Origin: Eubacterium sp. | Lineage (GTDB): Bacteria > Bacillota > Clostridia > Lachnospirales > Lachnospiraceae | NCBI GenBank assembly: GCA_022791495.1 | Contig: JAAVZE010000023.1 | Location: 1 to 43,498 of the forward strand | Direction of reading: 5' to 3' | Length of the DNA: 43,498 nucleotides | Part shown: in pieces, positions 1-43,498 of the stretch | Position numbering within the stretch: position 1 is the first letter of the stretch | Layout: every line of letters begins with the position of its first letter | The notes under the pieces: generated by a model | What the model saw: only the letters and a program-made list of their open reading frames with translations | Told to the model about the DNA's origin: nothing | Databases searched by the model: none | Translations under genes and position numbers: made by a program

Positions 1-68
1 CTATCGCCAAACGGTAAGGCACTGGACTCTGACTCCAGCATTTCAAGGTTCGAATCCTTGTAGCCCAG
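1..68 (+). tRNA. tRNA-Gln (CUG anticodon), 5' end cut off
   Basis: The cloverleaf is readable except for about four bases of the acceptor stem that lie before the window. The D stem pairs 6-8 with 18-20, the anticodon stem 22-26 with 34-38, and the T stem 44-48 with 56-60. The seven-base loop at 27-33 places CTG at 29-31, which reads the Gln codon CAG. The acceptor bases 1-3 pair with 61-63. The discriminator is G68 and CCA is not encoded. Confidence 0.9.
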
Positions 69-76
69 TTAAAAGG

Positions 77-111
77 AAGCTTTGAATGACGGAAGGCGTT
101 TTTCAAAGCTT
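77..111 (+). terminator. Intrinsic terminator after tRNA-Gln
   Basis: A perfect 10-bp inverted repeat (77-86 with 102-111) is followed by a T-rich run. It lies between the tRNA and prfC and probably ends the tRNA transcript. Confidence 0.7.
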
Positions 112-149
112 TTCTTTATTTTATAGAAAAATAAGGAATGGAGATTAAC

Positions 150-1745
150 ATGAGCGACATATTAAAGCAGGAGATCGAAAAGCGCAGGACATTTGCCATC
201 ATCTCCCACCCGGACGCAGGAAAGACCACACTGACGGAAAAGTTCTTATTATATGGAGGGGCAATCAATCTTGCCGGCTCCGTAAAGGGAAGAAAGGCCG
301 CCAAGCACGCAGTATCAGACTGGATGGAGATTGAAAAAGAACGTGGAATCTCGGTCACCTCTTCTGTGCTTCAGTTCAATTATGACGGATTCTGCATTAA
401 CATACTAGACACTCCAGGACATCAGGATTTCTCGGAAGATACTTACCGGACGCTGATGGCGGCAGATTCTGCTGTCATGGTGATTGACGGCTCCAAAGGA
501 GTGGAGGCACAGACCATTAAACTTTTCAAAGTCTGTGTCATGAGAGGGATCCCTATCTTTACTTTCGTAAACAAGATGGACCGGGAGGCAAAAGATCCTT
601 TTGAATTAATTGATGAGATTGAAAACGTATTAGGAATCCGGACCTGTCCTGTCAACTGGCCCCTCGGCTCCGGAAAGAATTTTAAAGGCGTCTACGACCG
701 AAATACAAAGACGATTTCCCGCTTTATCGCTGCCGATAACGGACATAAGATCGAGTCAGTGGAGGCAAGCCTGGGCGACAGCGGCCTGGATGAACTGATC
801 ACCAAGGAGTATCACGATATATTAGTGGATGAGATCGAGCTTCTGGACGGCGCCAGTGATGAATTTGACCTGGAAAAAGTACGTGACGGCAAATTGTCCC
901 CGGTATTTTTCGGCTCGGCTCTGACGAATTTTGGAGTAGAAACCTTTTTACAGCATTTTCTGGAAATGACCACCTCTCCTCTTCCCCGACTCTCCGGTGA
1001 AAATCCTGTGGATCCTTTTTCTGAAGATTTTTCAGCTTTTATCTTTAAGATCCAGGCAAATATGAACAAAGCCCACCGGGACCGAATTGCATTTATGCGC
1101 ATCTGCTCCGGCAGATTTACCGCTGGGATGGAGGTTCTGCATGTACAGGGCGGCAAAAAGATCCGTCTGGCGCAGCCCCAGCAGATGATGGCCCAGGAGC
1201 GTAAGCATGTGGAAGAAGCGTATGCCGGAGATATCATCGGCATTTTTGATCCGGGGATCTTTTCCATCGGCGATACGCTGTGCAAATCCGGGAAAAATAT
1301 CCGCTATGCGGGCATACCCACCTTTGCCCCGGAGCATTTCGCCAGGGTCCGTCAGGTGGATACCATGAAGCGGAAACAGTTTATGAAAGGAATCACCCAG
1401 ATCGCTCTGGAGGGTGCCATTCAGATCTTTCAGGAATTTAACACGGGAATGGAAGAGATCATCGTGGGTGTCGTGGGAGTCCTCCAGTTTGAGGTCCTGC
1501 AGTACCGTCTGCAGAATGAATATAATGTAGAGATCCGTATGGACCAGCTCCCCTATGAGCATGTGCGCTGGATCGAGAATGAGGATATCGACGTAAATGC
1601 CCTCTCTGTCACATCTGACACGAAAAAAGTGAAAGATTTCAAAGGAAATCCGCTGCTTCTGTTTACTCATCCCTGGAGTATACAGACCGTACTGGATCGA
1701 AACGAGGGCCTGCAGCTGGGAGAGGTATCCAATGCAACGATGTAA
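150..1745 (+). CDS. prfC: Peptide chain release factor 3 (RF3)
   Basis: A translational GTPase of 531 residues, the usual RF3 length. RF3 removes RF1 or RF2 from the ribosome after peptide release. The G1 motif HPDAGKTT is at residues 20-27, the G3 motif DTPGH near 87 and the G4 motif NKMD near 141. Elongation-factor-like domains II and III follow. An ATG at 138 is in frame, but GGAG lies a suitable distance before the ATG at 150, so that start is preferred. The gene follows tRNA-Gln and its terminator. It may share a transcript with the next gene, which starts 57 bases downstream. The family is certain and the exact start is likely. Confidence 0.95.
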   Translation: MSDILKQEIEKRRTFAIISHPDAGKTTLTEKFLLYGGAINLAGSVKGRKAAKHAVSDWMEIEKERGISVTSSVLQFNYDGFCINILDTPGHQDFSEDTYRTLMAADSAVMVIDGSKGVEAQTIKLFKVCVMRGIPIFTFVNKMDREAKDPFELIDEIENVLGIRTCPVNWPLGSGKNFKGVYDRNTKTISRFIAADNGHKIESVEASLGDSGLDELITKEYHDILVDEIELLDGASDEFDLEKVRDGKLSPVFFGSALTNFGVETFLQHFLEMTTSPLPRLSGENPVDPFSEDFSAFIFKIQANMNKAHRDRIAFMRICSGRFTAGMEVLHVQGGKKIRLAQPQQMMAQERKHVEEAYAGDIIGIFDPGIFSIGDTLCKSGKNIRYAGIPTFAPEHFARVRQVDTMKRKQFMKGITQIALEGAIQIFQEFNTGMEEIIVGVVGVLQFEVLQYRLQNEYNVEIRMDQLPYEHVRWIENEDIDVNALSVTSDTKKVKDFKGNPLLLFTHPWSIQTVLDRNEGLQLGEVSNATM

Positions 1746-1802
1746 TCTTTAAACGCTTAGAATGTAATGCCTGCGGAAATTAATATGAGGAGGAAACATA
1801 TT

Positions 1803-3041
1803 ATGAAAAAGTTTTATAAAATACTATTTCTGGTTGTTCTTGGCACGACTTTGTGTCTGTCGGCATCCCGCTCGTCAGATGCGAAAAAAAATTTTACCTT
1901 ATCACCGTCTTCTAAGCCATATAAAAATAAATATGTGAAGACGCCGGTCTACAATAAATATACCAGACATTATCTGATGCTACGCTCCTATCTGGATGAG
2001 ATGTCCAAAAGAGGCGGCGGAACCCTGACGCTGAAAAAGGGAACCTACAACCTGACCAATGCCCTGCCGATCTCTTCTAATATTACAGTGATCCTAAAAG
2101 ATGGAGTGGTCATGAACAAGACAAATAACACCCACACCAAAAAATTAAAAGCCGGACATATCATGTTTGAATGTGTGCGCAGCTCCCGGCTGAAAAAAAA
2201 GAATTCCATCGGCGGCTACGGCGGTGAGAAAAACATCCGCATCGCCGGTGAAGGTAAGGTGGTGATGAACCTGGCAAAATGCAACAAGAGCGAGGCGATC
2301 CGGGTTCCCCACTGTTCCAACGTGACTATTGAAAATATTTCCTTCACCAATCTCCGTGACGGTCATTTTATCGAGATCACCGCGGCAAAAGACGTGACTG
2401 TAACCAACTGCTCTTTTACCAACAATAAAAACGGGGAGCGCTGTGCCATTAACTTAGATACCCCGGATAAGGTCACCAACGGCTTCAATGGAAAGTATTC
2501 AAAATTTGACAAAACCCCGGATCTGAATGTCACGATCCAGAACTGCACCTTTACAAATCTATACCGCGGCATCGATACCCACCGCTTCTCACCGAATAAA
2601 TACCACACCAACGTACAGATCCTGAACTGCACCTTCCGAAACAGCGTCCAGAGCCCGATCATGATGGAGAACTGGAAAAACGCAGTGATCCGCGGGAACA
2701 CCATCGATGGTGTACAGGGCTGGAGTAGAAACGATATCCAAAAAGAGAAATTTGGAATCTTCATGCGGGGCGGCGTGATCGATCCAGTCATCAGCGGAAA
2801 CACCTTCCAAGGCGTCTACATGCCATTTTATGCCAAGGGGCACAAAGAGCCTGCGGGGGACATCGCGGCGAGCTACCCCGCCACCTACAACAGTTTTTCT
2901 CCCGCTTCCATTGAGTCAATGAAACAAAATACTCTGGGAGCAAATGCTGTCCTCCGTTATTTTGCAATCAACAATCCGGACACTCTGTATATCGCTAAAA
3001 GTGACAAACACTACAGCAGTTATTATTTCACACAATCATAA
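1803..3041 (+). CDS. Secreted right-handed beta-helix protein (pectate-lyase-like fold)
   Basis: A 412-residue protein. The start at 1803 is supported by GAGGAGG about nine bases upstream. The N-terminus has basic residues, a hydrophobic stretch (FLVVLGTTLCLSA) and small residues before a polar region, so it is probably exported. The body shows repeated short beta-strand coils with Asn and hydrophobic ladders such as NVTIENISFTNL, DVTVTNCSFTNN and NVTIQNCTFTNL, typical of parallel beta-helix (Pbl/NosD-type) proteins. Proteins of this fold often bind or cleave polysaccharide. I see no clear catalytic signature, so substrate and activity are open. Confidence 0.75.
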   Translation: MKKFYKILFLVVLGTTLCLSASRSSDAKKNFTLSPSSKPYKNKYVKTPVYNKYTRHYLMLRSYLDEMSKRGGGTLTLKKGTYNLTNALPISSNITVILKDGVVMNKTNNTHTKKLKAGHIMFECVRSSRLKKKNSIGGYGGEKNIRIAGEGKVVMNLAKCNKSEAIRVPHCSNVTIENISFTNLRDGHFIEITAAKDVTVTNCSFTNNKNGERCAINLDTPDKVTNGFNGKYSKFDKTPDLNVTIQNCTFTNLYRGIDTHRFSPNKYHTNVQILNCTFRNSVQSPIMMENWKNAVIRGNTIDGVQGWSRNDIQKEKFGIFMRGGVIDPVISGNTFQGVYMPFYAKGHKEPAGDIAASYPATYNSFSPASIESMKQNTLGANAVLRYFAINNPDTLYIAKSDKHYSSYYFTQS

Positions 3042-3105
3042 CAAATGTGTGTCTGAGAAGCGCGCACCTTCTCCGCAAATTAAGGACTTTTCCGTCAGAT
3101 TACGA

Positions 3106-3140
3106 AAAACACCAGTGTTTTATTAAGGCACTGGTGTTTT
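3106..3140. terminator. Bidirectional intrinsic terminator
   Basis: A 12-bp perfect inverted repeat (3106-3117 with 3129-3140) has an A-run on the left and a T-run on the right. It separates two convergent genes and can serve both strands. Confidence 0.85.
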
Positions 3141-3143
3141 TGT

Positions 3144-3557
3144 CTATTCGCTCAATTTTAGAAACATGTTATAAAATTCCGGGCTGCTTCGTTTCAGATT
3201 CACCGGATGTCCCTCCGCATTCAGAAAGCAGTGGCTGCTCTCTCCGGTGCAGCGCAGCTCTTTCGTCTCCTTGTCCCTGACTTCATAAGTTATGACAAGA
3301 CGGATTCCATTGAATTTTTTCACTTTTGGAATAACCTCCACCACCTCGCCAAATCTGGTCATGGCAGCATACTGGCAGGATACCGATACCACCGGGCATA
3401 TGATCCCTTCCTCTTCCATTCTCTCATACCCAAGACCGCCTTTTTCCATCAAATCAATGCGGCACTCTTCAAACCAGCGGATGTAATTGGAGTGATGGAC
3501 GACCTTCATCTGGTCTGTTTCATAGTATTGTACTTTATGTTCGTAAGACTGTTTCAT
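3144..3557 (-). CDS. Acyl-CoA thioesterase, YbgC/FadM-like hotdog fold
   Basis: A 137-residue protein. The motif YYETDQMKVVHHSNYIRWFE near the N-terminus matches the 4-hydroxybenzoyl-CoA thioesterase signature, with Asp15 as the expected catalytic residue and a helix (the hotdog sausage) after it. Such enzymes hydrolyse acyl-CoA esters in the cytoplasm; the natural substrate here is unknown. A longer reading frame begins at 3581, but no ribosome site precedes it. AAGGA lies before the ATG at 3557, so the short form is preferred. The gene stands alone on its strand, next to the convergent terminator. Confidence 0.85.
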   Translation of the reverse strand: MKQSYEHKVQYYETDQMKVVHHSNYIRWFEECRIDLMEKGGLGYERMEEEGIICPVVSVSCQYAAMTRFGEVVEVIPKVKKFNGIRLVITYEVRDKETKELRCTGESSHCFLNAEGHPVNLKRSSPEFYNMFLKLSE

Positions 3558-3667
3558 TTTTCTTTGTCCTTTCTGGCTCATATACTGTCATTTATTCTTT
3601 AAGGTATCTGCTGATACTAAATTAAGTCGTCTAGTTAATTAGAACTCTTATTGTGCAAACTTTTTTC

Positions 3668-6562
3668 CTATAGGCATTTTGATACAATATCTTTAAATTG
3701 CATCCGTAAAAGATTAGATAGAAAATCTGTATTAATATCAGAATCATTAGTAATCAATTTTTCCACATCTATCTCTAATGATACATTCGATAAAAAATCT
3801 TTTATATTCGTCAAGATAGACTTTTGGATCAGAATAGCCTTTTTTTCAATCCATGGCTTTATTTCACTTTTTATTTCACTTATCTTATGTCGCGTAACAT
3901 TTAATGGCAATCTTGATGAAGCAGTTAAATTGCAATAAATTTTAAATATTCCTATTGGAAATACACCCTTTAAATTGTTGAAAAATCTAATTCCATCTTG
4001 ACATAACAAATAAGGTTCAAGTCCCAAAAATGTATCTAAACAAAACGTTTTCTCCATGTGATCAACCTCTTTTCCAGGCACCAGCCGATCAGCTTCTATA
4101 TGCAACCAATCATTAAAATCTAAATCATATTTTAAATCATAATTATCTATGTCAGCATTATGAACATCTTGTAAATAATATAAATTATTTTCTCTCAATA
4201 CGAGCGCTGAGACTACATCACTTATTGTCATAATAGCATCCATATCTTCACCTTCATCCAAATATCTTTCTTCGATTTCTTCACACAATTCTTGATAATT
4301 CAATCCCTCTTCTAAACAACTAATAATATATGGTTTTTCATAAACTAAATGTGACATTCTGGTTTCTAGTTGTCCTTCAATCCTCGAAATGGAGGAACAT
4401 ATTTCACCATCTGAAAACAAAAATCCGTTTATTGCAGCATATTCGTAGCCATTATCATTATCTCTTGCATTATGATTCAGCAAAATGACTCCCATTCTAT
4501 GTGATAAGTCAACTGGTTCATTAAAATAAGAAATATCTGTTATATGAAAATTGCTGTCTAAATCTATCACACAATATTTCCACCAAAAACCAAATGATAC
4601 TTCATTGAAACCTATAATTTCATAAGGTTTTTTATATTTACGTAATGTTGTATAAAGCTCCATTCTAATTTTTGTCAATTTAGCCAAAAAATCCGCAATT
4701 TTATCTATACACTCCTGTGTATCATTAAACAAATATTTTTTGCTGATATTTTTCTCTTCGAGTGGAAATGATAATATATCTTCTTCACTGTCTTCAAGTA
4801 ATTTATTAACGTCCCTAACCATCACGCTAAAATCTGAAATTTTTTTTGCAGCCGAAGAATCTTCACTAATCTCTTTGTTATCTTTTACCCAGTCAATCAA
4901 TGTATCTACAGCGCCATTGATTTCTTTTAAATAATTAAAACGTTTGTTTAACGGTAGGATGATTTCCTCTCGTGCATTATCAACAGATCTAATATAATTC
5001 GGTAATTTATAAAAATTACTAAGCGCATCGTCGAAATTATTTTCAATTAATAATAGTGAAGACAACTCTTTTATATCATCAATATCTAAACAAACAATTT
5101 TAACACTAGGAAAATAAAAGCATTTTTTTAAATAATTAAACAATTTAATATATGTAAATTTATATTTTAATTTTAATCTAATTGCAGTTCCTACAAAATC
5201 CGTGAAAGATACATTTTGCATGATAGCCATATTGTTTTTAGAGGATAAGGAAACATAATGAAGATTTTTGTCCTCCTGTTTCCTGGTGAAAATTTCTATA
5301 TTTTCAGCATTAATTAAGCAAGAAACAAATCCAATGCCGTATTTAGCAATACTGGGAAATTCAAATAAACGTTGTTCCAACTTTGAATAACCAGATTCCG
5401 CAACTTTAAACAGATAATTTTTCAATTCTTCATAATTCATCCCTATGCCGTTATCTATAACATACAATTCCTGTCTCTCACTTGATAATCCTACATATAC
5501 CGCTTTATTATCGACTTTCCAAGATCTAGGCGAGTGATGATACAATGTTACATTTTTATCAAGATATACAGTCAATAAAGTTGCATCAATTGCATTTTGA
5601 AGCAATTCACGGACAAAATCACACTCATCTGTATAAATGGATTGAGACAATACTCTCCATATGCCTCCTTTATCATCAATTTCAAAACGAAGTTCTTCCA
5701 CCTCAAAATCTATATTTGAAGGAGTGCTTATTTTTGTGACAGGTAATGGAAAATCAATTTTATAGTCTTTCAAAAAGGAATTAATATACAAAATCTCATT
5801 TTTTATATACTCAAACCAAAGCGACCAGATCTGATATTCGTGCACATTATCAGCCCATACCTCGATATTAATTTCTCTTGAATCGTAATAATAATTTTTA
5901 ACATGTAAATGGCGATTATTATGAGCAAGAGAAGTTCTTGGAAAATTTGCAGAAAACGATGATAATACAAACCTATTTACACGATTTGAATCCAAATCAA
6001 GTAAATCCCCTATTCGTAGAAAACTAGATAATACAGAATAGCGAATTTGATCTCCTTCGATCATATCTCTTTTCATATAATTCCTGCTATTATATACTTC
6101 GTTAATTGTTTCTCCATGTGACCCGCAAGCAAAAATAATAGCCTCTTTTATTCTATTACGAAACTGAAGAATTCCTAGATTCTGCTCAAAATAATTTCCT
6201 ATTACCTTCTGGGCATACTTATGATGCTTTTTACGAATCTCATCCATTTTTTCTTCATCATTGTATAAAGCCATACCTGTATCGTGAAATAGTGCAGCCA
6301 TAATAAGGCAGAATATCTCTGTATCAGACAAATTCTCAATATTACCTGAGCTTAATATCTTTGACAAATAAAAAAGAATTCGGTATGAATGTTGTATATC
6401 ATGACCTGGATATTCCGGGAACTGATTTTTAATATATTCTAATAAATAATTGGTATCCTCCGCAATAGGCTGCAATACTCCTGCATATGCAATGGCATAC
6501 TTGGTATTTCTTTTCAAAAGGATTTTATAAAATTCTACATCTTCCAATGACAATAAAGACAT
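3668..6562 (-). CDS. HD phosphohydrolase-like domain fused to an Hsp90/GHKL-type ATPase (964 aa)
   Basis: A large single-gene unit with GGAGGTG correctly placed before the ATG. Residues about 50-200 resemble an HD metal-dependent phosphohydrolase: HDIQH at 54-58, FHDTG at 92-96, a His at 149 and GDLLDLD at 185-191. Residues about 305-430 form a GHKL ATPase: N box RELLQNAID at 318-326, G1 box DNGIGM at 370-375 and G2 box YGIGFVS at 408-414. The remaining 530 residues match nothing I can name. The gene is visibly richer in A and T than both neighbours, which suggests transfer. HD-plus-Hsp90-like architectures have been proposed in bacterial conflict systems; a defence role here is inference. 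No partner gene is adjacent. Catalytic residues of both domains appear intact. Confidence 0.7.
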   Translation of the reverse strand: MSLLSLEDVEFYKILLKRNTKYAIAYAGVLQPIAEDTNYLLEYIKNQFPEYPGHDIQHSYRILFYLSKILSSGNIENLSDTEIFCLIMAALFHDTGMALYNDEEKMDEIRKKHHKYAQKVIGNYFEQNLGILQFRNRIKEAIIFACGSHGETINEVYNSRNYMKRDMIEGDQIRYSVLSSFLRIGDLLDLDSNRVNRFVLSSFSANFPRTSLAHNNRHLHVKNYYYDSREINIEVWADNVHEYQIWSLWFEYIKNEILYINSFLKDYKIDFPLPVTKISTPSNIDFEVEELRFEIDDKGGIWRVLSQSIYTDECDFVRELLQNAIDATLLTVYLDKNVTLYHHSPRSWKVDNKAVYVGLSSERQELYVIDNGIGMNYEELKNYLFKVAESGYSKLEQRLFEFPSIAKYGIGFVSCLINAENIEIFTRKQEDKNLHYVSLSSKNNMAIMQNVSFTDFVGTAIRLKLKYKFTYIKLFNYLKKCFYFPSVKIVCLDIDDIKELSSLLLIENNFDDALSNFYKLPNYIRSVDNAREEIILPLNKRFNYLKEINGAVDTLIDWVKDNKEISEDSSAAKKISDFSVMVRDVNKLLEDSEEDILSFPLEEKNISKKYLFNDTQECIDKIADFLAKLTKIRMELYTTLRKYKKPYEIIGFNEVSFGFWWKYCVIDLDSNFHITDISYFNEPVDLSHRMGVILLNHNARDNDNGYEYAAINGFLFSDGEICSSISRIEGQLETRMSHLVYEKPYIISCLEEGLNYQELCEEIEERYLDEGEDMDAIMTISDVVSALVLRENNLYYLQDVHNADIDNYDLKYDLDFNDWLHIEADRLVPGKEVDHMEKTFCLDTFLGLEPYLLCQDGIRFFNNLKGVFPIGIFKIYCNLTASSRLPLNVTRHKISEIKSEIKPWIEKKAILIQKSILTNIKDFLSNVSLEIDVEKLITNDSDINTDFLSNLLRMQFKDIVSKCL

Positions 6563-6596
6563 AAAGCACCTCCGTTATAAAACAGTCTATTACACC

Positions 6597-6611
6597 TTGA
6601 TAAGTTATCAA
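6597..6611. promoter_or_regulatory. Perfect 15-nt palindrome in the leader of the HD-Hsp90-like gene
   Basis: Seven-base arms TTGATAA and TTATCAA flank one base, about 35 bases before the start codon. Its symmetry and place suit a dimeric regulator, but no regulator gene is adjacent. Confidence 0.35.
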
Positions 6612-6833
6612 AAAAAATTTTTGTTTCATCTGTATTTCAAATAACAATTTTTTCAACTTTATTCTACATTATATAACATGCGAATGGTAAATGCTAGATT
6701 TTCCTCCTAAATGACGGAACTTTCCTTCGACATAATTCGACAAAGCAGCCATCCCACATCCCCTAATCCCACGATTTTCCGCATATTTTTCTATTTCCTA
6801 CATACACTAAAACCAAATAACAGGAGAGATGTC

Positions 6834-7343
6834 ATGAAATATTCATTAAAAACAATAGAAATCATCAGTTTTATCATCGCCAGTCTGCTGGGTGTGATTT
6901 TCCATTTTATCTATGGCTGGAGTGGGGAAAATGCAGTGGCAGGACTTTTCTTTCCTGTCAATGAATCCACCTGGGAACACTTAAAACTGATTTTTTTCCC
7001 GGTTTTACTCGTATCCATCGGAGAATATCTAATTTTTCATACCAAATACGACAATTTTATCTGCGTGAAACTTCTGTCAGCTCTGCTGGCCATGATGTTG
7101 ACGGTGGTATGTTTTTATACCTATCTGGGTGTTTATGGAAAAAACAGTGATGTCATGAATATTCTGATTTACTTCCTATCCATGGCTGCAGCTTACCGGT
7201 TTAGTTACCGTGCCCTGTCCCGCAATAAGGGATGTCGTTTTCCTTCCACTGCCTGCTACTGGGGATTTGTCATCCTATGTTTTATATTTTTTATTTTTTC
7301 TCTCTTTCCACCCCATATTGGGTTGTTCGCTTCCCCGGTATAA
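6834..7343 (+). CDS. DUF6512-like integral membrane protein
   Basis: A 169-residue protein with about five hydrophobic segments. The segment FFPVNESTWEHLKLIFFP, after the first membrane helix, is the hallmark I associate with DUF6512-type proteins of Clostridia. The function of the family is unknown. The ATG at 6834 has AGGAGA just upstream. An upstream in-frame extension from 6711 lacks a ribosome site and looks noncoding. Family recognition rests on memory of the motif. Confidence 0.7.
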   Translation: MKYSLKTIEIISFIIASLLGVIFHFIYGWSGENAVAGLFFPVNESTWEHLKLIFFPVLLVSIGEYLIFHTKYDNFICVKLLSALLAMMLTVVCFYTYLGVYGKNSDVMNILIYFLSMAAAYRFSYRALSRNKGCRFPSTACYWGFVILCFIFFIFSLFPPHIGLFASPV

Positions 7344-7369
7344 GGAGGTGAGATCATTCCAGAAAAAAG

Positions 7370-7415
7370 AGGATACCCCAAACTATAACGGATCTGTCAT
7401 AGTTTGGGGCATCCT
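7370..7415. terminator. Intrinsic terminator between convergent genes
   Basis: A near-perfect 17-bp stem (7370-7386 with 7399-7415) is followed by TTTT on the plus strand. It ends the DUF6512-like gene and could also stop leftward transcription of the transporter gene. Two more small hairpins (7451-7464 and about 7470-7492) lie between it and the transporter stop codon. Confidence 0.8.
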
Positions 7416-7500
7416 TTTAATATATCATATCAAAATTTCTGTACAAGCCAGGTTGCGTAAGCAACTTGCTAATAAGTTCTTTAGAACTTATTTTACCACA

Positions 7501-9243
7501 TCAATCGTCATCCTGCAAAGCATCAAAACCGCTCTCTCCGGTTCTTACTTTGATAACTTCCTCTACATCATAGACAAAGATTTTCCCATCCCCGATATGT
7601 CCGGTGTAAAGTGCCTGTTTTGCCGCCTCCACAACCCGGCTCACCGGTACCGCGCTGACAATAACCTCTACCTTGATCTTAGGAAGAAGGGTAAAATCCA
7701 CCGGTACTCCACGGTAATATTCCGCATTTCCTTTCTGGGTACCACAGCCAAGTACCTGGGTAACAGTAATACCACTGACGCCGATATCATTGAGCGCTGA
7801 CTTCAATTCTTCAAACTTGCTCTGCTTGCAGACAATGGAAATCTTGCTGAGCCTGGTTCCATCCGAAGACTTAGACGACACTTCCGGTGCCTTGGCAGCC
7901 GGGGTAACCTCTGTGACAGAAACCGCCTTTTCCACTGGCACTCCACCAGATATGTTTTTCTCCGGGCCTGAAGAAGACGGATAGAATCTGTCCCCTGCCG
8001 GCATAAAGTCTGCATAGGCAGAAGGCAGGCCATGCTCGGTGGCATCCAGACCAAGGATCTCCTCCTCCGCTGTAACACGAAGCCCGAATGCCTTGTTAAT
8101 CACGATAAATATAACTGCCATGACTACGGCTGCATAAACTCCGATCACGGCAACACCAAGACACTGTATACCAAGCTGACGGGCACCGCCTCCGTAAAAC
8201 AATCCTTTCTCATAATCAAAGAGACCTACTGCAATCGCACCCCAGGCACCATTGAATCCATGAACTGCCACAGCACCCACCGGATCATCCACCTTACATA
8301 CATTATCCACAAACCACACACCAAATACCACTAGAAGACCGTCCACGATACCGATCAGGGCTGCCCCCACCGCGTCCACATTGGCACATCCAGCGGTTAT
8401 ACCTACCAGACCGGCAAGAGAAGCATTCAGACACATGGAAACATCCGGTTTACCATATTTCACCCAGGTAAAGATCATACATACCACCGTGGCAATGGCT
8501 GGCGCAATCGTCGTAGTGGACAAAATCTTTGCCATCTCATCTACACTGCCTGCTGCCGCACCGTTAAAACCATACCATGCAAACCAGAGGATAAAACACC
8601 CCAGCGCTCCAATGGTGATGTTATGCCCCGGAATCGCTTTTGGCTTACCATTTTTATCAAACTTTCCAATACGCGCTCCCAGAATCGAGGCACCTACAAG
8701 CGCCGTGATTCCACCTACCATATGTATAACTGCAGATCCCGCGAAATCTATAAATCCAAGCTGTGCCAGCCATCCCTGGCTGTTCCATGTCCATCCCGCT
8801 TCAATGGGATAAACCACCGCGCTTATAATGATGGAGTACAAACAATACATACTGAATTTGGTCCGCTCTGCCATAGCGCCAGAAACGATGGTTGCACAGG
8901 TCGCACAAAATACCAGCTGAAAAAAGAAATTTGACCAGTTAAAACCTGCAAAATTCGTAAACATCTGATATTCCGGCATTCCGATCACTCCGAAAAAGTA
9001 ATTCTCTGAGTTCATGATGCCGTAACCAAGAAATATAAATACGATCGTTCCCAGGCAAAAGTCCATCAGGTTCTTCATAATAATATTTCCTGCATTTTTT
9101 GCTCTGGTAAATCCGGTCTCCACCATGGCGAATCCCGCCTGCATGAAGAATACCAGTGCGGCACCGATCAAAAACCAGATACCAAATGCCACTTCTGAGC
9201 TTGCTGTTGAAATTGCTTCGGTTAATTCTGCTGCTAATTCCAT
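7501..9243 (-). CDS. amt: Ammonium transporter with C-terminal P-II regulatory domain (Amt-GlnK fusion)
   Basis: A 580-residue protein. Residues 1 to about 440 are an Amt/Mep/Rh channel with about 11 membrane segments, the conserved stretch ATIVSGAMAERTKF and the twin-His pair (VIHMVGG and AVHGFNG) of the ammonium pore. Residues about 463-575 are a complete P-II domain with a T-loop (GTQKGNAEYYRG) and the C-terminal signature TGHIGDGKIFV. P-II proteins normally act as separate subunits that plug Amt in response to ATP, ADP and 2-oxoglutarate; here the regulator is tethered. GGAGGTGG fits the ATG at 9243, while the frame upstream runs through a structured leader and is noncoding. A polar linker rich in Ser, Pro and Ala joins the two parts. 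Confidence 0.93.
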   Translation of the reverse strand: MELAAELTEAISTASSEVAFGIWFLIGAALVFFMQAGFAMVETGFTRAKNAGNIIMKNLMDFCLGTIVFIFLGYGIMNSENYFFGVIGMPEYQMFTNFAGFNWSNFFFQLVFCATCATIVSGAMAERTKFSMYCLYSIIISAVVYPIEAGWTWNSQGWLAQLGFIDFAGSAVIHMVGGITALVGASILGARIGKFDKNGKPKAIPGHNITIGALGCFILWFAWYGFNGAAAGSVDEMAKILSTTTIAPAIATVVCMIFTWVKYGKPDVSMCLNASLAGLVGITAGCANVDAVGAALIGIVDGLLVVFGVWFVDNVCKVDDPVGAVAVHGFNGAWGAIAVGLFDYEKGLFYGGGARQLGIQCLGVAVIGVYAAVVMAVIFIVINKAFGLRVTAEEEILGLDATEHGLPSAYADFMPAGDRFYPSSSGPEKNISGGVPVEKAVSVTEVTPAAKAPEVSSKSSDGTRLSKISIVCKQSKFEELKSALNDIGVSGITVTQVLGCGTQKGNAEYYRGVPVDFTLLPKIKVEVIVSAVPVSRVVEAAKQALYTGHIGDGKIFVYDVEEVIKVRTGESGFDALQDDD

Positions 9244-9269
9244 AAAAGCCACCTCCAAAATTTGATTTT

Positions 9270-9421
9270 CTACGAGCCTCATCGCCGGGGCTCTCGCCTC
9301 TTTACACTCTTCGCCCTTCGGGCTCATCGTGTGTGGCTGTCGCCACATATTGCGGGAATGGTGCAGCCATCTCTGTGCAAGCACAGATGGCTGCACCATT
9401 CCCGCAATGCGAGGCTCGTAG
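9270..9421 (-). ncRNA. Structured 152-nt element in the amt leader
   Basis: Eleven-base perfect inverted repeats close the element (9270-9280 with 9411-9421). Inside lie a 22-bp perfect stem (9349-9370 with 9387-9408) extended by six pairs at its tip, a 6-bp hairpin at 9332-9347 and a small GC hairpin at 9313-9323. The whole can fold as a multibranch junction. It starts 26 bases before the amt start codon. It could be a regulatory RNA, or a small inserted repeat with terminal inverted repeats. I assign no known family. Confidence 0.55.
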
Positions 9422-9432
9422 CTAAAACAAAA

Positions 9433-9463
9433 AGACGCCAGGTGAATTTTTCACCTGACGTCT
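9433..9463 (-). terminator. Intrinsic terminator in the amt leader
   Basis: Read leftward, a 13-bp stem with one wobble pair (9451-9463 with 9433-9445) is followed by a T-rich tract. It lies only about 12 bases downstream of the predicted amt transcription start, so it either attenuates amt, ends a short RNA, or ends the upstream gene. Confidence 0.75.
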
Positions 9464-9481
9464 TCGTCATTTACATGCTTT

Positions 9482-9510
9482 ATTATATGCTCACTATTTT
9501 CAGATGTCAA
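9482..9510 (-). promoter_or_regulatory. Consensus-like sigma-A promoter for the amt leader
   Basis: On the minus strand TTGACA (9505-9510) and TATAAT (9482-9487) are separated by exactly 17 bases. Transcription should begin near 9475. Confidence 0.8.
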
Positions 9511-9568
9511 TCTTTTTTTCAAAAAATCTCAGATCACGAAACTCCGACACCGGCTAACCCTTTTATAA

Positions 9569-10333
9569 TTACTGCCCGGATGCCTGCAGCAGCTCCGGAA
9601 ATACATAATAAAGAAATTTTTTTGACTCTTCTTTTTTATTGGAATTAAACAGTATAGAAAATATAGGTCTCTCCACGATGCCGCCGCCATCTTCAAATAC
9701 TTTCTGGTATACATCGCTCTGGTCAAGGTAAACGCCATATGGATGCCTGTCCTTATTTTCCAGAGTATCCGGAATAAACAGATGACCCTTTAGCACTTCA
9801 AGCTCCGTCTCACTGAGAAGTTCCGTGAGATCCATAACAAAATCGTTTTCCATGTAAGAGGTAAGATCCTCCTGGGCCGCAATCATAGAATCCAGTGTCG
9901 CCGCATAGATCATGGATGAAATCTGCGTAAGATCTGTGGCTGCAGTCGCTCCCACCTTACTGGCAACCTCGGAATTGGTAAAAAACAGATGAAAAGAGGG
10001 TGTATTCCTTTTCGTGTCCAGCCCAAGAAATTCAATGTAATGATCCCCAAATTCCTCCAGTGGTATATCAAAAGCACTCTCGTTTAAAATCGCACAGCGA
10101 TATACCACTTCCTCTCTGGTTAACACATCATTATAAAAGAAGTATCCCACCAGTCCTAATACTGCCACCCCGATCAGAAGCGGCAATAAATAATAGGTCT
10201 TAAAATGCGTTATCTTCTGGGAACGATTCATTCGTTTCCACTTGCTTTTTTCCGATTCGTCTTCGTTCCGTTTCTCATATATGGAAGCCCCCTCATCCAG
10301 CCTTGTCTTCTTGTTTTTTATATTGATCGCCAT
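9569..10333 (-). CDS. Membrane-anchored protein of unknown function
   Basis: A 254-residue protein that I do not recognise. A basic, polar N-terminus of about 45 residues precedes one membrane segment (YYLLPLLIGVAVLGLVGYFFY), with the remaining roughly 185 residues probably outside the cell. The outer part is acidic, has no cysteine-rich or repeat pattern, and contains no catalytic motif that I can see. TGGAGGA lies before the ATG. It sits between thiD and the Amt gene on the same strand, which gives no clear hint of function. The terminator at 9433-9463 might end this gene. Confidence 0.75.
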   Translation of the reverse strand: MAINIKNKKTRLDEGASIYEKRNEDESEKSKWKRMNRSQKITHFKTYYLLPLLIGVAVLGLVGYFFYNDVLTREEVVYRCAILNESAFDIPLEEFGDHYIEFLGLDTKRNTPSFHLFFTNSEVASKVGATAATDLTQISSMIYAATLDSMIAAQEDLTSYMENDFVMDLTELLSETELEVLKGHLFIPDTLENKDRHPYGVYLDQSDVYQKVFEDGGGIVERPIFSILFNSNKKEESKKFLYYVFPELLQASGQ

Positions 10334-10400
10334 ATTTCCTCCAGATTTATAGTGATATTTTCTATAATTGTAGCACTCAATAGAAAAAAAGAAAAGGAAA

Positions 10401-11210
10401 TCATAAATTGTTTACAAATTGGTAAAAATGATCCAGAGGACCATTTCCTTTTCCCAGATCCAGACCAGCGCTAATGGCGCCCGTTATATAAACTTTTGCA
10501 TCAGCAACCGCCTCCTCCAAAGTTTTTCCCCGGGCAATGCCGCAGGCAATGGCACTGGACAGAGTACACCCGGTCCCGTGGGTATTGCTGTTTTCGATCC
10601 GGGCACCGGCATACCATGAGTGCACTCCGGTTCCTGCATGAAACAAAAGATCGTCTGCACCTCTGCCATGCCCTCCCTTGACCAGTACCGAACAGCCATA
10701 CCTGCCTGACAGTTCTTCGGCTGCCCTCTCCCTGTCACCATTTCTTTCAATCGGATATCCCCAGAGCTGTTCTGCTTCCGGCAGATTAGGAGTGATCAGA
10801 TCCACTATAGGAAAAAGTTCTTCTTTCAATGCAGTTTCAGCCTCAGGTTCCAGAAGTAATCTGCCGCTGGTAGAGACCAGTACCGGATCCAGCACGATAA
10901 AAGGAAGCATCTTTCCATTTGCCCTGTACTTCTTCATGATTTGAACCAATACCCGGATATTTTCTTTGGACACCACCATCCCAATCTTGATAACGTCCGG
11001 CACAATATCTTCAAGTACTGCCCGCAGCTGTTCCCCAACCAGATCAGGTTCCACCGGCTCCACCCGCCTTACCCCCATCGTATTCTGAACGGTAATCGCC
11101 GTTATTACACTCATTCCATACAATCCGAAAGCACCGATGGTTTTCAGGTCTGCCTGTATACCCGCCCCTCCGCTGCAGTCCGAGCCTGCCACTGTTAATA
11201 CTGTATTCAA
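10401..11210 (-). CDS. thiD: Hydroxymethylpyrimidine/phosphomethylpyrimidine kinase
   Basis: A 269-residue PfkB/ribokinase-superfamily enzyme that phosphorylates HMP and HMP-phosphate in thiamine synthesis and salvage. The N-terminus VLTVAGSDCSGGAGIQADLKT is the ThiD substrate-binding signature. LDPVLVSTSG and NLPEAEQLWG follow, and the C-terminal anion-hole motif HGTGCTLSSAIA is intact. The start codon is TTG, with GGGAG eight bases upstream. A pyridoxal kinase of the same fold is less likely given the N-terminal motif. No other thiamine gene or TPP riboswitch is visible nearby. The gene follows the PAS protein gene by 64 bases on the same strand. Confidence 0.9.
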   Translation of the reverse strand: MNTVLTVAGSDCSGGAGIQADLKTIGAFGLYGMSVITAITVQNTMGVRRVEPVEPDLVGEQLRAVLEDIVPDVIKIGMVVSKENIRVLVQIMKKYRANGKMLPFIVLDPVLVSTSGRLLLEPEAETALKEELFPIVDLITPNLPEAEQLWGYPIERNGDRERAAEELSGRYGCSVLVKGGHGRGADDLLFHAGTGVHSWYAGARIENSNTHGTGCTLSSAIACGIARGKTLEEAVADAKVYITGAISAGLDLGKGNGPLDHFYQFVNNL

Positions 11211-11274
11211 TATGCGTACTCCCTTTCTCGTGAGTCGACGGCGCGAATCGGCGCCATTGAGCTAACTTATGTTT

Positions 11275-14025
11275 CTAAATCTTTCCCTGCAGGCTCTCCA
11301 TAATCACCGCAAGTCTGGCAAGGTTAATCGGTTTACTGATGGTTGCATTGATTCCGCTGACAAGTCCCATTTTCACATCATTGGACTGTATTCCCTCCAA
11401 CATCTCGATGATAGGAATCTTTCGCAGATTACGATTTGACGTATATTTAATTTTTCTCGCAAATTCATAACAATCCATGTCTTCCAGTTCCCGGTCCACA
11501 AGAATCGCCGACAGCAATCCCGTATCAAACTTATTTAGAAGTTGTTCTGCCTCTTCTCCACTGGCCGCCGTATATACCATAGCACCATTGACTCTGAGAA
11601 GAGGAGCAATAAGTTTATTCTGGTCACTTCCCCGCTCTACCAGCAAAATTCCCTGACCGCTTAAGTCAGCCTCTTTACCTTCTGCATTTGTCCCTGTCGC
11701 CGGCTCTCCAAAAACCTCACCTGCCTGATCTGACAAAAAGACGGGAATATCGATCTGGACAATACTATTGTGGGCAATCCCTTTCCGAAACTGAATGCTT
11801 CCACCCAGAAGTCCGGTGATCTTGCTGGAAAGGGAAATAGAATATCCCATACCGCCTAGAGCAATGATTTTTTCCCTGAGATCCAAATCGTTAGTAATTT
11901 CTGTAGAGCGCTCATAAAAACGCTTGTTTATAACTGGTCCCTCGTCCTCCATCCTAATACATATGCTAAACCCTTCATTTTCCAGTTTTTTCTCCTGGAT
12001 ATACAAATTAATAGAAGTTCCCTTTGGGGCGTATTTAATCCCATTTCCCAGCAAATTAATAATAATTTCTTTAAAACGAAATTCATGTACAAAATAATTT
12101 TGGTCTCTGGGGATCGTAATATGTTCATGAATGGATATATCCAGACCAAGGGATATTTTTCTTACCTCTTCACATACCTGCGTACATATGTCATACAGAT
12201 TCACCGAATTTGCAGAACGGGTATACGGGCCCTGCAGCTGATTATACTCTCCTATGCTGCTTATGATCTCACTCACATACTCCATGCACCGCCTTATACG
12301 CTTATGATTCTGTTCCGTATGCTTCTCATTCAGCAGCTGCTTTATCGTTACAATCGGAGGATTTAACTCTTTGACAATATAATTTAGAAAGGTCTTCCTT
12401 GCTTCCAATCCCTCCTTTGCCTCCGAAAGTACATCCTTTAATATCTTCCGGTCCGAACGCTTCTGATAATGTTCTACTGCGCGGACTGCATTGACATCCC
12501 TGACAGTTAAAATGATTGTATTCACATCGGAGCCAAAAAATGCAAAATAGCAGATCATGTGGGTGTATTTTCCATCTTTCCCTTTCACCCGGCAAAATCG
12601 GTATCCCTTGGGCTCTCCTGAATGAAGAATACGAAGCATTTGCTGCAGGCTGAGAAAAAAACTGATCTCTTTTTGTTCTTCGGGAGCCACCTTATTCTGG
12701 CACCACCAATACAAAAATGAGGCATAACTACGTTTTCCCCGGTATTCATCCCAGTCATACTCATCGATAAAATACGAAGTAAAAGCCCCCGTAGGCACAT
12801 CGATCTTTAGTATGAAACTATATTCCTTTAAAATATGTTCATCAAAAATCTGGTGCAGATCCTGTTTCATCGTGAGAGGGATCATCTTATACATGATCTT
12901 CTTAATATACCCTCCCACCCGGACCAGCCTCTCATTCTCATATATTTTGTTCAAATATATTTCATAATTGTCATAATATCTTTTGCCACTATCCTTATTA
13001 TGTGTCAACATCCGTATGTTATCATATCTCTGCCCTTCACTGCGAATAAATAATATGATTTTTTTCCGGTCATCTTTGTAGACCAGCTCATTCCGAAACA
13101 GTAAATCTTTATAATTGATATAAGTATCACTTTCAATACATAGGAATGTATTTTCCGTAAAATGATTTTCCCCAAACAGCCGAAACCTCTCATCCCTGAC
13201 ATCATACTCGAACATCAGATCTGCGGTAGTATTTTCCATCGCCATGCGATATCGGTCTTTTTCTTTCAAAAGCTCAAAATAGATCGCTTTCCGCTTCGTG
13301 ATTTCCGCAAGCATACATAAATATTCAACTCCATCGTCCCGGGTTTCATAATAATTGCCGATGAGCCTGTACCAGCAAACATTACCGTCCTGTTCTCTGA
13401 CTGACCGGAACTCATAATCAACGGACTCTCTGTGTGCCGCCTGAGTGACCAGATGCTCCCGGAGTCCTGGAAGATCTTCCGGAAAAGTGTATTTACCAGA
13501 TGTGCCGATATACTCATCTCTGCTGGCGCCCACCAGATCAAAATAATACTGGTTCGCTTCCCGGATATAAAAATTGTCCTTGCCTATCACTAAAAACACA
13601 ATGCCTCCTGGCATATTTTCATTGATAATATCCCTCTGGAGAACCATTTTTTCCCACATATCAATATCCACAACTACACTAAGGATACAGTCTCTTCCAT
13701 CGATGTTCACGACCTCACCTATATCCTTTACCCAGATATAATCCCCGTCCCCGGTTTTCATTCGGTATTTGCATTCATATTCTTTTCCCTTTTTTTCAAA
13801 TCCATATACCTCACTGGCTATCCTCGGCACATCTTCAGGATAGATGCGGTCACCCAAAGTTTTTCCCAGCAGACAATCCTTTTCTTCTACAGGAATCCGA
13901 AGCATTCTGGCGTAGTCATCATCTACCTCTAACACTTCAAAATCAATATTATAGGTGCAGAGCCGGCATCCATAATGAATTGTTCTTCCCAGGATTTCAA
14001 GCTTTTTTTTGTCATCGGTATTCAT
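11275..14025 (-). CDS. Multi-PAS hybrid sensor protein with degenerate kinase and receiver domains
   Basis: A 916-residue cytoplasmic protein with no membrane segment. Three or four PAS/PAC modules fill about residues 15-520. The dimerisation/phosphotransfer region near 540-590 reads IVKELNPP where active kinases have H-E/D-x-x-x-P, so Lys552 stands in place of the phospho-accepting His. The ATPase region (about 625-770) keeps an N box (NLLGNGIKYAP) and a GGMGYSIS G2 box, but its G1 box is DEGPVIN. The receiver (about 790-915) keeps Asp844 and SKP, but has lost the acidic pair (VERGSDQ) and the switch Thr. It probably signals without standard phosphotransfer. AGGAGG lies seven bases before the start. 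It is 28 bases downstream of the GNAT gene. Confidence 0.85.
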   Translation of the reverse strand: MNTDDKKKLEILGRTIHYGCRLCTYNIDFEVLEVDDDYARMLRIPVEEKDCLLGKTLGDRIYPEDVPRIASEVYGFEKKGKEYECKYRMKTGDGDYIWVKDIGEVVNIDGRDCILSVVVDIDMWEKMVLQRDIINENMPGGIVFLVIGKDNFYIREANQYYFDLVGASRDEYIGTSGKYTFPEDLPGLREHLVTQAAHRESVDYEFRSVREQDGNVCWYRLIGNYYETRDDGVEYLCMLAEITKRKAIYFELLKEKDRYRMAMENTTADLMFEYDVRDERFRLFGENHFTENTFLCIESDTYINYKDLLFRNELVYKDDRKKIILFIRSEGQRYDNIRMLTHNKDSGKRYYDNYEIYLNKIYENERLVRVGGYIKKIMYKMIPLTMKQDLHQIFDEHILKEYSFILKIDVPTGAFTSYFIDEYDWDEYRGKRSYASFLYWWCQNKVAPEEQKEISFFLSLQQMLRILHSGEPKGYRFCRVKGKDGKYTHMICYFAFFGSDVNTIILTVRDVNAVRAVEHYQKRSDRKILKDVLSEAKEGLEARKTFLNYIVKELNPPIVTIKQLLNEKHTEQNHKRIRRCMEYVSEIISSIGEYNQLQGPYTRSANSVNLYDICTQVCEEVRKISLGLDISIHEHITIPRDQNYFVHEFRFKEIIINLLGNGIKYAPKGTSINLYIQEKKLENEGFSICIRMEDEGPVINKRFYERSTEITNDLDLREKIIALGGMGYSISLSSKITGLLGGSIQFRKGIAHNSIVQIDIPVFLSDQAGEVFGEPATGTNAEGKEADLSGQGILLVERGSDQNKLIAPLLRVNGAMVYTAASGEEAEQLLNKFDTGLLSAILVDRELEDMDCYEFARKIKYTSNRNLRKIPIIEMLEGIQSNDVKMGLVSGINATISKPINLARLAVIMESLQGKI

Positions 14026-14053
14026 TCATAAACCTCCTCGTCGCTGTCATACT

Positions 14054-14515
14054 CTATACATCGATGCGCATCGGCGTATAACGCATGCCATCTCTGACCT
14101 GTTCCGGAGCCAGCTTATGAAACCCCATTGCCTCATACGCCTTCCTGCCCTTCGGTGAGGAATTTACGGTAATCTGCCGCAACTGCGGATTCTGCTCCAG
14201 GCAATACGCCGCCCCCCGTCTCACCAGCCTTGTCGCCACTCCCATTCTCTGGTATTGCCGTTCCACAAATAAAAGACTGATGTGAAATCCACTTCGCATA
14301 GCAATCACGCCGATCAGCCGGCTTCCCTCAAAAGCCCCAAAAAATACCATCTCACCGCGGGAGAGCATCCCTTTCATATTTTCCCACCGGATAAAATGCT
14401 GAAATGTCTTTACCCCGATCTGTTCATAATCCTCTGCATCACATTCTTCAAATACCTTCCACACCAGTTCCAGAGCTTTATCTAATTGTCTCATGTCTAT
14501 CTTACAGATCTGCAT
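14054..14515 (-). CDS. GNAT-family N-acetyltransferase
   Basis: A 153-residue protein. Motif A for acetyl-CoA binding reads VERQYQRMGVATRLV, matching the Q/R-x-x-G-x-G/A pattern, and the closing KAYEAMGF segment is typical of the family. The substrate cannot be told; family members acetylate amino groups of small molecules, peptides or ribosomal proteins. It is the first gene of a leftward unit with the PAS protein and is driven by a promoter that overlaps the divergent beta-galactosidase promoter. Confidence 0.88.
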   Translation of the reverse strand: MQICKIDMRQLDKALELVWKVFEECDAEDYEQIGVKTFQHFIRWENMKGMLSRGEMVFFGAFEGSRLIGVIAMRSGFHISLLFVERQYQRMGVATRLVRRGAAYCLEQNPQLRQITVNSSPKGRKAYEAMGFHKLAPEQVRDGMRYTPMRIDV

Positions 14516-14547
14516 ATTCTTTACTCTCTCTTTTTTCTCTATTTTAC

Positions 14548-14576
14548 TTGAATCCTCATAATTAGTATAATATAAT
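14548..14576 (+). promoter_or_regulatory. Promoter of the beta-galactosidase gene
   Basis: TTGAAT (14548-14553) and TATAAT (14571-14576) have a 17-base spacer. Transcription would start near 14583, so an in-frame GTG at 14578 cannot be the start codon. The leader holds a small hairpin at 14603-14615. Confidence 0.65.
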
Positions 14577-14593
14577 AGTGATCAAAGTGTCAA
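14564..14593 (-). promoter_or_regulatory. Promoter of the GNAT-PAS unit
   Basis: On the minus strand TTGACA (14588-14593) and TATACT (14564-14569) have an 18-base spacer. It overlaps the divergent rightward promoter base for base. Confidence 0.6.
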
Positions 14594-14640
14594 ATGAAAG
14601 TCCCGGAAAACGGGCCAACCGCGAAAGGCAGGCTACAAGC

Positions 14641-17600
14641 ATGAAGAAGCTTTTTAATGACAGATGGAGTTTTTGTAAATTTCCACTGAATACACCAATA
14701 GAAGACATTTTCTGGTCCTCCGACTGGAGGCCGGTGGATGTTCCCCATGACTGGATGATCTACGATACAAAGAACCTCTATGAAGAGGCTATTAGCTGCT
14801 ATAAAAAATACTTTACGAGAGAAGAACTTACCGATTCCAGCGAGAATAAGATCTGGCTGATGTTTGAAGGGGTTTATATGGATACTTCTGTATTCCTCAA
14901 CAAAAAACTGATCTTCACCTGGAAAAATGGATACTCCCAATTTATTATAGACATCACAGATCTGCTGGCAGAGGGCAGGAATGAACTTCTGGTACGTAAT
15001 GAATATCATCTGCCCAACAGCCGCTGGTATCCAGGTTCCGGAATTTACAGGGATGTGTGGCTTATCACCAGCCCGGCCGCACATTTTATACTTAATGGTA
15101 CATACCTTTCAACCAAACAATTAGGGAAAACCTGGGAAGTATTTATGGACGCAGAAGTGGTATATGAGCACCTTACCGGTGAAAAAAGTGGTATACTTCG
15201 TCATACCATAACCGATGCGGAGGGGAATGAAATCCTTACCCATGAAAATACCATTCTGCTTTCTGATACAGTACAGACCAATACACAGGTTATGACAGTG
15301 ATCGATCCTCAGCTCTGGGACATCCACTCCCCCTATCTGTATACGATCACTTCCGAACTTTTTATAGATGGGAAACGGATGGATTCCCTGACGCAAAATC
15401 TTGGCTTCCGTCATATCAAATTTGATGCGGATAAAGGATTTTTCCTCAATGGAAGATCCATAAAAATAAATGGAACCTGTGAACACCACGTCCTGGGATC
15501 CCTGGGCGCAGCCATGAATAAAACAGCATTAAAGCGCCAGCTCCTCACCCTGAAGGAAATGGGGGTAAATTCCATCCGCAATGCACACAATATGCCGCCG
15601 GAGCATATGCTGGAACTCTGTGATGAACTGGGGCTTCTTCTCTATACAGAGAGCTTTGACATGTGGGAGCGCACAAAAACCGACTATGACTATGGGAATG
15701 ATTTTAAGGACTGGTGGCAGAAGGATTTGGAGAGCTGGGTCCGTCAGGACCGTAACCATCCCTGCGTCTTTATCTGGGGTCTGGGAAATGAGATTTATGA
15801 CACACATTTTGACCGGGGACTGGAGATCACCCAGGAACTTCACGAGGCCGTGCGCAGGCTGGACTATAGAAAAAATGCCTACACCACCCTTGCCTCCAAC
15901 TACATTGAATGGGAATCCGCCCAGAGAACGGGTGAAGTAATCGATCTCGTGGGCTACAATTATCTGGACAAATGCTACGATGAGCACCATGAAAAGTATC
16001 CTCATTGGAAAATATTTGGCAGTGAAACCAGCGCCACCATCCAAAGCCGGGGAATCTATCATTTTCCTTTATCGAATCGTCTTCTGACCTTTGATGACCT
16101 GCAGTGCTCTGCCCTGGGCAACTGTACCACCAACTGGGGGGCCAGAAACTCAGAACACACCATTATCGCCCACAGGGACCGGGAATTCTGTTTTGGACAG
16201 TACCTTTGGTCCGGTTTTGATTACCTGGGTGAGCCCACACCATATTTTACCAAAAATTCCTATTTTGGACAGGTTGACACAGCCGGTTTTAAAAAAGACA
16301 CCTTTTATATGTATCAGTCTGCATGGACTGACTATAAAATCAACCCTATGGTCCATATCCTTCCTTACTGGGATTTTAATGAGGGGCAGCTTATCGATGT
16401 GCGGATCTATTCCAATGCCCCGAAAATCGAACTCATCTTTCAGGGGGAGAGCCAGGGGTTCGCAGAAATTGACCACGCCCATGGAAAAGTTCTTTCCGGG
16501 GACTGGCAGCTCCCTTATGAAAAGGGAAACATCGTCGCACTCGCCTACGATGAAGAGGGAAATATCATCGCAAGAGACGAACAATGTTCCTTTGGCGACC
16601 CAGCCTCCATCCGACTCACACCGGATAAACTGGTTCTGAATGCCGATGGAGAAGATCTTATTTTTCTCACCATTGAAACACTGGATCCGGATGGTATCTT
16701 CGTTGCCAACGGAAGAAGCCGGATGCACGTAACAGTCAGCGGAGCCGGCCGTCTTATCGGACTGGACAATGGTGATAGTTCGGATTTCGATCCCTTCAAG
16801 GGCACCAGTAAAAGATTGTTCAGCGGCAAACTTCTGGCTGTCATTGCTGCAAAAACAATCCCTGGTGATATTTTCGTCACCGTGACCTCTCCCTCACTGC
16901 CCGATTCCCACCTGACACTAAAAGCTGTGCCGCATACATACCGCAAGGGAGTATCCTGCCTAATGGAAAATAAATATTTTACCTCAGAACGTGACGATGA
17001 GATTCCTGTCCGCAAAATAGAATTGAAAAATCTAGGTAAAAATCATTTGGACAAGGATCATACAACCACCACCGTCACTGCTGCTATTTTCCCGGAAAAT
17101 GCCACCTATCATGATCTGGACTTCAAAGCTGTCACCAAAAACGGAGTGGTCAGCAATGCTGTAAAAATCTCCCACGACAAAGAATGCAACCAGGCGGAGA
17201 TCATGGCTGTGGGAGATGGGGAATTCCGTCTCTGCTGCACCTGCAGCAACGGACGGGATCATGTGGAAGTGATCTCAGAACTCGAATTTGAGGTTACCGG
17301 TCTGGGAGAGGCCACTGTCAGCCCGTACCGTATCGTGTCCGCCATCAACTACAATTCCAGCTCCGACGACGCATTGATTCTGAGTTTTCAGGGCGGTGTG
17401 TATATCACAGGAAATAAACGCACCACCGTGACCTTTGAAAATATTAATTTGGGAGACTACGGCTCCGATGAGATCCACCTCCCCATCTTCTCTTTCAGTG
17501 ATGACCTTCCTCTGGAGGTGTGGCAGGGAACGCCGGGAGATGAGATTACTGGTTCAGCAGAAGCAGGTACCGTCTCTTCTTCTGGTGAATGTCTCCTCTG

Positions 17601-18126
17601 TGAGACCTACCATGCTAAAAGCTGGTACAACCACTACCAGGAAAATGTATTCCGGCTGTCAAAACGTGTGAAAGGCGTCCAGACCATCACCATCGTTGTA
17701 TATCCAGAAGTCAAAATGTCCCTGCAGGGCTTCTACTTCACCAAAGTAGAAAAATCCTATGCAAGGCTGAATGCCTCCGACAGCAGTAATATCACCGGGG
17801 ATATGTTTACCATCGACGGTGATGCTGTCCGCAATATCGGAAATAATGTTACCGTGGAATTTGACGATATGCATTTTGACAAGGAAGGTCTCCGCAGCAT
17901 CACCATCCGAGGCCGTTCCCATATCGAAACAAATACCATTCACGTGCGCTTTGCACCAACTGACGGAAGCGATGCCATCATCAACCAGATCATTGAGTTT
18001 CCTTACAGTGACAGCCCCCAGACGCTCACTTTTACTCTGGAGCCTGTATACGGAAACTACAGTCTAAACCTGATTTTTCTTCCTGGAAGCAGGTTTGACC
18101 TGGAATGGCTGCAGCTGGCGCACTAA
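14641..18126 (+). CDS. Glycoside hydrolase family 2 beta-galactosidase-like enzyme
   Basis: A 1161-residue protein with no signal peptide, so probably cytoplasmic. The N-terminal half has the GH2 order: jelly-roll sugar-binding domain, immunoglobulin-like domain, then TIM barrel from about residue 270. The acid/base is Glu384 in WGLGNE and the nucleophile is Glu462 in FGSETSA. Beyond about residue 600 come extra beta-rich domains, including an Ig-like stretch (about 670-770) and two C-terminal beta-sandwich regions that may bind carbohydrate. Substrate specificity (galactoside, glucuronide or other) is not settled. The start was chosen because the predicted transcript begins near 14583; its ribosome site is weak. 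It is transcribed alone, with the GNAT-PAS unit diverging. Confidence 0.88.
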   Translation: MKKLFNDRWSFCKFPLNTPIEDIFWSSDWRPVDVPHDWMIYDTKNLYEEAISCYKKYFTREELTDSSENKIWLMFEGVYMDTSVFLNKKLIFTWKNGYSQFIIDITDLLAEGRNELLVRNEYHLPNSRWYPGSGIYRDVWLITSPAAHFILNGTYLSTKQLGKTWEVFMDAEVVYEHLTGEKSGILRHTITDAEGNEILTHENTILLSDTVQTNTQVMTVIDPQLWDIHSPYLYTITSELFIDGKRMDSLTQNLGFRHIKFDADKGFFLNGRSIKINGTCEHHVLGSLGAAMNKTALKRQLLTLKEMGVNSIRNAHNMPPEHMLELCDELGLLLYTESFDMWERTKTDYDYGNDFKDWWQKDLESWVRQDRNHPCVFIWGLGNEIYDTHFDRGLEITQELHEAVRRLDYRKNAYTTLASNYIEWESAQRTGEVIDLVGYNYLDKCYDEHHEKYPHWKIFGSETSATIQSRGIYHFPLSNRLLTFDDLQCSALGNCTTNWGARNSEHTIIAHRDREFCFGQYLWSGFDYLGEPTPYFTKNSYFGQVDTAGFKKDTFYMYQSAWTDYKINPMVHILPYWDFNEGQLIDVRIYSNAPKIELIFQGESQGFAEIDHAHGKVLSGDWQLPYEKGNIVALAYDEEGNIIARDEQCSFGDPASIRLTPDKLVLNADGEDLIFLTIETLDPDGIFVANGRSRMHVTVSGAGRLIGLDNGDSSDFDPFKGTSKRLFSGKLLAVIAAKTIPGDIFVTVTSPSLPDSHLTLKAVPHTYRKGVSCLMENKYFTSERDDEIPVRKIELKNLGKNHLDKDHTTTTVTAAIFPENATYHDLDFKAVTKNGVVSNAVKISHDKECNQAEIMAVGDGEFRLCCTCSNGRDHVEVISELEFEVTGLGEATVSPYRIVSAINYNSSSDDALILSFQGGVYITGNKRTTVTFENINLGDYGSDEIHLPIFSFSDDLPLEVWQGTPGDEITGSAEAGTVSSSGECLLCETYHAKSWYNHYQENVFRLSKRVKGVQTITIVVYPEVKMSLQGFYFTKVEKSYARLNASDSSNITGDMFTIDGDAVRNIGNNVTVEFDDMHFDKEGLRSITIRGRSHIETNTIHVRFAPTDGSDAIINQIIEFPYSDSPQTLTFTLEPVYGNYSLNLIFLPGSRFDLEWLQLAH

Positions 18127-18206
18127 TTGGAAAAATATACAGCTGTTAATATGGCCAAAGGGTATGTAATGATAAATCTTTACTTTCCACAAATAACAGA
18201 ACCTGC

Positions 18207-18245
18207 CGTCATCCGCTGTTTCCTGGATGGAAACAGCGGATGACG
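18207..18245. other. attL: left attachment site with a perfect palindrome
   Basis: Positions 18220-18237 are identical, base for base, to 42472-42489. The match extends to 27 bases with two mismatches (18211-18237 versus 42463-42489). At this copy the core lies within a perfect 17-bp inverted repeat (18207-18223 with 18229-18245). Read leftward it encodes a peptide resembling the end of the GGGtGRT protein (AVSIQETADDGRF versus AVSIQEAADNGNF), as expected if this is the displaced chromosomal 3' end. Confidence 0.7.
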
Positions 18246-18344
18246 CAACAATGCATATCTTTTCTGTTTTTGTTACCTGTATGCTGCCTGTCCAGCAATT
18301 TTTATACAACCCCAGAACATCTCACCACTTTTACTTGGTAAGAG

Positions 18345-18584
18345 TTATGTTTCCGTTCCCTCATACACATACCCTGTTTCCTGCCAGAATTTCAAGGGCG
18401 ATATATAATAGTCATACTGACTGCTGCCCTCTTTCTTGAACGCTACACCAAAAGGAAGAAAGCCTTGAATAATTCCCTGCCTAATGTACTGCTGGTCTTT
18501 CTTCATTACCTTTGCAGCTACCGCTACTGGTACATTTTCGCCTGTGAATTTAGGCATCTCTAAATATACTTTCTTATCCCGCAT
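18345..18584 (-). CDS. Small phage protein of unknown function (79 aa)
   Basis: A 79-residue protein with AAGGAAG before the ATG. The sequence has a helical N-terminal part (VPVAVAAKVMKKDQQYIRQGI) followed by a beta-hairpin-like stretch and YYISPLKFWQETGY. This pattern recalls small DNA-binding proteins of Firmicute phages, but that is inference. It lies closest to attL, which is a place where an excisionase or accessory protein could sit. It follows the upstream gene by three bases and is probably cotranscribed from the promoter at 19172-19200. Confidence 0.7.
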   Translation of the reverse strand: MRDKKVYLEMPKFTGENVPVAVAAKVMKKDQQYIRQGIIQGFLPFGVAFKKEGSSQYDYYISPLKFWQETGYVYEGTET

Positions 18585-18587
18585 ACG

Positions 18588-19004
18588 TCAAACACTTCCT
18601 TTCCCCAAGCTCTCCAACTGCTGGCCGCTGAATGCAGAAACAGGCCAATTATTTATTAAAACTTCAAACGTCTTGAATCCATATATAAATCCCTGCATTT
18701 CTGCCTCAATAGCAACTCCAAACAAAGAATCTTCTAACTTTCTGCTTTGTTCTGAATTAATATTTGTCTGTTTCAACGCTTCATAAAATGCTTCGTACTC
18801 ATCTCTGAGTTCTGCGATTTCCCTTCCCTCCTCTGCTGGCCCTGTGATAAATCGATCGAACAAATCTGTTATGTACTGGCACTCCATCCTTGATCTTCCC
18901 TGCAGCAGGATGTTTTCCGGAAACTGCTCTTTTGACATATGTTCGAGCAAAACTGCCCGCTGTACCGGTTTGTCCTGACTGCTATTCTTTTCTGTTTCTC
19001 TCAT
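18588..19004 (-). CDS. Element accessory protein of unknown function (138 aa)
   Basis: A mostly helical 138-residue protein with no signal or membrane segment. The start at 19004 is chosen for AAAGGAAG just upstream; a longer frame from 19040 has no ribosome site. The C-terminal half (LFGVAIEAEMQGFIYGFKTFEVL) recalls small helical phage proteins of DUF6809 type, a weak guess. It is the first gene after a strong leftward promoter that carries an operator-like site resembling that of the early promoter. It may therefore be induced together with the lytic genes, as accessory (moron) cargo is in other phages. Confidence 0.7.
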   Translation of the reverse strand: MRETEKNSSQDKPVQRAVLLEHMSKEQFPENILLQGRSRMECQYITDLFDRFITGPAEEGREIAELRDEYEAFYEALKQTNINSEQSRKLEDSLFGVAIEAEMQGFIYGFKTFEVLINNWPVSAFSGQQLESLGKGSV

Positions 19005-19171
19005 TTTTCCACTTCCTTTCCGGGTGTGTATTCCAATCAATTACATTGATTTTCTCTATATCCGGCAACCTTTTACTTCATTTTTGCGTATTCTCCACCT
19101 TGTTTTCTCGTATTTGCGTGCATTCAAGGTAAAAAAATAATTTCCAGATTTATTAGTAGTAGTTGAAATTA

Positions 19172-19200
19172 ATTGTATCTCGCATTCACGTGATTGTCAA
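19172..19200 (-). promoter_or_regulatory. Promoter of the left-end accessory unit with operator-like site in its spacer
   Basis: On the minus strand TTGACA (19195-19200) and TACAAT (19172-19177) have a 17-base spacer. The spacer holds the 12-mer TCGCATTCACGT at 19180-19191 (plus-strand reading). A related 12-mer lies at 19108-19119, downstream of the start. The roughly 300 bases between the genes at 19004 and 19312 hold only these signals. Confidence 0.7.
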
Positions 19201-19311
19201 GTACTTTATTGTTCAATTTCGACCTCCACTACACAACCTCCCTCCTGTATCCTATTGGGAAGCCCCCGAAAGAATTCACCTCCTAACTTTATACATACTC
19301 AGAATTTTGAT

Positions 19312-19512
19312 TTATCTGGCAACTCCCTCGGCACAAACAATGTCACTGCTGATGGCAGATTTTGAATTTTCAGTAAGCAGGCTATACACGGATTCCATAT
19401 CCACAGTTCCATTTTCCAACTCAGCCCTGAGTGCTCCGATGATCAATCCGATATTATAATAATCTCTATTAATTCTATATTCCTGAAAATTTACGATATT
19501 TGAATTTTTCAT
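19312..19512 (-). CDS. Small element protein of unknown function (66 aa)
   Basis: A 66-residue protein starting MKNSNIVNFQEYR, with AAAAGGAG before the ATG. A longer frame from 19572 crosses a structured leader and is not preferred. The peptide is amphipathic and helical in its middle part (YYNIGLIIGALRAELENG). It lies downstream of the ribbon-helix-helix gene on the same strand, and its leader contains a large two-part inverted repeat. I recognise no family. Codon use and the ribosome site support expression. Confidence 0.6.
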   Translation of the reverse strand: MKNSNIVNFQEYRINRDYYNIGLIIGALRAELENGTVDMESVYSLLTENSKSAISSDIVCAEGVAR

Positions 19513-19538
19513 GTGACGGCTCCTTTTCTCTCTTGATT

Positions 19539-19584
19539 CCGCCGCAAAGATTTGATAAAATAGACTTATCAATCGTTACGGCGG
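19539..19584. repeat. Nested inverted repeat in the leader of the 66-aa gene
   Basis: An outer 6-bp GC stem (19539-19544 with 19579-19584) encloses an inner 7-bp stem (19552-19558 with 19566-19572). It lies about 30 bases before the start codon and could be an operator or an RNA structure that affects translation. Confidence 0.45.
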
Positions 19585-19635
19585 TTGATAGTTTATTGGG
19601 AAGTCCACTCTTTGACCGGGGGAGGACTTTCTTTT

Positions 19636-19803
19636 TTATTTTTCCAGCAACTGATGTATAGCTCTCCTTATAGCTTCCGCCTTTGATATTCCATGTGCTT
19701 CACAATATGTCAATAATATTTCATTTGTCTGCTTATTCACGCGCACTTTTAGATCAATACACATCGGATTACTGGATCGGGGTCTGCCCATTTTGGTACT
19801 CAC
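19636..19803 (-). CDS. Ribbon-helix-helix (CopG/Arc-like) DNA-binding protein, 55 aa
   Basis: A short gene that is easy to miss. The 55-residue product begins MSTKMGRPRSSNP and has an RHH pattern: a beta strand (IDLKVRVN) followed by two helices (KQTNEILLTYCEAHG and SKAEAIRRAIHQLL). The GTG start at 19803 is favoured because GAGGT lies seven bases upstream; the ATG at 19791 is the alternative. A promoter with an inverted repeat around its -10 box lies directly upstream, which suggests the protein represses its own gene. RHH proteins of this size often control plasmid copy number, toxin-antitoxin or phage genes. No toxin gene is adjacent. Confidence 0.8.
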   Translation of the reverse strand: MSTKMGRPRSSNPMCIDLKVRVNKQTNEILLTYCEAHGISKAEAIRRAIHQLLEK

Positions 19804-19823
19804 TATTTTTTACCTCACTTTTT

Positions 19824-19868
19824 GAGTTCCTACAAACCTATAGTAATTTGTGGAACTCATAAAGTCAA
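19824..19868 (-). promoter_or_regulatory. Promoter and operator of the ribbon-helix-helix gene
   Basis: On the minus strand TTGACT (19863-19868) and TACTAT (19840-19845) have a 17-base spacer. An inverted repeat with arms GAGTTCCtACAAA (19824-19836) and TTTGTGGAACTC (19847-19858) flanks the -10 box, a good place for autorepression. Confidence 0.65.
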
Positions 19869-19902
19869 GAAGTTTTTCTAGAAATTTCCTCCCAGCAGAA
19901 TA

Positions 19903-19992
19903 TGTCACATATATATGTTTTATATTTCTATATATCTTTCTCTATCTCTATATCTATGTGACACGTTGTGACTATACTGTGACAATGTCACA
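19903..19992. repeat. Array of TGTGACA/TGTCACA heptamers
   Basis: Four exact copies and one near copy of the heptamer occur in 90 bases: TGTCACA at 19903 and 19986, TGTGACA at 19957 and 19978, and TGTGACT at 19967. The pair at 19978-19992 forms a perfect palindrome with one central base. The region between is AT-rich. It lies just after the endolysin stop codon and may be a protein-binding array. Confidence 0.5.
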
Positions 19993-19996
19993 TATT

Positions 19997-20794
19997 TTAT
20001 TTCAGAAGCTTTTTCATTTGTAACTTAGATTTTTCTCCGTAAATCCCATCCACCACCAGGTTATATTTCTTCTGAAATATCTTCAGGGCGTTTTCAGTCT
20101 TTGTACCAAATTCTCCGTCCACAGAAAGACCACTCTTCATCACATGATTCAGATCTTTCTGCAGGTTCTTAACCTGAGTACCGCTGCTTCCTTTTCGCAG
20201 GTTGGGTGGCGCCGATGCCAGGGCGGGAACTGTGTCTTTGGCACCACTGGCGTTTTTTATTGTGCCGGCTTTCGATCCCTGGGTGAGATTGATCGCCACA
20301 TGGTGCCCATCGTTGAGAAGTACATCTCCCGGAATCAAGTAATCATCACCTGTCAGATACCTGGAATGTGTGAGCACTTCAAATCCAGCCGCTTTCAGCG
20401 CCGCGCGCAGATTGGATGTGGTACAGTTCGGATTGACATTCTGCAGTTTCTTTAATCCCATCTGATGACCTGCTGCAATGACATTCGCGGCAGTAGACGA
20501 CGAACAGTCTGCTTCACAATTTGTTTTGATCTTTTCAGGTTTCCACCCTGCTGCTTTGAGCTGTGTATAATATGTAGTACGCTGGCTCTGGTCATAGCCG
20601 ATCTTTTCATTTTTTGCAGCGGCTTTTGCAATCTTTGCCAGTATCTTACCCACATCGGCATTCGGATGCCGCAGCACACACTTCCAGGGTCTGTTATACC
20701 AGCTCCTTATTTGGTATTCTGTACCGGTTTGGTCTCCTGCTTTTCCCCCACTGTATCTCTTGTTTTCGTCATGTCCGCAATTCGAAATACTCAT
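19997..20794 (-). CDS. Phage endolysin with peptidoglycan-binding domain
   Basis: A 265-residue lysin. The N-terminal catalytic part (about residues 1-175) resembles a cysteine amidase or peptidase of CHAP/NlpC type: Cys97 in EADCSSS at the start of a helix and His164 or His165 in GDVLLNDGHHVAIN. Residues about 197-265 are a PG_binding_1 domain (LRKGSSGTQVKNLQKDLN and VDGEFGTKT). It would cleave host peptidoglycan to release particles. No signal peptide is present, in line with export through the holin. AAGGAGGTG precedes the ATG. It starts one base after the stop of the holin-like gene. Confidence 0.88.
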   Translation of the reverse strand: MSISNCGHDENKRYSGGKAGDQTGTEYQIRSWYNRPWKCVLRHPNADVGKILAKIAKAAAKNEKIGYDQSQRTTYYTQLKAAGWKPEKIKTNCEADCSSSTAANVIAAGHQMGLKKLQNVNPNCTTSNLRAALKAAGFEVLTHSRYLTGDDYLIPGDVLLNDGHHVAINLTQGSKAGTIKNASGAKDTVPALASAPPNLRKGSSGTQVKNLQKDLNHVMKSGLSVDGEFGTKTENALKIFQKKYNLVVDGIYGEKSKLQMKKLLK

Positions 20795-20795
20795 A

Positions 20796-21020
20796 TTACC
20801 ACACCTCCTTTTTCTTCTGGGAAAGATATTCTCTCACCATATTCCACACTGCCGAAATTCCTGCCGACAATCCGGCGATCAGCATGGAGCGGAGGATCAT
20901 CCCTGCACTCTCAGTATCTGTGATGGCAAATATCTGTTCCATACTTACATTTGCCACAAATGCCTGCATAAATGTCTTGCCCGCCCTTATACACACATCT
21001 TTCCAGTCGATTCTTTTCAT
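20796..21020 (-). CDS. Holin-like protein (r1t-holin-like)
   Basis: A 74-residue protein with two hydrophobic segments: AGKTFMQAFVANV and MILRSMLIAGLSAGISAVWNMV. A polar, lysine-rich C-terminus follows. The layout and the opening IDWKDVCIRAGKTFMQA resemble the r1t holin family. Holins form membrane lesions that let the endolysin reach the wall. The ATG at 21020 has GGAGGA upstream; a frame from 21041 is longer but poorly placed. It lies directly before the endolysin gene. Confidence 0.75.
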   Translation of the reverse strand: MKRIDWKDVCIRAGKTFMQAFVANVSMEQIFAITDTESAGMILRSMLIAGLSAGISAVWNMVREYLSQKKKEVW

Positions 21021-21037
21021 TTGCCATTCCTCCATTC

Positions 21038-21358
21038 TCAATACAGAGCATCTATCCCTTGTTCCCGGATGAAATCTCTATGCTTGATCTTTACCTTGGT
21101 GGCATAGGTCAGCGCATCCTGCATGTCCCCATTACAATGTGCATCTGGGATCCGCTGCACCGCTTTCGCGGTGGCTTCCCCCAGCGTGATCGCTGCCATC
21201 ACGCCTTCAATAACGATGGCTTCATTCTGCCGTCTCGCTTCATCCTTCTTTTCTTCTGCCTTCTGCCCCTTCATCATCCTTCGTTCCAATAACCAGAAAC
21301 AAAATCCGGTAATCGCTGATGGAAGGCTCATAGCCAGTAAGATTGTCTGCACACCCAC
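21038..21358 (-). CDS. Small membrane protein of the lysis module (106 aa)
   Basis: A 106-residue protein with one N-terminal membrane segment (LAMSLPSAITGFCFWLLE) followed by a charged, coiled-coil-like stretch and a basic C-terminus. GTG is the start, with AAGGAGG upstream. Its place just before the holin suggests a lysis role, such as a second holin or an antiholin. No family is recognised with certainty, so the name stays general. Confidence 0.7.
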   Translation of the reverse strand: MGVQTILLAMSLPSAITGFCFWLLERRMMKGQKAEEKKDEARRQNEAIVIEGVMAAITLGEATAKAVQRIPDAHCNGDMQDALTYATKVKIKHRDFIREQGIDALY

Positions 21359-21387
21359 TTTCTCACCTCCTTCCGAAACAAAAAAAA

Positions 21388-21401
21388 GAGCCTCTCAGCT
21401 C
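21388..21401 (-). terminator. Weak hairpin with T run before the lysis genes
   Basis: Read leftward, a four-base-pair GAGC/GCTC stem is followed by seven to eight T. It lies between the small tail-associated gene and the lysis genes and may reduce read-through. The stem is short, so confidence is low. Confidence 0.3.
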
Positions 21402-21427
21402 CATAATCACAATTATAATGATGGATT

Positions 21428-21667
21428 TTATTCCTCCATGACTCGATAAACAACACCATTTTTATCTTCTCTGGTGATCGGCTGTTCCGTTGTAAACTGG
21501 TTGATTTGCCTATCCCAGTCCTGGATGGATTCAATACTCACTTTATCCCTGCCGCCTTTTACCAGCAGAAATTTCTTCAGTACACTTTCATAGTCGCTTC
21601 CCTCCATATAGGACTTCTTTATCTGACCGGAACGGTTCTCTTTGTAATTGATCAAAATACCAACCAT
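21428..21667 (-). CDS. Small tail-associated protein of unknown function (79 aa)
   Basis: A 79-residue protein placed between the tail fibre and lysis genes, where PBSX-like phages often carry small XkdX-region proteins. The ATG at 21667 has AAGGAGG eight bases upstream; a GTG nine bases earlier lies too close to that site. The peptide begins MVGILINYKENRSGQ and ends with NGVVYRVMEE, and looks like a small compact domain. It follows the fibre gene with one base between stop and start, so it is translated in the same unit. Function is unknown. Confidence 0.7.
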   Translation of the reverse strand: MVGILINYKENRSGQIKKSYMEGSDYESVLKKFLLVKGGRDKVSIESIQDWDRQINQFTTEQPITREDKNGVVYRVMEE

Positions 21668-21668
21668 A

Positions 21669-23687
21669 TCACACACCTCCTTCCATTTTTATAATACGCT
21701 GTTCCAATTCATCAAATTTCTTCTCCGTATCGCTCTTATACTGCATAAACTCTTTCCGGGTTTCCTGCAGAACATACATCGCCGTCAGATAGAGTTGTTC
21801 ATAATCAACTGCATAATCATAGATCAGTTTCGGATTTCTCTTTCGGTCCCACACATTGGCATTTACCATCTCACATGCGGGAAGAAAATACATTTTATAC
21901 TCGCCGATAAAATCGACATCGATGATAACAGTCTCATAATCCTTCAGTCGGATCCCCAGTTCAGAAATCTTCAAAAGGTATGTTCCATACATTTTGTCAA
22001 ATGTTATGGTGATAGAATCCTCATCCGCATCATAAACTCCTTCGGATAAAGGATTCGAGAAATCCTTATCATCCTGCTCGTAATATGACAGTCCTCCCAG
22101 GTTAAGCGGCAGCTGGGTAAGATTTCCTTCTTTGTCTATCAGATGAATGGAGTTGATCTTCACCGGGGGCTGATAATGCTCTTTCGATACCTTTGCATTA
22201 TCTTCGATCAGCAGATACTGGATGTTCTCCCGGTAATCACTGAACTCCAGTTCGCTGACCGGCATTTCAATCACCTCGTTCAGCACCTGGTATCCCTGGT
22301 CATGTTTATAGTTCCAGACATTTTCAGAATAATCATAGATAATACCTTTCTCTTCATTGGCATAGGGCGCCCGCCATCCGCCAGCGATTCTGTTATCGGA
22401 GGTGTTGGGAATAAAAAATGTAGCCTTGACAGGGGAAAACTCCATATCATCAAGTCCACATTCCCAGATCCACTCCTCCAGATCCTGGGCGATCACTCCC
22501 AGATGATACCGGGAGTGATCCGGTTCCGTCATTCCTGGATTGGTACCTTTATATTGAAACATAGAAATAAGCATCTTATCAAAAAGTTTGATATAGCGGT
22601 CATCGGACAGTGCCGAAATGTTTTTCTTCAGATTTCGATCTGAAGGCGTTCCTTTTGTCGCGTAATATATCGTATCAAAATAACGTGAACTAGTTCCCAG
22701 GGTTATAATAGAACTGGTTCTTTTTGCGCAATAAGGCACCAGTTTTTGGGCGCATCCAAACATCCGTAATGAAACACTTTCCAACCTTGTTTGAGCTCCC
22801 GAAGTATTCATCGTTGAAAATGGAGGTGCGTAGATATCCAGAGCTGATTGATCTTCCAAAAATCTCATGCCTGCTGAACCTATATTATAAGTTCCCAAGC
22901 TCGATGGATTCATCGACTCAGTCTTACTGTAAGAAATTTCAAACCCCTTTTTCGATTTGATTACTCCAGGATTATCAGTTGTAAGTAAATAATTGTCGTG
23001 AGTATGTTTTATCGGCGCATAATCATCAACATGTTTATGCGATGACAAAGCATAGCCGCTGTGGGTATGCGTACTACTTGCCTTTCCGGAAAGCTTACTG
23101 TCCACTGTAGCTTTGGTATAGTAATTCTCATCATGGGTGTGATTTGCTGAAGCATAGTTGTGGGTGTGAGCTGTCAGGGCATAGTTACTGTGGGTGTGGG
23201 TCGTCGCCGCAAAACCGCTGTGGGTGTGCTCAGCTGCCGCATAGTTGCTGTGGGTATGTGACGCCGGCGCATAATTATGGGTATGGCTGGTTTTCGCATA
23301 ATCCGAATGGGTATGTGACGCCGGGGCATAGTTATGAGTGTGTGTACTATTTGCCTTTTCGGAAAGCTTACTATCCACCGTGGCTTTCGGATAATATTTA
23401 TCATCATGGGAATGGGCGCTTGCCGGAAATGTAGAAGGTTTGTTTTTGATGTACGCATCCGAATTTTGATCTGTCACATTCCAATCCGGCTGCACGTTAA
23501 CCCCGGCGCCTGACTCTACCGTCCCCAGCTTATTTTTTACTGCTTCGATCTCCCTGTTGTTGGCAACGGTATTATCCAGCAGCTGCCGGGTAGTGGTATT
23601 TATGTTATCTGCATGATTTGTATCTGAAGTCTCAAGAATCTTAATCTTATTACTGAATCCTGCATTGCTGTTTGTATAATCTTTCAT
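21669..23687 (-). CDS. Tail fibre with HxH repeats and Peptidase_S74 chaperone domain
   Basis: A 672-residue receptor-binding fibre. After an N-terminal attachment region, residues about 90-240 hold about 14 short repeats with His-x-His (for example HTHNYAPAS). In phage T4 gp37 such motifs bind iron in a fibre. The sequence PSDRNLKKN places Ser349 and Lys354 as the self-cleavage pair of an intramolecular chaperone (S74) domain. About 320 residues follow the cut site, more than usual, ending in a coiled coil (QETRKEFMQYKSDTEKKFDELE). AAGGAGG precedes the start. This protein should set which cells the particle binds. Confidence 0.88.
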   Translation of the reverse strand: MKDYTNSNAGFSNKIKILETSDTNHADNINTTTRQLLDNTVANNREIEAVKNKLGTVESGAGVNVQPDWNVTDQNSDAYIKNKPSTFPASAHSHDDKYYPKATVDSKLSEKANSTHTHNYAPASHTHSDYAKTSHTHNYAPASHTHSNYAAAEHTHSGFAATTHTHSNYALTAHTHNYASANHTHDENYYTKATVDSKLSGKASSTHTHSGYALSSHKHVDDYAPIKHTHDNYLLTTDNPGVIKSKKGFEISYSKTESMNPSSLGTYNIGSAGMRFLEDQSALDIYAPPFSTMNTSGAQTRLESVSLRMFGCAQKLVPYCAKRTSSIITLGTSSRYFDTIYYATKGTPSDRNLKKNISALSDDRYIKLFDKMLISMFQYKGTNPGMTEPDHSRYHLGVIAQDLEEWIWECGLDDMEFSPVKATFFIPNTSDNRIAGGWRAPYANEEKGIIYDYSENVWNYKHDQGYQVLNEVIEMPVSELEFSDYRENIQYLLIEDNAKVSKEHYQPPVKINSIHLIDKEGNLTQLPLNLGGLSYYEQDDKDFSNPLSEGVYDADEDSITITFDKMYGTYLLKISELGIRLKDYETVIIDVDFIGEYKMYFLPACEMVNANVWDRKRNPKLIYDYAVDYEQLYLTAMYVLQETRKEFMQYKSDTEKKFDELEQRIIKMEGGV
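23030..23420. repeat. Degenerate tandem repeats coding for the fibre HxH region
   Basis: Units of about 30 bases with a shared GTGGGTRTG-like core (plus strand) recur across this stretch. They encode the HTH-x(5-7) repeats of the tail fibre. The repeats are coding, and their number could change by slippage or recombination. Confidence 0.8.
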
Positions 23688-23698
23688 AGTCTGCCTCC

Positions 23699-24082
23699 TT
23701 AAAATACATCATCCAGAGTAAAGGTCATCTGGATATCTGCGTCCTTTCCCTTACTCTTAAATGTCTTGATACAGGCAATATCACCGTTTTCATCATATAA
23801 TCCTATTTCGCTGATATCTTCCCCAGCCAACTCGTTTTCTGCCAGTATACATACATACTGACAGGTTGTGTCTGCCGGAAATGTATAGCCTTTTATTTCC
23901 TTGCGGTATAACTCCTGTATAAGTTCTTCCTGATCCGCTGTCGGCGCTGCCACATTTCCAGAGGAATCCACCCCTCCATCTCCAAAAGCCATCCCGACGA
24001 TTTTAGGAAGGGTGATCGCCCCGGCTCTTGCCTTTACCATGTTTTCTCTTGCTTTTTTTGTAATGATTACATTGTTTGCCAT
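23699..24082 (-). CDS. Phage tail-collar/fibre-connector protein (DUF3751-like)
   Basis: A 127-residue protein with the N-terminal pattern VIITKKARENMVKARAGAITLPKIVGMAFGDGG, typical of the tail-collar fibre N-terminal domain that attaches fibres to the baseplate. It lies between the baseplate protein gene and the fibre gene, the usual place. AAGGAGG precedes the ATG. The protein is short compared with full fibres, so it probably acts as the connector while the next gene supplies the shaft and tip. Confidence 0.8.
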   Translation of the reverse strand: MANNVIITKKARENMVKARAGAITLPKIVGMAFGDGGVDSSGNVAAPTADQEELIQELYRKEIKGYTFPADTTCQYVCILAENELAGEDISEIGLYDENGDIACIKTFKSKGKDADIQMTFTLDDVF

Positions 24083-24084
24083 TG

Positions 24085-25086
24085 TTATAAAACCTCCTTT
24101 TGATATATGGAATTCATTATTTTTGATCCATCAAAACAGACAGAACCATCAAAAAAACATAAATTCCTTGTTCTTGTCATCGTGACATTACCAACAGATT
24201 CTTCTGATTCTTCAATCTGCAGAAAGTGGTCGACGTTTATATTTCCGTCGTTACATACCTGATCCCGGAATTCAATCTTCGCCCTCACACTTCCCGATAC
24301 TTTAATACATTCTTTTGCAGCTATCCCACTATGTACAGTCATTGCAGTAAGATAAAATACCTCCTGCACGGTAAATTTTATCCGGTTACACTGCAGTCCT
24401 AAAATCAGGTTATACTGTCGTTGCCCGTCCATCACCAGGGAACCATCAAAACAGTCCGTCCCGTCAAATATATGGCATCTCCAGAATGAAATCGAGGTCT
24501 TGATCCCTGCCATAGGCGCAAATGCTCTCTCCATCCCTCTGTAATCCACAATGATGATCACCATGTCCTCGATCGTATCATATACTGTGTGGGACTGTTT
24601 CATCCTGTTCAGTTCATAAAACACCGCCTTGGCATCAAGAGTCCCTTCCTTTATGAAAATAACTTTAAATATATTGGGATGTTTCGCCACATATCCAAAT
24701 CTGCCGGGATTATGGAAGTCCATCACATGAACCTCAGCGCCTAACATCTTCCCAAGGTACTCTTCCATCCTGTATGGTGTCATCGGTGCCCTAAAATCCC
24801 GTTTCTGATAAATCCTTTTTCTGCGTTCATCATAGCTGAGATTTTCCCGGACCGGCAGCTGCCATTTGATCTCATGAAAACGCAGCCCCCATGTGGCTGT
24901 CTCCGGTGCAAACTGCTTTGGCAGCTCCTCTTCTATGATTGCCACTGCCTGATCCCACTCCATCCCCATAACCTGCAGCAGCCATTTCATGACATAAGAA
25001 TCTTTGTAAAATTCCTGGGAAATGGTGCCCAGCATACGTTTTGCCGCTTCGCTGGAAGGGAAGTTTTCAATATCAAAGTCTGACAA
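24085..25086 (-). CDS. xkdU: Baseplate/tail protein, DUF2313 (YmfQ, XkdU-like, P2 gpI role)
   Basis: A 333-residue protein. The N-terminal 200 residues match the DUF2313 pattern (WGLRFHEIKWQLP, SYDERRKRIYQKRD, PMTPYRMEEYLGKML) of the protein that follows baseplate J in PBSX and Mu. The C-terminal extension holds two related FDGS boxes (FDGTDCFDGSLVMDG and FDGSVCFDGSKIM), which may be an added binding module. A GTG at 25095 lies directly on the ribosome site, so the TTG at 25086 with AGGGGG eight bases upstream is preferred. It sits in the baseplate operon. Confidence 0.82.
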   Translation of the reverse strand: MSDFDIENFPSSEAAKRMLGTISQEFYKDSYVMKWLLQVMGMEWDQAVAIIEEELPKQFAPETATWGLRFHEIKWQLPVRENLSYDERRKRIYQKRDFRAPMTPYRMEEYLGKMLGAEVHVMDFHNPGRFGYVAKHPNIFKVIFIKEGTLDAKAVFYELNRMKQSHTVYDTIEDMVIIIVDYRGMERAFAPMAGIKTSISFWRCHIFDGTDCFDGSLVMDGQRQYNLILGLQCNRIKFTVQEVFYLTAMTVHSGIAAKECIKVSGSVRAKIEFRDQVCNDGNINVDHFLQIEESEESVGNVTMTRTRNLCFFDGSVCFDGSKIMNSIYQKEVL

Positions 25087-25098
25087 CCAAAACACCCC

Positions 25099-26241
25099 CT
25101 AACTAAACTCGCAGTCACCGGTATCCGGATATTCTTCGCTGGCAAAGATAATATTGGACATGCCGTCGCTGTCAGACGCATCGTTACGCTTCATCAGGAA
25201 CGTATCAAAATCCTGAACTCCCACTATGGAACTAATGAGAGGACGGACGTCATTATACCTCAGCACACCCTTGCTTTTTGCAGAGGAATATACCTCTTTT
25301 AACTTTTCCCTGAATTCCAACTTGATCTGCTCTATGTTTGTTTTATCATCGAATTCCAGCCCTGTGCAAAAGTAATTGATCGTTACCTTCTCAGCCGGCG
25401 CACAGATCAACCTGGCACATGCTGTTGGCATAAGCCTGCCTGCCCCGTCATCCGGGGAAAGAATGTGGTCACTGACTTTCCTGATCAGATCTTCACCTGC
25501 CGGACTTCCGTTGACGTCTACCAGTACCAGTTTGACCGTTCCCGGACCCTCCGCTGCCGGAACAACAATACAATCCCCTGCTCCTGCCTCCTGGGCCCAC
25601 CTCTTATAATCCCTGTCGTTGCCAAGATAGGTTCTGCTGTTTTCATACTCTGCTGCTATCCTGTCATAATAATCATCATCTGACTCTGCCGCGGCACCTC
25701 CCGTAACATCATCAGAATTCGTAATACCCACGATCTCATCCACGGGTTCATCCATGATAGAAATAGAACCAGCCTTTACATTGGCATCCGCTCCCGCCTC
25801 TACCGCAGTAACAGCTACTTCCACAGATCCGTTTTCATCGATCACGCAATCTGTATCTGTCTCAAACTCCACTGCCGGAATATCATCTATGGCAGGTACG
25901 CAGAATATCGTACCCGCCGCTATCTCTGTTCCAGGTTCCCCCTCTAATTGAAGAACCCCTCTGGCTTTTGTCGCCTCATGCCGGATAATATGTACCTGCT
26001 GGCCATGCATATCCAGCCACTCATCCCAGGCATACTGGGGAAATGCGATCATCAATGCCCGGACTAAATGAAACCCGATCAATTCTGATTTTTCTATTGC
26101 CGACGGCATTGTAAGATCTGAAGGAAAACCTCCCGGTGTATCATCAATATCCCCCGGCAGATTTTCCATCATTCTTTCATGTATACTGTCCGGGTCATTG
26201 TCATCTATAAAATCCGGAGCCATAAATTCTGGCTGTGCCAC
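25099..26241 (-). CDS. xkdT: Baseplate J-like protein (XkdT)
   Basis: A 380-residue protein matching gp47/baseplate J: an acidic N-terminus with PEFMAPDF, then IGFHLVRALMIAFPQYAWDEWLDMHGQ, and a central DDYYDRIAAEYENSRTYLGNDRDYKRWA that is diagnostic for the family. Together with the gp25-like and DUF2313 proteins it forms the baseplate wedges that trigger sheath contraction. Two in-frame GTG codons lie at the start; the second (26241) is properly spaced from AGGAGG and is chosen. Neighbours on both sides are baseplate genes with small gaps. Confidence 0.9.
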   Translation of the reverse strand: MAQPEFMAPDFIDDNDPDSIHERMMENLPGDIDDTPGGFPSDLTMPSAIEKSELIGFHLVRALMIAFPQYAWDEWLDMHGQQVHIIRHEATKARGVLQLEGEPGTEIAAGTIFCVPAIDDIPAVEFETDTDCVIDENGSVEVAVTAVEAGADANVKAGSISIMDEPVDEIVGITNSDDVTGGAAAESDDDYYDRIAAEYENSRTYLGNDRDYKRWAQEAGAGDCIVVPAAEGPGTVKLVLVDVNGSPAGEDLIRKVSDHILSPDDGAGRLMPTACARLICAPAEKVTINYFCTGLEFDDKTNIEQIKLEFREKLKEVYSSAKSKGVLRYNDVRPLISSIVGVQDFDTFLMKRNDASDSDGMSNIIFASEEYPDTGDCEFS

Positions 26242-26253
26242 CTGCCTCACCTC

Positions 26254-26709
26254 CTAAAACTTAATCTGTATGGTTTCATCCCAAGAGATCCCCTTGACCT
26301 CAAACTGACAATGCACATCATCCCCCTCCCATGAAAATGAGAAATTACCTACATATTCAGTTCTTGGATTAACTTCCAGTGCTTCTGTTATCGTACGTTC
26401 AATCATGGATTCCACCGTTTCGTGATCCTCCTCCTGGGCAATTTCTTCCATCTCCACACCCAGGTCCGAGCCGGAAAACTCCTCGATGTAAGCCAGATGA
26501 CTGCCCCTCTCCGTCTGAAGCATTTTATAACACCAGATCACGTAGGACTCATATCCATCACTTTCAACCAGACGGTTGGAACTGTCTCTGACAAAATCAC
26601 CAAGTTCCGGATCCCATCGGATGCTGCGTTTATATTCAACATCGTATTCTTCTTCCTCTTCCTCGTCCACATCAGGGACGTCAAAAGTTGGAAATAATTC
26701 ATCTTCCAC
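26254..26709 (-). CDS. xkdS: XkdS-like baseplate wedge protein (DUF2634)
   Basis: A 151-residue acidic protein starting at GTG, with AGGAGGG upstream. The stretch DPELGDFVRDSSNRLVESDGYESYVIWCYKMLQTERGSHLAY is typical of DUF2634 and the gp25/GPW wedge family. It lies in the usual PBSX order between XkdR-like and XkdT-like genes. Confidence 0.85.
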   Translation of the reverse strand: MEDELFPTFDVPDVDEEEEEEYDVEYKRSIRWDPELGDFVRDSSNRLVESDGYESYVIWCYKMLQTERGSHLAYIEEFSGSDLGVEMEEIAQEEDHETVESMIERTITEALEVNPRTEYVGNFSFSWEGDDVHCQFEVKGISWDETIQIKF

Positions 26710-26720
26710 TCTATCCCTCC

Positions 26721-26987
26721 TTATGATTCAGCCAGTTTTCCTATGACCACAGCATCATCTTCCACCCATGCCACCAGTACTCTGGTGTCCTTACCTTCAT
26801 GCTCAAAGCCATCCAGGACTGTATAATCTTCTTTTGCGATCGCCTTTTGAAAAGTATTCGTTATCAGACTGCCATTTTTCTTAACCAGACCAAAATCTAA
26901 GGAAAGCGGAGTTTCTGACTGTCTCTTCATGCGGCTGTCCATGACTTTCGCCAATTTCAATATTCCATTGTTTGATTTTGCTGCCAA
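26721..26987 (-). CDS. xkdR: XkdR-like protein (DUF2577)
   Basis: An 88-residue protein starting at TTG, with AGGAGGG upstream. The middle and end resemble DUF2577 (PLSLDFGLVKKNGSL and GKDTRVLVAWVEDDAVVIGKL). It is small, soluble and lies in the standard PBSX position after XkdQ. Its role in baseplate assembly is inferred from position. Confidence 0.8.
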   Translation of the reverse strand: MAAKSNNGILKLAKVMDSRMKRQSETPLSLDFGLVKKNGSLITNTFQKAIAKEDYTVLDGFEHEGKDTRVLVAWVEDDAVVIGKLAES

Positions 26988-26997
26988 ACTGTCCCTC

Positions 26998-28221
26998 CTA
27001 ACTGAATGTGCCTTTGTCTACCCAGCCGTACACATTGCTTTTGCTGTTTGTATGGATCAGATGATACGGATGTCTGCCAGCCAGATTTTTCTTTGTGATC
27101 TTGGCTTTTCCGGCTTTTGCAGGATACCCTTTAGAACCAGTAGACGAAACATAATGTGTTCCACCTTTAAAATTAACTATATCGCCCAGCTTGTAGGAAG
27201 ATTTTTTGTTTTTTGATTTTTTTTCAGCAGGTTCTATATTCATCGTCATGCTCATCGCATCTGCATCGTGCTGTATGCTCTTAACATAATGATATCCTTT
27301 GACTCTGCCGACTTTCATGTACACCATATCCCCTTTTCGGATATAGGGGACATCCGGACTCTGTACAGTAATATCCTGTTGTATATCACCGGCTTCATCA
27401 AGAATCTGCTTCGCTGCCTTTTTGGCCTGATTTAGCGTTTCATCTGAGCCTCTGGTGTAAATCCTCTGACGTACTCCATATTTGGTAAGTCCGTTCAGTG
27501 TAGCGACAACCTTTGTTTTTCCGCTTTTTTTTGACTTGCCGATCACTTTAACCCTTGTGATGAGATTCGCCGTAGTCACATTGCTGTTTACAATCTTTGT
27601 ATTTTTTGCCCTGAAAACAAAGATCTCGCTGTTACTTCCTCTGGGAACGATCGTCACCTTATTTTTCTTCATCCGGATGATACATTTTTCTCCACCTTTT
27701 TTCACTGCGTCGTCCAGGATATCCAGAAGGATATCCGATAAGTAACTGCCCTGATACTTCTTTTTGCCATGGGTTTTATTAGGTCCCTGATAAGATCCGA
27801 CAGGTATCTTCCATTTTTTCAGAACTTTTTGTATCCTTGCCTTTGTCCCCATCCCAGACCGGAAATAAAAATCATCCTGACTTTTCTGGAGGTTATACAG
27901 CTCATCATAACATATACACCTCAGATCATGGGCACTGTTCTGATTGGTCGGGCTCCATGTGACAACATTTCCCCGCGCTACTTCCTGGTATTTTCTGCTG
28001 CCGTGTTTTACAGAAATGATAATTGGGATACCCGGCTTTATCAATTTCGTCAGATAACCTTGGGAAGTTTTATCATTCCTTACCGTAAAAGAGATCTGTG
28101 AAGAAATTTCGCCTTCATTTTCCTGCCAGCTAAGATCTTCAAGATAATCCGTAATGTTGTATTTCTTCTTTTTACTAACGACTACAACAATCCTGTACTT
28201 TAAAGTAGAAATATCGATCAT
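26998..28221 (-). CDS. xkdQ: Baseplate hub protein (XkdQ) with C-terminal SH3-like module
   Basis: A 407-residue protein. The first 330 residues fit the XkdQ/late-control-D hub family (YNITDYLEDLSWQENEGEISSQISFTVRND, and later DITVQSPDVPYIRKGDMVYMKVG). The last 65 residues form a separate module, YKLGDIVNFKGGTHYVSS through HPYHLIHTNSKSNVYGWVD, an SH3-like fold seen in wall-binding proteins of clostridial phages. It may touch the cell wall during puncture. AGGAGG precedes the ATG. Confidence 0.85.
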   Translation of the reverse strand: MIDISTLKYRIVVVVSKKKKYNITDYLEDLSWQENEGEISSQISFTVRNDKTSQGYLTKLIKPGIPIIISVKHGSRKYQEVARGNVVTWSPTNQNSAHDLRCICYDELYNLQKSQDDFYFRSGMGTKARIQKVLKKWKIPVGSYQGPNKTHGKKKYQGSYLSDILLDILDDAVKKGGEKCIIRMKKNKVTIVPRGSNSEIFVFRAKNTKIVNSNVTTANLITRVKVIGKSKKSGKTKVVATLNGLTKYGVRQRIYTRGSDETLNQAKKAAKQILDEAGDIQQDITVQSPDVPYIRKGDMVYMKVGRVKGYHYVKSIQHDADAMSMTMNIEPAEKKSKNKKSSYKLGDIVNFKGGTHYVSSTGSKGYPAKAGKAKITKKNLAGRHPYHLIHTNSKSNVYGWVDKGTFS

Positions 28222-28233
28222 AAAACATACCTC

Positions 28234-28917
28234 CTACGGAATTGTCAACTTCGTTCCCGGCCAGATCCAGTGTCCATGATCAGAATTTTTCATGCCATGC
28301 ATCGCGGCTGTAAACTCGATAATATCTTGGTTTTTTTTGTATATTTTCTGCCATGTGGTGTTTTTCTTCCTGGCAATATGGATCAGCGTATCACCTTTTT
28401 TTACTGTATATGTACTGACACACTCGCTCGGAAGTATCTGATAGAGAGTATTCGCCCGGATCTTTAATTTTTTCTTCTTACCAATCTTTGACTCTTTGGT
28501 ATTACGTATTTTCAGTTCCCGGACTTTTTCAAAAGCGATGGAATATGATACATCCCCGTACCCGCCATGCAGCTCTGTTTTAAACGAAGTGATCCTGACT
28601 TCCATATTGATCCAGGTCCCGGAAATAATAAGTGTAAGCTTGGTTCTATCATTCATCCAATCCCTCAGGGTCTTCACACATTCCTTGGGTTTTTTCCATT
28701 CTTCTTGATCCACACCAGCCAGCTTTATCCTGGAGGCTCCAAAAAATTCTCCACTCCAGGAAATCTCTGGTACTTCTGTTCCCTTGGGGACCCTGACAGT
28801 CCCCTTGGAAATCAGGTCGAAACTCTGGCATTTTGCAGCATATCCCGCCTGGATGGTTTCCGGCATAAGTGAAAAGACGAATTTATCCCCCTTAGCAGGT
28901 TTCAGTGATATTTTCAT
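28234..28917 (-). CDS. xkdP: LysM-containing tail protein (XkdP)
   Basis: A 227-residue protein. The N-terminal 150 residues are the XkdP core, and residues about 165-227 form a LysM domain (YTVKKGDTLIHIARKKNTTW, ending WPGTKLTIP). In contractile tails this protein joins the tube to the baseplate hub, and the LysM part binds peptidoglycan or hub proteins. AAGGAGG precedes the ATG. Confidence 0.88.
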   Translation of the reverse strand: MKISLKPAKGDKFVFSLMPETIQAGYAAKCQSFDLISKGTVRVPKGTEVPEISWSGEFFGASRIKLAGVDQEEWKKPKECVKTLRDWMNDRTKLTLIISGTWINMEVRITSFKTELHGGYGDVSYSIAFEKVRELKIRNTKESKIGKKKKLKIRANTLYQILPSECVSTYTVKKGDTLIHIARKKNTTWQKIYKKNQDIIEFTAAMHGMKNSDHGHWIWPGTKLTIP

Positions 28918-28920
28918 ACG

Positions 28921-31900
28921 TTATGCCTCCTTCAATGGTCTGTTGGAAAATGACGCTTCCAGTTGTGATGCAATCTCCCCGCCCAGTTCGTCAGCGAGCT
29001 CCCGGATGTGCCGCCGGATCACCCCTACAACATCTTCCGAATTCTTTCCTTCTGCCCCGTTAACTGTAAATTCCGGATTTACGGATACATTCAGCTCGAT
29101 GGTAGTATTATTTTCAGAACCGTTGTCTCCTTTGCGGGAAGCATAAGGAGCATTTGTCTCATTTGAATCCGAACCAGAGGCACTCATCTCATAACCTTCC
29201 CCATAAGGAGATGCAAAACCGCCGTCAGCGTGTTCTCCAACACCAAGTGAGCGGCCCGCCTGCTTGTAAAGCTCCAGTGCCCTGGATCTTCTACTTGGAT
29301 TTGTCGGTATGATCCACTCACCATACCCCTCTTCTGCCAGCCAGGACAACTGCTTTCCGGTGGCAAATCCACCACTGGCATTTTTCTTTGCCGGCAGATT
29401 TTCCTTATTGTTGTCAACCGGGAAACCTTTTTTAGAAAGATCTTTGTCATCTGATTCAAACCCTTTTTTATCGGACTTTGCCTCTTTACCGAAAAACTGA
29501 TTCGAGTCAAAGGGTGTCACATGATAATTTGGCGAAACTGTCACATCCGGTGAAAATGGAGTGGCAGCGGCCGTTGTTATGGTATTTTCTAAAGTCCCCC
29601 TAACCTCATCAGTACTATTGGCGAAATTCTCTGAGTCAGATGTAACCACACGATAGCCGTTCTCCTTTTCCGCTGATTGAACGGCTTCTGCTTTTTCCCC
29701 ATCCACTTCTGCTACAGGACCTGACATATAATCTTTCACAAATGACTGAATACGCTTCTCATCCTTGCTGTTTTCAAGGAACCTCTGAATACTTTCCGCA
29801 TATTCCGTAGATCTTTGATCATAGTCTGCCTCATTCCCTGTCAGCACTGGTTTCGTAAGGTCAAATGATTCTCCCCATCTAGGAAATGAAAATTCTGGCA
29901 ATGTAAATCCGTTCATCTTATTTAATTCGAGCCCTGATATCTGGGTAAAATTAATATTTTTCTTAATCTGGTCCACTGTGGGTATCGTATCCTGGAACCT
30001 CTCTTCAGCCGTTTTCCTTTGATCTTCTGGAACTGACTCTGCAATCCCCCGGATCATAGATATGAGATTGCCTCTGGATTCCTCCTCCACATCCTCCAAG
30101 CCAAACCATTTGGTAATATCCCCATTTTCCCAAAGTGATACATTCGGTTTAACCATAAAGGCATTATCCATTGCCTGTTTCAGCTTGTCTGTTGTTGTCC
30201 CTTCCAGTTCCGGAAGAATCCCCTCCAGTTCATTGCCATAACTGTCTTTCACAACATCAAACTGGAAATCTACTGTGCGGTCAGAGAGAGCATCGATCTT
30301 TTCCTTATAGGCATCTTGGATTTCCTTGTATTTCTCTTGATATTCCTCATCGGACATATCCCCTTTCGCCAATTCCAGGGAAGCAAAAGAATTCTGCATG
30401 GCGCCATAATACTCCTGGGTTGTGCTCTGGGTGCGTGCTGCCAGTTCCTGCTGCAGGGAGCTGAAGGATGAGGCATCCATATTACCTGACATAAATTTTG
30501 TCTTCAGCGCATTCATTGAAGCCCTTTCGTTCGCATCGGATACCTTATTTGTAACCGATGAGATCCTGTCCTGAATCCCGGAGATTTCTTTCTGTTCTTT
30601 CTCGTCGATCACTCCATCGGCAAGGGCAGCTTCCCGCTTTTTACGCAGTTTTTCTGCAAGCTCATTAAGTTCTGCTTCCAGGCTGGTATACGTTTGGTCA
30701 AAAACACCTGTGATATCCTGGCTGCCTTCCTTTCCCAGCAGCAGTTCCACAGACATAGTGGCCTGATAATGGGAATCTTCCAGATATGTCCTGGCATCTT
30801 CCACAAAATTATCTACAGCTGTCCGGTACTCTTCCCTCTCAGCCTCATCCAGTTTCATACCAAAGCTTACTTTCCAGTTCTGTTTATCTAATTCCGAAGA
30901 ACTACTATTCAAATTGGTCTGGGATGAAGATGTCTTGCTGGCAGCTTCTGAATATTTCTGAATATTCTTTGCATCTTTGTTTAAAACAACCTTATCTGCT
31001 ATGTTTTGAATCTCTTCCAGACTGAAGGTCACTTCTCCAAAATGTTGTTTCAGATCATCCCCAAGAGCTTCCTGGTACATTTTCGCAAATTCTTCTGTGC
31101 TGGTTTCCGAATCATGCAGTGCCTCATTCAGTTCCTTCGTTTTGAATTTGACGTCATCAATATCCATCCCAAGCACATCATATGACTTCTGCTGATTGAT
31201 CAGTGCCTTCTGTCTCTCTGCCTCTTCTTCTTCATAATCGTCCTTGATTTTATTACCAGCGATCCAGCTTCCAATCGCCCCGACACCTGCTCCGATAAGG
31301 GCTCCTGCCGCCGTTCCCACCACTGGAACTACCGAACCTATAGCAGCTCCAGCAAGAGCACCCGAACCAACTCCTATCATTTCTACAGCACCAGCCTTTG
31401 TGTATGCTTCCGCCTTTTCACTATTATCTGAAGTAAATCCTTCGTACAGATCCATTGCGCCATGTACCAGACCAGCAACTCCAGCCACACCTCCGGCTAC
31501 CGAACCGAGTCCTACCCCGCTCAATGCACCCACACTCAACGACGCATTACCTGGCAGGTTGCCAGCGCCCAGATTGATCGCCGTATTAGCACCAAAACCA
31601 AGTATGCCAGTTCCCTGTCCTGCAGAACCCAGTACTTTTTTTCCAATTTTGCCGAGTATGCCATCTCCCTTGACTGCAGAACCCAGTGCTTTTGCTATAT
31701 TGATACCGCCGGAAATAGAACTAATCAGCGGTGTCACTTCCTTTACCTGTTTTAACACTGAATTAGAAGAAGATCCTGACGCTTCATTGGCAGGAAGCAT
31801 CTTAGATACATTCCCAAGGATCTTATTGAAGCCTTCATAGAGGGGAGTACTGATCGCCTCAAAATCAAAGCCTTTCATAAATCCAGCGGCAAAAGATGCC

Positions 31901-32601
31901 CCAATGCCCGCAAACTCATTCTGCATACCGGAAACATTAATGCCTAATAAATTCGATATTCCACCACTTAATCCGGACTTCAGCGTCTCGCCAAGGGATC
32001 GTTTTGCTCTTTCTAATGTGCCCTTTAGCTGCGCCACAGCCCCAGTCAGCCCGCCCGACATCATTTTATCCATTTCCGATGAAGCACCAGCTGCATTTTT
32101 AATGGCTTTCGTCAGTTTGTTGTAATCCTTTTCACCTGCATTTGCCATCCGCCCCAGTGACAAGGCAGCGCCCTCAATACTGTACTGCAGCGAACCTGCC
32201 ACAGAAGCAGCTTCCCCCATCTGGGAGACAGCATTTCTGAGGATTCCCAATATGCCCCGTACCGGAGATGAGACAAGATCCACAGCTTTCATTGTTACAT
32301 GCCATGTCTTTCCTGTGAGATTCATAATACTGCTTCCCAGCGCCCCAAGCACAGGAGTGATCCGTTCTTCCACCTCCAGCAGGATCTTGTATTTATCTTT
32401 TGCCCATTTTTCCAGATTCCTCTGGGTCTTTTCAGCAGATTTATCAAACCTTGAGATCTTCTCCCTGGTGCGGTCCACAGATTCGCCCGCTTTTTTCATG
32501 GCGCTGCTCATCTTATCCAGTTTCTTTGTGACATTTGATAACCCCGGTTCTGTCTTATCTATCGTTTTGATCGGAATATCAATCCTTACCGTCTGAGCCA
32601 C
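28921..32601 (-). CDS. xkdO: Tail tape measure protein
   Basis: A 1226-residue protein, the longest in the tail unit, with coiled-coil ends and a glycine-rich hydrophobic middle (SVGALSGVGLGSVAGGVAG and GSGALAGAAIGSVVPVVG). Tape measures set tail length and are injected during contraction. The length predicts a tail in the range of other myophage-like particles. The start is GTG at 32601, sharing one base with the stop of the frameshift product of the preceding gene (TAGTG), with GGAGGAGG upstream. No lytic domain is obvious. Confidence 0.9.
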   Translation of the reverse strand: MAQTVRIDIPIKTIDKTEPGLSNVTKKLDKMSSAMKKAGESVDRTREKISRFDKSAEKTQRNLEKWAKDKYKILLEVEERITPVLGALGSSIMNLTGKTWHVTMKAVDLVSSPVRGILGILRNAVSQMGEAASVAGSLQYSIEGAALSLGRMANAGEKDYNKLTKAIKNAAGASSEMDKMMSGGLTGAVAQLKGTLERAKRSLGETLKSGLSGGISNLLGINVSGMQNEFAGIGASFAAGFMKGFDFEAISTPLYEGFNKILGNVSKMLPANEASGSSSNSVLKQVKEVTPLISSISGGINIAKALGSAVKGDGILGKIGKKVLGSAGQGTGILGFGANTAINLGAGNLPGNASLSVGALSGVGLGSVAGGVAGVAGLVHGAMDLYEGFTSDNSEKAEAYTKAGAVEMIGVGSGALAGAAIGSVVPVVGTAAGALIGAGVGAIGSWIAGNKIKDDYEEEEAERQKALINQQKSYDVLGMDIDDVKFKTKELNEALHDSETSTEEFAKMYQEALGDDLKQHFGEVTFSLEEIQNIADKVVLNKDAKNIQKYSEAASKTSSSQTNLNSSSSELDKQNWKVSFGMKLDEAEREEYRTAVDNFVEDARTYLEDSHYQATMSVELLLGKEGSQDITGVFDQTYTSLEAELNELAEKLRKKREAALADGVIDEKEQKEISGIQDRISSVTNKVSDANERASMNALKTKFMSGNMDASSFSSLQQELAARTQSTTQEYYGAMQNSFASLELAKGDMSDEEYQEKYKEIQDAYKEKIDALSDRTVDFQFDVVKDSYGNELEGILPELEGTTTDKLKQAMDNAFMVKPNVSLWENGDITKWFGLEDVEEESRGNLISMIRGIAESVPEDQRKTAEERFQDTIPTVDQIKKNINFTQISGLELNKMNGFTLPEFSFPRWGESFDLTKPVLTGNEADYDQRSTEYAESIQRFLENSKDEKRIQSFVKDYMSGPVAEVDGEKAEAVQSAEKENGYRVVTSDSENFANSTDEVRGTLENTITTAAATPFSPDVTVSPNYHVTPFDSNQFFGKEAKSDKKGFESDDKDLSKKGFPVDNNKENLPAKKNASGGFATGKQLSWLAEEGYGEWIIPTNPSRRSRALELYKQAGRSLGVGEHADGGFASPYGEGYEMSASGSDSNETNAPYASRKGDNGSENNTTIELNVSVNPEFTVNGAEGKNSEDVVGVIRRHIRELADELGGEIASQLEASFSNRPLKEA

Positions 32602-32765
32602 TAATCCTCACCTCCTCCCTGCGGTTCCAGATATACCTGCATGGATGCAAGCATAAACGTCTGTATATTTTTTGGTTTCTGATAAAATTCATCTGGTGTG
32701 ATGCCTGTCTGCTGAAAAATCTGATGCAGAAGACAGGTCTTTCCACCAGACCTGATCAGTTTTTT
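32601..32765 (-). CDS. -1 frameshift extension of the tail assembly chaperone (GT form)
   Basis: The slippery heptamer A-AAA-AAC lies at 32765-32759 (minus strand), directly before the stop codon of the first frame. A 7-bp perfect stem-loop follows four bases later (32748-32754 with 32734-32740). After a -1 shift, 52 more codons (CTG ATC AGG onward) run to TAG at 32601-32603. The added peptide contains GITPDEFYQKPKNIQTFMLAS, matching the form of GT extensions in phages. The fused product would be about 245 residues. Confidence 0.85.
   Translation of the reverse strand, partial: KKLIRSGGKTCLLHQIFQQTGITPDEFYQKPKNIQTFMLASMQVYLEPQGGGED
32734..32754 (-). promoter_or_regulatory. Stem-loop that stimulates the -1 frameshift
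   Basis: A 7-bp perfect stem with a seven-base loop begins four bases after the slippery site, as programmed frameshift signals require, although the gap is slightly shorter than usual. Confidence 0.65.
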
Positions 32766-33337
32766 GTCACTTCCTCAAGATTGTCGTTATAGCCACTGAG
32801 TTTGTCAATGCAGTCAACAATCTGATCCTTTTCCCCCGCTTTCAGCGAGTACTCGATCACATCCAGGGCTGAGACGATCTGCATTCCCTTATTTCTCAAT
32901 GCCTCCCAGACTTTCTTGTTGTCCCATAATTTTTTCTTATCCTCTTCGATGGTCGCTCTATAGATAAGATCCGCCCTGTATTTCACATTGTCCGTATCTT
33001 CCGGCATTTTCACACCAAGACTGCGGTTTCGCACAAATTTTGTATGTTTCTTCTTGCAGCTGTTATACTCTGATTCAGAAAGGGGACGGATACTGAAAGC
33101 AAACATAAGCCTTCCCTCTCTGGCGATCTCAATACGCTGTTTTTCCTCTTCTGCATAGCCGGCAGCATCGATCAGGCCCTGGAGAAAATCTTCTTCATGG
33201 ACTTTCAACTGATTTCCATCCTGCTCTGGCGTAAATTCTCTTTCCTCTATATTCTCCCGGTCCTTCCCCTCATTCTTTTCTTTGCTGTCCGTAGCTACTA
33301 CCTTGATCTCTGGTTTCAAACTTTTTTCCTGCGACAT
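32756..33337 (-). CDS. xkdN: Tail assembly chaperone (XkdN-like, G form)
   Basis: A 193-residue, charged, helical protein that fits the XkdN family. The motif RLMFAFSIRPLSESEYNSCKK is typical. It works with its frameshifted longer form in loading tube protein onto the tape measure. The ATG at 33337 has GGAGG eight bases upstream; the earlier ATG at 33352 has no ribosome site. The last codons are Lys-Asn in the slippery site, followed by TGA. Confidence 0.85.
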   Translation of the reverse strand: MSQEKSLKPEIKVVATDSKEKNEGKDRENIEEREFTPEQDGNQLKVHEEDFLQGLIDAAGYAEEEKQRIEIAREGRLMFAFSIRPLSESEYNSCKKKHTKFVRNRSLGVKMPEDTDNVKYRADLIYRATIEEDKKKLWDNKKVWEALRNKGMQIVSALDVIEYSLKAGEKDQIVDCIDKLSGYNDNLEEVTKN

Positions 33338-33422
33338 ACCCTTTTCCTCCATTCAATCTTTAAATGATAAAGAGGAACCCTCTAAACAGGTTCCCCCTTA
33401 TCCTTCATATTGTTCTGTTGTC

Positions 33423-33887
33423 TTAACCTCTGTCTACATATAAATTCTGTAACAGTTTTGGTGCTTTGTTTACGTGGAAATTCCAGTTACGTTTTACCAC
33501 ATCGCCCACAGCTACATTCTGCAGATCCACCTGGCCGGACGGAATGCACTCATAATATGTTATGCGCTCCTCGGAATTATTACGTCCAAGAAGAGATCCC
33601 TGGAAATTCCATACAGGCATGATTTGAGTATATAAGGATTTCATAAGTTCGTCGATGAACCTGTCATCCTCTACCACTACCTGGGACATTGTCAAGGTTA
33701 CCTTAAACGTATTCGGCGCCTCATGTTCCTGTGCATCCCCCAGTACCTGGTACTGTGCATTATTAAACGAGACATTTGATGTAAAGGTTTCTACCGTTGC
33801 CAGCATGTTTCCATCCTGATCGTAAAACGCGCCATCTTTTCCTGTTCTGGCATATCTGGAATCGCCGGCGGCCTGTTCATTTCTCAT
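33423..33887 (-). CDS. xkdM: Tail tube protein (XkdM)
   Basis: A 154-residue protein of the XkdM/DUF2001 tube family. It contains DGNMLATVETFTSNVSFNNAQYQVLGDAQ and SEERITYYECIPSGQVDLQN, typical of this family. Monomers stack as hexamers inside the sheath. AAGGAGG precedes the ATG. The gene follows the sheath gene by 14 bases, the usual pairing. Confidence 0.92.
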   Translation of the reverse strand: MRNEQAAGDSRYARTGKDGAFYDQDGNMLATVETFTSNVSFNNAQYQVLGDAQEHEAPNTFKVTLTMSQVVVEDDRFIDELMKSLYTQIMPVWNFQGSLLGRNNSEERITYYECIPSGQVDLQNVAVGDVVKRNWNFHVNKAPKLLQNLYVDRG

Positions 33888-33901
33888 AGACTTTTACCTC
33901 C

Positions 33902-35311
33902 TTATTCTGCATTTGTGCTGAACTGAAAATTGTAGAACAGATAAATATGCTCTGCCGAATCTTTGTCTATAACATCAAGATTGAACCAGCAGGAATCACC
34001 ATCTGATACATACAGATCGCTCTCAGTTGCATTAAATGAAACCAGTTTTCCCTCAGCGATCATATCGGAACCAACTTCCAACAGCTGACCTATGATGGTC
34101 TTCCGGCCATTTGAATCGTTATCTACTTTTCCAACAATTTCATCTGTTACCTGATTACAGCGTCTAAGAAGCTCAAAACGGGTCTTTGTACGCCTGATCT
34201 TTTTCCATCCTGCATCCTTATTATCCGGCGGCGTGATCAGTGTATTGATGGCGGAATCGATCCATACCTGATTTTTCGTATTCATGGTAAGAACGATACA
34301 ACCATTTTTCTCCGCCTTGATAACATTCGTATTTGTCAGTCTCTCATAAAGGTCCGTAAATCCCGGCACAACTTTATGCGTCAGTGACAGCCTGGAAGAT
34401 ACTGAACTGATCATTCCGGCGATACGCGCCGCTGTCTGATATCCCTCCAGGGTCTCTCCTGAAACATCCACCTTTGAATTAAGAACGTAATTCATTTTTT
34501 CATTATTGAATGCCGCTGCCCTCGCCATCCTTGTTTCAAGGTCAACACTGCTTTTTTCTGCCACTACTGCCTGGGTAAGGTTGCCGGACTCAAATATCCG
34601 GTCCACGAAACCAGCCAGAAGAAGATGAACCGACGTGTCCTCTGTATCCACACAGATCGTATTGAACATATATGGCTCTACCCCGGCAAACGCATCCGAA
34701 TAATCTTCTGTCGTAATAACTGGATCTGTTCCTGGCGTCATTTTTCTCTGCTGTACACCAGCAAGGACAGAATCACCTTTCCCCTGGATCAGTTCTGCCA
34801 CAAAACTACTGTATTTTGATACCGCTTTTACAAGAGATTGTGCCTCCCCCTCTCCGGCAGCAAAATCTATCGTTTCAACTGCTTTTGTTCCGGAATAGAT
34901 GATACACTGCTTTGTAGAAGGGTCTGTCAGTTTTTCTTTGATCGTCACAGAAAATTCTTTTGCTCCGGGATATTTTGCGGATATTTTTACCGCGTCCTGT
35001 TCATCCTTGTTTTTGAGTGTGATGGTTGCCGCTGTACCTCCGCTTCCCAGTCTGTAGGCTATGATAGTCTGTGCCCCGCCATTTAACGCCTGACGGATAG
35101 CGTCTGTAGTTCCTCCTGTGCCATAGGTCGTTTCATATCCTTCCTCCGCACTCAGCTCTACAGCATATCCTAATGGTCCAAAATCTGAACGGAAAATAAC
35201 AGCCGTTACGCCGTTGATCACATCCGCCGTTGAAGCATCGCCATTTTTGCCGATATTGAAATATGCCCCTGGTCTTACTTTTGTTTCACCAACAAGAAAA
35301 TATCCTGCCAT
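33902..35311 (-). CDS. xkdK: Contractile tail sheath protein (XkdK)
   Basis: A 469-residue sheath protein. The N-terminus (RPGAYFNIGKNG), the early block VNGVTAVIFRSDFGPLG and the C-terminal LNTLITPPDNKDAGWKKIRRTKTRFELLRR pattern fit the phage sheath family (PF04984-type). It shows that the particle is a contractile, myovirus-type tail. AAGGAGG lies in the end of the preceding gene, two bases before which the stop codon falls, so translation is coupled. Confidence 0.95.
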   Translation of the reverse strand: MAGYFLVGETKVRPGAYFNIGKNGDASTADVINGVTAVIFRSDFGPLGYAVELSAEEGYETTYGTGGTTDAIRQALNGGAQTIIAYRLGSGGTAATITLKNKDEQDAVKISAKYPGAKEFSVTIKEKLTDPSTKQCIIYSGTKAVETIDFAAGEGEAQSLVKAVSKYSSFVAELIQGKGDSVLAGVQQRKMTPGTDPVITTEDYSDAFAGVEPYMFNTICVDTEDTSVHLLLAGFVDRIFESGNLTQAVVAEKSSVDLETRMARAAAFNNEKMNYVLNSKVDVSGETLEGYQTAARIAGMISSVSSRLSLTHKVVPGFTDLYERLTNTNVIKAEKNGCIVLTMNTKNQVWIDSAINTLITPPDNKDAGWKKIRRTKTRFELLRRCNQVTDEIVGKVDNDSNGRKTIIGQLLEVGSDMIAEGKLVSFNATESDLYVSDGDSCWFNLDVIDKDSAEHIYLFYNFQFSTNAE

Positions 35312-35313
35312 AC

Positions 35314-35559
35314 TTAATCAACCTCCTTTTTAATAAATTGTTTGACGATTTTCTCAGCCTCTGACTTTTTACACTCTTTTATTCCTTTTTCTTTCAGTGC
35401 TGCCATGACACACTCAGGCATTGTCCCAAACAGTGCCTGGGCGTTGCTGCAAAATTCGTCAATTGTGTAAGTGGATTCCTGTTTCGCAACAGAGTTTTCT
35501 ATCGAAGTGACAGATTCATCCTCTGTTGAAATCTGGGTTCCATTTTTTGCTGAAGCCAT
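35314..35559 (-). CDS. Small protein upstream of the sheath gene (81 aa)
   Basis: An 81-residue protein with the pattern TYTIDEFCSNAQALFGTMPECVMAALKEKGIKECKKSEAEKIVKQF, a short helical form common just before sheath genes in Firmicute myophages. Function is unknown. AGGAGG lies seven bases before the ATG. It may be an assembly factor for the sheath, by position only. Confidence 0.75.
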   Translation of the reverse strand: MASAKNGTQISTEDESVTSIENSVAKQESTYTIDEFCSNAQALFGTMPECVMAALKEKGIKECKKSEAEKIVKQFIKKEVD

Positions 35560-35570
35560 ATGTACACCTC

Positions 35571-36446
35571 CTAATTAATAGTATTTACAATCTCAACTAT
35601 ACGATGTTTCTTCTGCCGGTATTTTAACAGGCCATAATGAAGCGTGACTAATATCTGTCCGTCTTTGAGATGATCTGATCTATAATTTACCTGCAGCTGC
35701 TTTATGGACACAGGAGATTGATCCAGCATGCTGATCTCTCCCGCAAGAGATAACTGATTAGCAATGGCGGCCTCTATTTTGAGGCGTATCTCATTGTCTG
35801 GACATAAAACATGGACAGCAATCCCGCTGTCCATCCATACGACCGTATTCGTTTCTGTCCCTTTATCCATAGTGACATTCCGACAGTAAACTACCGGGAC
35901 TTCTTTCGAGATCTCGGTGATGTCATCTATTCTGTCCAGACCAATAACCAGACAATCCAGATCAAGCTCTTTGATGTACCTGTTTACTGCCACGACGGGA
36001 TCGGGGTCTGTTGTTTCCTGATCTGGATATTCAAACATATCAAATCGCATTTTACTTCCGATGATCCCACCATTCTCTTTTCCGTCAATAGAATAACCAT
36101 CTGTTCCTGCCCATGCAAATGCATACGGGGAACCACCCTCTGGTTTCAGAAGAACATCCCTGAGACATTTTTTTACTTCCGCTTCGACAGCCTCCGGCAG
36201 AATCTCCATCGTGTTCTGACAGATCAGAGTCACTACCAGGGTTCCCACGCTTTTCCTCTCTTCGTTTGCCTGCATATCTAAATTGTATACAATCTGTGGG
36301 TATTGTGTGTTTCCGCTCCATCCCTCATGATCAGCCTCCGGCGACCGCGTACTGAACACCGCCGGACCTCCAGCAAAAGATGCCAGATATCCTGTCAGCT
36401 CCTGGGAACCAGAAAATCTTTTATAAATCAGCTGTTCCAGATTCAC
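35571..36446 (-). CDS. Probable tail completion or terminator protein
   Basis: A 291-residue protein that I do not place in a named family. Its position between the connector-like gene and the sheath is that of tail completion or tail terminator proteins. GTG at 36446 is the likely start, since AGGAGG lies six bases upstream; the longer frame from 36578 overlaps the previous gene by far more. Within it, AAIANQLSLAGEISMLDQSPVSIKQLQVNYRSD is typical of beta-rich connector folds. The remaining overlap with the previous gene is 26 bases. Confidence 0.65.
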   Translation of the reverse strand: MNLEQLIYKRFSGSQELTGYLASFAGGPAVFSTRSPEADHEGWSGNTQYPQIVYNLDMQANEERKSVGTLVVTLICQNTMEILPEAVEAEVKKCLRDVLLKPEGGSPYAFAWAGTDGYSIDGKENGGIIGSKMRFDMFEYPDQETTDPDPVVAVNRYIKELDLDCLVIGLDRIDDITEISKEVPVVYCRNVTMDKGTETNTVVWMDSGIAVHVLCPDNEIRLKIEAAIANQLSLAGEISMLDQSPVSIKQLQVNYRSDHLKDGQILVTLHYGLLKYRQKKHRIVEIVNTIN

Positions 36447-36738
36447 CTGTCTCCTCCTGTTCCGGCTCTGCTGTCCTGTATTCGTAAACTTCCGACAGAT
36501 CCGCAGACCATCTGATCTCCCAATCCTGTGCTGCCACTTCAGAGATGGGGATAATAAAATGATTCGTAACATTTCCAATGCCAGGATGATATTGTACTGT
36601 CATCTGCGTTTCTGTGACTGATGTCACAATCCCTGTTTTTCCCTCAGGCCACGTATAATGCCTGCCATAACATACGAAACCGGGAAAAATCTGTGTCAGG
36701 TCAAAAATCGCCGTCGGCTTTTCTGCCACTAAACTCAT
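36421..36738 (-). CDS. DUF5026-like connector-region protein
   Basis: A 105-residue protein. FDLTQIFPGFVCYGRHYTWPEGKTGIVTSVTETQMTVQYHPGIGNVTNHF resembles a conserved small beta-barrel family (DUF5026-like) near the head-tail junction of clostridial phages. AGGAGG precedes the ATG. It is the first clear structural gene after the regulator, and so marks the edge at which head genes would be expected to end. Confidence 0.65.
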   Translation of the reverse strand: MSLVAEKPTAIFDLTQIFPGFVCYGRHYTWPEGKTGIVTSVTETQMTVQYHPGIGNVTNHFIIPISEVAAQDWEIRWSADLSEVYEYRTAEPEQEETGESGTADL

Positions 36739-36828
36739 AACTGCCTCCTATCAATACGGTTTCCCATATCTTCTCTCCAATTCTGGCCTGCCTGAGCAGT
36801 CCGATGTTTTCTGTTTCCTCTTCTTATG

Positions 36829-37080
36829 TCATTTCACATCATCCCTTTCCTTCGCATAATAAATGACTGATAAATCAAAAAGAACCGCAGGGAAAAGTAG
36901 GTTCATACTTCTCTCCAGCGGTCCGATATTGAAAATCGTCTCACAGTCTTTTATGCTCTTCTGCCATTGTTCATCCTTCCCCAGGCATTTGTCCAGATCC
37001 TCTGCCCAGCTGGCTTCTACCGGGGCAGCATATGGAATTATTACTAATACCATAATAACATGTATCCATTCCCCTGTCAC
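36829..37080 (-). CDS. Small protein of unknown function at the missing-head junction (83 aa)
   Basis: An 83-residue frame starting at GTG, with AAAGGG upstream. The first 25 residues are hydrophobic (VIMVLVIIPYAAPVEA) and may form a membrane segment or signal. The rest contains LDKCLGKDEQWQKSIKDCETIF and a second hydrophobic part. After its TGA, 25 further codons (KKRKQKTSDCSGRPELERRYG onward to TGA) stay open in the same frame, which may be chance. It could be a genuine small gene or a remnant of deleted DNA. Confidence 0.4.
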   Translation of the reverse strand: MTGEWIHVIMVLVIIPYAAPVEASWAEDLDKCLGKDEQWQKSIKDCETIFNIGPLERSMNLLFPAVLFDLSVIYYAKERDDVK

Positions 37081-37140
37081 TCTACCCTTTTTCTACTCAT
37101 GCTGTCCAGCTGTACCTCTGACGTAAAATGTGCCGTAAAG

Positions 37141-37707
37141 TCATATTCCAAGTAGATAAACAGCGAGTACCTTACAGGCAATCCCGATATCTTTATAAAC
37201 TGTCTTTTCGCTTATATTCTCCGTCTCCGCGATCTGCTGTACAGTATAGATCTTTTCCTCCAGATACATCATCCGGAGCTCCCGGAACCGTCTTTTTACC
37301 TCTTCACTTCCAATTTCCTGACACTCCTTCCCATATAATTCCACGGCTTTTTCAATGCAGCGGATCAGATACGCGTCCTCCTTCCTTCTCTTTTCGTCGC
37401 TGATCATTGTCATTTCCGATCTGCTCACCACACTGCTTGCACTTCCCATCAGATCTTCAACAAACCGCCATCTTAAATCCATCTTTTCATCTTCTGAAAA
37501 TTCGACCTCCTCCAACATCCTGGCCTTTGCCCTCCGGTATGAGCTGAGTAATCGTTTGGTATTTTTGACCTTATCCCGCTCCTTCTCTGCCGCAATGTCA
37601 TGTTTCCTGCTTTCTTCCATAAAAACCTTGACAGCTTCTCTCGCAGCAATCTTGGCTATTTCTTTTTCGGTAAGCAGATTTTTCTGTGTGACATTATCCC
37701 CTGTCAT
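37141..37707 (-). CDS. Late-gene regulator with sigma-70 region-4-like HTH (ArpU/RinA type)
   Basis: A 188-residue basic, helical protein. The C-terminus (YTVQQIAETENISEKTVYKDIGIACKVLAVYLLGI) is a helix-turn-helix like sigma region 4 and ArpU-type late regulators. In related phages such proteins activate the structural operon. GGAGGT precedes the ATG at 37707; an in-frame TTG six bases earlier is less suitable. It lies between the DnaC-like loader and the tail genes, the usual place for the late switch. Its target promoter was not found. Confidence 0.78.
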   Translation of the reverse strand: MTGDNVTQKNLLTEKEIAKIAAREAVKVFMEESRKHDIAAEKERDKVKNTKRLLSSYRRAKARMLEEVEFSEDEKMDLRWRFVEDLMGSASSVVSRSEMTMISDEKRRKEDAYLIRCIEKAVELYGKECQEIGSEEVKRRFRELRMMYLEEKIYTVQQIAETENISEKTVYKDIGIACKVLAVYLLGI

Positions 37708-37736
37708 ATGCAATACACCTCCATTTTTTTCTGTTT

Positions 37737-38600
37737 TTAACCCTCCAACAATTTTTGCATGCTGTCAAAACGTCTGGCTGCTTCTGCTTCCCGGTATGAT
37801 CTTCCCCTTACATGGACTGGATAACACATTTCAAAAATACGATCATATATCCGCCGGTATCGGATATCCGTCGTCTGTATCATATCGTTTAAAATCAGGT
37901 TCGTAGTCAGAATAAGCGGTTTTCCTGAGCAGTAGCGGCTGTCGATCACATTATAGACTTTTTCCAGAGCATACTCTGTATTTCGCTCTGTTCCCAGATC
38001 GTCTATGACCAGCAATTCTACCTCCTGAAGCTTCTTTATCCAGACACCTTCATCCACTCTCATAGACTGCATATCCTGCAGTATTTTGACAAACGACGTC
38101 ATGATCACCGTATGCATATTTTCTATCAGTTCATTGGCAATGCACGCTGCCGTATAACTTTTCCCTGTCCCAACCTCTCCCCAGAACAAAATACCTTGAT
38201 TTTTCCGGTACATTTCCTTAAATCCACTTACATACCTTTTTGCCAGGTCAAATACTTTGCGATTGTCATCCGTTATGGTATAACTCGACAACCTGGCTTT
38301 CTTAAATTTTGTCACGATCAGGCTGCTCTGTCGAAGGGTGCTGATTCTTTGCTGCTTTTCCCTGTATTCATCGCACCTTCTTTCTTCTTCTAATTCTTCC
38401 TGACGGCATTTGCACACACATGGAACCGTTTTCATTTCCCTATTTCCGCCTGCCGTTGGAAAACAGATCCTGGTTTCTTTCTTAGTCCTGCATTTACCAC
38501 AGTAGAGCAGACCATCCTCTCCTACAAAATCATTTCCAGACACTTCGGCTCTGTCTATTTCTGAAAATATTTCATTTATTATGTCTCTCAATCTGTTCAC
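37737..38600 (-). CDS. DnaC/DnaI-like helicase loader ATPase
   Basis: A 287-residue AAA+ protein. The Walker A motif is GEVGTGKS at 141-148 and Walker B ends in Asp200-Asp201 (VELLVIDDLGTER). An N-terminal zinc-binding part has Cys34, Cys37, Cys61, Cys63 and Cys65. It would load the replicative helicase at the element's origin together with the preceding replisome organiser. GTG is the start and overlaps the stop of the upstream gene by four bases (GTGA), giving translational coupling. Confidence 0.88.
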   Translation of the reverse strand: MNRLRDIINEIFSEIDRAEVSGNDFVGEDGLLYCGKCRTKKETRICFPTAGGNREMKTVPCVCKCRQEELEEERRCDEYREKQQRISTLRQSSLIVTKFKKARLSSYTITDDNRKVFDLAKRYVSGFKEMYRKNQGILFWGEVGTGKSYTAACIANELIENMHTVIMTSFVKILQDMQSMRVDEGVWIKKLQEVELLVIDDLGTERNTEYALEKVYNVIDSRYCSGKPLILTTNLILNDMIQTTDIRYRRIYDRIFEMCYPVHVRGRSYREAEAARRFDSMQKLLEG

Positions 38601-39349
38601 CTGCCTTTGAATGGGTTTGTGCCATCCTCAATCAATTCGTTGCTGCCTCCTGCCTGGGATGGAGTAAGATAGTCTAGAAATGGTAATGCATCGGATAAAA
38701 AGGTCTTGGGATGTTTAATAAATTTTTCTTCTGTATGTCTCTTTATAACCTCATCTGCATACGCTGTTGCTGCTTTCATTAATTCCTCAGAATGATATCC
38801 GTCATTCAGCCTCGCCATATATTTTTTGTAGGCACTCCCTTTCTCCTTTTTTCTTGGGTATACCTTCCAGAATTCTTCAAAATCTTTCGTATAGGGAACT
38901 GCCTTTTTTTCTTCTGCCAGTAGAAGCTGCCCTTCGGATCCTTTTCCGTCAGGGAGAGTTTTCTGCATATCTTCCAGCATCTTTTTCTGCCTGCTCCTGC
39001 GCTTTCTCCTGGCAGCATCTGTTTCTGATCCAACCATCTCATCACACTGGGTAAGCATATACTCATACTGGGATTCATCGGTAACAACCAATAACCCCGT
39101 CCTTTGCAGGAAAGAGACCGTAACCTCCACATTTTCTACAGTCTCATCAAGCTCCAGTGCCAGCTCTTTCACAAAAGTATCCTCGATTCCCTCGAAATAA
39201 AGACGATTGTTCTGCCGTATTGCCAGTAAAAGCATTTTCAGATAGACAACCGTATAACTGTCACCTCCGGCAACCTTACGAAGTTTTTTAATTTCTTTTG
39301 ACTTGAAGAAATCATCCCCTAGTTTGAGCCAATAGTATTTTTTTTCCAC
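38597..39349 (-). CDS. Phage replisome organiser (DnaD-like replication initiator)
   Basis: A 250-residue protein. The N-terminus YYWLKLGDDFFKSKEIKKLRK is the signature of the phage replisome organiser N-terminal domain. A basic middle (RRKRRSRQKK) and the C-terminal FEEFWKVYPRKKEKGSAYKKY block complete the usual form. It should bind origin DNA and bring the DnaC-like loader. GTG at 39349 has AGGAGG eight bases upstream. Keeping replication genes would be odd in a fixed tailocin and suggests recent phage origin. Confidence 0.85.
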   Translation of the reverse strand: MEKKYYWLKLGDDFFKSKEIKKLRKVAGGDSYTVVYLKMLLLAIRQNNRLYFEGIEDTFVKELALELDETVENVEVTVSFLQRTGLLVVTDESQYEYMLTQCDEMVGSETDAARRKRRSRQKKMLEDMQKTLPDGKGSEGQLLLAEEKKAVPYTKDFEEFWKVYPRKKEKGSAYKKYMARLNDGYHSEELMKAATAYADEVIKRHTEEKFIKHPKTFLSDALPFLDYLTPSQAGGSNELIEDGTNPFKGR

Positions 39350-39375
39350 ATCCTAGACCTCCTCTTTACTCCTTT

Positions 39376-39972
39376 TTACTCTAAACAGAAATATTCGTGA
39401 CCGAAACGCTTATATATTTTACTACCTTGGGGAAATTCTGCCTGAAATAACAGATTATCCGGGTAATCCTTTTCAAGATTAAATCGTAAGATTTCTTCAG
39501 CAAATTCCAAGCTTCTTTCATCCGGTCTGCAATTAATTTTTCCTGTCTGATACGTTGAATATTGACCTTTCTGTGATATTACTCCTTCTAGCGTATCAGG
39601 ATATTTCTTTGACTTCATCCTCTTTACGACGACGATCCCTGTCAGAAACACACAATCATCATCCTCCGCTGCCCCGTTTTCCGCGTACATCAGCTGCGCC
39701 AGCCGGTAAATCTTCTTTACCGTCACTCCTTTTGCTGACGGGATCTGGGTTGACTGCGGAATGTGGCTCGCCTGTGGAGTATGGGTTGGTTTCGGGAGCC
39801 GTCTCGGGGGAGTAGTCACTAGCTCTACCGCCGGTTTAAAATAATCCACAACAAACTTTTTATTTGCAATCTCTGGTTTCTTAACTTCCCTTACAGACTC
39901 AAAAATCAATACCATCATCCACAACAAAGCCACTGAGAAAAACAGTACGAAGCATTTTTTGATTCGTCTCAC
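39376..39972 (-). CDS. SleB/CwlJ-like cell wall hydrolase in the early region
   Basis: A 198-residue protein. It starts at GTG with AAGGAGG upstream. The N-terminus has a membrane segment or uncleaved signal (CFVLFFSVALLWMMVLIFES), then a Pro/Thr-rich linker (about 55-80). Residues about 85-198 form a Hydrolase_2 (SleB-type) domain with Glu98 in YAENGA as the likely catalytic acid, and the family pattern GQYSTYQTGKINCRP. SleB-type enzymes cleave peptidoglycan, often in spore cortex. Its place between the switch and replication genes, away from the lysis module, is unusual. The protein may alter the host envelope early after induction. Confidence 0.78.
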   Translation of the reverse strand: MRRIKKCFVLFFSVALLWMMVLIFESVREVKKPEIANKKFVVDYFKPAVELVTTPPRRLPKPTHTPQASHIPQSTQIPSAKGVTVKKIYRLAQLMYAENGAAEDDDCVFLTGIVVVKRMKSKKYPDTLEGVISQKGQYSTYQTGKINCRPDERSLEFAEEILRFNLEKDYPDNLLFQAEFPQGSKIYKRFGHEYFCLE

Positions 39973-40035
39973 AACATTCCTCCTTATTCTGGCAGCTTTT
40001 TGTTAAAAACTATACGTAATATCATAACAATATCC

Positions 40036-40440
40036 TTATACCGCCTGCTTAATGCCAAGCAGGTTATTGATAGCTGCCACGATCTCCTCCCGTAACCAGT
40101 GCCCGTTGATAACCAATGATACCTGATCCCGTGTAAAACCAATGTCCTCTGACAACTGCTTGATCGTCATTTTCCTATCAATCAGACATTTGCGAACTTC
40201 TTTACACCATTCTTCTGACGGCGTATCAAGCCTTTCCGGGATTCCCTCTGTACCAAGCATATCGTTTATCCTTGTTACAATATCTTTGTACTCATTACTG
40301 GCATATCTTCCATTCAACAATTTGGAAATTGCTGTAGATGGATAACCAAGCTCAGCGGACAGCTGTTTGATTGTCATATCCCTGTCAATTAAAGCCTTTT
40401 TTACCTCTTTATTCCAGTGTGAAGCAACTTTTTTATGCAT
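40036..40440 (-). CDS. Cro-like regulator with two tandem HTH domains
   Basis: A 134-residue protein made of two copies of one domain. Residues about 9-64 read KEVKKALIDRDMTIKQLSAE and onward; residues about 78-131 read KEVRKCLIDRKMTIKQLSED and onward. Each carries an XRE-type HTH ending in an IN-x-x-LG helix. Such a protein could bind a double operator as a single chain. It is the first leftward gene of the lytic direction, across the switch region from the repressor, so a Cro-like role is inferred. AGGAGG precedes the ATG. Confidence 0.8.
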   Translation of the reverse strand: MHKKVASHWNKEVKKALIDRDMTIKQLSAELGYPSTAISKLLNGRYASNEYKDIVTRINDMLGTEGIPERLDTPSEEWCKEVRKCLIDRKMTIKQLSEDIGFTRDQVSLVINGHWLREEIVAAINNLLGIKQAV

Positions 40441-40506
40441 TTTTACACCTCCTCTCGTATTTGTTGTTTATTTTTACGAGATTGAGTGCTATAATAAAGA
40501 CGAACA

Positions 40507-40627
40507 TTTACAAACTCGCATAATAAACAGGAGATATCATTCCGGCTCGCAAATAGGAATAATTTGAATCTCTTATATACATTATAATACGTTTTTGCGA
40601 GTTTGTAAAGTAGTAAATCTCGCAAAT
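40507..40627. promoter_or_regulatory. Lysis-lysogeny operator region
   Basis: Fourteen-base inverted repeats (40507-40520 with 40596-40609) lie 75 bases apart. CTCGCAAAT occurs exactly at 40546-40554 and 40619-40627, the latter in a near-palindrome TCGCAAATGCGA. Together these make at least four sites between the divergent regulators, as in lambdoid-type switches, and looping is possible. Confidence 0.7.
40581..40609 (-). promoter_or_regulatory. Early leftward promoter with operator-like site in its spacer
   Basis: On the minus strand TTTACA (40604-40609) and TATAAT (40581-40586) have a 17-base spacer. Positions 40589-40600 (plus: ACGTTTTTGCGA) lie inside the spacer, at the same offset as the related site in the accessory promoter. 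A palindromic ATTATAAT could also give a rightward -10 box for the repressor gene. Confidence 0.75.
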
Positions 40628-40653
40628 GCGATACATTTATATGGAGGTATCCT

Positions 40654-41034
40654 ATGGAAATATGTGACCGGATTTTTAGTACTCTTGACAAAAAAGACAA
40701 GATGGCGGCTGATCTATGTAAATTTCTTGATATCCAGTCTTCCACAATGTCAACATGGAAAACACGAAAGAAAGACCCTCCTGCAAAATATATGAAGAAA
40801 ATCTCCATTTTTCTGGGTGTCTCATTGGAGTGGTTACTTACAGGAGAAGAGCTGGAACAGACACTTTCGATTGGGAATCATGAATTAAGTGAAGATGAGA
40901 ACGATCTATTAGCTCTCTACAGAAAATTACCAGAACGAAAAAAATACGAAACAATCGGAGAACTTAAGGGGTTTCTAAAAGCAGTTGAAGAGTCACAAAA
41001 ATACCTTGACCAGGAGAAAAAGGTATCTGTATAG
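40654..41034 (+). CDS. XRE-family repressor (CI-like)
   Basis: A 126-residue protein. Residues about 5-65 form an XRE-type HTH (KMAADLCKFLDIQSSTMSTWKTRKKDPPA, then MKKISIFLGVSLEWLLTGE). The C-terminal part is helical and charged, without a LexA-type Ser-Lys peptidase, so release from repression must work another way than self-cleavage. TGGAGG precedes the ATG. It is divergent from the Cro-like gene and lies directly before the integrase gene on the same strand, as in many Firmicute prophages. Confidence 0.85.
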   Translation: MEICDRIFSTLDKKDKMAADLCKFLDIQSSTMSTWKTRKKDPPAKYMKKISIFLGVSLEWLLTGEELEQTLSIGNHELSEDENDLLALYRKLPERKKYETIGELKGFLKAVEESQKYLDQEKKVSV

Positions 41035-41105
41035 CCTGATACCATTTTTTCCTGACACAGCTTAGAAGAATTCCCTGCAGAACAAACGAAAAAGGAAGTG
41101 ATACC

Positions 41106-42236
41106 ATGAGACTGCCAAATGGCTATGGCAGCGTGACCAAACTATCTGGTAATCGCCGTAAACCATATGTTGCCAGGGTTACGCTGGGGTGGGTCCATGA
41201 CGAAAAATCTGGGAAAATGGTTCAGAACCGTGTACAAATTGGAACTTTTAGAACGAAGAAAGAGGCTCTTCAGGCGCTTTCTGAGTATACTGCCAATCCA
41301 TACGATATAAAAAAAGACAACCTTACTCTTGCTGAGCTATATCAGAGATGGACGGATGCTTATTTTCCCACCCTCAAAGGTGAATCATCCAGGCGGATCA
41401 TAATCTCTGCGTGGAGATATTGCCATGCGATCCACGGTATGCGGGTCAGAGACCTCCGGGCAAGGCATATCAAGGGGATCATGGAGGATGGATATATCAT
41501 TTCTGAACGTGGGAAAAACGCCGGAGAAAAAATAAAAGCTTCTGCCGGCACAAAATCCCGCATTAAATCTATGTTCAACCTCATGCTGGACTATGCCCTG
41601 GAGTATGAACTGGTTGATACAAACTATGCCCGGACTTTTGACCTGCCAAACGACATTATCCTGGAAAAGGAGACGGCTGCTCGCGGACATATTATTTTTA
41701 CTGATATAGAAATGCAGGCTTTATGGGAAAATGTAGAAACCCTTCGTTTCGCAGACTGGATTCTGATTCAATGTTATATGGGATGGCGGCCACAAGAACT
41801 GGCAAAATTGAAGATAGAAAACGTACATCTTGATGAACGCTATATCACAGGAGGAATGAAAACAGATGCCGGAAAAGACAGAATTGTCCCCATTCACCCC
41901 CGGATTTTCGATCTAGTGAAGAAAAACTACATAACAGCTGTAGAATTAGGAAGTGAATATCTTCTCAACGACCCCACTGCTGTCAAAGGCGGCATGAACA
42001 TAACCTATGACAAATACGCCGGACGGTTTAACAAGATCATTTCTGCCCTTAACCTTCGGAATGACCACAGACCACATGATCCAAGAAAGACATTTATAAC
42101 GATGGCCAAAAAAGCGGGGGTGGATGAATATGTGATTAAACGCCTGATCGGTCATCGGATCACTGACATAACAGAGGCTGCCTACACAGAACGAGATGTG
42201 GAATGGCTCAGAGAAGAACTTGAAAAGATACCTTAA
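41106..42236 (+). CDS. int: Tyrosine-type site-specific integrase
   Basis: A 376-residue recombinase with an N-terminal arm-binding part, a core-binding SAM-like domain (about 70-180) and a catalytic domain. Catalytic residues are visible: Arg228 in GWRPQEL, His324 and Arg327 in HDPRKTF, His350 in GHRI and Tyr360 in AAYTERD. AAAGGAAG precedes the ATG. The stop codon is 235 bases from attR. Cotranscription with the repressor would keep integrase present during lysogeny. Confidence 0.93.
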   Translation: MRLPNGYGSVTKLSGNRRKPYVARVTLGWVHDEKSGKMVQNRVQIGTFRTKKEALQALSEYTANPYDIKKDNLTLAELYQRWTDAYFPTLKGESSRRIIISAWRYCHAIHGMRVRDLRARHIKGIMEDGYIISERGKNAGEKIKASAGTKSRIKSMFNLMLDYALEYELVDTNYARTFDLPNDIILEKETAARGHIIFTDIEMQALWENVETLRFADWILIQCYMGWRPQELAKLKIENVHLDERYITGGMKTDAGKDRIVPIHPRIFDLVKKNYITAVELGSEYLLNDPTAVKGGMNITYDKYAGRFNKIISALNLRNDHRPHDPRKTFITMAKKAGVDEYVIKRLIGHRITDITEAAYTERDVEWLREELEKIP

Positions 42237-42360
42237 ACGGAAGGATACGGTACTTTTATTCATTTTTCTTTTGTTACCTGCATGTTACCTACACGTTGCC
42301 TACGGAGCAAATTTTGTGGCATTTTACCACGTCTTACAGCCAATTTCAACTTTTTATCTT

Positions 42361-42414
42361 AAAAACAAAGAAAGTACCGTAGCCCCTTAGAACTACGGTA
42401 CTTTCTTTGTTTTT
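42361..42414. terminator. Bidirectional terminator between int and the GGGtGRT gene
   Basis: A 22-bp perfect inverted repeat (42361-42382 with 42393-42414) has A and T runs at both ends. It lies on the element side of attR, so the element brings a terminator for the host gene whose 3' end it replaces. Confidence 0.88.
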
Positions 42415-42447
42415 AAAAAAATATATTTTTAGAATTTCCCATGGAAA

Positions 42448-43458
42448 CTAAAAGTTTCCATTATCTGCTGCTTCCTGGATGGAAACAGCCACTGCAACTG
42501 TCATACCAACCATCGGGTTGTTTCCTGCGCCGATCAGGCCCATCATCTCTACGTGTGCCGGCACAGATGAAGAACCTGCAAACTGTGCGTCGCTGTGCAT
42601 ACGTCCAAGGGTATCTGTCATACCATAGGATGCAGGACCTGCTGCCATGTTATCCGGGTGAAGGGTACGTCCTGTACCACCGCCAGATGCCACAGAGAAG
42701 TATTTTTTACCCTGCTCCAGACACTCTTTTTTATATGTACCTGCAACAGGATGCTGGAAACGAGTAGGATTTGTAGAGTTACCAGTAATGGATACGTCTA
42801 CACCTTCCTTGTGCATGATCGCAACACCTTCCTGAACGTCATTGGCACCATAGCAGTTTACTTTGGAGCGAAGACCCTCAGAATAGGAAATACGGGATAC
42901 TTCTTTCACGGTATTTGTATATGGATCATACTCTGTCTCAACAAAGGTAAATCCGTTGATGCGGGAAATGATCTGTGCAGCATCTTTTCCAAGACCATTC
43001 AGAATAACGCGAAGCGGATTCTTACGAACCTTGTTTGCCTTCTCGGCGATACCGATCGCACCCTCTGCTGCAGCGAAGGACTCATGTCCAGCCAGGAAAC
43101 AGAAACACTCTGTCTCTTCCTCAAGAAGCATCTTTCCAAGATTTCCATGTCCCAGACCTACCTTACGGGTATCCGCCACAGATCCCGGGATACAAAATGC
43201 CTGGAGTCCTTCACCGATCGCTGCTGCTGCATCTGCTGCCCGTTTGCAGCCCTTCTTGATCGCGATCGCAGCACCTACTATGTAAGCCCAGCACGCATTT
43301 TCAAAACAGATCGGCTGAATACCTTTGATCTGATCGTATACATTTAAGCCCGCATCTTTTGTAATCTTCTCCGCCTCTTCGATGGATGAGATGCCGTACT
43401 CATTCAACACGCTGTTGATCTTATCAATTCTTCTTTCATATGATTCAAATAAAGCCAT
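42448..43458 (-). CDS. GGGtGRT family protein
   Basis: A 336-residue protein with the name-giving motif GGGTGRT at about residue 258, in a conserved C-terminal region (HPDNMAAGPASYGMTDTLGRMHSDAQ). The biochemical role of the family is not known to me; in some anaerobes I recall it near iron-sulfur scaffold genes. AAAGGAGG precedes the ATG. The last eight codons lie beyond the att core and are probably element-derived, but they keep a similar amino acid sequence to the displaced end. The gene is the integration site of the element. Confidence 0.9.
   Translation of the reverse strand: MALFESYERRIDKINSVLNEYGISSIEEAEKITKDAGLNVYDQIKGIQPICFENACWAYIVGAAIAIKKGCKRAADAAAAIGEGLQAFCIPGSVADTRKVGLGHGNLGKMLLEEETECFCFLAGHESFAAAEGAIGIAEKANKVRKNPLRVILNGLGKDAAQIISRINGFTFVETEYDPYTNTVKEVSRISYSEGLRSKVNCYGANDVQEGVAIMHKEGVDVSITGNSTNPTRFQHPVAGTYKKECLEQGKKYFSVASGGGTGRTLHPDNMAAGPASYGMTDTLGRMHSDAQFAGSSSVPAHVEMMGLIGAGNNPMVGMTVAVAVSIQEAADNGNF
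42463..42489. other. attR: right attachment site inside the GGGtGRT coding end
   Basis: Positions 42472-42489 repeat 18220-18237 exactly. Read leftward, the core is six codons, Ala-Val-Ser-Ile-Gln-Glu, near the end of the GGGtGRT protein. After the core come eight residues and a stop, which would be supplied by the element, so the gene stays intact. Confidence 0.72.
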
Positions 43459-43477
43459 TATTCGCTACCTCCTTTTA

Positions 43478-43498
43478 TTATTTTGCGACTTCTTCATC
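43478..43498 (-). CDS. Last codons of an upstream gene (partial)
   Basis: Read leftward from the window edge, codons for Asp-Glu-Glu-Val-Ala-Lys and TAA end 19 bases before the GGGtGRT start, with AAAGGAGG between. This looks like the end of a gene in the same unit. Only six codons are visible, so the identity is unknown. Confidence 0.35.
   Translation of the reverse strand, partial: DEEVAK

Follow-up and report, generated by a model that had tools for sequence, protein, structure and literature searches.

The window, by which we mean the whole 43,498-nt stretch of DNA analysed, corresponds to a single contig from a Roseburia genome (G000; draft MAG, 201 contigs, 83% complete) and contains a 24.3-kb integrated element at positions 18220-42489. 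The element encodes a repressor, an integrase, two replication proteins, a presumed late regulator, a contractile tail and lysis proteins, and has no head genes. Its ends are marked by an 18-bp exact direct repeat, at 42472-42489 on the integrase side and 18220-18237 on the far side, which corrects the start at 18211 given by an earlier, sequence-only reading. The host gene is GGGtGRT (42448-43458, minus strand; PF14057, E 9.7e-191), found without an element in another genome (G021). Alignment with this empty site places the repeat 24 bp before the gene end and shows that the 3' end of the gene is supplied by the element; an apparently decayed and displaced GGGtGRT 3' end lies beyond the far repeat. 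The same headless gene order occurs at the same gene in three of 39 Roseburia genomes (G000, G026 and G036), some of the 39 being incomplete, and each copy has the 18-bp repeat on both sides. All compared copies come from draft MAGs; in G026, as in G036, the element is divided between two contigs.

The integrase and the repressor are on the plus strand and all other element genes described here on the minus strand; dN/dS values refer to comparisons among the three copies. The early region opens with the tyrosine integrase (41106-42236; phrog_1, E 3.2e-45, PF00589; dN/dS 0.07 and 0.09) and a CI-type repressor of 126 residues (40654-41034; PF07022, E 2.4e-11; dN/dS 0.09). No LexA-like protease domain was matched in this repressor, and SOS-type operators, searched by pattern, are at chance level (3 matches against 2.8 expected). 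Next come a 134-residue regulator with two HTH stretches (40036-40440; PF01381, PF13443; dN/dS 0.10-0.11), a SleB-like Hydrolase_2 protein (39376-39972; PF07486, E 5.3e-10), a replisome organiser (38597-39349; phrog_5968, PF09681; dN/dS 0.11), a DnaC-like helicase loader (37737-38600; phrog_50, E 4e-62, PF01695; dN/dS 0.10-0.11) and a phrog_1558 protein (37141-37713; E 5.7e-23). The last, of unknown function in PHROGs, is the presumed late regulator; its C-terminus looks HTH-like by eye, and in relatives its gene lies upstream of the head module. Constraint on two further ORFs, 40443-40808 and 36829-37080, is not gene-like.

The first structural gene retained encodes a DUF5026 protein (36424-36738; PF16429, E 1.7e-32; dN/dS 0.08-0.10), for which, as for two neck proteins, PDB gave no useful match. 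The following phrog_2146 protein (35574-36446), previously called a connector, is probably the tail terminator, or collar: its profile weakly matches chain 9gb5_H, the gp53 tail adaptor protein (E 0.0042, positions 70-268 of 284). Behind a small phrog_1939 protein (35314-35559; E 3.8e-17) lie the tail sheath (33902-35311; phrog_279, E 2.3e-99, PF04984; dN/dS 0.03-0.06), tail tube (33423-33887; phrog_365, PF09393), XkdN-like tail assembly chaperone (32756-33352; phrog_389, PF08890), a tape measure protein of 1226 residues (28921-32601; phrog_19074, phrog_167) and a LysM protein (28234-28917; PF01476, phrog_380). The baseplate region comprises a YqbQ-like hub (26998-28221; PF24032, E 2.9e-24, phrog_400), a phrog_2403 protein (26721-26987), a sheath initiator or wedge (26254-26709; PF10934, phrog_120), a baseplate J wedge (25099-26250; PF04865, E 1.4e-49) and a Mu gp48-like protein (24085-25095; PF10076, phrog_1160). 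A collar-fibre N-terminal protein (23699-24082; PF12571, phrog_1780) precedes the fibre (21669-23687), the presumed specificity factor, which has an internal S74 chaperone domain (PF13884 at 349-405) and shows low identity at residues 201-300.

The lysis genes, present in all three copies, encode a phrog_9428 protein with one TM-like segment (21038-21358; E 5.9e-42), a holin-like protein (20796-21041) and an endolysin with ELLD and peptidoglycan-binding domains (19997-20794; PF25309, E 9.3e-72, PF01471). Two membrane lysis proteins had been proposed; the second is a weak candidate, with a phrog_443 holin match at E 9.6e-6 and no 19-residue Kyte-Doolittle window above 1.6. The far end holds a 150-residue protein without a family (18588-19040) and a phrog_6058 protein (18345-18584; E 1.5e-21; dN/dS 0.01-0.03).

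Full-length relatives, the comparison suggested by the sequence-only reading, carry a head module exactly where the element has none. In Roseburia G015 an 82%-identical integrase lies at the GGGtGRT gene with an early region up to phrog_1558 (contig C66), and a second contig (C57) runs from TerL through the neck to a tail of the same type, behind the head module. MT835491.1, an unverified metagenomic record, has an identified head module of TerL, portal, morphogenesis, major head and Neck1 genes. The two phages share the element's module order, and their sheaths are 84% (G015) and 60% (MT835491) identical to that of the element; unlike the element, they carry head and packaging genes in the interval from phrog_1558 to DUF5026. 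No close relative of the element's endolysin was found in G015.

The element itself lacks the terminase, portal and capsid of a complete temperate phage, and the contractile tail with integration and replication genes recognised beforehand was borne out by PHROG and Pfam families and head-region profiles. Among the 30 element ORFs scanned against PHROGs, none matched a terminase, portal or capsid family. Two match PHROGs filed under head and packaging: 24085-25095 matches phrog_21322 ("virion structural protein") and is rejected as a head protein on its baseplate families, and phrog_1224, matched by 19997-20794, is named endolysin. Profiles of the MT835491 head region (15 ORFs, four as single sequences), run against six frames of the element, gave no match with E under 0.07 apart from the remnants of neck genes in the junction described below. 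One ORF of that region, labelled "TerS", is phrog_2412, without known function; this label, like h125 and the other h names, was coined here.

Between the presumed late regulator and the DUF5026 gene lie 402 bp (36739-37140, minus strand), in agreement with the spacing of about 400 bases noted earlier. This junction is evidently a deletion scar in which the 3' tips of two otherwise lost neck genes survive: the last 16 codons of an h125-type gene and, shortly before 36738, the last ~12 codons of a Neck1-type gene. The Neck1 3' end of the window aligns with that of G015 at a score of 40, reached by none of 20000 shuffles (next best element site, 25), and none of 20000 shuffles reached the scores against G416 and G435 either. 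Taken alone, MT835491 does not support the scar (82/20000 for the window, 78/20000 for G026), the best site of the MT835491 motif not being the scar, and in G036 it is weaker for three relatives (8 to 18/20000) and for MT835491 (1075/20000). Offsets of up to two residues were permitted equally in data and shuffles; with a wrong end register, MT835491 alone among four relatives gave a positive result (15/20000), the other three being negative. The h125 C-terminus is recovered both in G026 (E 8e-4) and in the window (E 0.017), values that weaken to 0.0036 and 0.079 in a larger search because more sequence is searched. The G036 junction has undergone a further deletion.

Across element genes, dN/dS among the three copies is mostly 0.03-0.25, with dS from 0.09 to 0.98; looser constraint is seen in the phrog_1939 protein (0.36-0.52), the 150-residue protein (0.35-0.37) and the tape measure (0.22-0.36). 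All three genomes keep open reading frames for the tail, lysis and early genes; the exceptions, the tape measure of G026 and the fibre of G036, are split at contig ends. These ratios indicate purifying selection on the tail genes, integrase, replisome organiser and helicase loader. Median dS of the early region is close to that of flanking host genes (0.48 vs 0.47 in G026, 0.37 vs 0.36 in G036), and that of the tail departs from it in both directions (0.26 vs 0.47 in G026, p 0.0042; 0.56 vs 0.36 in G036, p 0.0008). As regards vertical inheritance, host dS is tracked by the early region and not by the tail, in an element carried by three of 39 genomes. The headless state seems old rather than recent, because the early region diverges as much as the flanking host genes.

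The wider tail family was examined in 37 viral loci, the subset of 62 in which the sheath is preceded by at least about 4.3 kb of sequence, several near-duplicates included; head genes lie directly before DUF5026 in 35 of them. A tree was built with 27 of these 35 loci plus L166, whose headless label is provisional because it has only 4.3 kb before DUF5026, with ORFs listed without annotation. Bacterial genomes were classed as head-bearing (G015, G435, G416 with two neck genes at a contig edge, G095, G199, G747, G599, G594, G631) or headless (G000, G026, G036, G279, G434, G436, G145); outside both classes are G719 and six genomes with contig ends or too distant (G194, G135, G689, G660, G606, G718). 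For two of these, G606 and G718, no head match turned up across more than 10 kb upstream, which carries little weight at 26% terminator identity. With local support of at least 0.999, the Roseburia trio falls beside G015, two Eubacterium tails beside G435, G279 beside MT835491 and L166 beside L164; the placement of G145 has a support of 0.17. Parsimony requires five changes in head state, and 6 of 500 label shuffles reach five or fewer. Headless tails adjoin different head-bearing relatives, on which ground we reject a single origin of all of them, and the tree indicates repeated head loss within this tail family.

A head module might also be encoded elsewhere in the same genome. The idea that this is always so does not hold for the three Roseburia genomes, in whose drafts no strong TerL, portal or major head match of the related-phage type was found. 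G000 has no related portal or major head, and its only TerL match (20 bits) is on contig C129, which bears a second, unrelated contractile element. G036 has a TerL match of 27 bits with stops (C4) and a partial major-head match (C2; 39 bits, E 7.9e-10, 61 of 315 positions) with an ELLD-like endolysin 18 kb away, so that other prophages are likely in this genome. The idea gains partial support in two headless genomes of other genera, with a related-type TerL on another contig of G279 (C20, 545 bits) and a related-type portal on another contig of G436 (C25, 522 bits).

Descent from a complete temperate contractile-tailed phage, whose head module was lost before the element reached its present form, is directly supported by these comparisons. 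The starting point would be a phage integrating into the 3' end of the Roseburia GGGtGRT gene, and an ancestor of the trio would have lost all head and packaging genes, a block that began after the presumed late regulator and extended to the neck genes. We consider it about two-thirds probable that the product is an R-tailocin-like element that retains integration and replication under selection. Upon induction, the phrog_1558 protein would drive transcription of the lysis genes and of those for terminator, sheath, tube, baseplate and fibre. Capping of the tail would fall to the terminator, as it does to the collar in diffocin, and lysis would release particles that kill related bacteria, with targets chosen by the fibre. 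Contractile tail and baseplate are complete, the weakly matched terminator is kept while head and packaging genes are absent, and a cassette for release is present, with a strong endolysin and a weak holin; a cut that keeps the terminator suits a diffocin-like tail. Retention of the integrase, replisome organiser and helicase loader is most likely explained by a higher gene dose on induction, brought about by excision and copying, or by occasional movement. Against this reading stand the constrained replication genes, superfluous for a pure weapon and at odds with the wording "no nucleic-acid replication genes" in PMC12090994, a review whose consulted text describes tailocins as lacking them as well as heads, and the presence of the element in so few Roseburia genomes. 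The chance-level SOS operators, the repressor's missing LexA-like match, the weaker scar in G036 and with MT835491, and the draft state of the genomes likewise count against it. Early genes might also have been refreshed through recombination with full phages. Tailocin-like use most likely remains the best reading, a head-loss domestication known in kind at an unusual stage; the "early stage" of the sequence-only reading agrees less well with the near-equality of early-region and host dS.

Another, rather unlikely, reading is a satellite that provides its own tail, excision and replication and takes capsid, terminase and neck from a helper phage. Capsid-forming PICIs make heads and borrow tails, and the element would be their mirror image. 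Like satellites, it has an integrase and its own replication genes, and these are under purifying selection in scar-sharing copies, which would be the mark of such a life after head loss. Its patchy presence, the existence of an empty site, the apparent exchange of the tail module between species, a head-bearing relative at the same gene in the genus and the head genes of G279 and G436 also fit; but the neck genes required for head joining are among those deleted, host-like divergence of the early region suggests vertical descent, the trio has no strong related head genes, and no terminase or known packaging-redirecting or capsid-remodelling gene, a variable class, was recognised among the scanned ORFs. 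Slightly less probable still is a functionless prophage caught before its remaining genes break. Head loss, the scar, the extra deletion in G036, the three loosely constrained genes and a broken integrase at the GGGtGRT gene of G027, without a related sheath, would agree with decay; open genes and low dN/dS over such dS values argue against it. Loss of the head block during assembly, or its placement on another contig, is conceivable for so fragmented a draft, and is highly improbable: we reject it because three separate genomes, continuous across the junction with common flanks, share both junction and scar.

The route from phage to tailocin has so far mostly been argued from end products. 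Here, one tail family holds full phages, headless elements with neck scars and apparently further reduced tails, and the order of losses can therefore be read: head and neck would go first, the terminator is kept, and integration and replication are long kept under selection in one lineage and unrecognised in some other headless lineages. It becomes testable whether such headless elements are still mobile or able to replicate, and the findings point to possible killing particles of narrow spectrum in the common gut commensal Roseburia; our literature search found no paper on a Roseburia prophage with tail-like particles.

Among known systems, phage satellites (PICI, cf-PICI and PICMI), as described, also combine integrase and replication genes without a complete virion, but the element encodes a whole tail and lysis cassette, with no packaging or capsid-remodelling gene recognised. 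The diffocin of Clostridioides difficile, an R-type bacteriocin, shares the headless contractile tail, and its sheath CD1363 matches that of the element (E 3.3e-6); the phage sheath gp55 of the PDB 9gb5 set is the closer relative of the element's sheath family (E 4e-41). The element keeps integrase and replication genes, which diffocins are not known to carry. The phage phiCD508 of C. difficile has sheath and tail terminator homologues of the element's, but is complete with neck and capsid. The 9gb5 chain names are tied to phiCD508 in the portions consulted of PMC11948020 and PMC13324602, the latter also presenting the diffocin collar CD1362 as structurally homologous to gp53, the tail terminator of the phage. 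The R-type tailocin prophages of Clostridium beijerinckii, in the sections consulted of PMC10538166, share integrase/resolvase, DNA synthesis, tail and lysis modules with the element and release element DNA on induction; according to the same text they keep capsid genes, whereas the Roseburia element has dispensed with its head module.

The genome of the window comprises 2.9 Mb in 201 contigs, the window being one complete contig (C85). Profile searches recovered the tail parts named in the sequence-only reading and, as that reading had claimed for head and packaging genes, found no terminase, portal or capsid family; they also identified lysis genes, an integrase, a repressor, a replisome organiser and a helicase loader. 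The element is bounded by an 18-bp direct repeat with copies at 18220 and 42472, the latter 24 bp short of the end of the host gene GGGtGRT, whose new 3' end is supplied by the element. At an empty site in another genome (G021), GGGtGRT is followed by the GH2 gene that lies beyond the element's far end in the window. The far att copy sits inside a perfect 17-bp inverted repeat (18207-18245) with arms 5 bases apart. The early region encodes a SleB-like cell wall hydrolase (39376-39972), flanked by an HTH gene and the replisome organiser, which has relatives in G015, in MT835491 and in the two other headless copies. Outside the element, 3668-6562 encodes a host-side protein combining HD-CE and HSP90-like ATPase domains.

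Relatives of the window sheath in named records (98, 94 and 83% identity) all come from Roseburia MAGs, and the same three sheaths occur in G026, G036 and G015, genomes of the window's genus. Close sheaths (at least 84% identity) are present in 4 of the 39 Roseburia genomes searched, namely these three and the window's own; all Roseburia copies of the element are from MAGs, and genome and contig counts partly cover related sequences rather than independent events. G026 (C47, C51) and G036 (C8, C33) show the identical headless order at GGGtGRT, with the repeat at both ends. The head-bearing G015 has, on two separate, unjoined contigs, an 82% identical integrase at GGGtGRT with the early region up to phrog_1558 (C66), and TerL, portal, head, neck, DUF5026 and tail (C57); an unverified metagenomic phage record, MT835491.1, carries this order of early region, head and tail in one piece. 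The integration site has also held a decaying element: G027, a genome without a related sheath, has at GGGtGRT a frameshifted integrase piece (C41:1307-1820, L092; 78-88% identity) missing its N-terminal half.

The comparison with full-length phages proposed in the sequence-only reading placed head genes directly before DUF5026 in 35 of the 37 viral contigs examined, out of 62 found, so that in that collection, itself biased towards phages, tails of this family usually belong to a complete phage. Headless tails of the same type also occur in other genera. In G279, an integrase, a replication-initiation-like gene and phrog_1558 are followed directly by DUF5026. In Eubacterium sp. 14-2 (G434) and G436, two-component, STAND or V-ATPase genes lie upstream, and no integrase related to that of the window lies in the fetched stretches. 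In G145, a primase-helicase and a regulator are followed by fragments of Neck1 split between two frames. In a tree built from 46 tails, the headless ones fall in separate places adjoining full phages, with local support of 0.999 or more for four of five placements; G145 has no resolved placement, and the headless label of locus L166 is provisional. Head loss thus appears recurrent in this tail family.

Traces of the lost head are found in the 402-bp junction between phrog_1558 (37141-37713) and DUF5026 (36424-36738). A peptide end a short distance ahead of the DUF5026 start, RPELERRYGKPY, can be aligned with the C-terminus of the G015 Neck1-type protein, KPEIEKIYREPY. With the Neck1 end of G015, G416 or G435 as query, this scar ranks first across all six frames of the element (for G015, score 40 against 25 at the next-best site), and none of 20000 shuffles reaches its score; the MT835491 end does not rank it first, and 82 of 20000 shuffles reach its score. 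Immediately upstream, the preceding neck protein has left its final 16-17 residues, with E 8e-4 for G026 and 0.017 for the window. In the G036 junction the Neck1 remnant is weaker (18/20000 shuffles, G015 query), and no trace of the preceding neck protein was found. Since the scar is common to the three copies, they would have diverged after the head was lost, unless this order was obscured by later exchange.

The position of the cut is consistent with a diffocin-like tail. The protein at 35574-36446 belongs to phrog_2146, a family without assigned function in PHROGs, and its profile match to the gp53 tail adaptor of PDB 9gb5 (E 0.0042, 199/284 profile positions) points to a tail terminator. 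In the phiCD508 reports, gp53 is the tail terminator and structurally homologous to CD1362, the diffocin collar that links sheath and tube (PMC11948020, PMC13324602). Given this match, the element would have retained the cap needed by a headless tail and lost head-joining parts. The phrog_2146 frame at loci L128, L130, L145 and L156 continues to where the following small gene ends.

Pairwise NG86 estimates among the three copies gave dN/dS well below 1 in nearly all element genes, including the integrase (0.07, 0.09), the replisome organiser (0.11, 0.11) and the DnaC-like loader (0.11, 0.10). This does not hold for ORFs 36829-37080 and 40443-40808, and constraint is looser in phrog_1939 (0.36-0.52), a 150-aa protein and the tape measure. 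Early-region dS (7 genes) matches the dS of the host genes alongside the element in both G026 (0.48 vs 0.47, 8 host genes, p 0.78) and G036 (0.37 vs 0.36, 10 host genes, p 0.74), whereas tail dS (15 genes) is closer than host in G026 (0.26, p 0.0042) and further in G036 (0.56, p 0.0008), all p values being rough because linked genes are not independent. The early half thus seems to have been passed down with the host; the tail half has been exchanged. Fibre identity falls in residues 201-300, to 33/50 and 37/50 in G026 and to 27/48 and 28/47 in G036.

The carrier genomes contain other phage-like loci. The window's own genome has another contractile phage element, a distant relative (C129:60001-80000, L005), with a sheath near 68991-69713 (27% identical over the matched part) and its own weak terminase match, TerL-like, at 76998-77510. 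On contig C2 of G036, a partial major-head match (82047-82232) and an ELLD-type endolysin (100186-100944, 47% identity) lie 18 kb apart and point to a further prophage.

The simplest reading of the element is a tailocin-like particle, and it most likely works as a tailocin does. A satellite would instead need a helper phage. Other prophages are likely in the window's genome (C129) and in G036 (C2, C4), but none of the three Roseburia genomes, all drafts, has a strong TerL, portal or major head match to related phages. The sequence-only reading had named, as evidence against itself, a head module always found elsewhere in the genome; this finds a partial counterpart in G279 and G436, which carry TerL or portal of related type elsewhere, and none of strong similarity in the Roseburia trio. 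As the G279 and G436 genes do not concern the Roseburia copies, they leave the odds of a satellite unchanged.

Read as tailocin-like, the element is intermediate among known systems: headless, yet with integration and replication genes under selection. Tailocins are described in a review as lacking both heads and replication genes (PMC12090994); the element has the latter under selection and on that point falls outside the textbook definition. The tailocin prophages of C. beijerinckii, as reported (PMC10538166), retain capsid genes together with integrases and DNA-synthesis genes; the element differs in being headless, but likewise carries integration and replication genes.
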